Shown piece after piece: positions 1-64,000 of a stretch of DNA of 64,000 nucleotides. This DNA comes from Phalacrocorax aristotelis (Eukaryota > Chordata > Aves > Suliformes > Phalacrocoracidae): assembly GCF_949628215.1 (NCBI RefSeq), contig NC_134279.1:84501517-84565516 (forward strand). Reading direction: 5' to 3'. Within the stretch, counting starts at the first letter, position 1. Each line of letters opens with the position of its first letter. Below the pieces are notes generated by a model that was not told the origin of the DNA, did no database searches, and saw only the letters and a list, made by a program, of their open reading frames with translations. Both the position numbers and the translations under genes were made by a program.

Positions 1-1392
1 CTCTCCCTGAGATGTCCGCGTGTCCTCGTCCCCCGCTGGTGGTCCCACTGGACCCTTGGCCGCCACCACCAGCTGCAGAAGGTCCTGGATGTGGCGCAGT
101 GTCTCCGACTGCTCGGCAGTGAGGCAGGGTTGCCCATGCCAGGGGACCTCCAGTGCCCGCCCGGCCGGCTGCATCCCCAGACCGGGGCCCTGTGGGGTGG
201 GGGGCAGCGGCTCCCCAGACCCCTCCGGTCCTGCCAGGCCGTGCCCAGGCTCAGCAGCGCGTAGCTGGCTGCAGGTGCCGCGGGGGTCCGGATGGCTGAG
301 CGCAGCTGGTGCCTTCTCCGGTGTGGTGGTGGCAGAGCCGCGCCAGCCCGGCGCTGGTGGGATGGGGGCTGGTGGGGTGCAGCAGGGCCCCCCCCAAGGT
401 GTGCCGCAGAGCTGGTGCTGGGGTGGTGGTGGGTCCTGCGGGGGGTTGCCCTGAGCTGGCTGGTGGAGGCCGTGGGTGTCCGTGGCAGGGACGGTCTGCT
501 GGCGGTGCAGCAAGGGCTGGGGCGGTGGGTGTCCGTGGGGCAGGCTCCGCTCTGAGTCGCTCCGTCCCAGCCCCCGCAGTTCGGTGGCTGGCCGGGGCTG
601 ACCACAGGGCACGGAGGCCGGGCGTGGGGGGGCCCCACGGCTCCCCCCAGGGTTTCTGCGGAGCCGGGCGCAGGCAGGGGGTGGCAGGCAGGGCTCTGGG
701 GTGCAGCTCCGCACCGGCGAGGTGCAGTGGGCAGCAGGGCACCCAGCTGTGCCCGGATAAGGGGGACAGGGATCCCTGGGCGGTGGCGGTGGCACACGGC
801 ACACCGCGGCGTGCTGGGGGAGGGCTGTGGCATGGTCATGCACAGGAACGCTGCTGGGTGCCCGTGGGGGCACAGCCCAGCTGGCGCCGGTGGGCACGGC
901 CCGCCTTGGGCACCAGGCACTCCCCACGGTGGCAGGCAGCACCACGTCCACGGCCACGTCACAGACGCTCTTGCTGTGGGGCTGGCAGGCTGGAAAGGGC
1001 TTCTGGAGGCTGGGGGAGGTCTGGATGGCGGTGCTCATGCACACCTTCCTGGGCATGGGCAGCGTCAGCGAGCCCGGCTGGGCCTGGGGCCAGCTCCGCC
1101 GTGAGGCACAGAGAGCCGCCCGCTCAGGGGTGTCCCTGGGGGGCGGTGAGGCACGTGGGGTGTTGGGGCCGGGGGTGGCCGTGGGCTCCGGGGTGGGGCT
1201 GGCTGCCTGCCCCGCGCTGCCCTCCACCAGGTCCTTGAAGCGGACCTGCTGCGTGCGGTTGCGCCGGCGCTTGAGGCGGCTCTCGATGTCGGGCGAGTCG
1301 CGGTTGAGCAGCACCGAGCGCACCGTCATGGCTTTCTCCTGGCCGCCCTCGCCGGCGGGGGCCGGGCCGGGAAGGGGCTCTCGGCTGACCAT
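1..1392 (-). CDS. INSYN2-family protein (inhibitory synaptic factor 2-like), 5' coding part; 3' end off window
   Basis: A single minus-strand frame is open from the ATG at 1392 to base 1 (464 codons, no stop). An in-frame stop lies two codons upstream of the ATG, which fixes the start. The N-terminus MVSRE resembles MVSK of INSYN2A (FAM196A). Two family blocks are visible: a basic RRRNRTQQVRFKDL at residues 42-55 (INSYN2A: KKRNKALQVRFKDI) and PMPRKV followed by STAIQTSPSLQK at 111-130 (INSYN2A: STGVQTSPDLKK). The middle is proline- and cysteine-rich and probably disordered. Residues about 424-446 (LTAEQSETLRHIQDLL onward) look like the start of the C-terminal helical part, which lies outside the window. 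Known INSYN2 proteins are linked to the inhibitory postsynaptic density; function here is inferred. INSYN2A and INSYN2B are nested antisense in DOCK1 and DOCK2, and a DOCK gene lies on the opposite strand here. Where this coding exon ends is unknown. It could be a divergent INSYN2A/B ortholog rather than a third paralog. Confidence 0.8.
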   Translation of the reverse strand, partial: MVSREPLPGPAPAGEGGQEKAMTVRSVLLNRDSPDIESRLKRRRNRTQQVRFKDLVEGSAGQAASPTPEPTATPGPNTPRASPPPRDTPERAALCASRRSWPQAQPGSLTLPMPRKVCMSTAIQTSPSLQKPFPACQPHSKSVCDVAVDVVLPATVGSAWCPRRAVPTGASWAVPPRAPSSVPVHDHATALPQHAAVCRVPPPPPRDPCPPYPGTAGCPAAHCTSPVRSCTPEPCLPPPACARLRRNPGGSRGAPPRPASVPCGQPRPATELRGLGRSDSERSLPHGHPPPQPLLHRQQTVPATDTHGLHQPAQGNPPQDPPPPQHQLCGTPWGGPCCTPPAPIPPAPGWRGSATTTPEKAPAALSHPDPRGTCSQLRAAEPGHGLAGPEGSGEPLPPTPQGPGLGMQPAGRALEVPWHGQPCLTAEQSETLRHIQDLLQLVVAAKGPVGPPAGDEDTRTSQGE

Positions 1393-2270
1393 GGCTCAGG
1401 GCCCCGTGGCCGCTGCTCTGCAGCAGGGTGCTGCAGCGGGGCGTGGGAGGCCGAGCACCGGTGGCCAGAGCCCTGGGCTTCGCCCTTCCCCGGAGCTGCC
1501 CGGGGCAGTGGGCGGCCTCATCCCATGCCACCGCGGAGAGGCGATGCTGCGTGGCAGGCGGGCGAGGGGCTGCTGGGCATGCTGCCTGTTGCCTGGCCCT
1601 ACAGCCCCCGGCACACCACGCCGGCAGCTCTGCCCGTCGCCATTCCTCCTCCACGGTGCCAGCAGCCCATGGTCCTGCCGCTGTCTGCCCTGGCTCAGTG
1701 TGGCCCGTAGCGGGCTGCCGGGGGTGCCAGGTGTGGGCCGCCCCTGCCCATGGCTCCTGGGCTCCCAGACCTGTGGGGACAGAAAGAGATGGGTGAGCCC
1801 TGGCCCCGCCGCCACAGCCCCCCGAGGACGGGTGCATCCCCGCACGCCGCGCTGCCCCGTGGAGCTGCTGGCCTCTGCCCACCTCTGCGCGCTCCCTCCG
1901 AGCCCCGCCATAACAAAACGCAAAGAGACAAGCTTTGATCTCCGGCGCTGCCTCTTCAGCACAAAGAGAGAGGGAAAAAAAAGAAACCCCTTTAGCATAA
2001 ACACGTTACAAGTTCACAGCTCAAATCATGCAGAAGCGGCTGTTAAAAATAGCTCTGCCTCACTGGGGCTGGTGCCTCATGTTCGCGGGGTGCTGGAGCA
2101 GGAGGGCAGGCGCAGGGCAGGCATGGGGGGCTGCTGCGTGTGGGCACGGGGCAGAGCTGGGCTGGGCACGAGGGGTCCTGCGTGGGATGGATGGATGTGG
2201 GGCACCCACTGTATGCGGGGCACTGGCTCTGCGTGGGGCTGGATAAGGTGCGGGGTGCCCAACCGGTGTG

Positions 2271-2507
2271 GGGCATGGCTGGAGTGGGCGCAGGGGACCC
2301 GTCCTGAGTGGGGCATGGCTGGAGTGGGCGCAGGGGACCTGTCCTGAGTGGGGCATGGCTGGAGTGGGTGCAGGGGACCTGTCCTGAGTGGGGCATGGAT
2401 GGAGTGGGCACAGGGGACCCGTCCTGAGTGAGGCATGGCTGGAGTAGGTACAGGGGACCTGTCCTGAGTGGGGCATGGCTGGAGTGGGCGCAGGAGACCC
2501 GTCCTGT
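2271..2507. repeat. minisatellite, 40-bp period, about 6 copies
   Basis: The unit containing GGAGTGGGCGCAGGGGACC recurs at 2281, 2321, 2361, 2401, 2441 and 2481, an exact 40-base spacing with only point differences and no indels. Minus-strand open frames through it (about 2043-2876) are by-products of the repeat. Confidence 0.95.
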
Positions 2508-5500
2508 ATGCAGCACCCACCAGATGTGTGGCAGGGCTGGCTGGGCTGCAGGCGTGGGGACCACCAGCTCCATGGGCAGGGGCTGAGACTGTGGCTCGGG
2601 GGCACTGAGCCGCCTCGGGCGCGTGAGAACCAGCTGAGAGGGAGAACAGGCATCGTGGCTAAGGCAGCGACTTTGGTGAGACTGGGGGATCGCTCCCTGC
2701 CCCTCACTGTGGAGAAGGGCGGTCGCTGGTGTCTCTCTGGCGCTCACCCTGGCTCTGCCGCAGGGCTGCGGCTTGGGGAGGCTGCAGTGGGGCTGTCTCT
2801 GGAGAACGAGGTCTCCCCAGGGCACTGTACCTTTTGCCATCGCGCGGCCCCAGGCAGCCTGCCCGCCCTTCCTCACCTGCAGGCATGCGGCACTGCTCCC
2901 GCTCGCGGGGCCGCCGCCGGGACCTGGCCGCGGGACCGAGGCCGCAGCTCATGCCTGGGGACGAGACCCTGGCACCATCAGCACTTCCCAGGCAGCAGAG
3001 GGGCAGGATCCGGGGGGCTGTGAGCAGGGGCTCTCACACAGCGGGGGTCACACCCAGCCATGTCCCCATCCCCACCATCGCTAGCTCACCTCTATGCAGG
3101 GCCCTGCCCGGCCGTACCCCCCCACACCAGCACCAAGCCGCCACGCCCACCTTGTTCTGCCTCTGCCCACCCTGGTCGCTGGCTGCTGCCCTGGCCTGCC
3201 ACACTGCTGGGACATAGGACACCACAGAGCATAGGGTGCACACAGGAGCCCTGCCTGGGATGCCCCCGGTGAGCAGAGCAGGCTAACGGCTCATTTCGGG
3301 AAGCAGCGCCTGGGAAGGGTGGGAGAGGCAGAGATGCCAGCCCTGGCGGGCAGCAGCGCTGCTTCGCCTGGTGGTTCAATATTTGAGGTCTGCAAACATC
3401 GAGAGGTACCTGTGGCAAGGGTGAGGAGCAAAGTGGTGCGGGCCCCCCCGTGGCACGGACTCATGTCCTCACACCATGCCATGTCCTGCATCCCACAGCA
3501 CAGCGGCTGGCACTGGCAGCCCCTGCCCCGAACCACAGCCCGCTGCTCCCCTGGGTGCCCCTGGGCACACCGAGATGGAGGCCTTGCTTCCTCCGCAGCC
3601 CCACTGTGGACAGACACACGGCACCTGCCAGACCCCGCCAGCCCCCCTCGCTGCCTTGCTTTGCTCCTGCTGTAAGGAAGTGGCTGACTCAGCACAGTGG
3701 CCTGGAGTCACCCTGTGCTGGTAATGAGCAAACTTCCTGAGTGCTGAGCATGCTGGTGCCCGGTGCTTCCCCAGCCCCAGAGCAGTGGGGGGCTCACGCA
3801 GCCCTCCTGGCCCCCACCCCCACACCGTGCACCCCAGCGCCTCTGCGTCCCCCACACAGCGTTAGCTGGGATGCTGCTCCAGCGTTAGTCGGGATGCTGC
3901 TCCACACGCCACCCAGCCGCCCGGCGCTTCCCTTCCCAAGCTTGGAGCTGTGCCCAGACACCAGGAGATGCTTGTGAGGCAGGACGCGATGGAGACAGGG
4001 ACAGTGGTGGGATGGGGCACCTCGTTAGTATGGACAGCAACAGGCAGAGGAGAGAGCTGGCTCGGGGATGGAGCCAGCGCCACCGGCCCCCGTGCCCTGC
4101 GCTCGCCGCAGGCTGCATGCGAGGCCAGGAGGAGCAGCCCCGTGTTCACGCCTGCCAGCGGGCACCTGGCCCACGGCAGCAGCTGTCCCGGCACCCACGC
4201 AGGATGGGGCACAGCCTGCTGGGATGGCAAGGGGCTGCAGGGCAGGACCCTGCCCGAGGCCCTACCACAGCCATGGGGACACCTCTCCCCGCTTGTGCCA
4301 CAGCGACGGCAGGTGCCCAGAGCTCAGCACCCCACACCCAGGTCCCACCTCGGCGGCCCTGGCTGCGTCTGTGCCAGGGAGGCAACATGCCAAGCGGCAG
4401 AGTGGGGCTGGCTGGCATGTCCCCACGCTGGACCGGTGTCCTGAGCACAGCTGGGACCAGGGCAGCCGGGCTGAGCACTCGCGGAGGGCAGCCTGCGTGT
4501 GGCCAGCCGGCTCCGGGGGTTTCCTTAACAAGAGTGCTAACAGGCACTGGGCAGAGGGTGCCAGGAACTGCTCCAACAGCTGAGCGTGGGGCAGGAGCAC
4601 TCCTGGCACGGTCTGAGCATGGATGCAGCCCCCGTGAGTCTGCAGCGGGGACCTTAGTGAGCCACGGCTGACAGCAGAGTGAGACGAGGCCATTCCACTG
4701 CCTACGCAGCAAATGCGATGCTGTCAGTCAGCGGGGCCTCTGCCGAGGCACCCTCTGCCTCCCGAACCGCACCGCTAAAGAGATCAGAGACAAGCCACAA
4801 GGACAAAGAAAAAGTCTATAAATTATACATGCGCTAACTCCATTTGGAACAGCTCTGAGGATGTCAAACACCAAAAGCTAGGACCCTCCCACTCGTCTCT
4901 CTGCGTACGCTTTATGGTACCGTTAGATTTAGTGCTGTGTTTGGGCGCTGTTTGCAGTGTGCCGGCATCTTCGAGTGCTGATAATGAGTCCTGCTGTAGG
5001 ACGGAATCAGGACTGTGCAACCCTGCGGCTGCAGTATCTGATGGGCCCTCCCATACTGGAGCTGAATCTGAGGAAAACGCTCTGCTGATGGGTCCGTCTG
5101 GAAGCATGGCTCCAGGGACATTTTGGATGCACAGAAAGGGCCACCGGGAAGCGGCTGTGCAGGAAGCAGAGGCACCCAGCACCCAGCCGCTCCAGTGTTT
5201 TCCAGATGCTATCCTCAAGCATGTTTACTGAGAAACAGCACTCAGCCCCCCGTTCCTGGGGACACGTGCTCACCCACGCCCCCCATGTGTTCGGCTACCT
5301 CAGCCGATGCGCTGCATGTCCGGCACGCAGCCATGCTCCCCGCTCGCCTGCCAGTGCCCCACCAGCTCCTCCATGGGCACCCCAGTACAGGAACCTCAGC
5401 TGGTCAGACTGGAGGAGCAGGAGTAGGGACGTCCCCCGCCAATGCCACCCTACCCCAGAACAAGGTACCTACGGGTCCGGCCAGTTCCGCAGCGCCGAGG

Positions 5501-6139
5501 GCTGTCGGGAGGACAGCGCTGAGAGACGAGGTGCCGTAAAGCTGGAGGCCCTCCAAGGTCCCAAACCCGCAGGAGCCCCTTTCCAGGGTCTGGTCCACCA
5601 GCAGCCCAGGGCTGCAGTAGCTCCTCTCTCCTGGGGGACAACTGGGACTGAGGACTGGTGGGGGGATGGCTGAAGGAGATCTGGCCCAGCTACCGTGTCA
5701 TGGCTGATGCTCGTCCTCAGGCGCACTGTGCAGGAGGCTCTCAGGAGACCCCTGCTAGTGATCGGGAGCAAGGAGCCCTGCCCACGGGCTCCTGCCTGCC
5801 CTGCCAGCGCTCAGCCGGGGAGCAGGGCTGTGCAACAGCCTGAGGCTGAAGCACAAGGTGGGGGGCTGAGCCCTGGTGCTCTGCCCTTGCGTGCCCTGCA
5901 GGGTTCTGCGCCTGAGGGACAGGGGACACCACGGTCCTCCCCGGGGTGCACCGGTGGAAAGCGGCCTCGGGAGAGCCCGAGCACATAGGACAGGGCAGCG
6001 GCAGAGCCCTGGCGCAGGGCATGGCACCACCAGTCCGAGGCCAGCGGCGGGGGAACAGGCTTGGAGCTCGACTCGCAACAGCTGAAGGATGGCAGCATGT
6101 ACCAGCCACGCCAGTCAGCACAGGGCCACGGAGAACACG

Positions 6140-6345
6140 GCTCATCAAACCGATTTGCTGTCTGTTTTGATGAGGTTCCAATTTTGGTTGATGAAGGTAA
6201 AAGCCTCGATGGAGCAGACTTGGATTTCTGAGAGGCATTTGACATTTTGACGAAGAAAGCAGAATAATACGGAAGCAATGTGGCACAGATTAAATGGATT
6301 AAGAACTGGCTAACCAGCATGTCTCAAGACATCACCATCCAGCGA
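6140..6345 (+). mobile_element. degenerate CR1 LINE fragment (RT part)
   Basis: The stretch contains recognisable but decayed CR1 reverse-transcriptase coding sequence: a 'TTTTGATGAAGG..' block, a 'GAGGCATTTGACATT' block corresponding to the SKAFD-type motif, then 'ATTAAATGGATTAAGAACTGGCTAACC', the usual IKWIKNWL segment. It carries stops and is an old relic. Confidence 0.6.
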
Positions 6346-9300
6346 CCATCGCCAATTAGCCGTGCTCCTGCCCAGGTCCTGTGGAGGGGCAGACGGGCCC
6401 TGCATGGCGCTGGCTGTCACTGACCTCACAGGACAGAGCTCGGCACTGAGAAAAGGTGCAGATTATACCAAGAGAAGGGCAAGGAAGGAAAAAGGCAAAC
6501 ACAGAGCCACGACTGGAGCATGGAGCGGACACTGTGCAGCTGGGATCGCTGCTGCGTGAGCCTCCGGCTCCTCTCCAGCCGAGCAGGCAAAGTGCAGCAA
6601 AACTCGGCGGCTGAAAATCAGGGGTCAGAGCAGTCGGAGGAGCGACTTTCTTAAAAAGTGAGGCCAGCCAGCGCTAGAGCAATTTGGAAAGGGTTTACAC
6701 GATGGTGGATCCTCCATCTTGGCAATTTTTTTATAGTCTGAGTGTTTTTCCCCTCTACTTCATACGGGAAGTATGAGTGTATGAATAAGATGAGACAGCA
6801 GGTCACATCAGATGATGTATAGATAAAACCAAGTGACGCTACTATAATACAATAGATGACACGACTATTTCAGCGGTGGGCTCTCTGGGTCAGCTGGATG
6901 CTCAGCATAGTTGGGAACTATGAGCCCAGGAGCCAAGGAAGATCAGGGACCGCTTCCTATGACCTGGCCATGGACACCACTGAACTTCAAGTGCCAATTC
7001 CCACCCAGTCCTCACTCCCTGCAAGCACCAAATACTCCTCAGAACCACAGGGATTTGTGAGCAGCGCTGGGGCTCTGAATCGCCCACCAGCTCTCCCTTG
7101 GACCCCCTGCCTAGAGCCCTTCAGATCCATGAACCTGCCGCACGACTTTGGATGGTGGGATGCAAAACCTGGTTCTACATCACCAGTCTGTGCTTTGCTG
7201 GTGCACTGTCAGCTCCTACCTCCAGCCTCTGAAGGGCTTGTGAATCTCCACCTGGAGAGCCAATGGCCCCATGACCGGGTCACTCCTCTCTGACCAGTAC
7301 TCATTGGTGGTAAATTTTGTGAGAGTGAGGCACTAAATCTTCTGGTTTTGAATCTTGAGACTCACCTCTTATGGGCTTCAGGCTTGCCCTCGCAGGAACA
7401 GAGCCCTATTTCACACCATCCTGTCTGGAAAGTTACCTGCATCCACCAAAAACACTGCAGAGCAGAGGGAAAGCCTCCAGCTGCCTGCCTGCCGCCGCCT
7501 CCTCTTCCTCCTCTGGGGCACAAGGCCCGGCTCAGCTCTTCCGCCTGACTTGACGGACACCAGTGTCCTGTGGGAGAGACCTGCCCGGGAGTGATGAGGC
7601 TGCTGGGCAGACCCCAGCTACGGCCGTCGAACAGCGGGACTGCAGGCACCGACAGAGGGTCCAGCTGCTCCCACCGCTGTGGACAACCCTGCCCACCCCC
7701 GGCCAGCTTTGGCCCTTTCTCCACCCATCCTCCATCTCATCCTCTTGGTAATGTCTGTGGCAGAGGGAAAACCAGAGCAGACACATAAATCTTCTCCTCA
7801 AGACGCAGGAAGCCAGGAGATTAGATTTATGAGAGAGGAAGTCATATTCTCCTGGAACTGCAGAAGAGAACAGCTAATTACCCAGCTCCACTCACTGGGT
7901 ACAACGGCTTCTCTTGGGACAAAACCTTTGCTTTTCCTGATCTCTGGAAAGGAAAGAGGTGCTACTGGGGCCGAGAGGGGCGGCAGCAGAGGATGAAGCA
8001 TTTGCTCTCAGTGGAGGACCGGGCAGGAGCCAGGTTCACAACACATCACTCGGCAGCAAAGCTTAATCCCACTTTGGCTCCGAGAGGACTTGACACGTTT
8101 GTACTCGGATCGGAGCATCTGTGGTACCTGAGGGTGGAGGACTAAGAGCATGTCCTGGGGCAGCTAGCAAACCCGAAATCCAGTTCCTCGCTGAGGAAGC
8201 TCCACCACGAAGCCAGCTTATGCCCTACCCTCGCAGTTCTCTTGGAGGCTCTTCCAGAGCCTGGCTGCTCAAAGTCTCACAGACCTTCTAATTTCCTGCA
8301 GGCACTTAATCACGGCCAGTTTATATCCAACTGTGCTCCTGCCAACGTAGCGCTTCCGCTCGAACAGCTCTTCTCCCTTCCCAGCGTTCAGCCCTCGTGC
8401 ATTCACAGCGAGGACACACGTTCTTTCTCTGGCCACGCTTTGCAGTGCTGAGCAAGTCCAGCTCTGCCAGTGTCCCCTGAGGCCAGCTCCCTGTGCCTCC
8501 AATGATCTTTGCAGCCTCCCTCCACACCAGCAGCACTTGACCTCCTCCCTCCTGGGAGCATTCAAGGCAAGCTCTTAGTCCCTGCTTGAAACACCTGGGC
8601 TGGCCCAGCTAAGGATGGCAGGTGCAGTCCCCTGCCGCTGGAGCAATTGCCTGGCTGCCTTGTGCTCCACAGCACCCCCAGCAAGCATCACCCGGGGGCC
8701 TCCGGAGAGCATCGCTGGCACACGGGTCCTTCCCTGTGTCATCCAGGGCCTGGTGCAAGCAGCAGCTCACAAGAGCCAAGGGATCTGCACGCATCTCTAT
8801 TTAGGTCACTGGCTGAAGTGCTCTGCAAGAAAATTAGTCACTCTCCCAGCCACAGGGCCCAAGAGAAGGCTCTCACTGCCCGGCTGGAGCAGGGAGTCCC
8901 CACCACCCACCTCCCCGCAGTGCCAGCGCCCACGGGCTCCCTGCAGGCACCTCCCCAGGGCTGCCTGAGGCTCCTGGCCACCCTCGCCATGGCTAATGCC
9001 CCGTGGAAGGGATCCCATCAATTAGGGAAGAAGCAACATCTTCCTCCTGGCATGCAAGTGAGAGTTGATGACCTCTGCATCACTCCTCTCTCTTTCAAAC
9101 GCAGATATGCTAGTGCTCTCAGATGAAGACTTTACGTGGTCAGGAGACACAGTGAAGTACAAAGCCTTTGCACAAAGCCTTCAGAAGCCTGCAGAAGCCA
9201 AATTATTCCTCTGTCTCCCATGGATGCTAATATGGCTGTCATGAGAGTAGCATCTCTGTTCTCACTGCTATCCGTTTGCTTTCCCACCTCTCTTTGCCAG

Positions 9301-10570
9301 AAGAGCACTGATATCACCATTTTAAATGATACGTGATGAGGTAGGGCGACCTACTCACGGGAACACGGGCAGACCATGGCAGACAGGCTGTATGGAGCAG
9401 GATGAGGTCAGGAGTTCATTTCATGTCCTAAGTCTTCCTTGAGCTGCCTCCGTGGAAGAGCAGGTGAGCATCCCTCACGCAGCCCACAGCTGCTGCTGGG
9501 CACTGCGGTTCAGCACTTTTCCCAGGGGCTACAGAAGAGACCACCGTGGGAGGAAGCAAACACCTTGTTTGGCTGTTTCCTTCCCAGCGAACATGGCACG
9601 GGCAATATCACCTTCCTCCGAGTCTCACGGTCACCTTGTGCAGCCGCACAGAGGCAGGAAAATGCGTGATGCAGCGATTTGGCCCAGGGAGCAGGCGAGC
9701 TCGGCCAGTTCCCCGCACCAAAGCACGCGGGCTCTGACGGCACCTCTGACATGGGCTATTCCTGCAGCGATTGCAGGACAAGGGAAGTAGGACATGGCCC
9801 AAAGACTTTTGGCCACAGGATACAGCTCATCACAAGACTTCCCACAGCTCCATACTTTCCCAGGGGGGACCGTCTCACCCCTAGGAGAAGGGCGCTCAGG
9901 CACCCATCTGGAGTCAAACGGCCCCAGCGAGCAGAGCAGCCAGCCGAGCTGGGGAGCCCAACAGACTGGGACTCTGTGTGCTCCTTCACATGCCAGAAAT
10001 CTTATTAGAAAGCCACAAGCTGTCCACAAAGCACATTTCTGGAAAAAGCTAGAAAGGCTTCAGCACCCAGCAGTTCACAGGGGCAACCACAGTGCCCTGG
10101 TCAACGCTGCGTGTGCTGGTACAGACTGCTGGAGGCTTGGCCCCGAGTGCAGACAGCACCCCCACAGCAGGAAAGCCCCCCATCCTGCTGGTGCTTGCCC
10201 AGCCGAGGTCCTGGCAGCCAGCGTGGGAGGCCTCTGCGGCTGCGGCCTCCCAGCACAGATAGGGAGAATGTCGTTTCAGAATACAAATTCCTGCCTTTAA
10301 GTGGATTTCCAATGCCATCTAGCAGCCGCCCCCCCCCGCCCCTTTACGTGCTTTAGACAACACTGGCTACCAGGGGAATTTAGGAATTAGCAAGTGTATT
10401 TCTTTGCTGTGTGCCTTGGTTTCCCCTCCCACCAAACAGCCAGGAGGATACAGACCATCTTTGTAAACACACGAGAGAGACCCTGTCCAAAAGCACCAGC
10501 TAGGACCGAAATAGTATTGTTACTACAGATGGGAACAGACCCACTAATTATTTGTGGCCTCTGGATGCTA

Positions 10571-10606
10571 CCATACTATTATATAATTATAATAATTATA
10601 ATTCAT
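10571..10606. repeat. AT-rich simple repeat (ATT/AAT type)
   Basis: About 35 bases composed almost only of A and T, with irregular TATAATTATAAT units, in otherwise mixed sequence. Confidence 0.85.
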
Positions 10607-11759
10607 AAAGAAGATAACCTCAGTCTAAAGGAGCTTCTGCATTTAAAACCACTCTGCTCCTCTAAACGCGCTGGAAGGACTGAACACTTCCCAGAGAGAG
10701 GAGACATGCCGGGAAAAGACGGCGGGAGCCAGCCTAAGGCTGGCTCTGCCTGGGAGTTACTTCCCTGGCCGCTCTCCGGCCCCGCTCCGCAGGCAGCGCC
10801 AGCAGGGAGGGAGCACAGCCGGCGGACCCCAACATCCCCTACCGCCGTGGCTGCCCCGGGGGGCTCGCTCCCGTGCCCCCCAGGAGGTGATGAGTGTGGA
10901 AACCACTGGGAGCTGCAAGCTGGCAAGGAGCACTCCGCGCCTCCGAGAGCAGGCAGGCAGCCCAGCTGATGCCCGCCATCCCCGTGCGGGCACACGCTGG
11001 CACAGCCCAGGTTCTGGCGACTACTCATACGTGTCCACCTCGTGCTCCGAACATAAAAAGGGCTCCATGGAGACCTCTTCTCCAGGCTCCCCCACGCCTC
11101 TGCAAGGAGCCGAGGCTCTAACTGGGTTTTGTGTGGGCTCCCGCAGGGAGGAAAGAGACTGGAACAGTTCTCAAAGCTGTGCCTTCCTATTTCACGGGGA
11201 GCAGCTAAGGCTGCACCCGGCTCTGCTCCTGCCTCAGCAGCTGCCGAAGCCCCACCGGCAGACACACAGGCCTTGAATGCAGAGCACGGCGCTGGGAGCT
11301 GCTGGGAGCAACGTGGGCTGAATCCCTCCAGCGCGAGCAGCCGTACCCTTGGCCGGCGTCAGCGCAGCGTGCGGTACAGAAAGTGACATCCCTGGGATCA
11401 TGTGTGTGCGTGTGTCAGGCAAACGCAGCCCTGGCTGATGGACGCGTCTCCTAACGAGGGGGAGCAGCGCGCCAGCCAGCCGGGCTGAGCAAGGCAGGCT
11501 GCTCCCGGAACGCGGCTCCCTCCCCGCATCTCCCGCACAGAGCTGCTCGACAAGCGCAGGTGCCATGGGCCGGCGTGGCAGGGCAGGCGGAGCGGGTCTG
11601 CAGCGCAGGGGGACCTGACCTTTGGGGGTCTGTGGCTCCTCTAACACAGCGGCTCTCAGCACAGATTTATCTCCCTCGGCTGCACACCATGCCACTGCCG
11701 CCAGTATGGCTGTGTCCCCCAGAGACCCCTGCCATGGCAGCCAGCAGCGTGCTCGGTGC

Positions 11760-12930
11760 GGGGTGCCACCTGCCCCCTCGGTACAGGGTGCCAGTGCAAG
11801 GTGCGTGGCGCCACCGGCCCCGTACCTCCCGCACTTTCCCGGGCAGCTCCTGCTCGGCGATGGGGCAGAGGAGGGGGGCCCGGAGAGTGCTGCGACCCCC
11901 GGCAGCACGGGGCGCCGGGGCGGCCGAGGCCGCTCGGGGCCGGGCACCACGCACCGGCAGCGGGGAGGGAGGAAGGAAGGGGCACGGCGGATCCCCGCCC
12001 CGCCAGCCCGCTCCCGGCCGCGGGTGCCCGTACCGCCCCGGCGCCCCCGCAGTCCCCGCACCGCCGCGGAGTCCCGGCTTCGGGGCTCCCGGTACCGCTC
12101 CGCGGTTCCCGGCCCCGGGGTACCGGCCCGGCCCCGCATCCCCGCCCCGGCGCCCCCCGGCTCCCCCTGCCTGGCCGCGGGGCTGCCGCGCCTCCCCGGC
12201 TACCCGCCCCGCCGGGTCCCGGTCCCGGTCCCGGCCGGGTACCGCCGCGGCGCTCCCGGCGCAGCGAGCGGCCGCCGCAGGGCCGATGCCCGCAGAGCCC
12301 AGCCCGGCCGCCGCCCCGCTCCGCCCCGCCGGCCGGGGCCCCGCTCCCCAGCCCGCCCGGTACCTGGTGCTCGGCGGCGGCGCGGGTCGGGCAGCGGCGG
12401 GCGCGGGGCACGGCGAGGCGGAGCCGCTCGGGCTCGCCGGTACCGGGGCGGAGCTGGCGGGGGCGGGGCGGGGCGGGGCGGAGCCGGTATCGGCGCCGGA
12501 GCGGCGGGACGCGGGGCTCGGGTTGCCCGGGCGGAGCCCCGCGGCGGGGAGCGCGCCTGGGTGCCTTAGAGTCCCGGTATCTGCCGCCTCCCGGCCGGTC
12601 CTGCCCGCACTGGGCTCCTGCTCGGGCACCCAGTGCCGCTCCGGTGTCGGTCAGGCGGAGAGGGCAGAGCCGGCCGGGGCCGAGGAAGGGGCCGGGTCCG
12701 CCGAGGCTCTGGGGAGCCCCCCCCTCCCACCCCTTGGGGGGGTGCAGGCGCCGTGGCCAGTCTGGTGCTCGGGGCCGGGCACACGGTGGGGCGCAGCCCC
12801 TGTCCCCGGGAGCAGCTCCGTGGGGCCGGGAACGGGCCGGGAACGGGCCGTGCCCGCCCCGAGGCTGGGGACGCGGCGGCCGGCGGCGTGGCCCTGAGCA
12901 CCCGGGAGGGTGGCCTTTGCTCCGGGCAGG
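11760..12930. promoter_or_regulatory. CpG island, probable promoter of unknown gene
   Basis: A block of more than 1 kb with extreme G+C content and dense CpG, including many GGGGCGGGG GC-box (Sp1-type) runs near 12450-12480. No coding exon with homology is inside it; the long frames on both strands are composition artefacts. It lies about 10 kb upstream of the minus-strand INSYN2-like start codon and about 3 kb upstream of the first DOCK-like exon in the window. The likeliest roles are promoter and 5' UTR exon of the INSYN2-like gene, or an internal DOCK promoter. On the minus strand, CACCAG followed by GTACC near 12361 would be a usable splice donor, but this is speculative. Confidence 0.6.
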
Positions 12931-15900
12931 ACCGCGGGGCGGTGGGAGCCGTGCCACAGCTGGTGCCGTGGCTCCGGGGGGTGCTGGGCGGTGGGACTGC
13001 GGCTTGGCTGGAGGCTGCCCGGGACTGTTTGCGTCTGTGACCACCCAGTAGGTTTGGGGGCCACATGCTGTGTCGGGCTACCCCCGGGTCCATTCCCCAC
13101 ACACAGGCCATCCACAGGATAAACCGCGTCCATATTTGTAGCAATACCTGGCTGTGTGGCTCCCAGTAATGTAATATAAATGTAAATACAGTTTCTGTTG
13201 AAGAAGGTGTAGCAGGCAGTGCAGGGGGTTCACCTGAATCTAATTCCAACAGCCACCAGAACAGCCTTTTCCAGATGACTGAACTAATCTCATCAAATCC
13301 CCAGAACAGGCTGGCTTGCTGCAAAAGTTTCCTCCCGTCACCTTCCTGCCTTGCCTCACATTCCCCATGGGCTCTGCTGCTCTGGTCGCGCAGTGCTTCT
13401 CTCTGCGGTGACGGTGGGTGACGCGCACCCCTGGCTGGTACACGAGAAATGGCCCCCCAGAGCCTCCATGAAGGCTCAGGCTGCTCCTGCTCCGCCCCGG
13501 TGAGCAGCGTGGCTGTGCTGACGGGCTCTGGCAGCAGGGAAGGTGACCCTGGCTCCCACCATGGGGTCTCTCCTGAGACCAGGGCTCCGTGGCATCACAC
13601 ACGGTCGCTTAGGCGAAGTTGTGCGCTTTGCCCGCTTTACCAGCGCTCAGTACTTGCTCCCTTGCAGGCAGGGGATCCCTGCTCCCAAGCTGAGTCCTGG
13701 GAGCAGGCCAGGCATGCTGCACGGTGAGGAGGGACTCGCCTCCAGCTTTGCAGGCAAGTTGTACGCGCTTGGACTCGTGCAGGCAGCCAGTGACCTGGGT
13801 GCCTCTGCAGGATCTCTGGCATGCCTGCGCGGCCTCCCTGCGTGCAGGTGCTGCTGGTCCTGCTGCGTGCCAGCATTCTGCAGGGAAGCCTCAGGCCTGT
13901 GGCTGCGCTTTGGTGCTAAAAGGACTGGGAACTTTTGGGTTTTTATTAATTTGCTTCTCACAGGGTAATTCCCTACAAACCTGCCCACACCCTGCATGGC
14001 AGCCAGGGCTGGCAGTGGGGCACAGTGCTGCCTTGCATCAGTCCCCTGCTGTGTGCTGCAGACCTTCCCGAGGAGCGCCCCGGGCCCTGCTGCTGGGGCT
14101 GCCCAGGGGCTGGCAGGGCGAACCCGGGGCCCTTGGTCGCCGGTAGCAGCCGAGTGGCCCTGGGCTGACCCCTTTGGCCTCCAAAACGCCCCCTCCCCTG
14201 GCTCCTCCGTGCTGCTGGCAAGCGTGGTCTGGGGCTGCCATGGGACTCTGTCCCTGCCACAGAGCAGGGGAATGCCAGGGGAAGGAGCCAGGTGGAAGCT
14301 CTGGCGGTGGCTGACCCGCCGGGGCTGGAAAGGGCCTGCACCACCCCGTGCCCTCGTGCAGTGCCACCGGGGCTGCTCCTGCGCGTCCAGACGGGCAGTG
14401 GTGCTCAGTGCCCAACGGTGCCCTCGCAGTGCTCAGCACAACAGTCTCTGGTAAACGGTTGGCACCTGAAGCCACCCACAGAGCTCTGTAGGTGGCACTG
14501 GGGCATGGCAGAGCCTTTGCTCCTCCTGAGCCTGCTGGATGATTCTTTTGTCCCCCAAAATAGCCACCCTTTTCCTGCAGTTTCCAGCCCCGGGTGTACC
14601 CCCAGGACAGCTTTCTGGCTGAACAATCACACATGGACTATGCTGGACATTGCTGAAAGCTGGGTCTGTAATAATGGGAAGTGTCAGCTGCTGTTGTGAC
14701 CAAGCATTTGTCTCCCCTCAGCCCCGGCAGTGCCAGGCTTCCCACCACGCCGGAGTGACCTGCCCGACCCCCGGCTGTCCCCATCCCTGGCACACCACAG
14801 TGCTTCCAAGAGTGGTTGGGTGGGTTTGTATGTTCCCCAGCGTGTGCAGCGCTGGTGGTGGTGTGCAGGGTGGCAGCACCCTTGGAACACTGGTCGATGC
14901 TGACAGCAGCCAGCTTTTCCCCTCACTGACGCTGCTGCTGCACTCTGGGGGCTGGACCGTGCACGGTGATGGTGTCTCCTTGCAAACTGCCCCACCAGGG
15001 GACTGTCCCTTCTGTCCGGCAGCGGCCATCCTTTGGGGAAGCGATGCTTTAAACTGCCTCTCTGAGCTCAGTGCTGCAGCTGACCATGGTCTGAATGAGC
15101 AGAGCTTGGGAGGATCCTGACAATTGAGCAACCCCCATGTTCAGTGACCTGGTGCCCTGACCCCACTGGCTTTCTGGCTTCAGATACTGCTCAGTTCTCT
15201 GAGGAGTTTCCTGTAGCTTTGTCCCAAGAGCGAGTCTGTTGTAGATTCATCTGTTAGAAGTATCGTCAAGAAAATGTTGCACTGATTAGCTAAACGGAAG
15301 ATGAAACATTGTGGTGAGCAGCAGGCGGGTGTTGCACCCTGCCGCCCGTACCTCTCGTTTCACGAGCAATGCAGCTGAGCACACTTTGGCGATCAGGCAC
15401 GGCCTTTCTCACTGTGCAGAGGCATCCTGTTCAGCCCGTGCCATGGCTGCACTGCTCATCTCACAGCAAAGCTGTGAGCACCCGGAACGGGAGTGGAGTT
15501 AATGGCCCAATTTGGGACCCTTCCCTAGAGGCAGTCTAGACACATCGGCCTCCAGAAAGAAGCTGCTTGCCATTTTCAGAATGCAATTAAGTCTACATAT
15601 TGCCTTAAATTACCTTAAAAATTGCAGATGTGTGCTACAGCAAATAAGCTATGTAGTTATGTCTGTGTCCTCCCCAGCATCACAGCAGGTGTCAGGGCTG
15701 TCCCACACCCGGAGCGGGGTGTGTGGGACCCGGAGAGGAAGGGCTGGCTGCAGGAGCCAGGGCTGAGTGGGGCTGGAGGAGAGGTCTGGAGACCCAGGGA
15801 GGAGGGTACTGTGGCAGGTGGAGGGCGAGGGGCCCCCAGGGCACCTGGGGCTCTGGGGTACGGACCAGCTGGAGGAACACAGTCGGGCACCCCATGGTGC

Positions 15901-15945
15901 TGGCCGCAGGGCCTTGGCAGTGCCTGACCAGCCCCTTTTCCCTAG
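12931..15945. other. non-coding stretch, nothing recognised
   Basis: Between the CpG island and the first DOCK-like exon I see no exon with homology, no intact repeat and no RNA gene. It is presumably intron of the DOCK-like gene. Confidence 0.5.
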
Positions 15946-18900
15946 AGCCACTATGTGGCCTGCATGGCCGCCATCCTGAGCCAGATGGACAAGGACCACT
16001 ACAGCTCCTACATCAAGGCGTTCCCCTCCCGGCCTGAGCTGATGGTGAGTGCTGCCCCATGCAGGAAGACCTGGGCCCTCCATCACCAGCACCTCCCTGC
16101 ACCTCCCTGCCTCTTCACCCCACGTCTCAGCTGGGGCATCCCACTGGTCCCAGTGTCCTGCCTGCACCTGGGCACCTGGCACTGGTGCCACCTGCCCTGG
16201 ACTCTGGCACAGCCCTTGTCTCCACTCCATGAGGGTGAAGCTCTCCCTGTTGGGTGGCAAGGGTTGTTCCCAGCCCTGGTGCTCAGCACAGCAATGGCCC
16301 GGGAGGGCATCATGGTCGAGCCCAGCTCCTGACATCTCTTCCTCCCTGGCAGGACTTCCTCATGGAGACCTTCATCCTCTTCAAGGACCTGATTGGCAAG
16401 ATGGTGTACCCCTCTGACTGGATGGTGATGAATATGGTGCAGAACCGGTGAGGACCTGGAAAGTGCCCGGCGGAGAAGGCCCTGGGGGTGCTGGCTGACA
16501 GCCGGCTGGGCATGAGCCAGCAGTGCCCGGGTGGCTAAGGAGGCCACCAGCCCCCGGGCTTGTGTCAGCGCTGGTGTGGCCAGCAGGAGCCGGGCAGGGA
16601 TGGGGCCCCTGTGCTCGGCACTGGGGAGGCCCCACCTCGAGTGCTGGGCTCAGGTTTGGGCCCCTCGGGACAAGAAGGGCCTTGAGGGGCTGGAGCGTGT
16701 CCAGAGAAGGGCAGCGGGGCTGGGGCAGGGTCTGGAGCACAAGTGTGCTGGGGGGCGGCTGAGGGAGCTGGGGGGGTTTAGCCTGGAGAAGAGGGGGCTG
16801 AGGGGAGCCCTTCTCGCTCTCTGCAGCTGCCTGAGAGGGGCTGGAGTGAGGGGGGGGTCGGTCTCTGCTCCCAAGTCACCAGTGACAGGACGAGAGGGAA
16901 CGGCCTCAGGCTGCGTCAGGGGAGGTTTAGGTTGGAGATGAGGGGAAATGTCTTCCCTGCCAGAGGGGTCAGGCCCTGGCACAGGCTGCCCAGAGAGGGG
17001 GGGGAGTCACCGTGCCTGGGGGTATTTAAAAGATGTGTAGATGTGGCACGTGGGGACATGGTTTAGGAGGCCTGGGGGTGTTGGGCAGGCACTTGGACTT
17101 GGTGATCTTAGAGGTCTTTTCCAACCTTAATGATTCTATGACCTCTGGGCACGGAGGGACCCGCAGGTGGATGTTGGGGCTGAATGTGAGAACCTGGGGT
17201 GCCTTGCTGGGGCCTGGGCAGGGGGCATGCAGGAAAAGCATCACAGCTGTGCTGGGCAGCCAAAGGCTAGCTTAGTCCCCTCCACATCCCCCTCAAACAG
17301 CCCTGGGTCTGTGTTCCAGCTGGCTTGGGGCAGTTCCAGACACTTTCTGCTCTGTCCTGGGACAGACAGTCCAGCCTCATCTGGGAGCCGGGTAGCTGAG
17401 CTGCTCTCTGCAGCCCTGTTGGTGTGCTTGGGGGTCCCGGGGGGCAGCGGGAAGCTGACCCCAGACACCCCATCCCTCCCATCCTGGGTGTCTGTGCACA
17501 GCAGGGATGCCGGTCGTGCAGGGCCGGTGCACCCGGGCGGCGCTCAGCTGCACCACAGTGGGCAGAAGGGACCGCCTGGAGTATGGATGTGGACAGGAGC
17601 ACACTGCAAGGCCTGGCCCCCGCCTGCCCCCCACCGCTCCTTGCCTCTCCATTGCTGGGAGCCACCAGCCCGGCTCCCTCCTCGCTGCCATGCGGCCCTG
17701 CCAGCGGGCGGTGGGCAGGCAGCGCCGCTGCCCTCCGCTCAGCGCCCCACGCCGCTCGCCCCACAGGGAGTTCCTGCGTGCCATCAACCAGTTTGCTGCG
17801 ACCTTGACAGAGATGTTCCTGAACAACAGCAGCTTCGAGCTGCAGGTGAGCGGGCACTGCCCCGGCCCCAGGGCTGCCTGTGTCCTGCAGGGGCCAGGGG
17901 GCTGGGGAGGGGCCCAGCCTGGCACTTGGTGCTGCCTGCCCCCATGCTCCCAGCCTGGCATTCATCCCTGTGTTTTCACTGCAGCTTTGGAACAACTATT
18001 TCCACCTGGCTGTGGCTTTCCTCACCCAGGACTCCCTGCAGCTGGAGAACTTCTCCCAGGCCAAGCGCAACAGCATCCTGGCCAAGTGAGTCACCCTCAC
18101 CGTCGCTGGCCCTCCCCATCCCTGCCAGCAGCGCCTCAGGGCCAAGCTCTGCAGCTCTGCTTCAGGTTCCTGCCCACCTGCTGCCACGCCGTGGGGTCGG
18201 GGGTTGGTGGATGAGTTGGTCAGGCTGTGCTTGGGCTGCGCCCAAGGCTGCAGAGCAGTGCTAACGAACATCCGCCCTGGCAGGTACGGGGACATGAGAG
18301 CCACCATCGGAGCTGCCATTCGGGACATGTGGTACAACCTAGGTGAGCCGCAGTGTGGCCAGCAACGAGGAGGCTTGGCGAGTCTCTGCTGGCTGGTGTT
18401 CCTCAGCACTGGCCCCAAAATTGGTGCTGGGGGGATGTTGCCGGTGTGGGGCACGGGAGCCTGCATGCGCGAGCAGGGTGTATGAGCCTGCAGGCGTGCA
18501 AATCTGCAGGTGTGCAAACCTGTGGGGCGTGCGAGCCTATAGGATGTGCAAGTCTGTGGGATACGTGAGCCTGCAGGATGTACACATCTGCAGGTGTGCA
18601 AGGCCACGGGTGTACAAGCCCACAGACACTGTGGCCAGTCACGAGCTCGCATTCCCTGCAGGCAGCCTTCCTTCTCCGGGCTGGCCTCTGCCTGCAGCCC
18701 TGCCTTCCTGTTCCCCAGTCCCGCGGGCTCCTGCCTTGCCTTTTTTCCCCTGCACGGTGCAGGTCGTGCTCCTGGCAGCATCCTGGGACCAGGCAGGTGG
18801 GGAGGACACAGACCTCGGGTCTCTGCCCCACACCTCACACCCCAGCAGGCAGCAGGGAGCTGCGGGAAGCGTGTGGGGCAGCCCGCAGCACAGCAGTGGC

Positions 18901-21900
18901 GCAGTGACAGGTGCCCACAGGCTCCCGTGTGGATTGCTCACACGTGCTGGGGCCTCCAGGACACCGGCACAACCCCAGCTGGTGGTACCACGTGTTTGCC
19001 GTGCTGTCCTGGCTGTACAACATTACCTGCCCACCAGCACAGCTGCTTTGGAGGACTGCCCTGCTCTGCAGCAGCCGCCTGCCCCAGGCGTGCAGACCTC
19101 CTGGCACCACTCCCTCTCCTCTTCCGTGCCTTGCTGCCTGTTTGCAGCTGTGGGGCCCCAGGCAGGGCTGGCCCTGGGGAGCAGGCTGCAAAAGCCCAGG
19201 TCCCCCAGCCTTCCCTGCCCTTCCCAGGCCATCGCAAGGTTGAGTTCATCCCGGGCATGGTGGGCCCCATCTTGGAGATGACACTCGTGCCGGAGCTGGA
19301 GCTGCGCAAGTCCACCATCCCCATCTTCTTTGACATGATGCTCTGCGAGTACCAGCTGACCAAGAGCTTCAGCCGGGTGAGTGCCCAGGGCTGCGGCTGG
19401 GCCACGGCAGGGGGCCGACATGGCCGGATCCTGCTCCGCACCCAGTCTGGACCATCCCTTTGGGGTGGGTGGAGGTGGTGCTCAGCGTCCCCTCTCTCGT
19501 CCTGGGATGTGGGGCTGCAGGAGGGAGGGATGAGGGGGGCTGGTGGGGACATGAGGAGCAGCAGGGAGAGCCACTGGGCGATGCAGAGGATTTCCCAGGG
19601 TCGAGCAGGGACAGGTCAGGCGTCACCCACTCAGCCGGTCCTGGCACTGGCTGGAAACAAGATCACAGTGGGAGGGCGGAGGTCTGCACAGACCTCCTGC
19701 ATTTCCATTTGTCTTCCCTTGTTGCTGTGAGTTTTCTCCATGCAAAAGGCTTTTCCAGTTTTTCATTAGGTGGCATTTGTCTCTTCTGAGCTGTGGAAGC
19801 CTTTTGCCCTGTTGGGGCGTCCCATGGGGGGAGAGGAGCTGGGACTGCCCTTGGAGCCACGGGTGACACAGGTCTTGCTGCAGCCCCTTCCCGAGCCCCT
19901 TGCTCACAGCTGGGTCTGCAGCCGCAGGAGAGCTGCGCTGGAGGAGTGGCGTGGGCATGGCTGGGCTCAGAGGACCTGAGGCCTTTGCAGGTGGTGTCCC
20001 AGGGCCACCCTGCTGTGGCACAGGGGCTCTGCGGCTCAGGAGCTGGCCGTGGCAGTGCCCCTGGCCCAGGGCGACAAGGTCCCCCGAGTTTGGGATGTGC
20101 AGACCCCAGAGGGACCCAGCATGGAAGCAAGGGGTACCAAAGGGTATCAGCAATCAGATATCTGCTAAGGACCCCACCCCATCCCATACCAGCACATGCA
20201 GGATCCCCCTGGCTTTTGGGTCCATTGGCTGCAGCTGGAGTACAAACCCCATGGACCTAAAGGCCAAGCATCAGCTGGGAGATGGGGGGCCCCAGGCTGG
20301 CACAGCCCTGCCACCCCCAGCAGGGAAGGCTGTGGCTTTAGGGGGCACAGGACACTGCCCAGAGACCCCCATGGTCAGCCGGGCCCAGGCTGCTGGGGGA
20401 TGGCGACAAGGCCAGCGCAGGAGCGGGACGGGGACTGGGGAGCAAGGCAGGGACCCAGAGAGCAGGATGGGGCCCTCTGTGCTGAAGCAGCGTGAGGGAG
20501 CTGCACCAGGGAGCGGTATGGCCTGGGAGGGGGAACATGTCTGTGCTGGGCAGCACTGGGGGAAAGGGCTGCAGCTGCTGAGCCTGGGGGCTCCTTGGGG
20601 ACCCAATCTGGCTCCAGCTCCTGCAGCCGCTCCTGTCCCAACACTGCAGGCCCATGTCCCGGGGGGCTGCAGCTGCGGCAGCCTGGGGGAAGCTCAGCAC
20701 ATCCTTGGCTTCTCAGCCATGCTCATGCGTGTCTTTGCAGTTTGAGGATGAGCTCCTGCGCAAGCTGGACAGCGAGGTGGAGGGCGGCCGGGGCGATGAG
20801 CAGTACAAGCAGCTCTTTGAGAGCATGTGAGTGTGCAGTGACATCCCCGCAACCTTCTCTCCAGGGCACAACCCTTTGCTGTCTGCCATCCTCCTGCTCT
20901 GGCTGAATCTCGGCCATCCCACTCCTCCTCACGCTGTGCTCTGACCCAGAGCATGCCTCTCGCGGGAGCGGGACCTGAGAGGAGGAAGGCTGCTGCCCAA
21001 GCAGCATCACGTGCCCCTTGCGCACCGCTGCTGCCCTGGCCAGCCTGCCCCTGCCCCAGGGGGTGCCCCTGCCCTGCCCTGCCCTGCCCAGGCTTTGCTC
21101 CTGCCCCGTGCTGCCCATCACAGATTCGCGTGCAGGGTGGCTGGAGCTGTCAGGTCTCTCCCATCCCTGATGTGCCTGGTGGGGGGCAGCATGGGGCTTG
21201 CTCTGTCTCGCTGCAGACCAGGTGTTGCTTTTTGTCCCTTGCTGGGGGGGTCTGCCCCCCCCCCACCTCCCTGTACCTTGGGCGAGCTGAGCTGGGGCAG
21301 TGGTGGGAGCGTTGCAGAGCTGAGCATGCAGTGAGACCAGTGACCATCTCTCCTCCCCAGCCTGCTCAGCTGCTGCCGGAGACACCCTGAGCTGGCCAAG
21401 CCCGGGGAGAACTTTGTCGCGCTGGTGACCGGCCTCCTGGAGCGGCTCCTCGACTACCGGGCTGTTATGAATGATGAGAATAAAACCTACAGCATGAGCT
21501 GCACCGTCAACCTCCTGGTGGGGACCCACCCCATGCCCCCAGCTCCCCCAGGCCTCAGCCCCGTGTCCCCCTGGATCCCCTCAGGGTCTGTGGTGCCCGG
21601 GCACAGCAGAGATGGGGTGCACATGGTGCCAGACCTGGTCTGCCCTGGGAGGTGCTTGCTGGGAGGCACCGTGCAGCTCCCCGCTGCCAAGGGCAGCCCA
21701 GTCCCTGTGCGGGGACAGTCCCAGCAGCACCATGACCCAAAGCAAGGCGTAGGAGAGTGGGGGGCTGTGGCACGTGGCCCCTCCTGGGCTCACTCAAAAC
21801 AGCCTCTTCTGTTCTTCCCCAGAACTTCTACAAGGAGATCGACCGCCAGGCCATGTACATCAGGTGAGCGTGGCCCCGGGGAGACTGGCATTGCCCTGGG

Positions 21901-24900
21901 GTGAGGGGTCCTGGGGTCCCAGGGCCCCGAGCTGGCCCAGCCCCCTGCCGCCCCGGCCCCAGGTACAGGGGATGGGGACAGCGAAGGGGCCAGAGGGGCA
22001 GGGTGCCAGGGGCTTTGCCCCCTACCCAGCTGCCAGTGGGGGTTGCTGCCCCATGGGGGAGCATACGCTGGACCTTGAGCCACACCAGCTGTTGTGCCCT
22101 GCACATGGTACCCTCACTCCCAGGTACCTGTACAAGCTGAAGGATCTGCACATCAGCTATGAAAACTACACGGAGGGAGCCTACACCCTGCTGCTGCACG
22201 CCCGGCTCCTCAAGGTGGGGTGTGGGGGGGTACAGAGGCTGCGGGGGGCTGCCCAGATGGGGCCCGAGGGCTCGGCGTGATGGTCTCCCTCCACCTCTGT
22301 ACAGTGGTCAGACGAGGCGAACACAGCCCCCATGCAGGGCTTGCACAGCCCCAGCCTGCACACCCAGCGCCAACTGAAGGAGGCTCTCTACAACCAGATC
22401 ATCAACTACTTCGACCAGGGCAAGGTGAGTGCGGCTGCGCGCCCCCGGCCGCCCCCCTCGCCCTGTCCAGCCGCCAGGAGCTGGGCTGTCCCAGAGCAAG
22501 CCTGGCTCCCCCGTCACCGCTGCCTCCTGCTCCAAGCCCCCAGCCTCAGCACAGCCCACCTGCCCGCCCCACCACTGTGGTGGGGCTGGAGCTGCCCCGC
22601 CATGAACCCGGGCTGGACATTCACCCCACAGCCACCCGGCTGCCACGGCTGTCCCTCCCCCGTCCCATCCCGTCCCAGCCTCAGACCCCAGCCCTGGCCC
22701 TTCCCAGGGGCCAGTAGCTGGGGCACCCCAGGAGAGGGGCTCGCTTGGGCAGGGGGCTCAGGCGCTGGAGATGGCAGGAAGCTGAGTCCTGCTGCAGCCC
22801 ACCCGTGCCCAGCCGGCCCACTGGCCCACAGGGGGAGAGCCCTCCCCTCCTCACTCAGGGGCAGGGCTCTGGATGCCCCACAGATGGGGCTGGTCTCTTC
22901 TGGAGGCTCCCAGTGCCCCCACTGCCCCAGCTCACCCTGCACCGCGGGGTCCCCCCCCCCGGCCCTGTCTTCTGCAGATGTGGGAGGAGGCCATCCACAT
23001 CTGCAAGGAGCTGGCGGAGCAGTATGAGAGCGAAGTCTTCGACTACGAAATGCTGAGTGACATCCTGGTGAGTGCTCGGCCGGGGCTGGGCTGCCGGCAG
23101 AGCCATGGGGAGGGATGGGGGGTCTGCAGGGCCCCTGTCCCATGGCAGGGCCCTCTCCCATCCCCACTCCTGCCCCTCTCCCCCTGCAGCAGCGGGAAGC
23201 CAAGTTCTACGAGAAGATCCTGAAGGTGCTGCGGCCAAGCCCAGACTATTTCGCTGTGGGCTACTATGGGCAAGGCTTCCCCACCTTCCTCCGGGTAAGC
23301 GGCTCCTGGCTGCCCTGCGGCCAGTGCCGTGCCAGCAGCCAGCACTGTGCACCTGCCTGGGGCAGCACCAGCTCCAGGCCAAGCCTTGCGGCTGCGGCTG
23401 TCTCGGGACGGCACACCGCGAGCCGAGCCCCGCTGGTGTCCCCGCTCCCAAGGGACAGGGCCCCTCACCAGGGTGGCGGTGACAGCCAGGTCACCGGAGT
23501 GGGTCTGCGCTGTGTTGTATCTGGGCTGCAGGGACAGATGTGTGTTGTGTTGTATCTGTGGTACAGAGACGGGTCTGTGCTATTGATGAACAGAGTCGGG
23601 TGCCTCCAGAGTCACTGTGGGAGCCCCCCCAACCCTTTCCCACCCTGCAGAGCGGTGCTGCAGGCAGGGGCTTGCTAAGCACCTCTCCCTTTTCCTGAGC
23701 TGGCAAGCAGGCTCCTGGCATCCACCGGCAAGAGCAGGGCTCATCTTTCTGCATGACAGCAAAGCGTTTCACCCCCATTCACTCCTATTACATTCCTTAG
23801 GTTTTGAGTCCACTCAGATGTAAGTTGGCACACTTGGTGGGCTTCTTCCACCCAAAGTGTCAGTCCTTATTCTCCTGTGCTGCTGTTATGGCCACAGGGA
23901 GGGCAGCATCATTGTCACAGAGGCCACAGTTTCAAGGGCTCCTTGCTGTGTCCTGAGTGGTTTCTGTACCCACTGACTGCAGACCCTGGTCACTGCGTGC
24001 CCAGCCAAAGACCTTCGCTCCAGAGCCCTGTCTGCCCAAGCCAGCCTGCCCTTTAATTCCTTTTTGCTGCAGTTGCTGGGTTGGGGAAATGTTTTTTGAG
24101 GGGGGTGTCTCCCGCTCAAGCTAAGGGCCCAGCCTCATCGGCACCTGCACCCCCATGCACCAGGGCTTGCTGCAGCCGGGGCACGGTGCTGAGGGCTCCC
24201 CAGCCCCGCTCCACAGTGTGCTGGGACAGACTGCCATCTTCCTCCCCCGCAGAACAAGGTCTTCATTTACCGGGGCAAGGAGTACGAGCGCAGGGAGGAC
24301 TTTGAGATGCGGCTGCTGAGCCCCTTCCCCAATGCTGAGAAGCTGAAGAGCACATCTCCACCCGGCCAGGACATCACCAGCTCCCCAGGCCAGTGTATCC
24401 TCTGGGTGTGCGGATGGGGCTGGGAGGGCGGCTCATTCCCTGTACCATCGCCCCCTGTGCGGGTCCCACAGTGCCACCCCTCACACCCCTGGGCTCTCCC
24501 CCTCTGGGCCCTGGGGCACCTCTGCCCCACAGCCCCCATCCCCCGTGGTGTGCGCCTGTGGTTCCTTCACTCCCGCAGATATCCAGTGTTTCACTGTGCA
24601 GCCAGTGGAGGAAGCCAAGGTCCGCTTCAAGGACCGGAGCATCCCAGAGCAGATCACCAAGTGAGTGCCTCACCGCGGATGCGGGGTGCCTGCTGCGCTC
24701 TGTGTGGGAGGGGGTGCAACAGGGGAGCTCTCCCATGCTCTGTCCCTTCCCTCCCCTGCAGTTTCTATAAAGCCAACCACATCCAGAAGTTCAGCTACTC
24801 GCGGCCCTTCAAGAAAGGCCCAAAGGATCCAGACAATGAATTTGCAGTGAGTGCTGGTGGGGGCTTCTGGGACCTGACTAGGAGGGACAGGGAGGGCTGG

Positions 24901-27900
24901 GGGGGGCCTGTGAAGAGCCTGGTGTCCAGAGGAAGGGGGATGCAGGCAAGACAGGGTCCCACCCCGTCCTGGGATGGGGAAGGTGATGGTCCCGTGCCCA
25001 TGTGAAGGGGAGGTGGGAGCCCCCTGCCCCATGGGGCAGCCAGGGGTGTCCCAGGGTGATAGGGAGGAGGGCAGCAGGATGACTGCTGCCCTCCCCACAG
25101 ACCATGTGGATCGAGCGGACCACCTTCATAACAGCCTACCCCCTGCCCGGCATCCTGCGCTGGTTCATGGTGACTTCCACTACCATGGTGAGGAAAGGGG
25201 TGGGGGGGGTCTGGGGCCCTCCCAGGGCATCCCTTCCCCAGGCAGCATCACAAACCCCAGACGCAGGTGGGCGTGCTGCCCCCAGCCCCTTCCAGGCTTC
25301 CCAAGCTCAAGCGGCTGAAGCCAGGGTGCGGAGAGCACGTCCCGCCTGGTGCCTTGGCCGAGCCCCTGCCCTGGTCCCTGCGCCCCATCAGTCTCTGCTC
25401 TCAGTGCAAACCCGATCCAGCCCCCAGCACTCGAACTCCCAAACTCCGCGACTCCCAGCTCACTCCTGTGCCCTGTGCTCGGGCACGTGGCCCAGGGCAG
25501 CATCCGCGGCAGAGGGGACCCAGCTCCCACGTGCACTCTGCCGGCAGAGAGGGGTGCAACCACGGCCCCCTTCCTTCCCTCTGCGAGCACAGAGCCCAGC
25601 AGCAGGTGATAACCCCCTCTTTGGCATCGCCTTGGCCCCTGCTGCCCCGGCTCCAGGGCTGATCTCAGGCCAGTGCCATGTGGGAATGCTGTCCCAGGCC
25701 TCGGGAAAGGGATTGTCTGCTGACACTGGCCACAGAGACCCCCTGGTACTCAGGGCACTGACAGCCTCCATCGACGGCTGCTGGTAGCATCAACCTGGTG
25801 ACAGGGACTGGCTTGTGTGGCTCACCCACCGGGACACACACCTCTGTGGGAAGCAGGAGACTGCATGCAGGGAGCAGCAGAGGCACCGGAGGAGTTTCAG
25901 CAGATAGCTGCTACTCTGGCACTGCTGATAGCTCCACGCGTGGGTTTTATGCCTCTGCCAGAGGGAAGTGCTTGGCCAAAGTCCAGGGTGTTTCAGGTGC
26001 TACAGCAAGGACGACACCTGAAATGCAGCGGCCGGGCTGTTGCATGAGAGCTGTGCTGCAGGGTAACTGTATGGCTGCACAAGTGCTGCCGCACACGTGC
26101 ATCTGCCGCAGTGCTCGGGCTGTGCATGCTGCTCCTGCACAGCCGCCCGGCCCAGTGACAGCGACATTTACCCAGGTTTCCCATAAGCTCACCTCTGAGC
26201 TGCCGCTGCCATACAGGTGCCTTGCGTGCAGGACTAACCCTGCCGGCAGCCTGTGCTTGGAGCTGGGGACCAGCACTTCCCCCGTGAGCGCTCAGCTCAG
26301 CTCCAGGCAGCCAGTGCCAGGGGTCCGAGGGGCTTCATGGGGTGAGGTGTGCAACCCCAGGGCCTCTCTCCTGCAGGACAGGGGAGAGACCACCCTGCCG
26401 GCCTGCACCAGGATGGGCAGGCTGCTGGGTCAGCCAGCTGCTGACCTTACCTTCCTCCCTCCCTGGGCACAGACCATCATCTCCCCCCTGGAAAATGCCA
26501 TTGAGACCATGATGAAAACGAATGAGAAAATTATGAGCGAGATCAATCGGCACCAGAATGACCCCAGCCTGCCCATCAACCCGCTCTCCATGCTGCTCAA
26601 CGGCATCGTGGACCCTGCTGTCATGGGTGGCTTTGCCAAGTACGAGACGGTGAGGACACACGGGTGCGGTGCTGGGGCCAGCACAGGCACTCTTGGGGCT
26701 GGTAACTGCGGGCACCAGCACTGCTTCACGCCATCCCCTGCCTGCACGGAGCCGAGCCAGCCCATCAGGAGGACTGAGAGGGGGTTGTTGCAGGCCTTTT
26801 TCCAGGAGTCCTACCTGCAGGAGCACCCTGAGGATGAGGGGAACATTGAGAAGCTGAAGGACCTGATCGCCTGGCAGGTACAGCCCGCAGCATTCCCTGG
26901 AGGCTGGAGGGGACAGCTGCCCTGGGGCGCCAAGTGCCCAGCATCCCTGTCCCAGGGAGCCCCACAAGCCCAGGCAGACCCATCCCCATTCTCCCACAGA
27001 CCCCACTGCTGGCAGAGGGGATCCGGATCCACGGGCGGAAGGTGACGGAGGACCTGCGGCCCTTCCATGAGCGCATGGAGCAGTGCTTCGTGCAGCTGCG
27101 GGCCAAGGTGGAGAGCCAGTACGGGGTTCGGGAGATGGTGAGTGCCAGGGTGGTGAGCACGGTGCAGGCACAGCCGGGGCTGTGCGGGCAGTGTGCGGCA
27201 CCTGCGGCGTGATGCTTGACAAGTCAATGCAGGTCTGGGGCAGCAGGGAAGAGCTTGATGGAGCCGCAGCTACAGCAGCAACAGGGTGAGGGGCACTGTG
27301 CATGGGGCCCTTGGGGTCCCTGCCTGCCCTGGGTGGGGGGACAGCACTGCCGAGGGGTGCCCGATACTGGCACAAAACCAGGACCACGCAGAGAGGGCAC
27401 TGCTGGCCCTGGCTGAGCCAAGGGAAGCAGAGGGGAGGCTCTGTGCTCTCATCCCTCCTGGCACGCTCTCAGGCTCTGTGTGCTCTCAGATCTGCTTTGA
27501 GGACCGGCGGAGTGGACGACCCCGGTCCATGGCCTGGGGACCCGACTGGGACCGGCTGAGCCATTCCATAGACAGGCGAGTGCTGTGGTGGGGAGCACTG
27601 GCCCTGAGCCTCCCCCTTTCACCACCCTTACCCCTCCCTGCTGGACCCACACTGCTGAGCCATCCTCACTCTCCTCCACCCCAGACGCTTCTCTCCTACC
27701 TCCCCAGCCCACCTGGCTTCCCTTTATGCCAAGCCACGTCTCAGGGGTCCATCCTGCCATGCCACCACAGTGGCCCTGTCCCCGTGGGGGGGGCATGGAG
27801 CAGAGACACCCCATGTGGAGCCCTCAGGCTCACCTGGACACCACTGTCACCTGAGCCATCCACGCTTGTCTTGCTGGCTTGTCCTCCCTAAGCACCCACC

Positions 27901-29523
27901 GCTAAGCTCTGCCAGAGGTGGTGGTGGTGCCTGGCTGAGGGCAGCGACTCCTGGCCATGGTCCTGGCAGCCCATGGCATAGCCCTGCTCCCCATTCCCCA
28001 CTGCTGCCCGCCTGCCCCTCACCACCCACAGTTGCTCCACAGCACGGAGGCACCCCCGACCCCAAAGCCTGCCCCTCACACCTCCGAGAGCGAGGACCGC
28101 AGGAATGAGCGCAAGGAGAACCGCTCCAGCACCTTCTTTGGGTATCGGTGGCAGGACCTGCGCCAGTCCATCTCGGAGCTGCCAGAGCCCAAGGTGACGC
28201 TCGGCACAGCCTTCGTGCCTCCCCTCCTTCCTGGGGCCCCACTCGTGCTCCCCCAGGTGTCCTGCTGCACCTGGAGCCCCTGGCCCGTGGGCAGCACCAG
28301 GCATCAGGTCAGCTGGGACCCCTCGGGAGGCTGGTGGCAGCCCGTGCTGCAGGGCGCTGCTGGCTGACCACAGGGAGGGCAGGAGCAGAGGCTGGTGGGG
28401 CACAAGGCTGGAGACCCAGTGTGGTGGGCAGGGGCTGCCTTTGGGCTGAGGGCAGGGTGCTGGGGGGCATTGCGTCCTGCCAGAGGCTCCTGCATGCCCT
28501 GGGCCACGGGTGCCGCAACGCAGCCTGGCCCCCCCCGTGAGGCGCTGAGCCACCCTCTGTGCCGCAGGACGAGAAGCGGAGACTCTCCCGCAACATGAGT
28601 GAGAGCAGCCTGGGCAGCTCCGAGGGGAAACAGCCCCTGCCAAGCCGAGATGCTGCTGGTGCTCAGCCCAGCTCTGCAGGTACTCCCCACCGCGGCTGCT
28701 GGCTTGGGGCACCTTCCTGGCCCCTCATGCACCCCTGGCGAGGCTGGGGGGGACACCTTCCCTAGCCCCTACAGCCCCAAACAACATTCAGCCCTTGTCT
28801 CCATGAGCAGGGCTGTACCCCCACCCTAGCAGTGCAGGTACCAGCACCCCAGCACAGGCACCCCCACCCCCTCGCCCCATCCCCACGATGGCGCAGGCAC
28901 ATCCTGCAGCTGGGAGCAGGCAGGGAGGACTTGGTACCAAAAGCACAGGCAGACCCCATTGCGGCTCGCGTGTCCCCCACCGGACGCTCCCGTGGAGCTG
29001 CTGGTCATCGATCCTGGACCTTGTGCCGCTGGGTCTCAGTGCTGAGCTCCCAGCAGGAGCCAGCACCCCCAGCCCAGGCTGGGCTCATGCCTCTCCGCCC
29101 CAGGCCATCATGCTCCTGCAGGCAGGATTGCTGGCCCTGGCAGCCCAAAGCACACCGACGGGCCCTCCTAGGGCCCTCCACGCTGGATGATCTGCCCAGC
29201 CCACCTCCTCTGCCTGTGCAGGGCTGTCTCTGTCTCCCACCGGCTTCGGCGGCCGTGTGAAGAGTGCCAGCAAGGCCCTGCCAGCACCCCGCAGGATCAG
29301 CCCCACGGTGTACGAGACATTCCTGGAGCAGAGCGATGCGGCAACTGGAGGGAAGGTACCGCCTGGCCCATGCCTCTGGCCCCACCAGCCCCCACCACCC
29401 CCTGCCCCCACTAACTGCCCTCTGTGCTTGCAGGCATCCACATCTCCAACAGCAGATGGAAATAAAGCGCTGAAGTCGCCACCACCTCCACCACCGAAGT
29501 CCAAGCGAGTGTCACAGCTCTGA
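15946..29523 (+). CDS. DOCK-A family Rac guanine-nucleotide exchange factor, C-terminal 879 residues (5' part off window)
   Basis: 25 coding exons join in phase: 15946-16044, 16353-16447, 17767-17845, 17985-18085, 18284-18342, 19228-19376, 20741-20826, 21361-21517, 21823-21863, 22124-22214, 22305-22424, 22978-23067, 23190-23294, 24253-24394, 24579-24660, 24762-24846, 25101-25187, 26473-26649, 26794-26877, 27000-27137, 27490-27575, 28043-28193, 28568-28679, 29222-29355, 29434-29523. The protein is collinear with DOCK1/2/5, from [15 protein letters not shown] through [13 protein letters not shown] to DHR-2 (about 21.4-27.1 kb). DHR-2 contains [16 protein letters not shown] and [20 protein letters not shown], which holds the valine nucleotide sensor, so exchange activity on Rac is expected. 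The tail [15 protein letters not shown] suits SH3 binding, as in DOCK1/5. The first exons look DOCK2-like and the tail DOCK1-like, so it is not a clear ortholog of any one. RWFMV replaces the usual RWFEV. Intron 27576-28042 appears to be GC-AG. Upstream exons are outside the window. Confidence 0.9.
16457..17142 (+). mobile_element. CR1 LINE 3' fragment
   Basis: It begins just after a DOCK-like splice donor and shows the CR1 order: GGCCCTGGGGGTGCTGG, CATGAGCCAGCAGTG, TTTAGCCTGGAGAAGAG, CACAGGCTGCCCAGAGAGG, then TCTTTTCCAACCTTAATG and a terminal ATTCTATGA. It is closely similar to the copy at 34277-34950 on the other strand. A 136-codon open frame (16531-16941) inside it is a CR1 remnant, not a gene. 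Confidence 0.95.
18478..18625. repeat. degenerate short tandem repeat (about 18-22 bp unit)
   Basis: Imperfect units of the type GTGTGCAAACCTGCAGG / GTGCGAGCCTATAGGAT recur six to eight times within a DOCK-like intron. Confidence 0.7.
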
Positions 29524-30375
29524 CCCAGTGCCCGCCCACAGCTGCACCGTCCACTTGTGCCACCCCTGCCCATGAGGCTGCATAAGCCCGCAGAGCCCCT
29601 GCTCCCAGCTGGTTACTGGACAAACAGCCTTGCTTGGTCCTTGCCTGCTGGACCACCCCCCCACTCACCTCTCTTGCAGTATTTACACCACAAGCATCCC
29701 ACACAGCCATGGGGCTCCCTGTGTTCTGCGGTGCCCAGGGCGGCACAGGGCACCACCATCCCATGTCCGGCTATTGCCACCCTCCAGGTGCCCCCCAGGG
29801 CTGGGACCCACCTGCCCCTGAACACTCCCCAACCCCAGTGCTCTGCATCAGCCCTCAGGCTGCGTTTGCCTTCCTGCAGAGGTGAAGCAGTTACACACCA
29901 GCCTGTGCCAGGACGTCTCCCCAGCGCCGAGCTCCCACCCACACAGCCCCTTCAGCGGTGCAACCACACCGTGCAGAAGAGGACCTCCCTTCCTCCACCC
30001 TGAACTGCCAGTGGACCACCCCAGGCACAGGGTGACAAGCAAGCTCCCCACTGGTGTGTACTGAGCTCTTCCCTCCACTCCTGCTCTCCCCTCATCGGGC
30101 AGCTCCTGCCCCTCAGCCGCCCACCCCATGCCACAGCACCGGGACAAACGCTTCTGGCCTGGGCAGTCTCATGGCACAGGAGCCGGCCAGGTCCGCGAGT
30201 GGGCCCAGGCAGCATCATGCTTTGCAGTGCCAGCTTCCCTGCCAGTATCTGGCTTTGCAGCTGGGGCTGTGCCGGGCTGGTGCTGCTGCCTCAGCCAGCG
30301 CGCTGGGCTCCAGCCCCTGCCTCCCTGCTGCTGCAGGCCACGGCCGACTAATAAAGGACTAACACATCAGCCGGG
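29524..30375 (+). other. 3' UTR of DOCK-like gene
   Basis: The stretch after the DOCK-like stop codon has no further homologous exon and ends at a canonical poly(A) signal at 30350, giving a 3' UTR of roughly 0.85 kb. Confidence 0.6.
30350..30355 (+). terminator. poly(A) signal AATAAA of DOCK-like gene
   Basis: AATAAA lies about 830 bases after the stop codon, in the sense orientation. A second AATAAA lies inside the last coding exon at 29461-29466 (codons Asn-Lys). Confidence 0.7.
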
Positions 30376-30660
30376 CACCCTCTGGTGGGGCTGAAAACCC
30401 CGTATGAGCCCCAGTGCTCGGCCTTGCCCACACACAGCCCAAAGGGGCCTTTCCACAGCCAGGCACCATGCTGGCACTGTGCCCCAGCACCCCAAAGAGT
30501 GGGGACTTGCCCTCCTGCAGCCTGGAGTCCCACAGCAGGGAAAGCCCACGAGAACCCAATGCCACTGGGGAGCACAGTCACTCTCCCCCAGCTGGGCCAG
30601 GCTGGGTCTGGCGTGGTGACTGCAGCATGATGTTCTGCCTCCCGAGCTGGCACTGGGCTG

Positions 30661-30666
30661 TTTATT
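30661..30666 (-). terminator. poly(A) signal AATAAA of BNIP3-like gene
   Basis: TTTATT on the plus strand reads AATAAA on the minus strand, about 315 bases after the BNIP3-like stop. The DOCK-like and BNIP3-like genes thus converge with their signals about 305 bp apart. Confidence 0.75.
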
Positions 30667-30979
30667 CACACATGGTGTTGCAGGCTCAGGAGTTGTATTT
30701 ACAGTCTTGTGTTAAAGAGGAGGAACCTGGACCCGTAACCAAGGGATGGGGAGAGTGGGGCTGCCTGCAGCAGGGAGCTGCCATCAGTGGGTTCCTGTCT
30801 ACCTGGGAGGGCAGGATCAGCTCCCTAGGTTCTAAAGAAGGGACAAGGGGAGACGGTGCCTTGTGCCACAAACACGAAGTCTGGGAGCAGCTGGGCTGCG
30901 CTGGTGCCTGGGTTCCCTCCACACGCTGAGCGGAGGAGTGGAGCGGGAGAGCCACCCATCTCTTGCTGAGCCCAGCTCT

Positions 30980-32961
30980 TCACAGCGGGTTTGCTGAGGA
31001 GGCTGCCAGCCGCTTCCCAATGTAGATCCTGGATTGGAGAAAGTGACTGTAAGGTACACGCACAGGGACAGCCTGCTGGGCCTCAGCGAGCCAGTAGTGA
31101 GAGGTCAGTAGCCACGGAGACAACTGTGGCTGCTGGGAGAACCGGTGTAGAACAGCACCCAAGGATGAATGGTCCAACTCCAGGAGCGTTCCTCTGCTTC
31201 CCATGGGGACATCCCCCTGGGTCAGGGTGGCCAGGGGCCCCCGGACAGCCCAGACTGCACACATGCCCAGCAGCACAGGGCTCATCCTGCCTGCACCCAA
31301 GGGGTCAGTTCTGGCCAAGGCCACTCGACAGCACCAGTCAGTCCCATCAGAAACTCACCCCAGTCCCAGGGTCAGCACATGGCTGAGCAGCAGCGAGGGG
31401 ATGAAGAGCAGCAGCAGCTCTGAACTGAAAAGTCTCTTCTTTCTCCCTACTGCACCTCCCTGCAGGCTCCACAGCACCGGCTGGGGGGAGCACACAAAGG
31501 CAAACTCCCTGGGAAAAGTGCACGGTTAAAGGGGGCACGAGGGAAGAGGGCAGAACACAGCAGAAGGGTATGGGGACAGCAGGATGGGGGTGGCGAGGCA
31601 GACAGCAAGGGTGGGGGACAGCAGAACATGCCAGTGGGGAACATGGGCCTTACTTTGGGGTTGGATGCTGAGGGCGGCAGGCACAGGCCCAGCCGAGGGA
31701 TGCTGGCAGGCGTCGCTCCTTCCGCTCGGCTTCCTCCGGCACATCCCGCTGGAATGAGGCACAGGGCAGGTGAGGCCAGGGGCACGGCCAGCACAGCCCG
31801 CAGGGTGCAGCGCGGCACGGGGGCCAGCTCCCTTACCTGCCGGGGGTGGGGGCAGCCCAGCTGGGGCTGGCTGCAGGGAGGGAGCAGCTCACTCCCCCCA
31901 GGCTGCTCACGCGCCTGGCCGGCTCCGGCGTCATCCCAGGCTGGGGAGCCCAGTGCAAGCAGGGCACTGCAAACATAACCCCCTCGGTCACCGAGCCTGC
32001 GCCACCCCTCAGCCCCACAACAGCCACCCTGGCTGGGCAGGTCTCCCGGTGCCCGGGCTCCTCCTCGGGACTCACCTGTCACTGCTCTCTGTCTCCAGCT
32101 GGGCCTCCAGCAACATCCGCTCCACGTCAGCGTGGCAGGAGAAGAACCGTGAGGGCACAGGCTCGGGCTCTGGGCACCCTGGGCCACACCGCAGCTCCAC
32201 CCAGGAGCCTGGAGGGGCTGTCAGCCCAGTGCTGGCCGGGCCCCCGTGCCACCCACCCACCCTGCCCTGGGCCCGCCAGCACACCCCACTCTGTCCAAAA
32301 GGCCTCTTTTGGCTCACCCCATCCCGTCCGGGAGCCCTCCCTGCTGCATGCTCCACCACTGCCCAGGGACCACAGGAGCACCGAGCGTGGTCTCTGACCT
32401 GGGATGTCCTGCCCAGGGCTGCTCCTCAGTGGGGCCCCCTCCCCCAAGACCCCATCTGCCCCAGCCCCATGGTGCACGTCAGCCTGCCTGTCCAAGACCC
32501 CCGTTGATCCAGCCCACCCTCCAAGGGCACACCAGCCTACCCAGGACCCCCATGGAATCAGCCCCCCTGGTGCATGTCAGCCCACCCAGGACACCCGCCG
32601 CGGCTCCCTGCTGACCCGCCCTCCTTCCCTGGTACACATCAACCCTCCTGGGACTCCCATTGACCTAGACCCCACCCACGTGCACGTCAGCGTGCCCAGG
32701 ACCCCCGGGCTCCCCACTGACTCAGACCCTCTAGTTCATCTCAACCCCCCTAGTGCACGCCAGCCCACCCGGGAACCCCCGGCCTCAGCCCCCGCGGTGC
32801 ACGTCAGCCCACTCGGGACACCCCAGCCTCAGCCCCCGCGGTGCACATCAGCCCACCCGGGAACCCCCGGCCTCAGCCCCGCCCCGGTGCACGCCAGCCC
32901 AGCCAGGACCCCCGACCCACGCCCGGGAGCCCCACGGACCGTCGTCGCCGGCGCACGCCAT
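30980..32961 (-). CDS. BNIP3-like mitophagy receptor (BNIP3/BNIP3L family), 192 aa, six exons
   Basis: Minus-strand exons: 32940-32961, 32076-32208, 31837-31966, 31654-31748, 31359-31508, 30980-31028; phases fit throughout and the length matches BNIP3 (194 aa). The N-terminus MACAGDDGSWVEL carries the LC3-interacting motif W10-V-E-L13 very close to the start, followed by FFSCHADVERMLLEAQLETE (BNIP3: DMEKILLDAQHE). The region before the membrane, GWACACRPQHPTPKEF, aligns with WDWSSRPENIPPKEF, but the second tryptophan is Cys. The C-terminal membrane helix (about 158-181), SLLLSHVLTLGLGIYIGKRL, keeps the Ser-His pair and glycine zipper; Thr173 replaces the usual Ala. Expected role: dimeric tail-anchored receptor in the outer mitochondrial membrane recruiting LC3/GABARAP. 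Exon 1 rests on phase, the ATG and the SWVEL join; its donor (GTCCGT) is weak. It differs enough from BNIP3 and BNIP3L to be a separate paralog, perhaps the ortholog of fish bnip4. Confidence 0.88.
32440..32920. repeat. degenerate GC-rich tandem repeat in BNIP3-like intron 1
   Basis: Imperfect units of about 45 bp with GGTGCACGTCAGCCCACCCG followed by CCCCCGGCCTCAGCC recur, best preserved at about 32740-32900. Confidence 0.7.
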
Positions 32962-33004
32962 GGCCCCGCGGGTGCAGCCGCGCTCAGCCCCCGCCGCTCT
33001 GCCA

Positions 33005-33014
33005 GTCACGTGAC
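33005..33014 (-). promoter_or_regulatory. CLEAR/E-box palindrome GTCACGTGAC upstream of BNIP3-like start
   Basis: A perfect 10-base palindrome matching the TFEB/TFE3/MITF CLEAR consensus sits 44 bases upstream of the BNIP3-like ATG. It also contains the ACGTG hypoxia-response core. BNIP3 itself is a known HIF target through a CACGTG-type element. Functional use here is inferred. Confidence 0.6.
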
Positions 33015-33390
33015 GCCCGCGAGCCCCCATGTAAATAAAACCACCGGCACCGGGAGCCCGTGTCTTAAAAGGGCACCGGCTCCGTGCTCTGGGGCCCGCG
33101 CGACCGGCAGGGGGGCGTGAACGCCGGCGGAGGCCGGGTTCCCGTAGGGCTCCCCTCCAGCGCCGCCCCGGGGCCGCGGCGGCCGGTCACAGCTCGCTCG
33201 GCACGGCAGGCGCCGGTCCCGCCGCGTTGCCCCTTTAAGCGGCGCCTACGTGCGGCGAGCGAGCGGGCGGCGGCCGCGGCGCGTGCGGATCCGCACGGAG
33301 CCGGGCTGGCGCTGGCCCCGCCCCCCGCCCGGTGGCCCCGCCCCCCCGCCCGGTGCCCGCAGAGCCGAGCCGCGCCAGACGCTGCCGCCG

Positions 33391-33396
33391 TTTATT
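33391..33396 (-). terminator. poly(A) signal AATAAA of AUP1
   Basis: TTTATT on the plus strand lies 74 bases past the AUP1 stop (33470-33472), so the AUP1 3' UTR is very short. Confidence 0.75.
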
Positions 33397-33469
33397 TCCG
33401 CCGCCAGGGGGCGCCCCGGCCCGGCCGCGCAGGGCTCGGGCGCTTCCGGTCCCGCCCCGCCGCGCCCGC

Positions 33470-36400
33470 TCAGGGGCTGCCGCCGGCCCGCGCCGCGCCG
33501 TGCTTCTCGGCGAACCTCCTGCGGGAGAAAGCGCCGTCAGGCACGGCCCGGGCACGGCCCCGGCCCCCGCCGCCCCCCGCGCTCTGCCGCCCGCGGAAGC
33601 TGGCGGGGATCGCCCGGCGCCTCCGCCGTGCACCTGGGCCGGGGAGGGGAGCGCCGCCCGGAGCGGGGAAGGGGCGGGCAGGGAGGAGAGGGGCCCGCCG
33701 GGCCGGGCAGCCGGGGTGACCCTCGCAACCCGCCCCGCTGTCGAGGCCTGCGGCTGGGGGCGCCAGCCCTGCATCAGCCGGGGCGCGTCCCAGACCACGC
33801 GCTCGCTCCAGCAGGGCCCCACTCGCGTCTCAAGCTTTTGTAGGCCCTAAGAAAGCTCAGGGGACCCCTTTAGGCAGAGCACGCTGTTCCAGCAAGGCCA
33901 CGAGGCCACGCCAAGTCACCGCTGGGGACAAGCCCAACGGTGTTAACCGAGCGTGGGCAGAGTCGGACCGAGCTGCGAGAGCTAGCTGGAGCGCTGCCAG
34001 CAGCAGCCCCGGCTGCCAAGCTGGTCACTGCCTGGCTTTCAGGATGGAGGTTTCCCAGTCAAGGTGTCCTGACACAACAGTTCTCTCTGCCAGCAGAGCC
34101 CCAACCTTTCAACATTAAACAAGTCCAGGCGTGTACCGACCTCCATCCAAAATAATCTACCTGGGTAAGCTAAAATGCACAGGAGGAGCTGTGTGGAGTG
34201 ACAGTAAAAAGCTATAAATGTCCCAGGCGTGGGACCCTGAAACCTAAGCCTTACACCTCAGTTTGGGTGAGATAGATCATAGAACCATTAAGGTTGGAAA
34301 AGACCTCTAGGATCATCAAATCAAGGCCAACCATCAGCCCAGCACCCCCAGGCCTCCTAAACCATGTCCCCAAGTGCCACAGCTACACATTTCTTGAACC
34401 CCCCCAGGCACGGTGACTCCCCCACCTCTCTGGGCAGCCTGTGCCAGGGCCTGATCACTCCTGCAGTAAACACATTTCCCCTCATCTCCAACCTAACCCT
34501 CCCCTGACGCAGCTTGGGGCCGTTCCCTCTCGTCCTGTCCCTGGTGACTTGGGAGCAGAGACCAGCCCCCCCCTCACTCCAGCCCCTCTCAGGCAGCTGC
34601 AGAGAGCGAGAAGGGCTCCCCTCAGCCCCCTCTTCTCCAGGCTAAACCCCCCCAGCTCCCCCAGCCGCCCCCCAGCACACTTGTGCTCCAGACCCTGCCC
34701 CAGCCCCGCTGCCCTTCTCTGGACACGCTCCAGCCCCTCAAGGCCCTTCTTGTCCCGAGGGGCCCAACCCTGAGCCCAGCATTCGAGGTGGGGCCTCCCC
34801 AGTGCCGAGCACAGGGGCCCCATCCCTGCCCGGCTCCTGCTGGCCACACCAGTGCTGACACAAGCCCGGGGGCTGGTGGCCTCCTTGGCCACCTGGGCAC
34901 TGCTGGCTCATGCCCAGCTGGCTGTCAGCCAGCACCCCCAGGTCCCCAGATATGCACAACACTCCAGGCCCCAGAGGCAGGAAACCAGACCAAAGGCAGA
35001 GTCCACCTGGAAGAACGGAGAGGTGACGCTGCAAGACCACCAGGCTCCTGCAACCACCACCCTGAACTGACAGGTGACCCCTAGTGCCACGTCCTGCCTG
35101 TGCTGCCATTAAACACCAGCTAGCTGGGGAACAGGAAAGGATTTCCACCCCCTTTTCTTTGCTATTGAAGGGATCATGCCTGGTAGATCCAGCAAGAGCC
35201 CATCTCTGTGCTCATGTTAAAAGGTCTGGGGGACAGCTCTGAAGATGGAGTCTAACACTCTCTATCCCACAGGACTATTCTGAGATGTAATTCCTCAAAA
35301 CTAAAATGATCTTCCAGAAAAACAGACCTGTTTCAATTAAATTCTTTGTGACAAAGAGGTACCCAGAGCCACCTAGGGCTAGCCCTTTAGAAACGGGCAC
35401 TTGGAATTTGTCTAGCTTCAACTTCCAACCAAGGGAATTTCCTAGACTTTCAATAGCAGGGAGAAGCTGATGCAGTGTCAAAAAGCCACAGGATCGCAAA
35501 GGTTTAACTGATCCCTGAGCCTCTGCAGTCTTCTCCCGGAGTGCTTGGGAGCAAAGCTCAGTGCAACGCCTGAGCATGGCACCAGCTGGGTTCTCCCCTT
35601 CACAGCAAGGCCCTGCAGAGTAGAGACAAGCAAGCAGGCCCCTTGTTGCTCCAGACTGAGCCACACACTCCGTCATCTCTGCCGTCTTCTACACTGTCTT
35701 CTAAGGAGCTGGCCAGCCACTGAGAAGCCATCATTTCTGCCAGAAGCTTATTCCACTGATTAATCAACTTCCTTTTCAGAAACAACTACCCCGTTACCTG
35801 TGTAAAGTCTGTCTACCTACAACTTCTAACCATTACCTCCTAATCTGCTTTTCTCTGCCAGATTGAACAGCCTTTCAGAACCTGGTTCCTTCACCCAGAA
35901 TGATATATAGTGTGCTATCCCATTTACAGTACATTTACAGACTTAACTTCCCCTCCAAACTCATTCTGAGCTTCCTGTATCTTTTCTAAAAAAAGACCCA
36001 GACACCAGAACTGGGCACTTGTTCCAATATTTGCCTCATCAAAACCACGCACAGAGGTCAAACTCGTTCTCTGTAAATCTCCCCTTACACTGGGGAAGAT
36101 TAATTGCACCGTCCCTGATGCCAAACAGCAAACTTCTTTCTAAAATGAGTGTTCCATAGCATCAATACCAATTTCAAATAAATCTATAGTCCCTAATGAC
36201 TTCTATCAGTTAAATCCGTTACACCAAAGAAGCAAACGAGGTTTCTTTGCTAAGCCCTATTCCTCAGCAGCTGTGTTCCTGGCAAACAGCTCTATCCCGC
36301 CTAGTCCCCCAAACCAGCAGCCCAGCGGCAATTCTGGAGACAGAGTGCTTGCCAGGAATGACAAGGGGTGAGGCGGGCAAACATCTGCCTCCTCTCTCCT

Positions 36401-39400
36401 TCAGCCATGGTTCGCTGCCTCAGCCCGCTCTCTCTTGGGCCAGAGGAGAGGAATGGCGGGCACGAGGCAAAGCAAGGGGTGACCCTTGCTTGGGCTGTAT
36501 CTGGGTACTGCTGGGGACGGGGTTTTGGGACTCTGACAGGGTGAGGTGCGGGTGGGCTCTCACCTCCTGGCATAGTCGTACAATGCTCGTTTCCGCTCCT
36601 GCAAGGACAGATGCCGCTCCACAGGGGACTTTGCAAATTGCTTTGTAGCTGGCTGGAAGAGAAAGCATGGGAGCCATCAGGAGACAGTCAAAGAAAACCA
36701 GGAGACCTCCTTAGCCACTCTGCAAGGACCCAGCCTGCCAATTCGGCCTCCAGTTTAAAATGCTCCATTCCCCTGACTGTGGGGACTATCGTGGCTAGTC
36801 CTGAACACAGGCCATCATGCTCTGGCTGTGAGCGTGATGAGACAACCAGAGGAGACAACACAACCACCAAAAGTACCTTGGAAGAAGGCACAGCTACGGA
36901 GCCCTGGATGCCAGAAGCAGCTGCAGCCTGGGAGGTAGACGGGGCAGACAGGTCACTACCAGCCTCTTTACTTTCAGGGAAGAAGGGTACTCTCCCCTCC
37001 AGCAAGTTGGCAATGGTGGTATCCACACAGTTGGTTTGGGCTGTAGGGACAAAGAGGATCTGTTAGAGAAGGAGCTGCTACATCAGGACACTCACATCCT
37101 CACTGCCACTGTGCTCCATGGTGCAGCAGGGACAAGGTTTCTGCTTTCAGGTATCACAGAGGCTTGGCATGGAAGGTGACCCTGTGTCCCTGCTAATACC
37201 CCAGGCGTCGCTTACCCAGGTCTATCCTGATGACCTCCAGAGGCACGTGAGGCAGCACCTCCTTGACCCGCTGAGCCATTGCCGTGATCTGCACATCTTC
37301 AGGAGCAACACCAGTCAGGCTGGAAGGCATCCTGGGCCTGGCTGCCAGGGACTGGCTTGAGGCTGCAAGAGAAAGAACAGTGGGCACAAGAAGGTGGCCT
37401 AGAGGTACACAGCCTTCAAGTTGCAGCAGCTCCACTTTCTCTAGCATGAACTGGTGTGATAATGAAGCCAGACCTCCTGCACGCCACCATCACGTCTGTG
37501 CCCACGAGCGGTGGTCCCCTCCCCGCCAGCTAGCTACAACCCCTCGCCTAGAGCACACAGGCAGCCCCTGCTCCCAGGAGGATGTCAAACACTCCTTCTC
37601 CTCTCCCTCCACACGTGAGTACCCAAGAGCAGACTGAGGCCTCCCCAAAGGCAAAGCTTAAGTTGCAGTTCCATAGGCAGGACACTACCCAGGACACCTA
37701 CCTGGGGCAAAGGGGAGAGGCGATGTGTGTCTCAGCCTCTTCATGTGTTCAGTTTTATCTGCTGCAGTGAGCCGTGTGGATACCACACCCAGCTCCATGG
37801 CCAAGAGCTGCAGAAACATAGAGAAGAATCACATGTACACGACACACAACACGCATGACCCAGGCATTCCCATCTTGCAGGGGAGTGTATCAGATGTACA
37901 GGCCTGCATGGAGCCACGGCGAGGGGAAGAGGACTGGGAACTGATTTCTCCAGGGCCTCTGTGATGCATTTCAGTGTTGCATGGAGCACACGAAGGACCA
38001 GCAGTAGGCTATATCATCCTGCCAAAACAGGCTGACAGGAAGATACAAGATCTTTCGTACAGGAGCTATGAAGTACCCAGCACATAAGGGAATGGTGGAG
38101 AAAGAATTGCTTTATTTGATTTGTGGTATTAGGAAAAGGGAGTGAAAGGTTTGAAATAGATGGGGAGAGCCTTGATAACTGGCAGAAAGGATAAATCGGG
38201 GGTAGCAAATAGGCCATGGAAAAACTGAATAATTATAAGGGGCAATAAACATGGGCCAGAGTTCCCATCATACAAATACACCCATCCAGAAATGCCCTTT
38301 GCAACTCTGCTTGCACCCCACTCTCCTCTGTGACCATCCCAAATTGCAGCAGTTCTACACATCCCTCTCCCACGTCATCCTCCTACCTCCTGAACTCGGA
38401 GCGCAAAATCTTCACTCAGCTCTTCAGCTCGTCTGGGGACAGACGGCATCCACCTGAATGGGGACAACAGCACTGGGCTGACTGCTTCAAGGGCTGCTGG
38501 AGGAGCCAGCCCCATCTGGGATCAATAGAGCAACGGTGCTATCCCCACCTCAGCTCTCCCTGCTCACCCCAAATCTCTCCCCACAAGACATTGTCAAACC
38601 TCAACACTAGCTTGCAAAATTAAGGGCAAGGCACGGCCCGAGAGACAAAACTAGCTCACTGAATCTTTATTAGCACTCAAGTGTAACTTGTGAAGTGTCT
38701 CCTAATTAAGTTCCCCAAAAGGCCCCAAATGAGGAGACACTGCCATTTACATGAGAGTAGAAAACAGATCAACAAGACTCAAGCCAGATACAGCTGGGGA
38801 AAGCTACAGCACAAGACTTTTCTTTGCTGAGACACCCCAACCCCTAAATTTGACTCCAAGCCCCTTCCGCTGCCTATGGACCCTTACTACACCATGCTAC
38901 TCAGCCAGTCTGGGCTTACCTGGGCCCAAAACAGGTGTCTGAAGCACCTCTGCAATTCACAAGGGATTGCAGGGGAGAGACAGACACTAGAGGACTGAGC
39001 TGCCTGCAGGGAATCACCCATGGGACCTGGACAACCCTGGGGTGAATTACAGCAGAGCAGCTAGCTTCAAAAATATACCCCACAAACTCGACATAAAAGC
39101 CCTAAGAGACTCCTCTCCTTCACCAGCCGAACGCAGGAACCAAGAGCCCTCACCACTTCAGAAGCTTGTTGAAGCTGGTCCAGAAGCTGGACCTGGCATG
39201 GACCAAATAATGCTGAACAAAGCCATGCTGAGATACCACAACGAGGGTGCGCATCAGCACATACCAAAAGATCTCTTACTACAACAGCAAAACCTTTAGG
39301 CTCTATGCCCACCCTAAACCCTGCCCCAAATGAAAGAGGGAGAGATAGTACCTTACTTGATAAACTGTGAAGGGAACAAAGAAGGTCCAGAGCAGCTCTG

Positions 39401-42400
39401 TAATCCAGGAGGAGTCAGCCACGCTCTGGAGAAGAGAGCACAATGAGAACACAGCCCACAAAACACGAGCTAGTCAGGTCTCCATCAGGGAAGCAGGTGG
39501 ACAGAACACAGCTAAGCCATGGCAGCAAGTAACAGATATGTGGGCAGAGAGATGTGGAGGACTAGGGAAGATGGAATGGCAAACCCAGCGCACAGTGAGG
39601 GGAAACCCCAGGGCAGATTCACATTCATTAGTCTTCACCAGGCAGAGCGAAAGAGTCAAAGTTTTCACTGCTCCAAGTCATCTTTTCCTTGCACGAGGAT
39701 AGCAAGATTTTCCCTCAGTATCTCCACATTCTCTACTAGACTGTGCCTTTAGAGAGGACTGAAAATGGCTTAAGACCCACTAACGCTTCCTTAGAATCAT
39801 GCACAATTCTCCCTTATTCTGATGGGAACAGCCCATGTAATGTCTCAACTCCTGTAAGCTTTATCTCTTCTTTTCCAAACAGGCTGCATGGTGAAGTCTT
39901 AAACAACTCTCTTCTTTGAAGATAAATCATTAGAGGTGAGCTGTAATTTATTACTTTCTTCCTATTTCTAAAAACAACCTTTTCCCTAGGAAGTACTGTG
40001 ATGCTTGCCAGAAGAGAGCACTGGAAAAGGAGCTCCCAAGCAGTGGGCTCTACATCCCTCTCAGCAGGACACAGCCCCAAGCAGCTGGACTACACTCAGG
40101 AGGTAGTCAGACCGTGAGCAGAAAGCTGAACTGAAGACCTCCAGAGATTTCCCCCAACCTACACTTTTCAATGATTCTAAAGAATTTGCTATTGAATGGA
40201 CGTCGCTCCTAGGATTGTTGTAGTTGGTTACTTTTATCCTGCAGTGACCAAACTTCCCACAAGCTGGTGAGGACACCATCTCAAGATCTACAGCTTGCAA
40301 TGTAGCCTCCGCTTCTTTTACACATTACTTCGTCCTTGATCAAAGTAGCGTGGCTCCAAAACAGGCCTCATGCCTGGTTTATTCCATGGCCTGGAAAGAG
40401 GCGCTGTAATTGAGAAAAGCCCAGAAACCACAGGTACCCAGGGCAACATAAAGAAGCCTCATCTGGATAAACAGATCTAAGAAACCTAAAATCAAACGCC
40501 TTATAGTGATGCCAATAACCAGACTTCGGTTACACTGCCCTGTGCCACAGAACACCCTCCTCCAAGGTTCTAGCCAATTGCAGCTGGAGAAAATTCTTTC
40601 TTAAAACCAAATTTTGTGGTTTACTCAGCCCAGTGTCTGATATATATCACATAAGTGTCTAATAATGCTTTCTGTAAAGCACTGATCGAACCATTCAAAG
40701 TATCGCATCTCCAGTACTCGGAATTTTCTGATGGTTTAAAATTATGTGAGAAATCCACTAGGATTTACTTAGCCAATGTGCACGAAGGGCAAAAAATCCT
40801 GCTTGACCTCTGAAGGTAAAAATCTGAGTCAAGAAGTGACTAGAACCAGTATCTCCAAACAGATCTGCAGTTATGTGCATGCTGTTCTTCCTAACATTCA
40901 TGAAGGAAAGGATGCACAGACAAATATACAACTCGTAACACGTCACAGAATTTCTCAGAGGAGCCAAAATCATAAAGAGATGAGATATTCGCTATAAACA
41001 GCCCAGAATGAGACAGCTATCCCACTTCTCTGGAGTAGTCGTTCAGAAATGTAAAGTATCTTTACTGTTAGAAAACTGTATCTTAATCCAAAACTGAACT
41101 TGTGCCGTACCAACATTTAGTCCCAGCACCTGCGAAGACTGCTACTGCATGCTTGGTCAGGGAAAAAAAAAAAAAGCCCAGAATAGAATTCTCCACTCTT
41201 AAGCCTCTTCTCCAACATGCAAGCAGGTATCCACAACAGCCTCTCTGGCTTTTCTCTGATAAGCTGAGCACCTTTAAGCGTGGCTCTCTGGATTCTGCCT
41301 CATGCTTATGGCCTCCTTGAACTCTCTCTACTACTGCCCCACTTTCTTGGCAGCACTGTTACCAAACCTTCGCATAATATTTTAGTGGTTTTCACCATTG
41401 CACACATGCAGCTAACACTGTGTTCCTCACCCCGCCAGAGATTCCTTGTGTTATACACCCATAGGCCACATCAGACTTACAGGTAACAGCCATTCACTGG
41501 CAGCTATCAGCAGTTCACTGGGTCACAATCAATTATCTACCTTCTTCATTATTCACTGACCTGAACTTTACCAGCAGAGATCTCAATATTGTCATCTGCA
41601 GTGCCGATAAAGCACCAAATAGCACTGGGCAAAGAACTAATCCCTAACAGAATCTCACTTTAAAAAATACCTGCATGTTGATGTTGTAGTATGAGCAATG
41701 ATGTTTTGGTACCTGCTGGTGAGTGGCTTTAAATCTATCCACTGTGCCCTACTACCTTAAAAAGACAGACCATAGAGAATCAACTAAAACATCTGACAAA
41801 TATAAAACGTGTCTTTTAATCAAGTAGATCCATAAATCATATCAAGAGATAAGAAATTCCACAAAATCTCGCTCTGTAAATAAGCTACAGTTTTACTGCA
41901 GTCTATTTAGCAGCGCTAATATCAACATCGTGAACTCTGCCACTTTTCTGACGCTAATGTTGCATCATATTACATATCTGCATTTGGGAGGTATGAGTTC
42001 AAGAACCTAACCCTGAGAGCCCTGCATGACCTTTGGCACATCAGCCACTCTCGAAGGTGTCTGGAGCCACTCTTTCAAAGCTTTTTAAAAGAAGGGAGCT
42101 CACAAAGAGAAGACAAGACACAGTGATGCTATGGTCACGGCAGCCAGATGGCACACTGTTAGACAGCTGAGCCACTAAAACGTTTATCAAAATTGCCAGT
42201 GTAACTAAGAGAGTGTTGACGTAGCAGTTCCCTGCGAAAGGCACTTGAAAAACAGAAGCGTTAGCACTGAGAAGCTAGTCCTTGAGGTTACAGGACACAA
42301 GTCCAGGCTGCACTACCCGTAGGCTTCAAAGCAGAAGCAGAATTAATGGCATCGCCAAGACCCTCGCACAGTACACGCCTCCACAACTCCTCCTTGCCCT

Positions 42401-44976
42401 ACGTCCCTGACTCACCACAGTGATCAAAGGCCTCTGAACTTGTAGGGCAACTGGCTGTACCACATCCAAGATTGAGAACGGCCAAGAGCTGAAAAGGAAG
42501 AATTCAGCAGTGAATGACCCCAAAGCTAAAACAAAGTGACGACAGCCCTGCCGCAGGAATATCCACTCCTTGTACCTGAAGCGGAGCAAGCCAGCCCGGC
42601 CATTGGTGGCAGCCTCCTCCGGGAACAGCAGCAGCGGTGGGTTTCCTCTGTGGGATGAATACACCTTCAGGGAATCCACCAGCTCTGCTCGGCTTCCTGT
42701 TACTCCCAGCTCCATGAATCCCCGTGACCAGCAAATGAAGCCAGGGGCACCATTCAATGCAGGCTGCAAGGAAAAACAAGGGTAAGGAAGAAATGCCATC
42801 CTGCACTCCCCTCAAGGCCTACTTTCCCAGATGACAGTGCAAGACAAAGTTCCTACTTATCAGCAAAAATTAATTTGGGGGCTGAGGCAGCAACCTGCAA
42901 GCTAAAAGCCTAGTGGCAGATAACATGTTACTACCAGGCTTCAGTAACTGCTCTGGCCCCAATTCCCTAGGAATTTGATTCCTAATCTTTGGTTCAGGCT
43001 GTACCCTGTCTGCCAGAGAAACAAAGTCGCCCCCTCCCCTGGGTGACAACTGTGTTTCCCCATGTTCTCTCTAGCAGTTCCTGACACACTTGGCAAATGA
43101 TACACTACTTCCAAGAGTTCCTTTTCTCCAGGTAAGGAGCAAATCTATTGCTGTTCAGGATATAGGACCAGCCAACTCACTCCCAAGCACATTCAGAGCC
43201 TGTTCATACAGGAACTCCACACATAAGGAATTTCACAAGAGTACAGGGAAAGTTACACAACCACCAGCCCAGCACGATAACCTGAGCACCACCACCGCCC
43301 CGCAGCTCCCCTCAGCACTCCTCCGCAGTGCAGCTGGCTGTCCACGTGCACAGAAGTGGCACCCAGCGCTGGGGGGAAACCCACAACCAACTCTGCTTCT
43401 GACACCACTTATTTGGAACTCCAGAAAAAGATACAGATGCTAGGATTTGCCCGCTCTCCTGTAACATTTCCTATTCCTCCTTGACCTGTTTTATTTTTTC
43501 ATGCAGCACCTAAAGCACGACACTGAACCTCAGACACTCACTCAGATTTGTGCAATCCTGAGTTAATAAATAAGCACTGAAAAGAACCATGGCAACACCT
43601 AAATTCTGAATAAGCTGTCTGTGTACTTTTCTTAGAGAAAGGTACTTCCAGACTCACCATGCTCAGCTCCGAGTCACTCACCGTATTACATGAGGTCAGA
43701 AGGTTGATGACATTGTGATCGAATTGTGTCACGTGATTGGCGATATACACCCTCACATTGACATCACGAAGCCGGGGATCGCTTTGCCGCACAAATAAGC
43801 CCAGCACTGAGCACATCACACGTACGATAAACCTGGGGGGGGGAAAAGCAGTCTCCTCAAGTCCTGCAGTCTGAGCCAACGTGGCTTACGTATCCAACAA
43901 ATGGAACAGAGACCTGGGAATTCACATGACTTGCAAAAGGACACTGGTACAAAAAGGAAACGATATGACAGATGTTTGGGACAGGAATTGTTGTGGGGCT
44001 GCAGATGGAGCTGAAGGCTGCCTTCAGAGCTACAGTTGCAGCACAAAGAATGGGTCAGCAAGCCTCATGCAGAATATCTTGGCAGGATACCCAGCTGATA
44101 CAAGTGTTTCAGACCAGTCCTTGAGCACTCAAGAGACAACTGCCAGCTTTGGACTTGGCAGAGAAGGCACCTTCACGGGTCCTGGGGACAAAGAGTCCTG
44201 AAAGCACAGCTCCCTGTAAATCTCTGTGTGAACCAAGCCTCCATGGCTATGGACCCCAAATGGGCGAGGGCAGCCCTCCCTCCCCACAGTGCCCCATAGC
44301 AGTGTCTGCACACCACATCCCACCCCGGGCAACAGTGGCCTGGGGAGACCTGGGCTCACGCACCGTCGCAGCACGCTGTCAGGCAGGGCACAGCTGACCA
44401 GAAAGACGTGTACACCGATGAAGAGGCGCAGGACGAGCAGGCAGAGCCCCACGGGTGCATAGAGCAGCAGAGCCAGAAGCAGGAACCCGTCGGTCGGAAA
44501 CCTGTAGGGCCAAGGAGCAGCACAGGCTACCTGAGCACAGCTGGGATACACATCAGACAGTCGGACCACCAGCTGCCCACCCGGACCCTCCCCAGGGACC
44601 ACCCTGCGTCCCCCGCTCCGTGTAACTTCCCGGGCCTCCCCAACGAGATAGCTGGCCCATTCGGGGCCTGCCCGCGGGCCGCCCAGGCACACTCTGGACC
44701 CTCACTGGTCCCCCCCACAGGACACCCCGGCCTTCCCCATGGAGCTCCGGTGGGACACCCCCTCCCTCAAGTGGGCCCCCAGGGCCTCCCCCCACGGACA
44801 CCCCAGCTTCCTGCGCGGGCCTCCTACGGGACACCCCGAGCCCCCGGGCCTGCCGAGAGCCCGCGGTGCGCCCCCACGACACACGGAGGCGGCCATGCGC
44901 GTCCCCAAGGCCGCCGCGGCTCTCACCGGTGCGAGTCGAAGAGCCGCTCGGGGCCCGGGGCCGCAGGAGGCTCCAT
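33470..44976 (-). CDS. AUP1: AUP1 lipid droplet-regulating VLDL assembly / ERAD factor, 431 aa
   Basis: Twelve exons in phase: 44927-44976, 44364-44501, 43682-43832, 42576-42763, 42416-42488, 39352-39425, 38387-38453, 37702-37807, 37216-37362, 36877-37040, 36564-36652, 33470-33518. The protein starts [17 protein letters not shown], almost as in human. A hydrophobic hairpin ([20 protein letters not shown]) inserts into the ER or lipid droplet monolayer. The acyltransferase-like domain has NHVTQFDHN, with the HX4D spacing kept, and [19 protein letters not shown] domain ([20 protein letters not shown] to [11 protein letters not shown]) binds ubiquitin. The C-terminal [17 protein letters not shown] is the UBE2G2-binding helix. 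Length is close to human (410 aa). The last exon lies 3 kb from the previous one, across an intron holding CR1 copies. The start sits head to head with HTRA2. Confidence 0.96.
34277..34950 (-). mobile_element. CR1 LINE 3' fragment (antisense to plus strand)
   Basis: Reverse complement of the CR1 at 16457-17142: it starts TCATAGAACCATTAAGGTTG and runs back through CAGGCTAAACCCCC. The two copies differ at only a few percent of sites in the compared frame, so both are fairly recent insertions of one subfamily. It lies in the last AUP1 intron, in AUP1 sense. Confidence 0.95.
35690..36115 (-). mobile_element. old CR1/L3-type LINE relic
   Basis: The antisense pattern of older amniote CR1 is visible: 'TTCCACTGATTAATCAACTTCC', 'GATTGAACAGCC', 'CCAGACACCAGAACTGGGCA', then 'ACGCACAGAGGTCAAA'. 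A shorter related piece lies near 35410-35440. It is strongly decayed. Confidence 0.6.
39426..42415. other. AUP1 intron 5, AT-richer, nothing recognised
   Basis: This 3-kb intron is clearly richer in A+T than the rest of the window and has no homologous exon or intact repeat that I can identify. It includes an A-run near 41162. Confidence 0.6.
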
Positions 44977-45301
44977 CCCCGCCGCACCCGGTGCCTCAGG
45001 GGCGCACGACGCCCGCCGCCATCTTCCCCCGCGGACGCCCGCCTGGCGCGCGCGGGGCAGCCTGGGAGGCGCGGCGCCTTCCCGGCGTGCACCGCGCCGC
45101 TCCCCCGCCCGCCTGCTCCCTCCCGGTCGCCGCGGGCCCCCGACGGCCGGCGGGGCAGGACGGGCGGCCGGCGGGCCCGGTGAGCTGCTCTCGCCGCAAC
45201 GCCTCCCTGCCCTACCCGCCAGCGGTCGCACTGCGGCTCCCGGCGTGCCCCGCGGCGGGACTACAGCTCCCGGCGGGCCCTGCGGCGGGCGCCGGAGCAG
45301 C
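44977..45301. promoter_or_regulatory. bidirectional CpG-island promoter AUP1 / HTRA2
   Basis: Only 325 bp separate the divergent start codons of AUP1 (minus) and HTRA2 (plus). The interval is GC- and CpG-rich with no clear TATA box and includes GCGGGACTACAGCTCCCGGC, an ACTACARNTCCC (ZNF143/SBS-like) element common in divergent housekeeping promoters, near 45257. The same head-to-head layout is known in mammals. Confidence 0.85.
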
Positions 45302-48300
45302 ATGGCGGCGCTGGCGCGGTGGGTGAGGGTGCCGCTGCGGCCGGGCGCGGCGCGTTGGTGCCGGGCGCTGTGTGGGGCCGCCGAGGCGCCCCCAGCCCCG
45401 CCGCCGCCTCCTTCTCCTCCTCATCCTCCTCCTCCTCCCTCCTCCGCTGGGGGCCGGGCACTGGCGGCGGCGCTGGGCGCCGGCGCGGCGGCGCTGCTGC
45501 TGCTGTGGGCCCGGGAGGGCGAGGGCCGCCGGCCCGCGCTGCCCGCCCTGCGCGCTGCCGTGCCCGCCCCGCCGCCGCCCGCCTCGCCCCGCGCCGCCTT
45601 CAACTTCATCGCCGACGTGGTGGAGAAGACGGCGCCCGCGCTGGTCTACGTGGAGATCGTGGGCAGGTACCGGCACCGGGCGGCCGCGCCCGGCCCGGCC
45701 CGCAGCCCCCCGCGGAGCCGGCTTCCCCGCTGCCCGACGGGGCAGTTTCTCTCTTGACCCCGGACCGGTTCCCTCCCGTCCTGCCCTTCCGAGAAGGGTC
45801 TGGCCCCGTCCTCCCCGCACCCCGCAGGGAGGGATCCCCCGACTCTCCCCATCCGCCCCCCGCCCCGGGCAGCCTGCACCGGGCACGGCATCCCGGCGGG
45901 GTCCCGCAAGTGCCGCGGGTGGATGGATCCGTCCCCTCGCCCTGCTGCTTGCGCACGCAGCCCGCCTTCGCCACTGGGACACGCTGCTGCCACATGGCCG
46001 CCTTCATGTCCTCCAGGACCGTTTCTGCAAAGCTGCCTTCCAGGCAGCGGCCGCAGGCTGTCCTGTGGCGCAGGATCGCTCTGCCCCGGGAGCAGGGCTC
46101 TGCGTTTACCTTTGAACTCCATAACGCTCTTGCCAGCCTGTGTCTCCAGCCTGTCAAAGCACCTCCAAATAGTAGCTTTGCCCTTCAGCTTGTTGACCGC
46201 TCCATCCAGTGTGGTGTCACCTGTGGGCTTGCTGAGTACGTGCAGTGCCCCATCCTCCGGTTTATGACTGTGAAAGGTGTTAGATGGCATTGGTCCTTCT
46301 TTCAGTTCCTGAGGTGTGGTGTTAGTAGATGACCAGCAGCTGGACTAGGACCGTGGTGGTCCAGGCAGTTTTCCATTCACCTTATCTGATTATAAGCCTG
46401 CATGTCACCCGTGTGGCTAGAGGGTACCACGGGAGACCATGCCGAAAGCCTTCTTAAGGTGAACTGTATCTGCTGCTCACCCCTTACCTGCAACAGCCAC
46501 TCATCTGTTTACAGAAGCCAGCCAGGTTTGTCAAGCATGATTTGTTGTTGGGAAGTCTGTGCTGGATGTTTCCACTCCCCTTCTTGTGTGAGATGTGCCG
46601 GGAAGTGTTTCTGGGAGTGTTTGCTCCATCACTTTCCCAGAGGCAGGAGGTGAAGCTGGCGGACCTACCGTTTTCAGGACATTTTTTCTTGGCGATTTTG
46701 CAGGCTGGTCTGATGTTTGCCTATTTCCAGCCATCAGGAGCCCCCCTTTACCACTGTGACATTTGAGCACCCACAGGGACATCAGCCACCCCCTTCGTGT
46801 GTATCCGGTCTGGTGCTGTGGACTTGTGCACGTCAAGTTGGCTTCTGCGATCCCTCCCTTTGTTGTCTTCTGTGCAGTGCTGCGTTCCCATAGGCTCTGC
46901 CTCTGGGCACAGGGGTTTGGGAAGCCAAAGGAACAAGGCAAAAAGGCACGACCTCACCCCTTTCTGTGTCCTGTGTCACTAGGTCCCTTGCCTCGCTCAG
47001 CACCAGGCCTTTCCACAGAGGTGATTTATGTCCCCCATGGGGACCAGGTACTGCAATCATGAGTCGTCTTCTAGCTGTCTATAGATGTACCATCACCTCC
47101 CAAAAGTTTATTACCTGCTCCGAGGCAAGGCTGTGTGCATTCAGACTGCTTCTTTGTGCAGATCACAACCCTTTCTACTTACCTCCTTGCTGCTTTCCCC
47201 AAAGAGCCTGCGCCATCTGTTGCAGCTCTCCACTCGTGTAAGCTCCCACTCCGTCTCTGTAGCCCCAGCAGGGTGGTACCTTTGCAGTTGTGCGTGGACT
47301 CCGGCTTCTTCCTGCTTGTTGTGTGCATGCTTGTCCAGACTCTCGGGATGGGGACCTTTCATGGGGAAGTGAAGGAGTCTTCCCCCATTGTGCTGTTGCC
47401 CAGATATCATCACTATTCCCCACTTCTACCCAGTCTGCCTGGCCTGTGCCTGCCCTCCCCTGCCACTGTGCCCCCCCCAGCTCCCGAGTCCCCACCGGTC
47501 CCATGAGGGTCCCTGCCACCCCTCCCTTACCTGTGCCCACCTTGCAGGCATCCCTTTTCAGGACGTGATGTGCCCATCTCTAATGGCTCGGGTTTCCTGG
47601 TGTCTCCGGACGGGCTCATTGTGACCAACGCGCACGTGGTGGCGAACCGACGGCGCGTGCGGGTGAAGCTGGCCAGTGGCGAGCAGTATGATGCTGTGGT
47701 GCAGGATGTGGACCAGGTTGCAGACATCGCTACCATCAAGATCAAGCCTAAGGTGTGCATCATGGTTGTGGTGATGCTCCCTTTGTTTCTTCCCATCTCC
47801 TCAGTGACCTCCTCTCTTCCAGCACCCGCTGCCCACCCTACCCCTTGGACGCTCCTCTGAGGTGCGGCAGGGAGAGTTCGTGGTGGCCATGGGCAGCCCC
47901 TTTGCCCTGCAGAACACCATCACCTCTGGCATTGTCAGCTCTGCCCAGCGGGGCAGCCGGGAGCTGGGCCTGACCACCTCTGACATGGAGTACATCCAGA
48001 CCGATGCTGCTATCGATGTAAGAGGAGCTTGCAGTGCACAGCGGGTTGGCACCTCATCGCGGCTGCCCTCTTTGGGGAGGGGGGAACTGAGGAAGGGCTG
48101 TGGGTGCCCGGAGGTCAGAGGAGGCTGAACACAGAGCACTGGGAGATGAAGGGATTCTGGCCAGTGACCCGGGCATTGGCTGCATTTCTCGGCCTGACCC
48201 TGTTCTCTAAACTCTGCCTCCCTGCCGCGGGTCCTGCTGTGTGAGGATGTCGCTTTCATGGCCTGTTTACTGCTCTCTCCTCTGCTGCAGTTTGGGAACT

Positions 48301-51300
48301 CCGGGGGCCCCCTTGTCAACTTGGTAAGTTCTGCTTGCACCCTTGCTGGCTGGGCCAGAGAGGTGACGTGTGCCCTGTGGTCTGTGTCCCCTGGGGCTCG
48401 GTGCCCCTCGGTGGGAGCGCTTGTGGGTGCTACAGCTGCTGGGAGGGAGGAACTGTTTGCATGCACCAGGCTCCTTGTGAGGAGGAGCAGGGGATCAGCC
48501 CAGTGTAGGAGCCCTGTGCAGCATCTGTTTCAGGGAGCCTGAGCCAATGGGACTCTAGCGTGATGGAGCTGAGCCCTACTCTGGTGAGGCTGGCATGGCT
48601 GATGCTGGCAGGGCTGAGGGAGGGGCTGCTTTGGGTGCGGCCTGTGGAACCGGTCCCTGCCCAGCCTCAGCAGGGTCAGGCAGGCTCCAGAAGAAGCAGG
48701 CTGGGAAGGGATGGGTACACAGGCTTGCACGGTAGTTCTCCTCCTCTCCACGACGATGCAGGCTGGATAGCACAGTCCCCTTTCCCCTGCAGGATGGCGA
48801 AGTGATTGGGGTGAACACTATGAAGGTGACATCAGGCATATCTTTTGCCATCCCCTCAGACCGGCTGCGGAAGTTCCTGCAAAAGGAGGAGCAGCGCAAA
48901 AGTGAGTTGGGTGCATCTCTGCTTGGTTATTGGGGGAAGGAGGCCAGAAGGAGGAGGTTGAAAGAGGGAAGCTCTGGCAGAGCGGGGCTCTGGGCCCTTC
49001 TTCTGAGAGAAAGGCAAGCACAGCAGGAGGAAGAGTGTTTGGGGGTAAGAAGATTTTCCCATCTGGCATGAAACTCCCCTCTGCCATGGGAAAGCTGTGC
49101 TGCTACTTCCATGCCCACATGGGCCTAACAAACTGCAAGGAGGATGCTGACCTGTATCTACTGCAGGTAAAGACTTTTAAAGTGTCCTAAGTAGCTTGCA
49201 CTTAAGTCCCCAGGAGTACGTGAGGATTTTTTTGTTTTTTCATTGCTACTTTTCAGTAGCTCTCAGCATATGGGAAAATCAGTGGACCATTATTTAGTGT
49301 TCAAAAATGGGAAAGGATGATCTGGAAACTGGGTGCTACTTAGCATTGTGTGTACTAATGGAAACGCAGGTGCAGGATTCAGCTGTATCATAGAGGACAG
49401 GTAGTTAATTTAGTCCTGTAGAACATTGCCTCTTTTTGTTCCTTTGTGTTTGTGATAGTTTATTTCATGCAGACTCTTGCTTTCTGGTTCTCGTGTTGAC
49501 ACTGTGGAGTCATAGTCTCAGTCAAAAAAATTACAGCTGAAACCAGGAAAGCAAAGTATGCAATACCTATAAAGCTCTAACTGGTAAATGGAACTTAAAT
49601 AAGCTGTTGGTAGGGAACTAGAATGACTCCCGCTGCACGGTGTCCGCCTTGAGGCATGAGGCTTTGTGACTCGGCTGGTTCAGCCCAGCGCCATTTCGAG
49701 TGCATATCTGTTTTTAGCCTTGTCATTCAATGTCCTTTCCTTTGACAGGCTCTTGGTTTGGCAATACAGAGACAAAGCGCCGTTACATAGGGGTAATGAT
49801 GCTGACTCTTACACCCAGGTATGTGTTCTAAGGCCGGGGGCCAACAGGCCAGTCTTATTGGGGCATGGTGACTCTGATGGGATCTTCTGAACTAACTGAG
49901 AGTGCCTGTTTTCGAGAGGATTGTCTTCACAGCTTAAGCATTCACTGTCATATCTCTTTGTGCCTCTGTGTTTAGACTCTAGGCTGCATCAGAGGTAAAT
50001 TAGAATCTTGCAAGTTTCTATGCTTGTAGCAGAATCTGCAAGCAGATAAAAAGTCCCTGAACCTCCCCTCCATAGTGCCAGATCGGTCTGTAATCATCAT
50101 TGAGGGGAATTCAATGAAGAGCCCTTGCAACACAGCACGAAGGAAAAGTCACCAGAAACATTGCGTAATTAATAGATATGCAATGTGCCGACTGAAAGCT
50201 GTGATGAAACAGCTGGGCAAGTTGTACTCTCTGGGAGGAGGGATCCACCAGGTGAATTGCTGTGGTGCAGAAACAGTTCTAGAATACGGGACTTTGAGAA
50301 TAAGAAATGGCAAGTTTGCCTGCAGTAGTTGACTGAGGGAGTACGTAAACAGGTAGGAGAGCAGGCTGCGCTGGTACACACAGCGTGGCTGCCACCCAGA
50401 GGGTGGTGTGAGGCTCCTGGGTTTCAGGAGGGAGGCTGGATGCTGCCTCTGGGAAGAAGTTGTCATGGTGCTGACCAGTACAGCACTGGCAGGTGGGAAG
50501 AGGATGACTTCTGGTGGGTCTGAGACTCTTCACCCTCATGGCTATGACTTGGGAAGGGCATTGTGTTACCTCTGTATCTCCAGGAACGCTCTGGTCAGCA
50601 AAGAGGACTGTAGGCAGACAACCTGCTTGGGTCTGATAGAAGATCACCTGCTGCCCTTGCCTCAGCTTGTCCCCAGGACATGCCTGTGGCCTTGGCAGCC
50701 AACCAAGCACTCTGAGACAGGTCCCCTGCAGGTAGTGGCAGCTGTGCCCTGCTGAGGGCTGGACAGCCCTGGTCAGGCCTGCACGGAGCTCCGCTCAGGG
50801 CTGCAAGCCCTGGGACGGAATTGCTCAGGAGCTATACCTGAACGCCTTCCAGCAGCCTTATAGATGCATCAAGTGCATGTGTTAGGAGAGTGCTGGACCT
50901 GCATTCTTACCTCTGAGAGCAGTCCGCCTTTTCAAGGACAGAGTGCCAGCTCTGGTTCCTTGGATCTTGCAGCCATCTTTCAGGAGTGCTTTAACTCACT
51001 CAGCTTACTAGTGAGGTTGGTGGTTGTAGCGTCCTTGGCAGAAACAGCTTTCAGGGCTGTGTTCTCCCCTTGCTGAAGCTCTCGTGGCTCTTGTGCGTTG
51101 GTTGGGTTTGCAAGCTGCCTACACATCTGGATGCCACAAGCAGCCTCTGGGGTTGCTGCCTGGGACACAAACAGAGGAGCAGATGCTCTGTGCCTTCCGA
51201 GATTCGGGACAGCGGGGTGGGCAGGGGAGTGCTGTCGGCGTTGCTGACATGCCCGGTAGATGGTGCTGATACTCGACAAAACCTGTGGGCTGTGGGAGCC

Positions 51301-54300
51301 CAACCTCCTCCTGCTTCACTGGACAGGCATGTAGGCTGAAGTCTGTCAGGGAAGAAGCACGAAATGCTGAGGGCATGGCTCCTGGGAAGCGGGTCCAGCG
51401 TCAGCACAGACAGTCTGGCAGCTGGTCCTGGGAAACCATCTGACTGCAAGGCTTGTTTGTGCCCAGTTGCTGGGAAGAGCTCCCAACAAGGGATTGCTCC
51501 CCTTGGAATCGGGTGATTACACTGTCTGAACATGCTCGTTTGAAAGGCCAGAAACTTGCTTGAGCACAGGAAGGAGAAGCTCCATGTTGGGTACAAGCTT
51601 CTCGGCATCCTGGTCCTGCTGCACAGGTTGCCTGGCAGGCAGGAGCTTCCTGAGGCACCAGGCCTTTGATCTGCTGCCCAAAGGGAACAGAGGAGTGCCA
51701 ATGGCTTTGAGCTCAGCTGTGGTGGAGTTCCTAGGTACCCTCACCTTGGCCACGGGCAGAGACAGGGCCCTGGCTAGCACAGCCCTCTGCAGTTGTCTTA
51801 CAGCATGGAGTAAGTAGGGACTGAGCAAAGGACTTTGAAAACAGCAAAGGAAAGAGAGGCTGATTAGTGGCAACAGGTTCTACGTGAGACTGCTGCTGGG
51901 GTGTGTTACTGGTCAGGGTTGTTACTAGAGGGAAGCCCAAAACATGGGTTGGTTCTTCATGCAGTGTGTGATAGAACTTGTTGATGTTGTAGGGTTCAAA
52001 AGAGCAACTAGAAAACTTTACAGAAGAAAAATCTTGCTGGCTTTCAAATGCCAAGATGCAGTGTTACAGCTCAGGAGCTTCTTGAGCCAGGCAGCTGGAG
52101 GCCATAGGTGTCCGGGGAACTATCTCATCCACAGCTGGCATTGTAGGTGAAAGGGTGGTGGGGAAGATGGACCCTCATCTGACTGACCTGTGGCCTGGGT
52201 CTGGCCAGCATGGAGTCAGTTTCTTCATAGCAGCCCACGTGGTGCTGTCTGTTAGATCTGGGGCCAAAACTGTCGGTAACACGCAGATGTTTTAGCTGTT
52301 GCTGAACAGTGCTTACGCAGTGCTGAGGCCTGCCCTGTTTCTCACTTAGCACCTCCAGGGAGGAGGCTGGGAGGGGACGCAGCTGGGGCAGCTGACCCGA
52401 GCTGACCGTGCTGTATGGCGTCATGCTCGGCAATAAAGCTGGGGGGAGTTTTTCCAGGGTAGCCATTGCTCAGGGATTGGCTGGGCATCAGTCTGCTGGT
52501 GGGAGGTGGTCAGTGAGTGCCTCGCGTCATTTGCCCTTTTTTTTTTTTTGCCTTTTTTTTTTCTGTAACTTTCTTTTTTTGCCTGTTAAACTATCTTTAT
52601 CTAGACCCACAAGTTTTCTGGCTTTTGCCGTTCAAATTCTTTCCCCCATCCTGCTGGGGGAGTGACGGAGCAACTGGGTGGGGACTTACCTGCCAGCCAG
52701 GGTCTACAACCCACCACAAGTGGGCGCAGCCACTCGGTGCAATGTAGCCTAAAATCACACAATCACACATTTACTGTGGTTGCGCAGAGACCCGCTTAAG
52801 GGCATGTGTTGTTCAGCTTTAGTGACTGAGGCGAAGAAGCAGGCTTGACTTAGTAAATGTGCAGAACGCATCAAAGCGGTAGTTTTACCAGTAGTGCCCA
52901 GTCATAGGACAAGAGGCAACGGGCACAAACTGAAGCACATGATATTCCATCTGAACACAAGAAATCACTTGTTTACTGTGAGGAGGGTGGTAAAGCCTGG
53001 CACAGGTTGCTTGGAGAGGTCAGAGAGTCTCTAACCTTGGGGATACTCAAAACTTGACTGGACGCAGTCCTGGGCAACCTGCTCTGACTGAGCCTGCTTG
53101 AGCAGGGCGATTGGGCTAGATGATCTCAAAAGGTCCCTTCCAACCTCAACCACGCTGTGATCCTGTGAAATCAAGAAGGGGTGGCAGCTTGCAAAGGTCT
53201 GTGAAACACTACAGTAGAGTCCAGCAAGTGCCAGGTGGGGAGCGATAGCTGACTGAAAGGTACCTGATAAGGAGCAAGGAGCTGGGCAGAGAGACCATGA
53301 GAATTTCTGGGGCTGCAGTGAATCAGAGCTGATGCACCGTGTTTGGGGGAAGAATGCTGGTTACATGATGGACTGTCCCTCTGCTCTGGTGGGATCCAGC
53401 TGGAGCACTATTCAGTTGTGGACGCTTTCAGCAGGGGTGAGGCGCAGTTGGAGAGAGTCCAAAGAGGAGCAGTGAGAGGTGCAGAATCTAAGCTAGGTTT
53501 AGAAAACCTAATCTGTGGGAAGACTGGAGGAACTGGGATTGTTTAGTCTACAGACTCTGGAGGAGAGATGTGGGTATAGCTCTGCTTGACACATCTGGCA
53601 AAAAGAGGGGCATAGCTTTTGTTCTGTGTTCTACCTGCCAAAGGCAGAGAAGTGAAACTGCAGCAGGGAAGGGTTAGATCTGACGCCAGAGGGCTCGTCT
53701 GACACGGGGCTGCTCAGACAGGGGAAGTGCATCACCAACAACTGTGATCCAGCTGGCAACTGCTCTCCCAGTTTCCACCTCTCCCTGGCAGTTAGGACTT
53801 TTGTCCTCTAGTTTTTGACAGGAAGACGGTGGTGTTTGGGTGCCCCTGGAGTTTGCAGCTGGTCACTTGTGCTTAGCAGGGTACAGGAGAAGAGGTTCTG
53901 TGCCACGGTCTCCAAGCCTGTGCAGCCATGGTGGAGTGGGAGCCCTGCTCTGCCTCCCAGCTCTTTACCATGATGCTGGTTTTTCTCTCTGCAGCATCCT
54001 GGCTGAGCTGAAGCTGCGTGACCCCAGCTTCCCCGATGTCTCCTATGGAGTGCTAATCCACAAGGTGATCATCGGCTCCCCGGCCCATCAGTAAGTGCTG
54101 CCCTTGAGTGGGTGATGTGGGAGAGCAACTATGCAGGACGGGATGCATTTAGCTCCAAGTGTTTTGCTCCAGAGCAGCGGAGCTTGGGCCCTGCAGCCAT
54201 CAGCCTGCAGGAGGAAACAGACTTGGTGTCCTGTTGGCCAAGGTACCTTTGTGGCCGGGGGAATGCCTGGTGCAGCAGCCCAAGCCTCCTGTGGTGCCCA

Positions 54301-54544
54301 GCTCCCCTTCCTTCTGGGAAGACGAAGCTGAGCGTCTGCTTCATCTGCTGTGCGTTCCTGTTGTCGTTCTCCCCGCAGGGCAGGGATGAAGGCAGGTGAC
54401 GTCGTGCTGGAGATCAACGGGCAGGCATCGCGCCGCGCGGAGGACGTGTACGAGGCAGTACGGACGCAGCAGAGCCTGGCCTTGCTGGTGCGGCGTGGCT
54501 ATGACACTTTGCTGGTGAGCGTCGTCCCCGAGGTCACGGAGTAG
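45302..54544 (+). CDS. HTRA2: HTRA2/Omi mitochondrial serine protease, 412 aa
   Basis: Eight exons in phase: 45302-45666, 47548-47752, 47823-48017, 48291-48323, 48793-48901, 49749-49818, 53995-54090, 54379-54544. The N-terminus has an arginine-bearing presequence, a proline run (about 30-46) and a membrane anchor (about 53-69). The mature end would be AVPA at residues 86-89, an IAP-binding motif (human AVPS), followed by [20 protein letters not shown]. The catalytic triad is visible: His in VTNAHVV, Asp in VADIATIKI and Ser in [10 protein letters not shown]. The PDZ domain includes [15 protein letters not shown] and ends in VVPEVTE. It is a trimeric quality-control protease of the intermembrane space that releases caspases from IAP inhibition when it leaves mitochondria. 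It is somewhat shorter than human (458 aa), the difference being in the poorly conserved presequence. Intron 6 (4.2 kb) and intron 1 hold CR1 debris. Confidence 0.97.
45930..46810 (-). mobile_element. degenerate CR1 LINE in HTRA2 intron 1
   Basis: On the minus strand the RT C-terminal part is readable across frames: [12 protein letters not shown] and [16 protein letters not shown], then [16 protein letters not shown], matching the CR1 'DRLEEWA..MKFN' and 'MSQQCALVAK' segments. Further up, the plus strand reads TCCATCACTTTCCCAGAGGC and TTTGCCTATTTCCAGCCATC, the usual antisense of the upstream RT part. Frameshifts and stops abound. Confidence 0.7.
52529..52582. repeat. poly-T-rich low-complexity tract
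   Basis: Three long T runs interrupted by GCC and CTGTAACTTTC lie in HTRA2 intron 6. Confidence 0.9.
52880..53170 (+). mobile_element. CR1 LINE 3' end
   Basis: Shows GTGCCCAGTCATAGGACAAG, AGGCAACGGGCACAAACTGA, TTGGGCTAGATGATCTCAAA and GGTCCCTTCCAACCTCAACC, ending near CTGTGATCCTGTG, the canonical CR1 3' terminus. Confidence 0.95.
53360..53710 (+). mobile_element. older CR1 LINE fragment
   Basis: Decayed CR1 segments in order: CAGCTGGAGCACTATTCAGT, GAGAGAGTCCAAAGAGGAGC, ACTGGGATTGTTTAGTCTAC and GAAACTGCAGCAGGGAAGGG. More diverged than the neighbouring copy at 52880. Confidence 0.75.
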
Positions 54545-54736
54545 CAGAGCTGTTGCACAGGCTGCTGCGGGCGCTGGCTGGCGGCGCGGGCCGAGAGCCA
54601 AGGACACGGGACTGAGCTGTGTCTGTGTGCTGGTCAGGGAGAGACTGAGCTTGTGAGGGGCTGGAAGGGGCCAGGCAGAGGGGCCCGGCCCAGTGCTTGG
54701 GTGGACTCATGGTGTGACCGTTCCCCTCTGTACTCA

Positions 54737-54742
54737 AATAAA
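54737..54742 (+). terminator. poly(A) signal AATAAA of HTRA2
   Basis: AATAAA sits 193 bases after the HTRA2 stop, followed by a GT-rich stretch. Confidence 0.85.
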
Positions 54743-54759
54743 GCACTTTTCTAGGGACT

Positions 54760-56674
54760 TCCCAGTGCCATGTGGCCACTTTCCCACGGCAGCAGCAGTT
54801 GTGTAGGGGAGGCTGGGCTGTGTGGGACCCTGCCCCTTCTGCCAGTCCTCACATGAGCCCTTCCAGCTGGGGAGGAGTATCCCAGCTATGCCTCCAGGGA
54901 TCTCCTCATGGTAGGGTAGAGGGCACCCGCATGGGCAGGGATCTGGCTATCTGCGGGCACCCATCGAGCTGTGGTTTGTGAGGCCACCTCCTCTGTTCCT
55001 GGAGCTGTGCTGGGGCAGGCTTTGCTGGGGCCTCCTGGTGTGCCGGCCGAGCTGGTCCTGGGCAGCACTCGCTGCCGTGGCTGTGCTCACGAGGCCAGAG
55101 GATGTGGCACATGTCTGCCATGGCAGATTGCTTCCACTGAGAGCATGGCAAATGCTCTAAGGTCTGCATCCACATCTGCACCCATGAAGCAGCTTTCTGG
55201 GCCGTGGAGAAAGGGGTGTCGATGCCAGACTCAGAGATGGCTGGGGCAGCATGTCGCTGGCCCTGACGTTCGGGAGCCTGCGCCGGGGCTACGCGTGCCT
55301 CTCCCTCCCCTAGCCCGGTGTCTGGGCTGGAGCACTGCTCTCACGCACGCAGCCTCCCCCTGGGGACTGGCCGAGCCCTCCCTGTGCTCTGCAGCTGGCG
55401 GCGAAGAGCCCGGCTGGCTCTTCTGGGAAGGAGCAGCTCCGGCTGTTCCTCGCCTTCCTTGGAAGAGCCCTTGCTCTGCTCTGGCCCCTGCCAGAGGCGG
55501 TGGGAGGCAGGCAGCTCTGTGGCAAGGGCTGCCTTGAGGGGCTGTGTCCAGCCCTGCTCCAGTGGGAGGAATGTGCCTGTTGAGCCAGGCCCTGCCCGTG
55601 ACGGGGCTCCCAAGCCCTCACCCCTGCCTGTTATTTTTAGGAGATGAAAGAAGCACAGTTCCTTGGGGGTACTGTGGCGAAGGGCGGCTCTGAGCCACTG
55701 CTCCCCCTGTGCGTTCCTCCCGCCCTGGAGAACAGGCCTCCTTTCAGGCGGCCCTGGCCTCGCCAGAGGAATTTGCTCAAATTTGCTCCCCCGGCAAGGC
55801 CCAGCTGGCTGTTCACAGGGGAAATAGCTGAGACGCCGGGCGGCGTTTCTCACATAGCTGCTCCGGCAGTGCTGACCGCAGTGCTTTCCACTGCCTGGAG
55901 CCAGTGCCTGCGCCAGCCCAGCCACCGGCTGCCCCTCTCCGCCCTGGGCGTGGGGAGGAGCGGTCTGTCCCCCAGCAGCTTGGATGTGGCTGAAGCTGCC
56001 TCTCTGTGCTGCTCTCTGCTGCAGATGGGACCGGAGCACCTGGCTGAGGTGAGAGCTGCAGCAGCGAGGGTGTCTGTCTCACTGCCCCTGGTTCCGCTGG
56101 ACTCTGCTCCTTCCATGCCAGTCGAGGCAGCCCATCTCTGCTGCAGGACCTCAATCCCTGTGGGTCACAGCCACATGGGGGGATTTCTGCTCAGTAATGT
56201 TTCTATTGCATCTGGTGTGGGGGAACCAGTACTTTACCATACCCCTGCTGCGCCAGCGTGGCCCTGTCTTTCCCCTCCGGTGCAGTGCTGCGGGGCTGCT
56301 TCAGGCCAAAGCAGCTACGCTTGGCCTCCTGCTGGCCCCTTCCTCTCACCTGCATGGGCTTCCCCCAGAAGGACCAGTTCTGCCTTTCTCTAGCCCAGCG
56401 CTGGCTGAGGGCGGTGCAGGCAGCTGCCAGGGTGCTGGCGTGGGGCTGGCCCTCACCCAGCCAGGGCTGTGTGGGCAGGGGGGAGCTTCCTTGCTCCATG
56501 GGGGTATTGGAGGTGGGTGCAGGGGATGGGGCATGGGGGCAGCTCCCACCCTCTGTGCTGGAGCACGCCAGCCAGCCCTGTAGCATGAACCATGCTGTGC
56601 CTCCTGGTCCTGCCAGGCTCTTCATCCCACCCCAGAGAAGAGCCAGCAGCCACTGGGGAAATAGAACTAACAAC
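54760..56674. other. intergenic stretch between HTRA2 and LOXL3, nothing recognised
   Basis: No exon with homology on either strand; frames here are short and compositional. An AATAAA on the plus strand at about 56685 has no gene I can attach to it. Confidence 0.6.
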
Positions 56675-56680
56675 TTTATA
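56675..56680 (-). terminator. candidate variant poly(A) signal TATAAA of LOXL3
   Basis: On the minus strand TATAAA occurs about 600 bases past the LOXL3 stop, next to T-rich sequence. No AATAAA in sense orientation was seen nearer the stop, so this is the best candidate for the end of the 3' UTR. Confidence 0.4.
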
Positions 56681-57279
56681 GAGAAAATAAAATTACAACT
56701 AAGAGATGGGTGTGGGAGCTGCTGCCGGGCAGCTGGAGGCAGTGCTGCCAGGGCAGGGGCAGCCACACCGTCCCCTGCGGGTAAGGGGCTCCTGGGGGCT
56801 CAGCCGGTGCTGTGCAGGGGCGAGTCCCTGTGTAGGCGGTGGGTCCTGGGGCAGGCCAGCTGAGGGCAGAGCCCTAGGGAGGGCTCTGGGGCTGAGAGGA
56901 ACCAGGGCAGGATGGGGGAGCAGGAGGTGGGGTGCAGCTGGGACGGCAGGGACTGGGAGCAGAGGGGGCCATGGTGGGGGTACAGGACCTCCCAGACCGT
57001 ACCCATGTGCCGCAGCCCGGGGGCTGTGGGCACAGAGTCTTCTGGCCAGTGGTTGGGCTGGTGGCCCCAGGCTGGGAGGTTCAGGTGTGCAGTGCCTCCA
57101 GCACCAGCTCCCCAAGGTGGGGAAGGGCAGCTGGTGACAGCGAGAGTCCTGGGCAGTCCCCAGCCGGGCACGATGGCGGCGGTGCCAAGCGTGAGGCTTC
57201 CCCGCTGGCCCCCCAGCAGCTTCCTCCCACCTGTGCATGGTGAGGGAGGGAGATGCCTGTCTCCCCAGGGGCTGGGGCC

Positions 57280-60200
57280 CTATGAGATCTGGTTGTTGAG
57301 CTGACCTGGGTACTGCTCAAACCGCTTGTTGGCCTCCTCACTGAGTGCATCACCTGGGCAGGCAGAGGGCAAGAGCTGTCGGCTCTGTCGCTGGTCGAGG
57401 TATGTTGCCTGCACCCCCAGTCCCTCCACTCCCACCGCAGCTGCCCCCGGGACCCCAGACCCAGCCTCCCCACGCCAGCCTGGCCATCCTGCCCCAATCC
57501 CTGCTGCTTCCTGCAGCCCCCTTGTTGCCCTCCCCCTGGGCCACCCCTGCCAGGACACCCCCTGCCCTGGTGTGCCCTTGCCCCCCATGCTGTGTTCCCA
57601 GAGCTGTTACCGATGTGGCAGCTGTGCACCCAGATGCGGTGCCCGTCGTACTTGCAGTTGCATTTCATGGCATTGTTGGTGAAGTCGCTCTCTGCCACCT
57701 CAAAGTTGGGGTTGATCACGACCTGTGGGGCACTGACAGTGAGGGTTGCAGCCCCCTGCCCCACACACAGCGGTGCTGCAGCCCCACACTGTTTCACCTT
57801 GGCCTTGCTGGCCTCAGCAGAGCTGCTGCCTGCAGCATGGCCCCCAGCACCTCAGCCCTGGCAGGACTTGTCTCCCCATCTGCAGCAGGATGTGCTGGTG
57901 GCTGTTGCTGTGGCAGGGCGGCCCTGTCACTGAGCTCTGAGTGCTCATGAGCAGTGCTGCTCAGAGCAGGAAAACCCCAGCTGAAGCACACCTGAGCAGT
58001 TCCTGCACGAGCCCTGCACATCTCTGGGCACAAAGACAGGCACTGTCCCACACCAGCACACACCCTGCCAGCCCCACCATGCTCCAGCCTGCTCAGAGGG
58101 CAGGGAAGAGAGGCTGGGTGACTGGGGTGCATGGGGAGCTGGGGGTGCAGGGGTGGAGGCTGGGGGTGCACGTGGGAGGGTGGACCGAAGGGCTGGGGGC
58201 AGCTCAGCTGCAGCACCTGCAGGATGTAGTTGCCTGGCTTGACATCAGTGATGTCGATCCACTGGCAGTCGATGTCGTGCCGGTACAGGTCCCAGCAGCC
58301 CACAGTGATGCCCTGCTCCCCAAAGTTGGCACACTCGTACCGCTTGGCCACGTCTGCTGGCAGGAAAAGAGCGTGGCTTGTCCCTGCTACAGCCCTCTGC
58401 TCGGCCCCCACACCATGCCCCAGCCTGGCCCCAGCACGTGCAGTGGCTGGGGACATCGGCAGGGACAGTGCCGCAAAGCCTCACAGCACCCACCTTCCTC
58501 GCACTCAGTGTCCTCGAGGCAGAAGCTGGCCTTGTGTCCCTCCGCCACCTTAGTGCCATTGGGGGTCAGGATGTCGTAATGGGTGAAGATATCCATGCTG
58601 TGGTAGTGCCTGCAAGAGGGAGCCCGCAGCACCCCGCTGCACCAGTGCCCAGACTCTGGGGAGCTCGGGGGATGCTCGGGGCAGAGGAGGAGACCCACGG
58701 AGCAGACAGGAGGCTAGCCCTGCCCTGTGGCAGGCCTCCCGCTGCCTGGCCAGCCCCTCGCTGCTGGGGAAGGTCCCACAGCCCCTGCGCTGAGGCCGCA
58801 GTGCTGCGAGGTCAGGCAGAGCTCGGTCTTGCCCTGGGAAGGGAGACGGCTGTCCCACCAGATGGCCCAGGCAAGCAGGGGGCTGCACTGCAGGGCGCAG
58901 CCCCTGCACCCCCAGGGCCCCCAGCCCCAACACCGCTCATTTAGAGACAGCCCTGAGCCAAAGCAGGGAAAACTGGACACCAGGCAGCAGGAGGTGCCTC
59001 ACCCAGCACCACCCTCACCCAGCCCCCACCAGCAGCACCATGACCCTCTCCCCACACTGACTCCCCCCCGGACGAGGCGGTTCCCCTGCCTGCAGGCCTG
59101 TCCCTGCCTGCACTGCGCACACACCGGTGGCACTCGTGCCAGACCCAGGAGTGCCGTCCGGCCTTGGGGCGGAAGTCAGCACGGCCGTTGTTGTGGATCT
59201 GGGAGGAGAAGCGGAGCAGGCGCCGGTGCCCATAGGGCCAGTTGGCCAGGCGGGCCGAGCTGGAGAGGCAGTTCTCCTCGGCGGCGCAGTACAGCATGTG
59301 CAGTGGACGGTCCTCAATGTACGCTGTCTCCTGCACCAGCGGGGCGTGCAGCAGCAGGTCGGAGGCGGCTGGGGAGCAGGCGGCTGATCAGGGACTGACG
59401 GCCACCCCGCTGCTTGGCGGGCAGCAGGGACGGGGCAAGCGCCCAGTGCAGGCAGGGCTGAGCCAGCAGGGGGACGCATGCCCTCCCCATCAGCTGGGCA
59501 CAGGCTGACCCTGCAGCCCCATCATTTGCAAGCCCCATTGCCTGCAGCCCTATTGCTCACAGCCCCTTTATCTGAAGCCCCTGGCCCTACAGCACCATTG
59601 CCTGCAGACCCCACTGCCCACAGTCCCCTCTGCCCGCAGCCCCCGCTGCCCGCAGCCATCACGGCCTGCAGCCCCCATCACCCACAGCCCCCATTGCCCA
59701 AAGGCCCCACCACCGCTCACTCTCAGAGCAGATGACGCCTGCGGCGAAGCGGGTGCCCGTGTTCTTGCAGTTCAGGCTGGCGCTGTGGTGCTGGCAGTGG
59801 CTCAGGGACATCTCATGGCCGGCGCACTTCACCCCGCTGAGCACCATCTCTGTCACGTTGCTGGCATCCCAGTACCACGTCTCCTGGGGAGGAGGTGAGA
59901 CAGACTGGGTGGCAGGGCTGGCTACTGTGGGTGACACGGCTCGCACACACCCAGGCTGCAGCCAGCACCTAGCCATGCCGCAGCGCTGCCCACGTACCCA
60001 GGCTGCCCGCAAGGGTCCCATCCCACAGCACGGAGCGGCCGCATCCCTTCGCCCCCCTACAGCCGTCAGGGAAGCTCCGGTGCCTGTGCTCGCTGGGGTG
60101 TTACCAAGGGCCTCCCCGCCGGCACCTACCGTCACTGCGTGCAGGGAGTAGCCCAGGCCAAGCTGGCGACAGGCCACCATCGCTTCCTTGGTGGTCCAGC

Positions 60201-62965
60201 CATCGCTGCACACCGTGCCCCACTTACTGCCTCGCTTCACCTCCACGCGGCCCTCAAACGCTGTCCTCCCACCGGCTAGGCGGATCTGTGGGGAAGCCCT
60301 GGGGCCGTGAGCGGGCATCCCATGCCGTGCTGCCTCCCACCCCATCCCCATCCCATTCCTGCCCCTGTCCCTGTCCCCGCGGAGCAGTGGTGGTGGCGGC
60401 TTGCTGCTCTGGCCAAGTTGGCGCTGGCACCTACTTGTAAGCCATGGTTAGCGAATCCCAGACCCAGCTGGCGACAGGCCACCATCGCCTCCAGCGTACC
60501 CCAGCCTTCGCCGCAGACCAGACCCCAGCGGGGCTGGTCCCCGTTGCCAGTCCCCACCGCCACCTCGACCCGCCCCTCGAAGCGGCTCCGGCCCCCGCTC
60601 AGGCGAATCTGCAGAGAGAGGCAGTGGCAGCAGCATCATCACCATCACAAGTGATGCTCCCGCTGCGGGGGCTGCATGCCGTGGGACTGTCCCGCCCAGC
60701 CCATCCTGCAGCTGCTCTAGCTGCCCCGTCCCCAGTGCAGCCAGGGCAGGACCCACAGATGGGCCCTGGTCCAGGGGCTTTAGGGCACACAAGGAGGTGG
60801 CAGCCGGGAGCTGAGCAGAGCCAGGCACAGCTTTGGTCAGCAGGGGCCTCACCAAAAATGGTAGGTTTGGGGACAAGAAATTGCTTGTGAGTTGGGGAAC
60901 TGCCTCACCAAAGCAGGGAAAATGGTTCATTTTGAAATGGCATTCTCATTTCAGAAATGACAGTTATGAGTACGTTAAAAATTATTAAAAAGCCCAAAGT
61001 CGATGAAATGACAGGGCAGAGCAAACAGGAACACATGGCTCCATTTGCTTATTTCATCAGCAATAAAAAAAAAATCTCTTGGTTGGCCCACAGCGATTTT
61101 TTTTTCTGGTGCTTCTACTGGGGGCTGGCAGCAGGGAGGGCAGCAGGGAGAGCAGCAGGGAGCAGTTGCCCCACACCACCCCACACAGCGGGGCACCAAA
61201 GGGCACCCAGAGGCCCCCACAGCTTCCCTTCCACCCCTCTCCTCATAGGGGCAGTCTGAGATTCCCACTCACAAAATCCCCAAGCCCCCCAGGGCAGCCC
61301 TTGCCTCAGATCAGGGGAAAATGCGTGGGTTGCAATGGGACATGGAGGAGAATGAGAGATGATGGGCCATCCTACAGCGAGTCCCATGGGCCCTCCCCAA
61401 GCACCCCACTCTGTAGACCCTGATACTGGGAGCCGCCGGGCACCATGGCCCCGCAGATGTGGGCAGCCCCCCGCAGTGCGCACCAGGTTCTCGTAGCCCA
61501 TGTAGGGGATGTTGCAGCGGATGGCTGCATCCTCTGTGTGCTTGCAGTCCTCTTGTGTGATGTTCTTGAAGGGGCAGCTCCAAAGGGACTTCTCGGTGCC
61601 CAGGCACTGCACCTCGTTCATGTGGATGGGCCCCGTCCCTGCCGGGGGGACAGCAGGGCTCAGGGCCCAGAGGCACAGGGACAGCCATGGCCATCCTGTC
61701 ATCGTGGCTGCCCTTGCTCCTCAGTGTGCACCAAGGGAGCCTGGCACACTCCTGGCCCCCACGGCTGCTGCCCAGGGCAGCACAGCCGAGTGGCTGCAGT
61801 CACCTGGGGATGCTCAGGGCGAGTCCTGCACCGTGTGCGATCAGCAGACAGGTGCCCACAGAACAAGCCCAGCTGTGGCTCCCTCCAGCCCAGCAGAGCC
61901 TTGCGCCTGGACAAGTGCCTCATCCAGGTCTACGCCTGACTCCTCCGCCCTGGCACCCTCACCTTGGCCCATGCGTGCGCCGGTGAGGGCCTCCTTGGCG
62001 CTGCCGAAGCCCAGCTCACGGCACACCACGCTGGCTGACAGCAGGTTCCAGCGGTCGTCACAGATCGTGCCCCACTCGCTGTTCTTGAGCACCTCGACGC
62101 GGCCCTCGCCGACCTTTGCGCCACCCTTCAGCCGGATCCGCGGCTGCAGGGGAGCGGGGTCAGGCCACGGCTCGGGACAGCGCAGTACGGCGCAGTGCTG
62201 AGCGGCGTGGCGTGGCACAGCGCAGCATGGCATGGCACAGTGCGGCACGGCACAGTGCGGCACAGCGGCTGCTGGCCACGACTCCTGGGATGTGCAGGGA
62301 CAGGACACCGTCCCCACCGCCTGCTCCATGCGTTGATCACCCAGGGGCCCACACACCCACTCTCAGGTGCAGCCCAGGGGACAGAGCACTGCAGTGTCCA
62401 GCTGTGGGCCACCACAGGACTCAGCCCCCTCCCTACAGGGCTCACCTGGCCCTGCTGCTGTTGGCGCTGCTTCTTCTTGTGGGCATTGCCAGTGGCAAAG
62501 AGGGGCCCAGGCACGCAGCTGACGACAGCGGGCATGCCAGCCCCGCAGGCGGCTGAGGCATTGCCCCGGTAGAACTCGAAGGTGCACATGGAGAGGTGCA
62601 CCTCCGTCCCCGTGCAGGACACAGAGTGCAGGCGGTAGTTGAGCTGCTGCCGCTCTGAGAAGAGCCTGCAAGGAGAGAGGAGCCCTGAGACACAACTGGC
62701 ACAGCCAGCCGGCAGTGGACGTGTCAACAGCCACGCTGCCTGTCCGTGCCCCGTGCAGTGTCCCCCAGGGCGAGACGTGTGGTGACTGTAGGGTGCCCGC
62801 CCCTCGCTGGCTGCCTGCCCCACGTCCCCAGCAGCACAGGGAGATGCATGGCTCCAGCAGCACTGAGCGGGGCTCCTGGCACTCAGGCTCTCCACTGGAG
62901 CCATTTACCTCTTCTTGGACCCTATGTCCTCCCTGCGCTTTTGTTTAGGCTGAGATTTGGCCTGC
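57280..62965 (-). CDS. LOXL3: LOXL3 lysyl oxidase-like 3, C-terminal part from SRCR2 onward (5' end off window)
   Basis: Minus-strand exons: 62909-62965 (tentative), 62446-62665, 61963-62143, 61484-61638, 60435-60608 and 60130-60285 (alternative pair), 59721-59883, 59125-59368, 58494-58609, 58217-58353, 57611-57722, 57280-57353. They encode the end of SRCR2 plus a KKKQRQQQQ linker, SRCR3 ([20 protein letters not shown] to [11 protein letters not shown]), SRCR4 ([12 protein letters not shown] to [12 protein letters not shown]) and the full amine-oxidase domain. The copper site [14 protein letters not shown] has the three histidines, and the LTQ lysine region [17 protein letters not shown] is present. 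The end GQLNNQIS resembles human GQTSNQII. The secreted enzyme oxidises lysines in collagen and elastin. It is tail to tail with HTRA2, as in mammals. The signal peptide and SRCR1 lie beyond 64000. Confidence 0.95.
59510..59705. repeat. low-complexity CAGCCCC-type degenerate repeat
   Basis: Irregular units of CAGCCCCATTGCCTG / CACAGCCCC recur roughly every 15-20 bases within a LOXL3 intron. Confidence 0.7.
60130..60285 (-). CDS. LOXL3: LOXL3 alternative SRCR4 first-half exon, copy B
   Basis: 52 codons, phase 0 at both ends, flanked by CACAG and GTAGGTGCC. It encodes [16 protein letters not shown], then [20 protein letters not shown] and GYSLHAVT. It is homologous to the exon at 60435-60608, and either can join the next exon (ETWYWD). 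The matching phases and shared downstream partner suggest mutually exclusive use. If both were included, the SRCR4 first half would be duplicated. Confidence 0.85.
60435..60608 (-). CDS. LOXL3: LOXL3 alternative SRCR4 first-half exon, copy A
   Basis: 58 codons, phase 0 at both ends, flanked by TGCAG and GTAGGTGCC. It encodes [16 protein letters not shown], then [20 protein letters not shown] and GFANHGLQ. This is the version matching human LOXL3 ([20 protein letters not shown] ending ANHGLQ). Confidence 0.9.
62175..62272. repeat. short tandem repeat, GGCACAGTGC / GGCACGGCAC type
   Basis: A run of about ten imperfect 10-base units in a LOXL3 intron, next to the start of an SRCR3 exon. Confidence 0.85.
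62909..62965 (-). CDS. LOXL3: tentative short basic LOXL3 exon
   Basis: The reading [18 protein letters not shown](R) is framed by TTTTCCAG and AG/GTAAAT and exits in the phase needed by the next exon, whose [10 protein letters not shown] corresponds to human LLAQRQQHSF. The acceptor could be at 62965 or 62961. I recall no close human counterpart; position fits the variable loop of SRCR2. It is lysine/arginine-rich with a KRR-spacer-KKR pattern. Confidence 0.5.
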
Positions 62966-63780
62966 CTGGAAAACAGAAAACAACCGTCAAGGAGCCCAGG
63001 GCCTCAGGCTGTCACCTCCGCTGGCTGCAGTGACACGGGGACCACAGCCTGCCCCAGCTTTCACTGAAGACTGAACTGGGAACACTGGGCTCCCAGGGAG
63101 ACTCATGCACGTCCCCTTTGTGCACGCAAGGGTGCAACGGCATCATCTGCTGCCAGCAATGTGACACAACTGCCCTCCGCAGCAATGATGCAGTTTCCTG
63201 CCCACATCCCATGAGGAAACTGTGCCGGATGCAGCAACATCCCCTGCTGCCTTGTCACACAGCAGAAGATCAAACACCACTGGCAATGATTTGATCTGTC
63301 AGGTCCAAGCAAGGTGTGCCCATGTCCTTGTCCAGACACTAGACAAGGGAGCAAGACACCCAGCAAGCACAGGACCAAGCAAGCAGCAGAGGCAGCGAGT
63401 GCTCTCCCCAGTGCCATGGGGCACAGTGAGACTAGCTGCAGGCTTGAAAGGACCCACTGCCAGCAAGGGGAGCTCCCTGGGCACATGCTGAGTGGTGTGA
63501 GGAAGAGGAGGCTGCCCAGGGCCCGGCATACAAGTGACGTAGGTATGGTCCCAACAAGCACAAATGCTTTGCTTCACTCGGGGAGGAAAATGCTGAGCAG
63601 GGCAAAAATCCCAGGGACCACAAGGAGTGAAGTGTGGAGTGCCCCAAAACAGGGCAGGGGACTGACACCCCTGCTAGGGACAAGGCAAAACCAAGCCTGG
63701 CAACTGACCCCACTGGCCGGTGGCAGGTTCGTGTCAGCCTGTGCAGACCAGCAAGCCCCAGGACACAGCACAGGGCTGCC
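62966..63780. other. LOXL3 intron, nothing recognised
   Basis: No SRCR1/SRCR2 exon is visible between the tentative basic exon and the CR1 at the right edge, so the remaining 5' exons must lie beyond the window. Confidence 0.55.
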
Positions 63781-63799
63781 AGGAACCAAGATTCAAACA

Positions 63800-64000
63800 G
63801 CTGGACAGAGGGCATCGGTGCCTGTTCACACTCATGAAACCGCACCTCGATCCTGCACCCAGTTCTGGGCCCCCAGTACGAGAAAGACGTCAGCTGAGCA
63901 GTGCGGGCTCCGGGGAGGGCCACTGAGCCAGTCTGGGCTGGAGGAGAGACAGGGCATAGGGCTGCTCCAGCCGGGGGCTGAGATGCCTTCAGGGGCCTCT
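63800..64000 (+). mobile_element. CR1 LINE fragment, running off window
   Basis: Contains CATGAAACCGCACCTCGATC, CACCCAGTTCTGGGCCCCCA, GTACGAGAAAGACGTCAGCT and GAGGGCCACTGAG, the HLEYCVQFWAPQYKKD region of CR1. Confidence 0.85.

Follow-up and report, generated by a model that had tools for sequence, protein, structure and literature searches.

A fourth DOCK-A gene with a nested third INSYN2 gene, and a third BNIP3-family gene, beside AUP1-HTRA2-LOXL3 in a bird genome: a probable remnant of the early vertebrate duplications

The window, by which is meant the whole 64,000-nucleotide stretch analysed here (C4:84501517-84565516), lies ~200 kb from the end of the 84.8-Mb contig C4 in a 1.28-Gb bird-like genome. 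It contains a DOCK-A gene represented by its 3' portion, a third INSYN2 gene represented by its 5' portion, a BNIP3-family gene, AUP1, HTRA2 and a LOXL gene, the first three carrying the working names DOCKx, INSYN2C and BNIP3x. The window is GC-rich and near the contig end, and an inverted 672-bp duplication lies inside it. A preliminary description had placed DOCK-A-, INSYN2- and BNIP3-like genes beside AUP1-HTRA2-LOXL3, and profile, tblastn and structure matches confirm this content (window positions below, unless C4 is given; the ends of the DOCKx exons in series 1 to 3 are approximate to some bases).

1..1392, minus strand: INSYN2C (third INSYN2/FAM196), 5' part of the large first coding exon (PF15265, translation, flanks, alignment)
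near C4:84496124-84496198 and 84491521-84491721, upstream of the window, minus strand: two further coding exons of INSYN2C
15946-16041, 16353-16448, plus strand: DOCKx TPR-region exons (PF23554, flanks)
17765-17845, plus strand: DOCKx TPR-region exon (protein search, flanks)
17985..27137, plus strand: DOCKx TPR end and DHR-2 GEF module, 17 exons (Pfam DHR-2 lobes A, B, C; structure matches)
17985-18086, 18282-18347, 19236-19376, 20741-20827, 21377-21517, 21823-21864, plus strand: DOCKx exons, series 1
22125-22214, 22305-22424, 22978-23067, 23193-23294, 24253-24396, 24581-24661, plus strand: DOCKx exons, series 2
24760-24846, 25101-25190, 26470-26646, 26794-26877, 27000-27137, plus strand: DOCKx exons, series 3
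28568..29523, plus strand: candidate proline-rich C-terminal DOCKx exons (three-frame translation, flanks; by eye)
30983-31027, minus strand: BNIP3x last exon, IYIGKRLAASSANPL-stop (translation, flanks)
31358-31507, minus strand: BNIP3x transmembrane exon (PF06553, translation, flanks)
31653-31745, minus strand: BNIP3x exon at the BH3 position (assigned by eye)
32075-32209, minus strand: BNIP3x SWVEL/SLiM exon (PF06553, translation, flanks)
36563..43744, minus strand: AUP1 exons (tblastn, eight pieces in order, weakest E 0.039)
45302..54541, plus strand: HTRA2 exons (tblastn, eight pieces; Met at 45302 picked by eye)
57618..62901, minus strand: LOXL3 (PF01186 lysyl oxidase exons 57618-59360; SRCR exons upstream)

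In total, 31 exons of DOCKx were located, including 20 TPR/DHR-2 exons found by profile and protein searches on the plus strand from 15946 to 27137. All 17 of the exon peptides inspected by eye have AG before and GT after within ~15 bases. The series of DOCK_N exons starts 48 kb upstream of the window, at C4:84453131, where PF16172 has six matches in profile order (C4:84453131-84459271), five of them above the cut-off alone or with neighbours. Once the exons are joined, TPR_DOCK and DHR-2 lobes A, B and C all exceed their Pfam cut-offs. Against solved structures, the DHR-2 part matches human DOCK2 at 893.3 bits, with one segment of 18 residues in common, and DOCK5 at 828.0 bits, while the joined N-terminal and TPR pieces score higher against the DOCK5 chain (457.8 bits) than the DOCK2 chain (258.8 bits), partly because the latter has unresolved stretches. 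Based on the DHR-2 module and the N-terminal exons, DOCKx is most likely an ELMO-partnered Rac-type guanine nucleotide exchange factor. In the DHR-2 part, codon-position differences between DOCKx and its paralogs are about those among the known DOCK genes (506 of 595 codons, two of the 17 exon segments being unmapped to codons), and this part appears to be under paralog-like codon constraint. Codon positions were compared instead of dN/dS because NG86 gave no defined dS for any of the six DOCK pairs, and the compared codons of DOCKx are free of stops by construction because the peptides had been chosen open. GC3 is 0.85 in DOCKx, compared with 0.41-0.56 in DOCK1, DOCK2 and DOCK5.

The first coding exon of INSYN2C starts with an ATG at 1392 and has a 513-aa open frame that continues to C4:84501373. 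The joined protein reaches 204.7 bits against the FAM196 profile (cut-off 27), and alignment with INSYN2A and INSYN2B recovers the conserved N and C ends, the only parts that align well in a fast-evolving protein with a long, proline-rich and unalignable middle. By analogy with its family, INSYN2C is most likely an inhibitory-synapse protein like its paralogs. INSYN2A (contig C12), INSYN2B (C8) and INSYN2C (C4) each lie antisense in the corresponding intron of their DOCK host, between the exons matching TPR_DOCK positions ~270-303 and 301-334, which is what one block duplication predicts; a PF15265 profile search of the genome gave no INSYN2 match in the corresponding DOCK5 interval (~0.9 kb).

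Two pieces of BNIP3x pass the PF06553 cut-off of 26 alone (35.0 and 26.5 bits), and the four exons joined reach 91.7 bits (E 5.9e-26). The gene keeps a SWVEL motif, a SLiM-like motif (VERMLLEAQLE) and a C-terminal transmembrane helix, SLLLSHVLTLGLG-IYIG (SH...GLGIYIG), while the exon at the BH3 position reads WACACRPQHPTPK and, by eye, has a weak resemblance to the WSSRPEN exon of the bird paralogs. SWVEL is presumably the LC3-binding motif. Identity of BNIP3x to BNIP3 and BNIP3L is 44-47% (95 aligned residues) versus 69% between the latter two, and BNIP3x evolves fast. It is most likely a mitochondrial outer-membrane mitophagy receptor with a degenerate BH3 position, as predicted from its motifs. 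The degenerate exon and the unalignable proline-rich middle of INSYN2C would both suit a reading of the three genes as decaying relics whose function has been lost, but the exons of DOCKx have open frames and a codon constraint similar to that of its paralogs, and in INSYN2C and BNIP3x the two ends remain conserved, the order of the exons is kept and the splice borders are usable, leaving such decay very unlikely. DOCKx, INSYN2C and BNIP3x are new members of known families.

The AUP1 and HTRA2 genes were located by tblastn. The matched HTRA2 pieces span 45599-54541, the first at 45599, and one of them matches HTRA2 solved structures (phmmer, best E 5.2e-30). Of the SRCR domains in the LOXL gene, two are above the Pfam cut-off and one, the last (in the frame 62128-62901), is below it; the only solved-structure match is LOXL2 (E 6e-23), and the gene is named LOXL3 because of its HTRA2 and AUP1 neighbours. 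An assembly error uniting unrelated contigs might be suspected in a GC-rich window with an inverted 672-bp duplication near a contig end, but DOCKx itself crosses the boundary at which the window starts, its exons following the profile order across 75.5 kb, and the text of Wotton 2008 also has chicken Aup1-Htra2-Loxl3 together on chromosome 4 (PMC2446394), rendering such an error highly improbable.

The same genome carries DOCK1, INSYN2A, BNIP3 and LOXL4 on C12, DOCK2 and INSYN2B on C8, and DOCK5, BNIP3L and LOXL2 on C24, next to which C4 has DOCKx, INSYN2C, BNIP3x and LOXL3. Because the canonical paralogs are present on C12, C8 and C24, the C4 genes are extra paralogs, not moved orthologs. 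A lineage-specific move of DOCK2 (or DOCK1 or DOCK5), INSYN2A or INSYN2B, and BNIP3 or BNIP3L to a place next to LOXL3 would accord with human DOCK2 being the nearest solved structure to the DHR-2 of DOCKx, yet the matches to all seven canonical genes are on other contigs and the trees (below) keep DOCKx out of DOCK2 and DOCK5; the chance of such a move is close to nil, and the seven genes found elsewhere in the same genome rule it out.

Over the DHR-2, DOCKx is 72.7% identical to bird DOCK1, 69.9% to bird DOCK2 and 65.8% to bird DOCK5, compared with 72.8, 75.3 and 64.8% among these three and with 87.3% (DOCK2) and 88.8% (DOCK5) between bird and human, all figures still including the spurious columns 185-197 of bird DOCK2. 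DOCKx groups with DOCK1/2/5 (66-73%), apart from two distant loci taken as DOCK3/4 (44-48%), and the tree agrees. For the trees, 567 of 595 columns were kept, with columns 185-197 of bird DOCK2 masked; they were built without fish, frog or reptile sequences, and DOCK1 enters from the bird only, human DOCK1 being absent among the solved structures matched. DOCK1 and DOCK5 group together (99.8/100), as do bird and human DOCK2 (100/99). The AU tests reject DOCKx inside DOCK2 (p 2e-5), inside DOCK5 (1.7e-131) or beside DOCK1 (at most 5e-4), all with p < 0.001, and the position of DOCKx outside the bird-human DOCK2 and DOCK5 clades places its duplication, as judged from these sequences, before the bird-mammal split. 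Under the more conservative SH test without TPR blocks, four topologies with DOCKx beside DOCK1 or DOCK5 are unrejected (p 0.07-0.09). Five hand-aligned TPR blocks (171 columns) were then added, the block ECRELLL... being omitted for its indels; of the 171 columns, human DOCK2 covers 66 (it lacks one block entirely and another almost entirely, and two are partial) and the two outgroup rows cover none. With these blocks the split (DOCKx,DOCK2)|(DOCK1,DOCK5) has an AU value of 0.999, the five alternatives tested have p < 0.001, and the SH test rejects the alternatives (p 0.03 or less).

In the unrooted tree C4 is paired with C8, and C12 with C24. Three rootings are statistically equal by AU (DOCKx and DOCK2 paired, 0.19; DOCKx outermost, 0.64; DOCK2 outermost, 0.46), and a 2R-symmetrical tree is therefore allowed, not proved, that rooting (DOCKx and DOCK2 paired) having the lowest score of the three. 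The DOCKx-DOCK2 pairing, along with the equal intron position of INSYN2C, would also be expected if a segment with DOCK2 and INSYN2B had been copied to a site next to LOXL3 at some time between 2R and the divergence of birds and mammals. No BNIP3 or LOX-family member was found on C8 among the matches listed, however, and a C8 copy would therefore not bring BNIP3x or LOXL3; LOXL and TACC share the contig set C4/C12/C24, and the DOCKx-DOCK2 divergence is like that of other paralog pairs. Such a later copy is very unlikely.

The synteny is parallel four ways, with DOCK on four contigs and INSYN2, BNIP3, LOXL and TACC on three each, C4 included (TACC on C12, C4 and C24); since C8 is without BNIP3 or LOXL among the matches listed, DOCK is the one family with a member in each of the four blocks. 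A single block duplication is supported by four families in agreement with each other and by the antisense position of INSYN2 within DOCK. The preferred reading, with a probability of roughly nine in ten, is that two rounds of genome duplication early in vertebrate history produced four such blocks, of which the C4 locus represents the fourth. This had been proposed in the preliminary description, and the DOCK trees, the paralogs elsewhere, the synteny and the shared intron all lend it support; instead of falling inside known paralogs whose usual loci are empty, the C4 genes coexist with the canonical genes, and AU excludes DOCKx from DOCK2, from DOCK5 and from a place beside DOCK1. The ancestral block would have consisted of a DOCK-A gene, one of whose introns housed INSYN2 in antisense orientation, together with BNIP3 and LOXL, and would have given rise to the C12, C8, C24 and C4 sets. 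We infer both the 2R age of the C4 block and its loss in mammals; human 2p13 is taken to hold only LOXL3 of the DOCK, INSYN2, BNIP3 and LOXL families.

More broadly, vertebrates probably had four ancestral DOCK-A Rac GEFs, each possibly with an antisense INSYN2, and the fourth pair and a third BNIP3 would survive, easily missed, in a GC-rich bird chromosome end (perhaps also in other sauropsids), giving birds an extra Rac GEF, inhibitory-synapse protein and mitophagy receptor that were lost together in mammals. To our knowledge, the usual gene lists have only three DOCK-A and two INSYN2 genes. If the reading is correct, each family is one member larger, a fourth DOCK joins the four-way duplicated neighbourhood, the nesting of INSYN2 in DOCK had already arisen when DOCK1, DOCK2 and DOCKx diverged, and fishes and coelacanth are not alone in having a third BNIP3 lineage. 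Functional studies in birds that address Rac signalling, myoblast fusion, phagocytosis or mitophagy would then need to take the C4 genes into account, because these could make up for DOCK1/2/5 or BNIP3/NIX.

A fourth DOCK-A or third INSYN2 was not found in the literature searched, and the main text of two papers on missing or elusive avian genes does not mention DOCK, LOXL3, BNIP3 or INSYN2 (PMC12954441, PMC10208646). As described in the text of Wotton 2008, chicken Aup1-Htra2-Loxl3 on chromosome 4 belongs to a four-way LBX/TLX-LOXL paralogon, with Dock2 on chromosome 13 and Loxl2 on chromosome 22; in each of the 12 mentions covered here, out of 13, Dock2 appears together with Tlx3 loci only, and 'bnip' has no occurrence in the main text (PMC2446394). 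DOCKx shares DHR-2 lobes A-C, the TPR region and DOCK_N exons with the DOCK-A Rac GEFs DOCK1, DOCK2 and DOCK5, and an intron hosting an antisense INSYN2 with DOCK1 and DOCK2, but forms a fourth lineage of its own, with 66-73% identity to each of the three in the DHR-2 part. INSYN2C is like INSYN2A and INSYN2B (FAM196A/B) in its three coding exons, their order, its nested antisense position in a DOCK gene, the QVRFKD and QTSP motifs, a C-terminal coiled-coil-like stretch, SVE.DF.QQE and a K.W-like end, and differs as a third paralog with a long, proline-rich, unalignable middle. BNIP3x has SWVEL, the SLiM-like VERMLLEAQLE and the GLGIYIG transmembrane helix in common with BNIP3/BNIP3L (NIX), BNIP3L2 and zebrafish bnip4, and differs from them in its degenerate BH3 position. 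The SLiM motif of the family and a third BNIP3 lineage, BNIP3L2, have already been published, the latter, according to passages of that paper, from ray-finned fishes and coelacanth only (PMC5526904), whereas BNIP3x is found in a bird.

The preliminary description had placed DOCK-A-, INSYN2- and BNIP3-like genes (here DOCKx, INSYN2C and BNIP3x) beside AUP1-HTRA2-LOXL3, an arrangement confirmed on contig C4 by exons, profile matches and located neighbours. Its reading of the locus as an ohnolog block of the DOCK-INSYN2-BNIP3-LOXL neighbourhood is strongly supported by four-way contig content, an INSYN2-bearing intron shared between DOCK genes and DOCK topology tests. On this reading, DOCKx, INSYN2C and BNIP3x would have been lost in mammals. 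The features on C4 are:

C4:84453131-84459271, DOCKx, six DOCK_N matches in profile order, upstream of the window
C4:84469460-84470560, three upstream DOCKx exons
C4:84485021-84485164, upstream DOCKx exon
C4, ~84488.03 kb, upstream DOCKx exon (tblastn with three paralog exons)
C4:84491521-84502821, - strand, INSYN2C PF15265 matches (profile search)
window 15946-16041, 16353-16448 and 18282-18347, + strand, further DOCKx exons
window 17765-27128, + strand, DOCKx, 17 in-frame peptides (AG before and GT after within ~15 bases, by eye)
AUP1, - strand, 8 pieces (search with a bait sequence)
HTRA2, + strand, 8 pieces (search with a bait sequence), one confirmed against structures

In total, 31 DOCKx exons were located, including 20 inside the window, and the gene extends over at least 75.5 kb (C4:84453131 to 84528653, window 27137). 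When joined, the 17 peptides score above the Pfam thresholds, with 192.1 bits for TPR_DOCK and 63.1, 50.2 and 81.4 bits for DHR-2 lobes A, B and C, respectively. Ten upstream stretches are open except for a last-codon stop in two matches, both falling on the splice donor, and stops flagged in other DOCKx matches likewise lie at donors, as judged by eye. Across 506 DOCKx codons, differences from DOCK1/2/5 of the same genome (first position, 0.236-0.278; second, 0.154-0.180; third, 0.551-0.624) are close to those seen when the three known genes are compared with one another (0.197-0.260, 0.113-0.169 and 0.557-0.628, respectively); synonymous distances for the DOCK pairs were saturated and yielded no value.

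The same codons have a GC3 of 0.85, compared with 0.41-0.56 in DOCK1/2/5, which fits the near-terminal, GC-rich location: the window has 46-70% GC per 4 kb, and C4 (84,764,361 bases, in an assembly of 352 contigs and 1,278,995,914 bases) ends 199 kb past the window. Genome size, the sizes of the contigs involved (219 Mb to 7.6 Mb) and this GC content are in keeping with a bird. Genes with this position and composition may be easily missed by assemblies or annotations. The window also contains GC-rich minisatellites at 2268-2506 (6 copies, 40-bp unit) and 32740-32914 (4 copies, 44-bp unit), as well as a 672 bp inverted duplication (93.3% identical; 16478-17144 and 34274-34945) whose arms lie inside an intron of DOCKx and upstream of BNIP3x, respectively.

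A genome-wide search with the DOCKx protein listed 76 matches on six contigs, including four DOCK-A loci, namely C4, C8:30.11-30.157 Mb, C12:20.61-20.67 Mb and C24:4.419-4.436 Mb; two more distant loci (C6 and C1) were taken as DOCK3/4. Using human sequences from solved-structure alignments, the C8 locus was named DOCK2 (87.3% identity) and the C24 locus DOCK5 (88.8%), with C12 named DOCK1 by exclusion. The contig contents are:

C12: DOCK1, INSYN2A, BNIP3, LOXL4
C8: DOCK2, INSYN2B (among the matches listed)
C24: DOCK5, BNIP3L, LOXL2 (among the matches listed)
C4: DOCKx, INSYN2C, BNIP3x, LOXL3

Lysyl oxidase family matches (22 listed) fall at five loci, on C24, C12, C4 (the window, where the LOXL gene has SRCR domains), C7 and C36, and the neighbouring genes suggest the names LOXL2 (C24), LOXL4 (C12) and LOXL3 (C4). 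The TACC matches listed are on C12 (3), C4 at 75.85 Mb (3), C24 (3) and C3 (1, weak).

All 10 PF15265 matches listed genome-wide were above cut-off (C12, 3; C8, 3; C4, 4), and INSYN2C, with a large-exon open frame that has an ATG at window 1392, has three matched coding exons in common with INSYN2A (C12) and INSYN2B (C8). Based on pairwise identities over the last 140 alignment columns (A-C, 53.5%; B-C, 48.0%; A-B, 45.3%) and the whole alignment (35.5%, 29.7% and 29.4%, respectively), INSYN2C is not decisively nearer to either, all three being about equally distant. Each lies within a DOCK gene:

C12:20484674-20516119, - strand, INSYN2A in DOCK1, between the TPR_DOCK 270-309 exon (20475745) and the 301-363 match (20559630)
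C8:30044995-30053863, - strand, INSYN2B in DOCK2, between TPR_DOCK exons 271-303 (30037314) and 301-334 (30084351)
C4:84491521-84502908, - strand, INSYN2C in DOCKx, between the ~84488.03 kb exon and the TPR_DOCK 302-333 exon (84517462)

The ~84488.03 kb exon, missed by the profile search and caught by tblastn with paralog exons (E 2e-8 to 4e-6), is homologous to the INSYN2-flanking exons of DOCK1 and DOCK2. The presence of INSYN2 in the same intron of three DOCK genes indicates that the nesting predates the DOCK1/DOCK2/DOCKx split. The interval in DOCK5 between TPR_DOCK exons 259-303 and 300-334 is ~0.9 kb (C24:4413172-4414083), with no PF15265 match on C24 among the matches listed, and DOCK5 probably once carried a fourth nested copy that it has since lost.

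Over DHR-2, the identity of DOCKx to its bird paralogs from this genome is 72.7% for DOCK1, 69.9% for DOCK2 and 65.8% for DOCK5. Over the TPR blocks, DOCK2 is the closest of the bird genes (76.0%, 171 columns). A maximum-likelihood tree (567 columns, Q.insect+G4) grouped DOCK1 with DOCK5 (99.8/100), recovered DOCK2 (100/99) and placed DOCKx on a separate branch (node 60.9/56). Three of ten topologies survived the AU test (0.19-0.64), all sharing the split (DOCKx,DOCK2)|(DOCK1,DOCK5) and distinguished by root position alone; the other seven were rejected (p at most 0.0005), four of which the SH test left unrejected (p 0.07-0.09). When the 171 TPR columns were added and the outgroup omitted, the same split received an AU value of 0.999, and it was again recovered from the TPR blocks alone (99.4/100). 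All five alternatives were rejected with the TPR columns (AU p < 0.001; SH p 0.03 or less).

Eight of the 10 PF06553 matches listed were above cut-off (C24, 3; C12, 3; window, 2), with the two below it on C5. BNIP3x has four - strand exons with usable splice borders, one assigned by eye, and is 44.2% and 47.4% identical to bird BNIP3 and BNIP3L (95 aligned residues, two best exons), which are 68.8% identical to each other (112 residues). The exon at the BH3 position (window 31653-31745) reads DVPEEAERKERRLPASLGWACACRPQHPTPK, indicating that the WSSRPEN-type segment is degenerate, despite which the SWVEL, SLiM and membrane-helix motifs stay in place (SWVEL, VERMLLEAQLE and FIPSLLLSHVLTLGLG-IYIGKRL). 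By family membership, BNIP3x is predicted to be an LC3-binding mitophagy receptor with weakened BH3 function, DOCKx a Rac-type GEF with an ELMO partner, and INSYN2C an inhibitory-synapse protein.

Within open-access PMC text, no paper found names a fourth DOCK-A or a third INSYN2. DOCKx, INSYN2C and BNIP3x each add a member to a known family, their newness being judged against that text. In the literature, bnip4 is named in zebrafish (PMC4201762), the synteny of BNIP3 and BNIP3L is treated (PMC6142374) and the species table of Wu et al. covers chicken, zebra finch, alligator and turtle. Wotton et al. (2008; PMC2446394), who make the case for four Lbx/Tlx paralogons, place chicken Dock2 on chromosome 13, Loxl2 on chromosome 22 and Aup1, Htra2 and Loxl3 on one contig assigned to chromosome 4, which also bears NKX3.2-locus genes.
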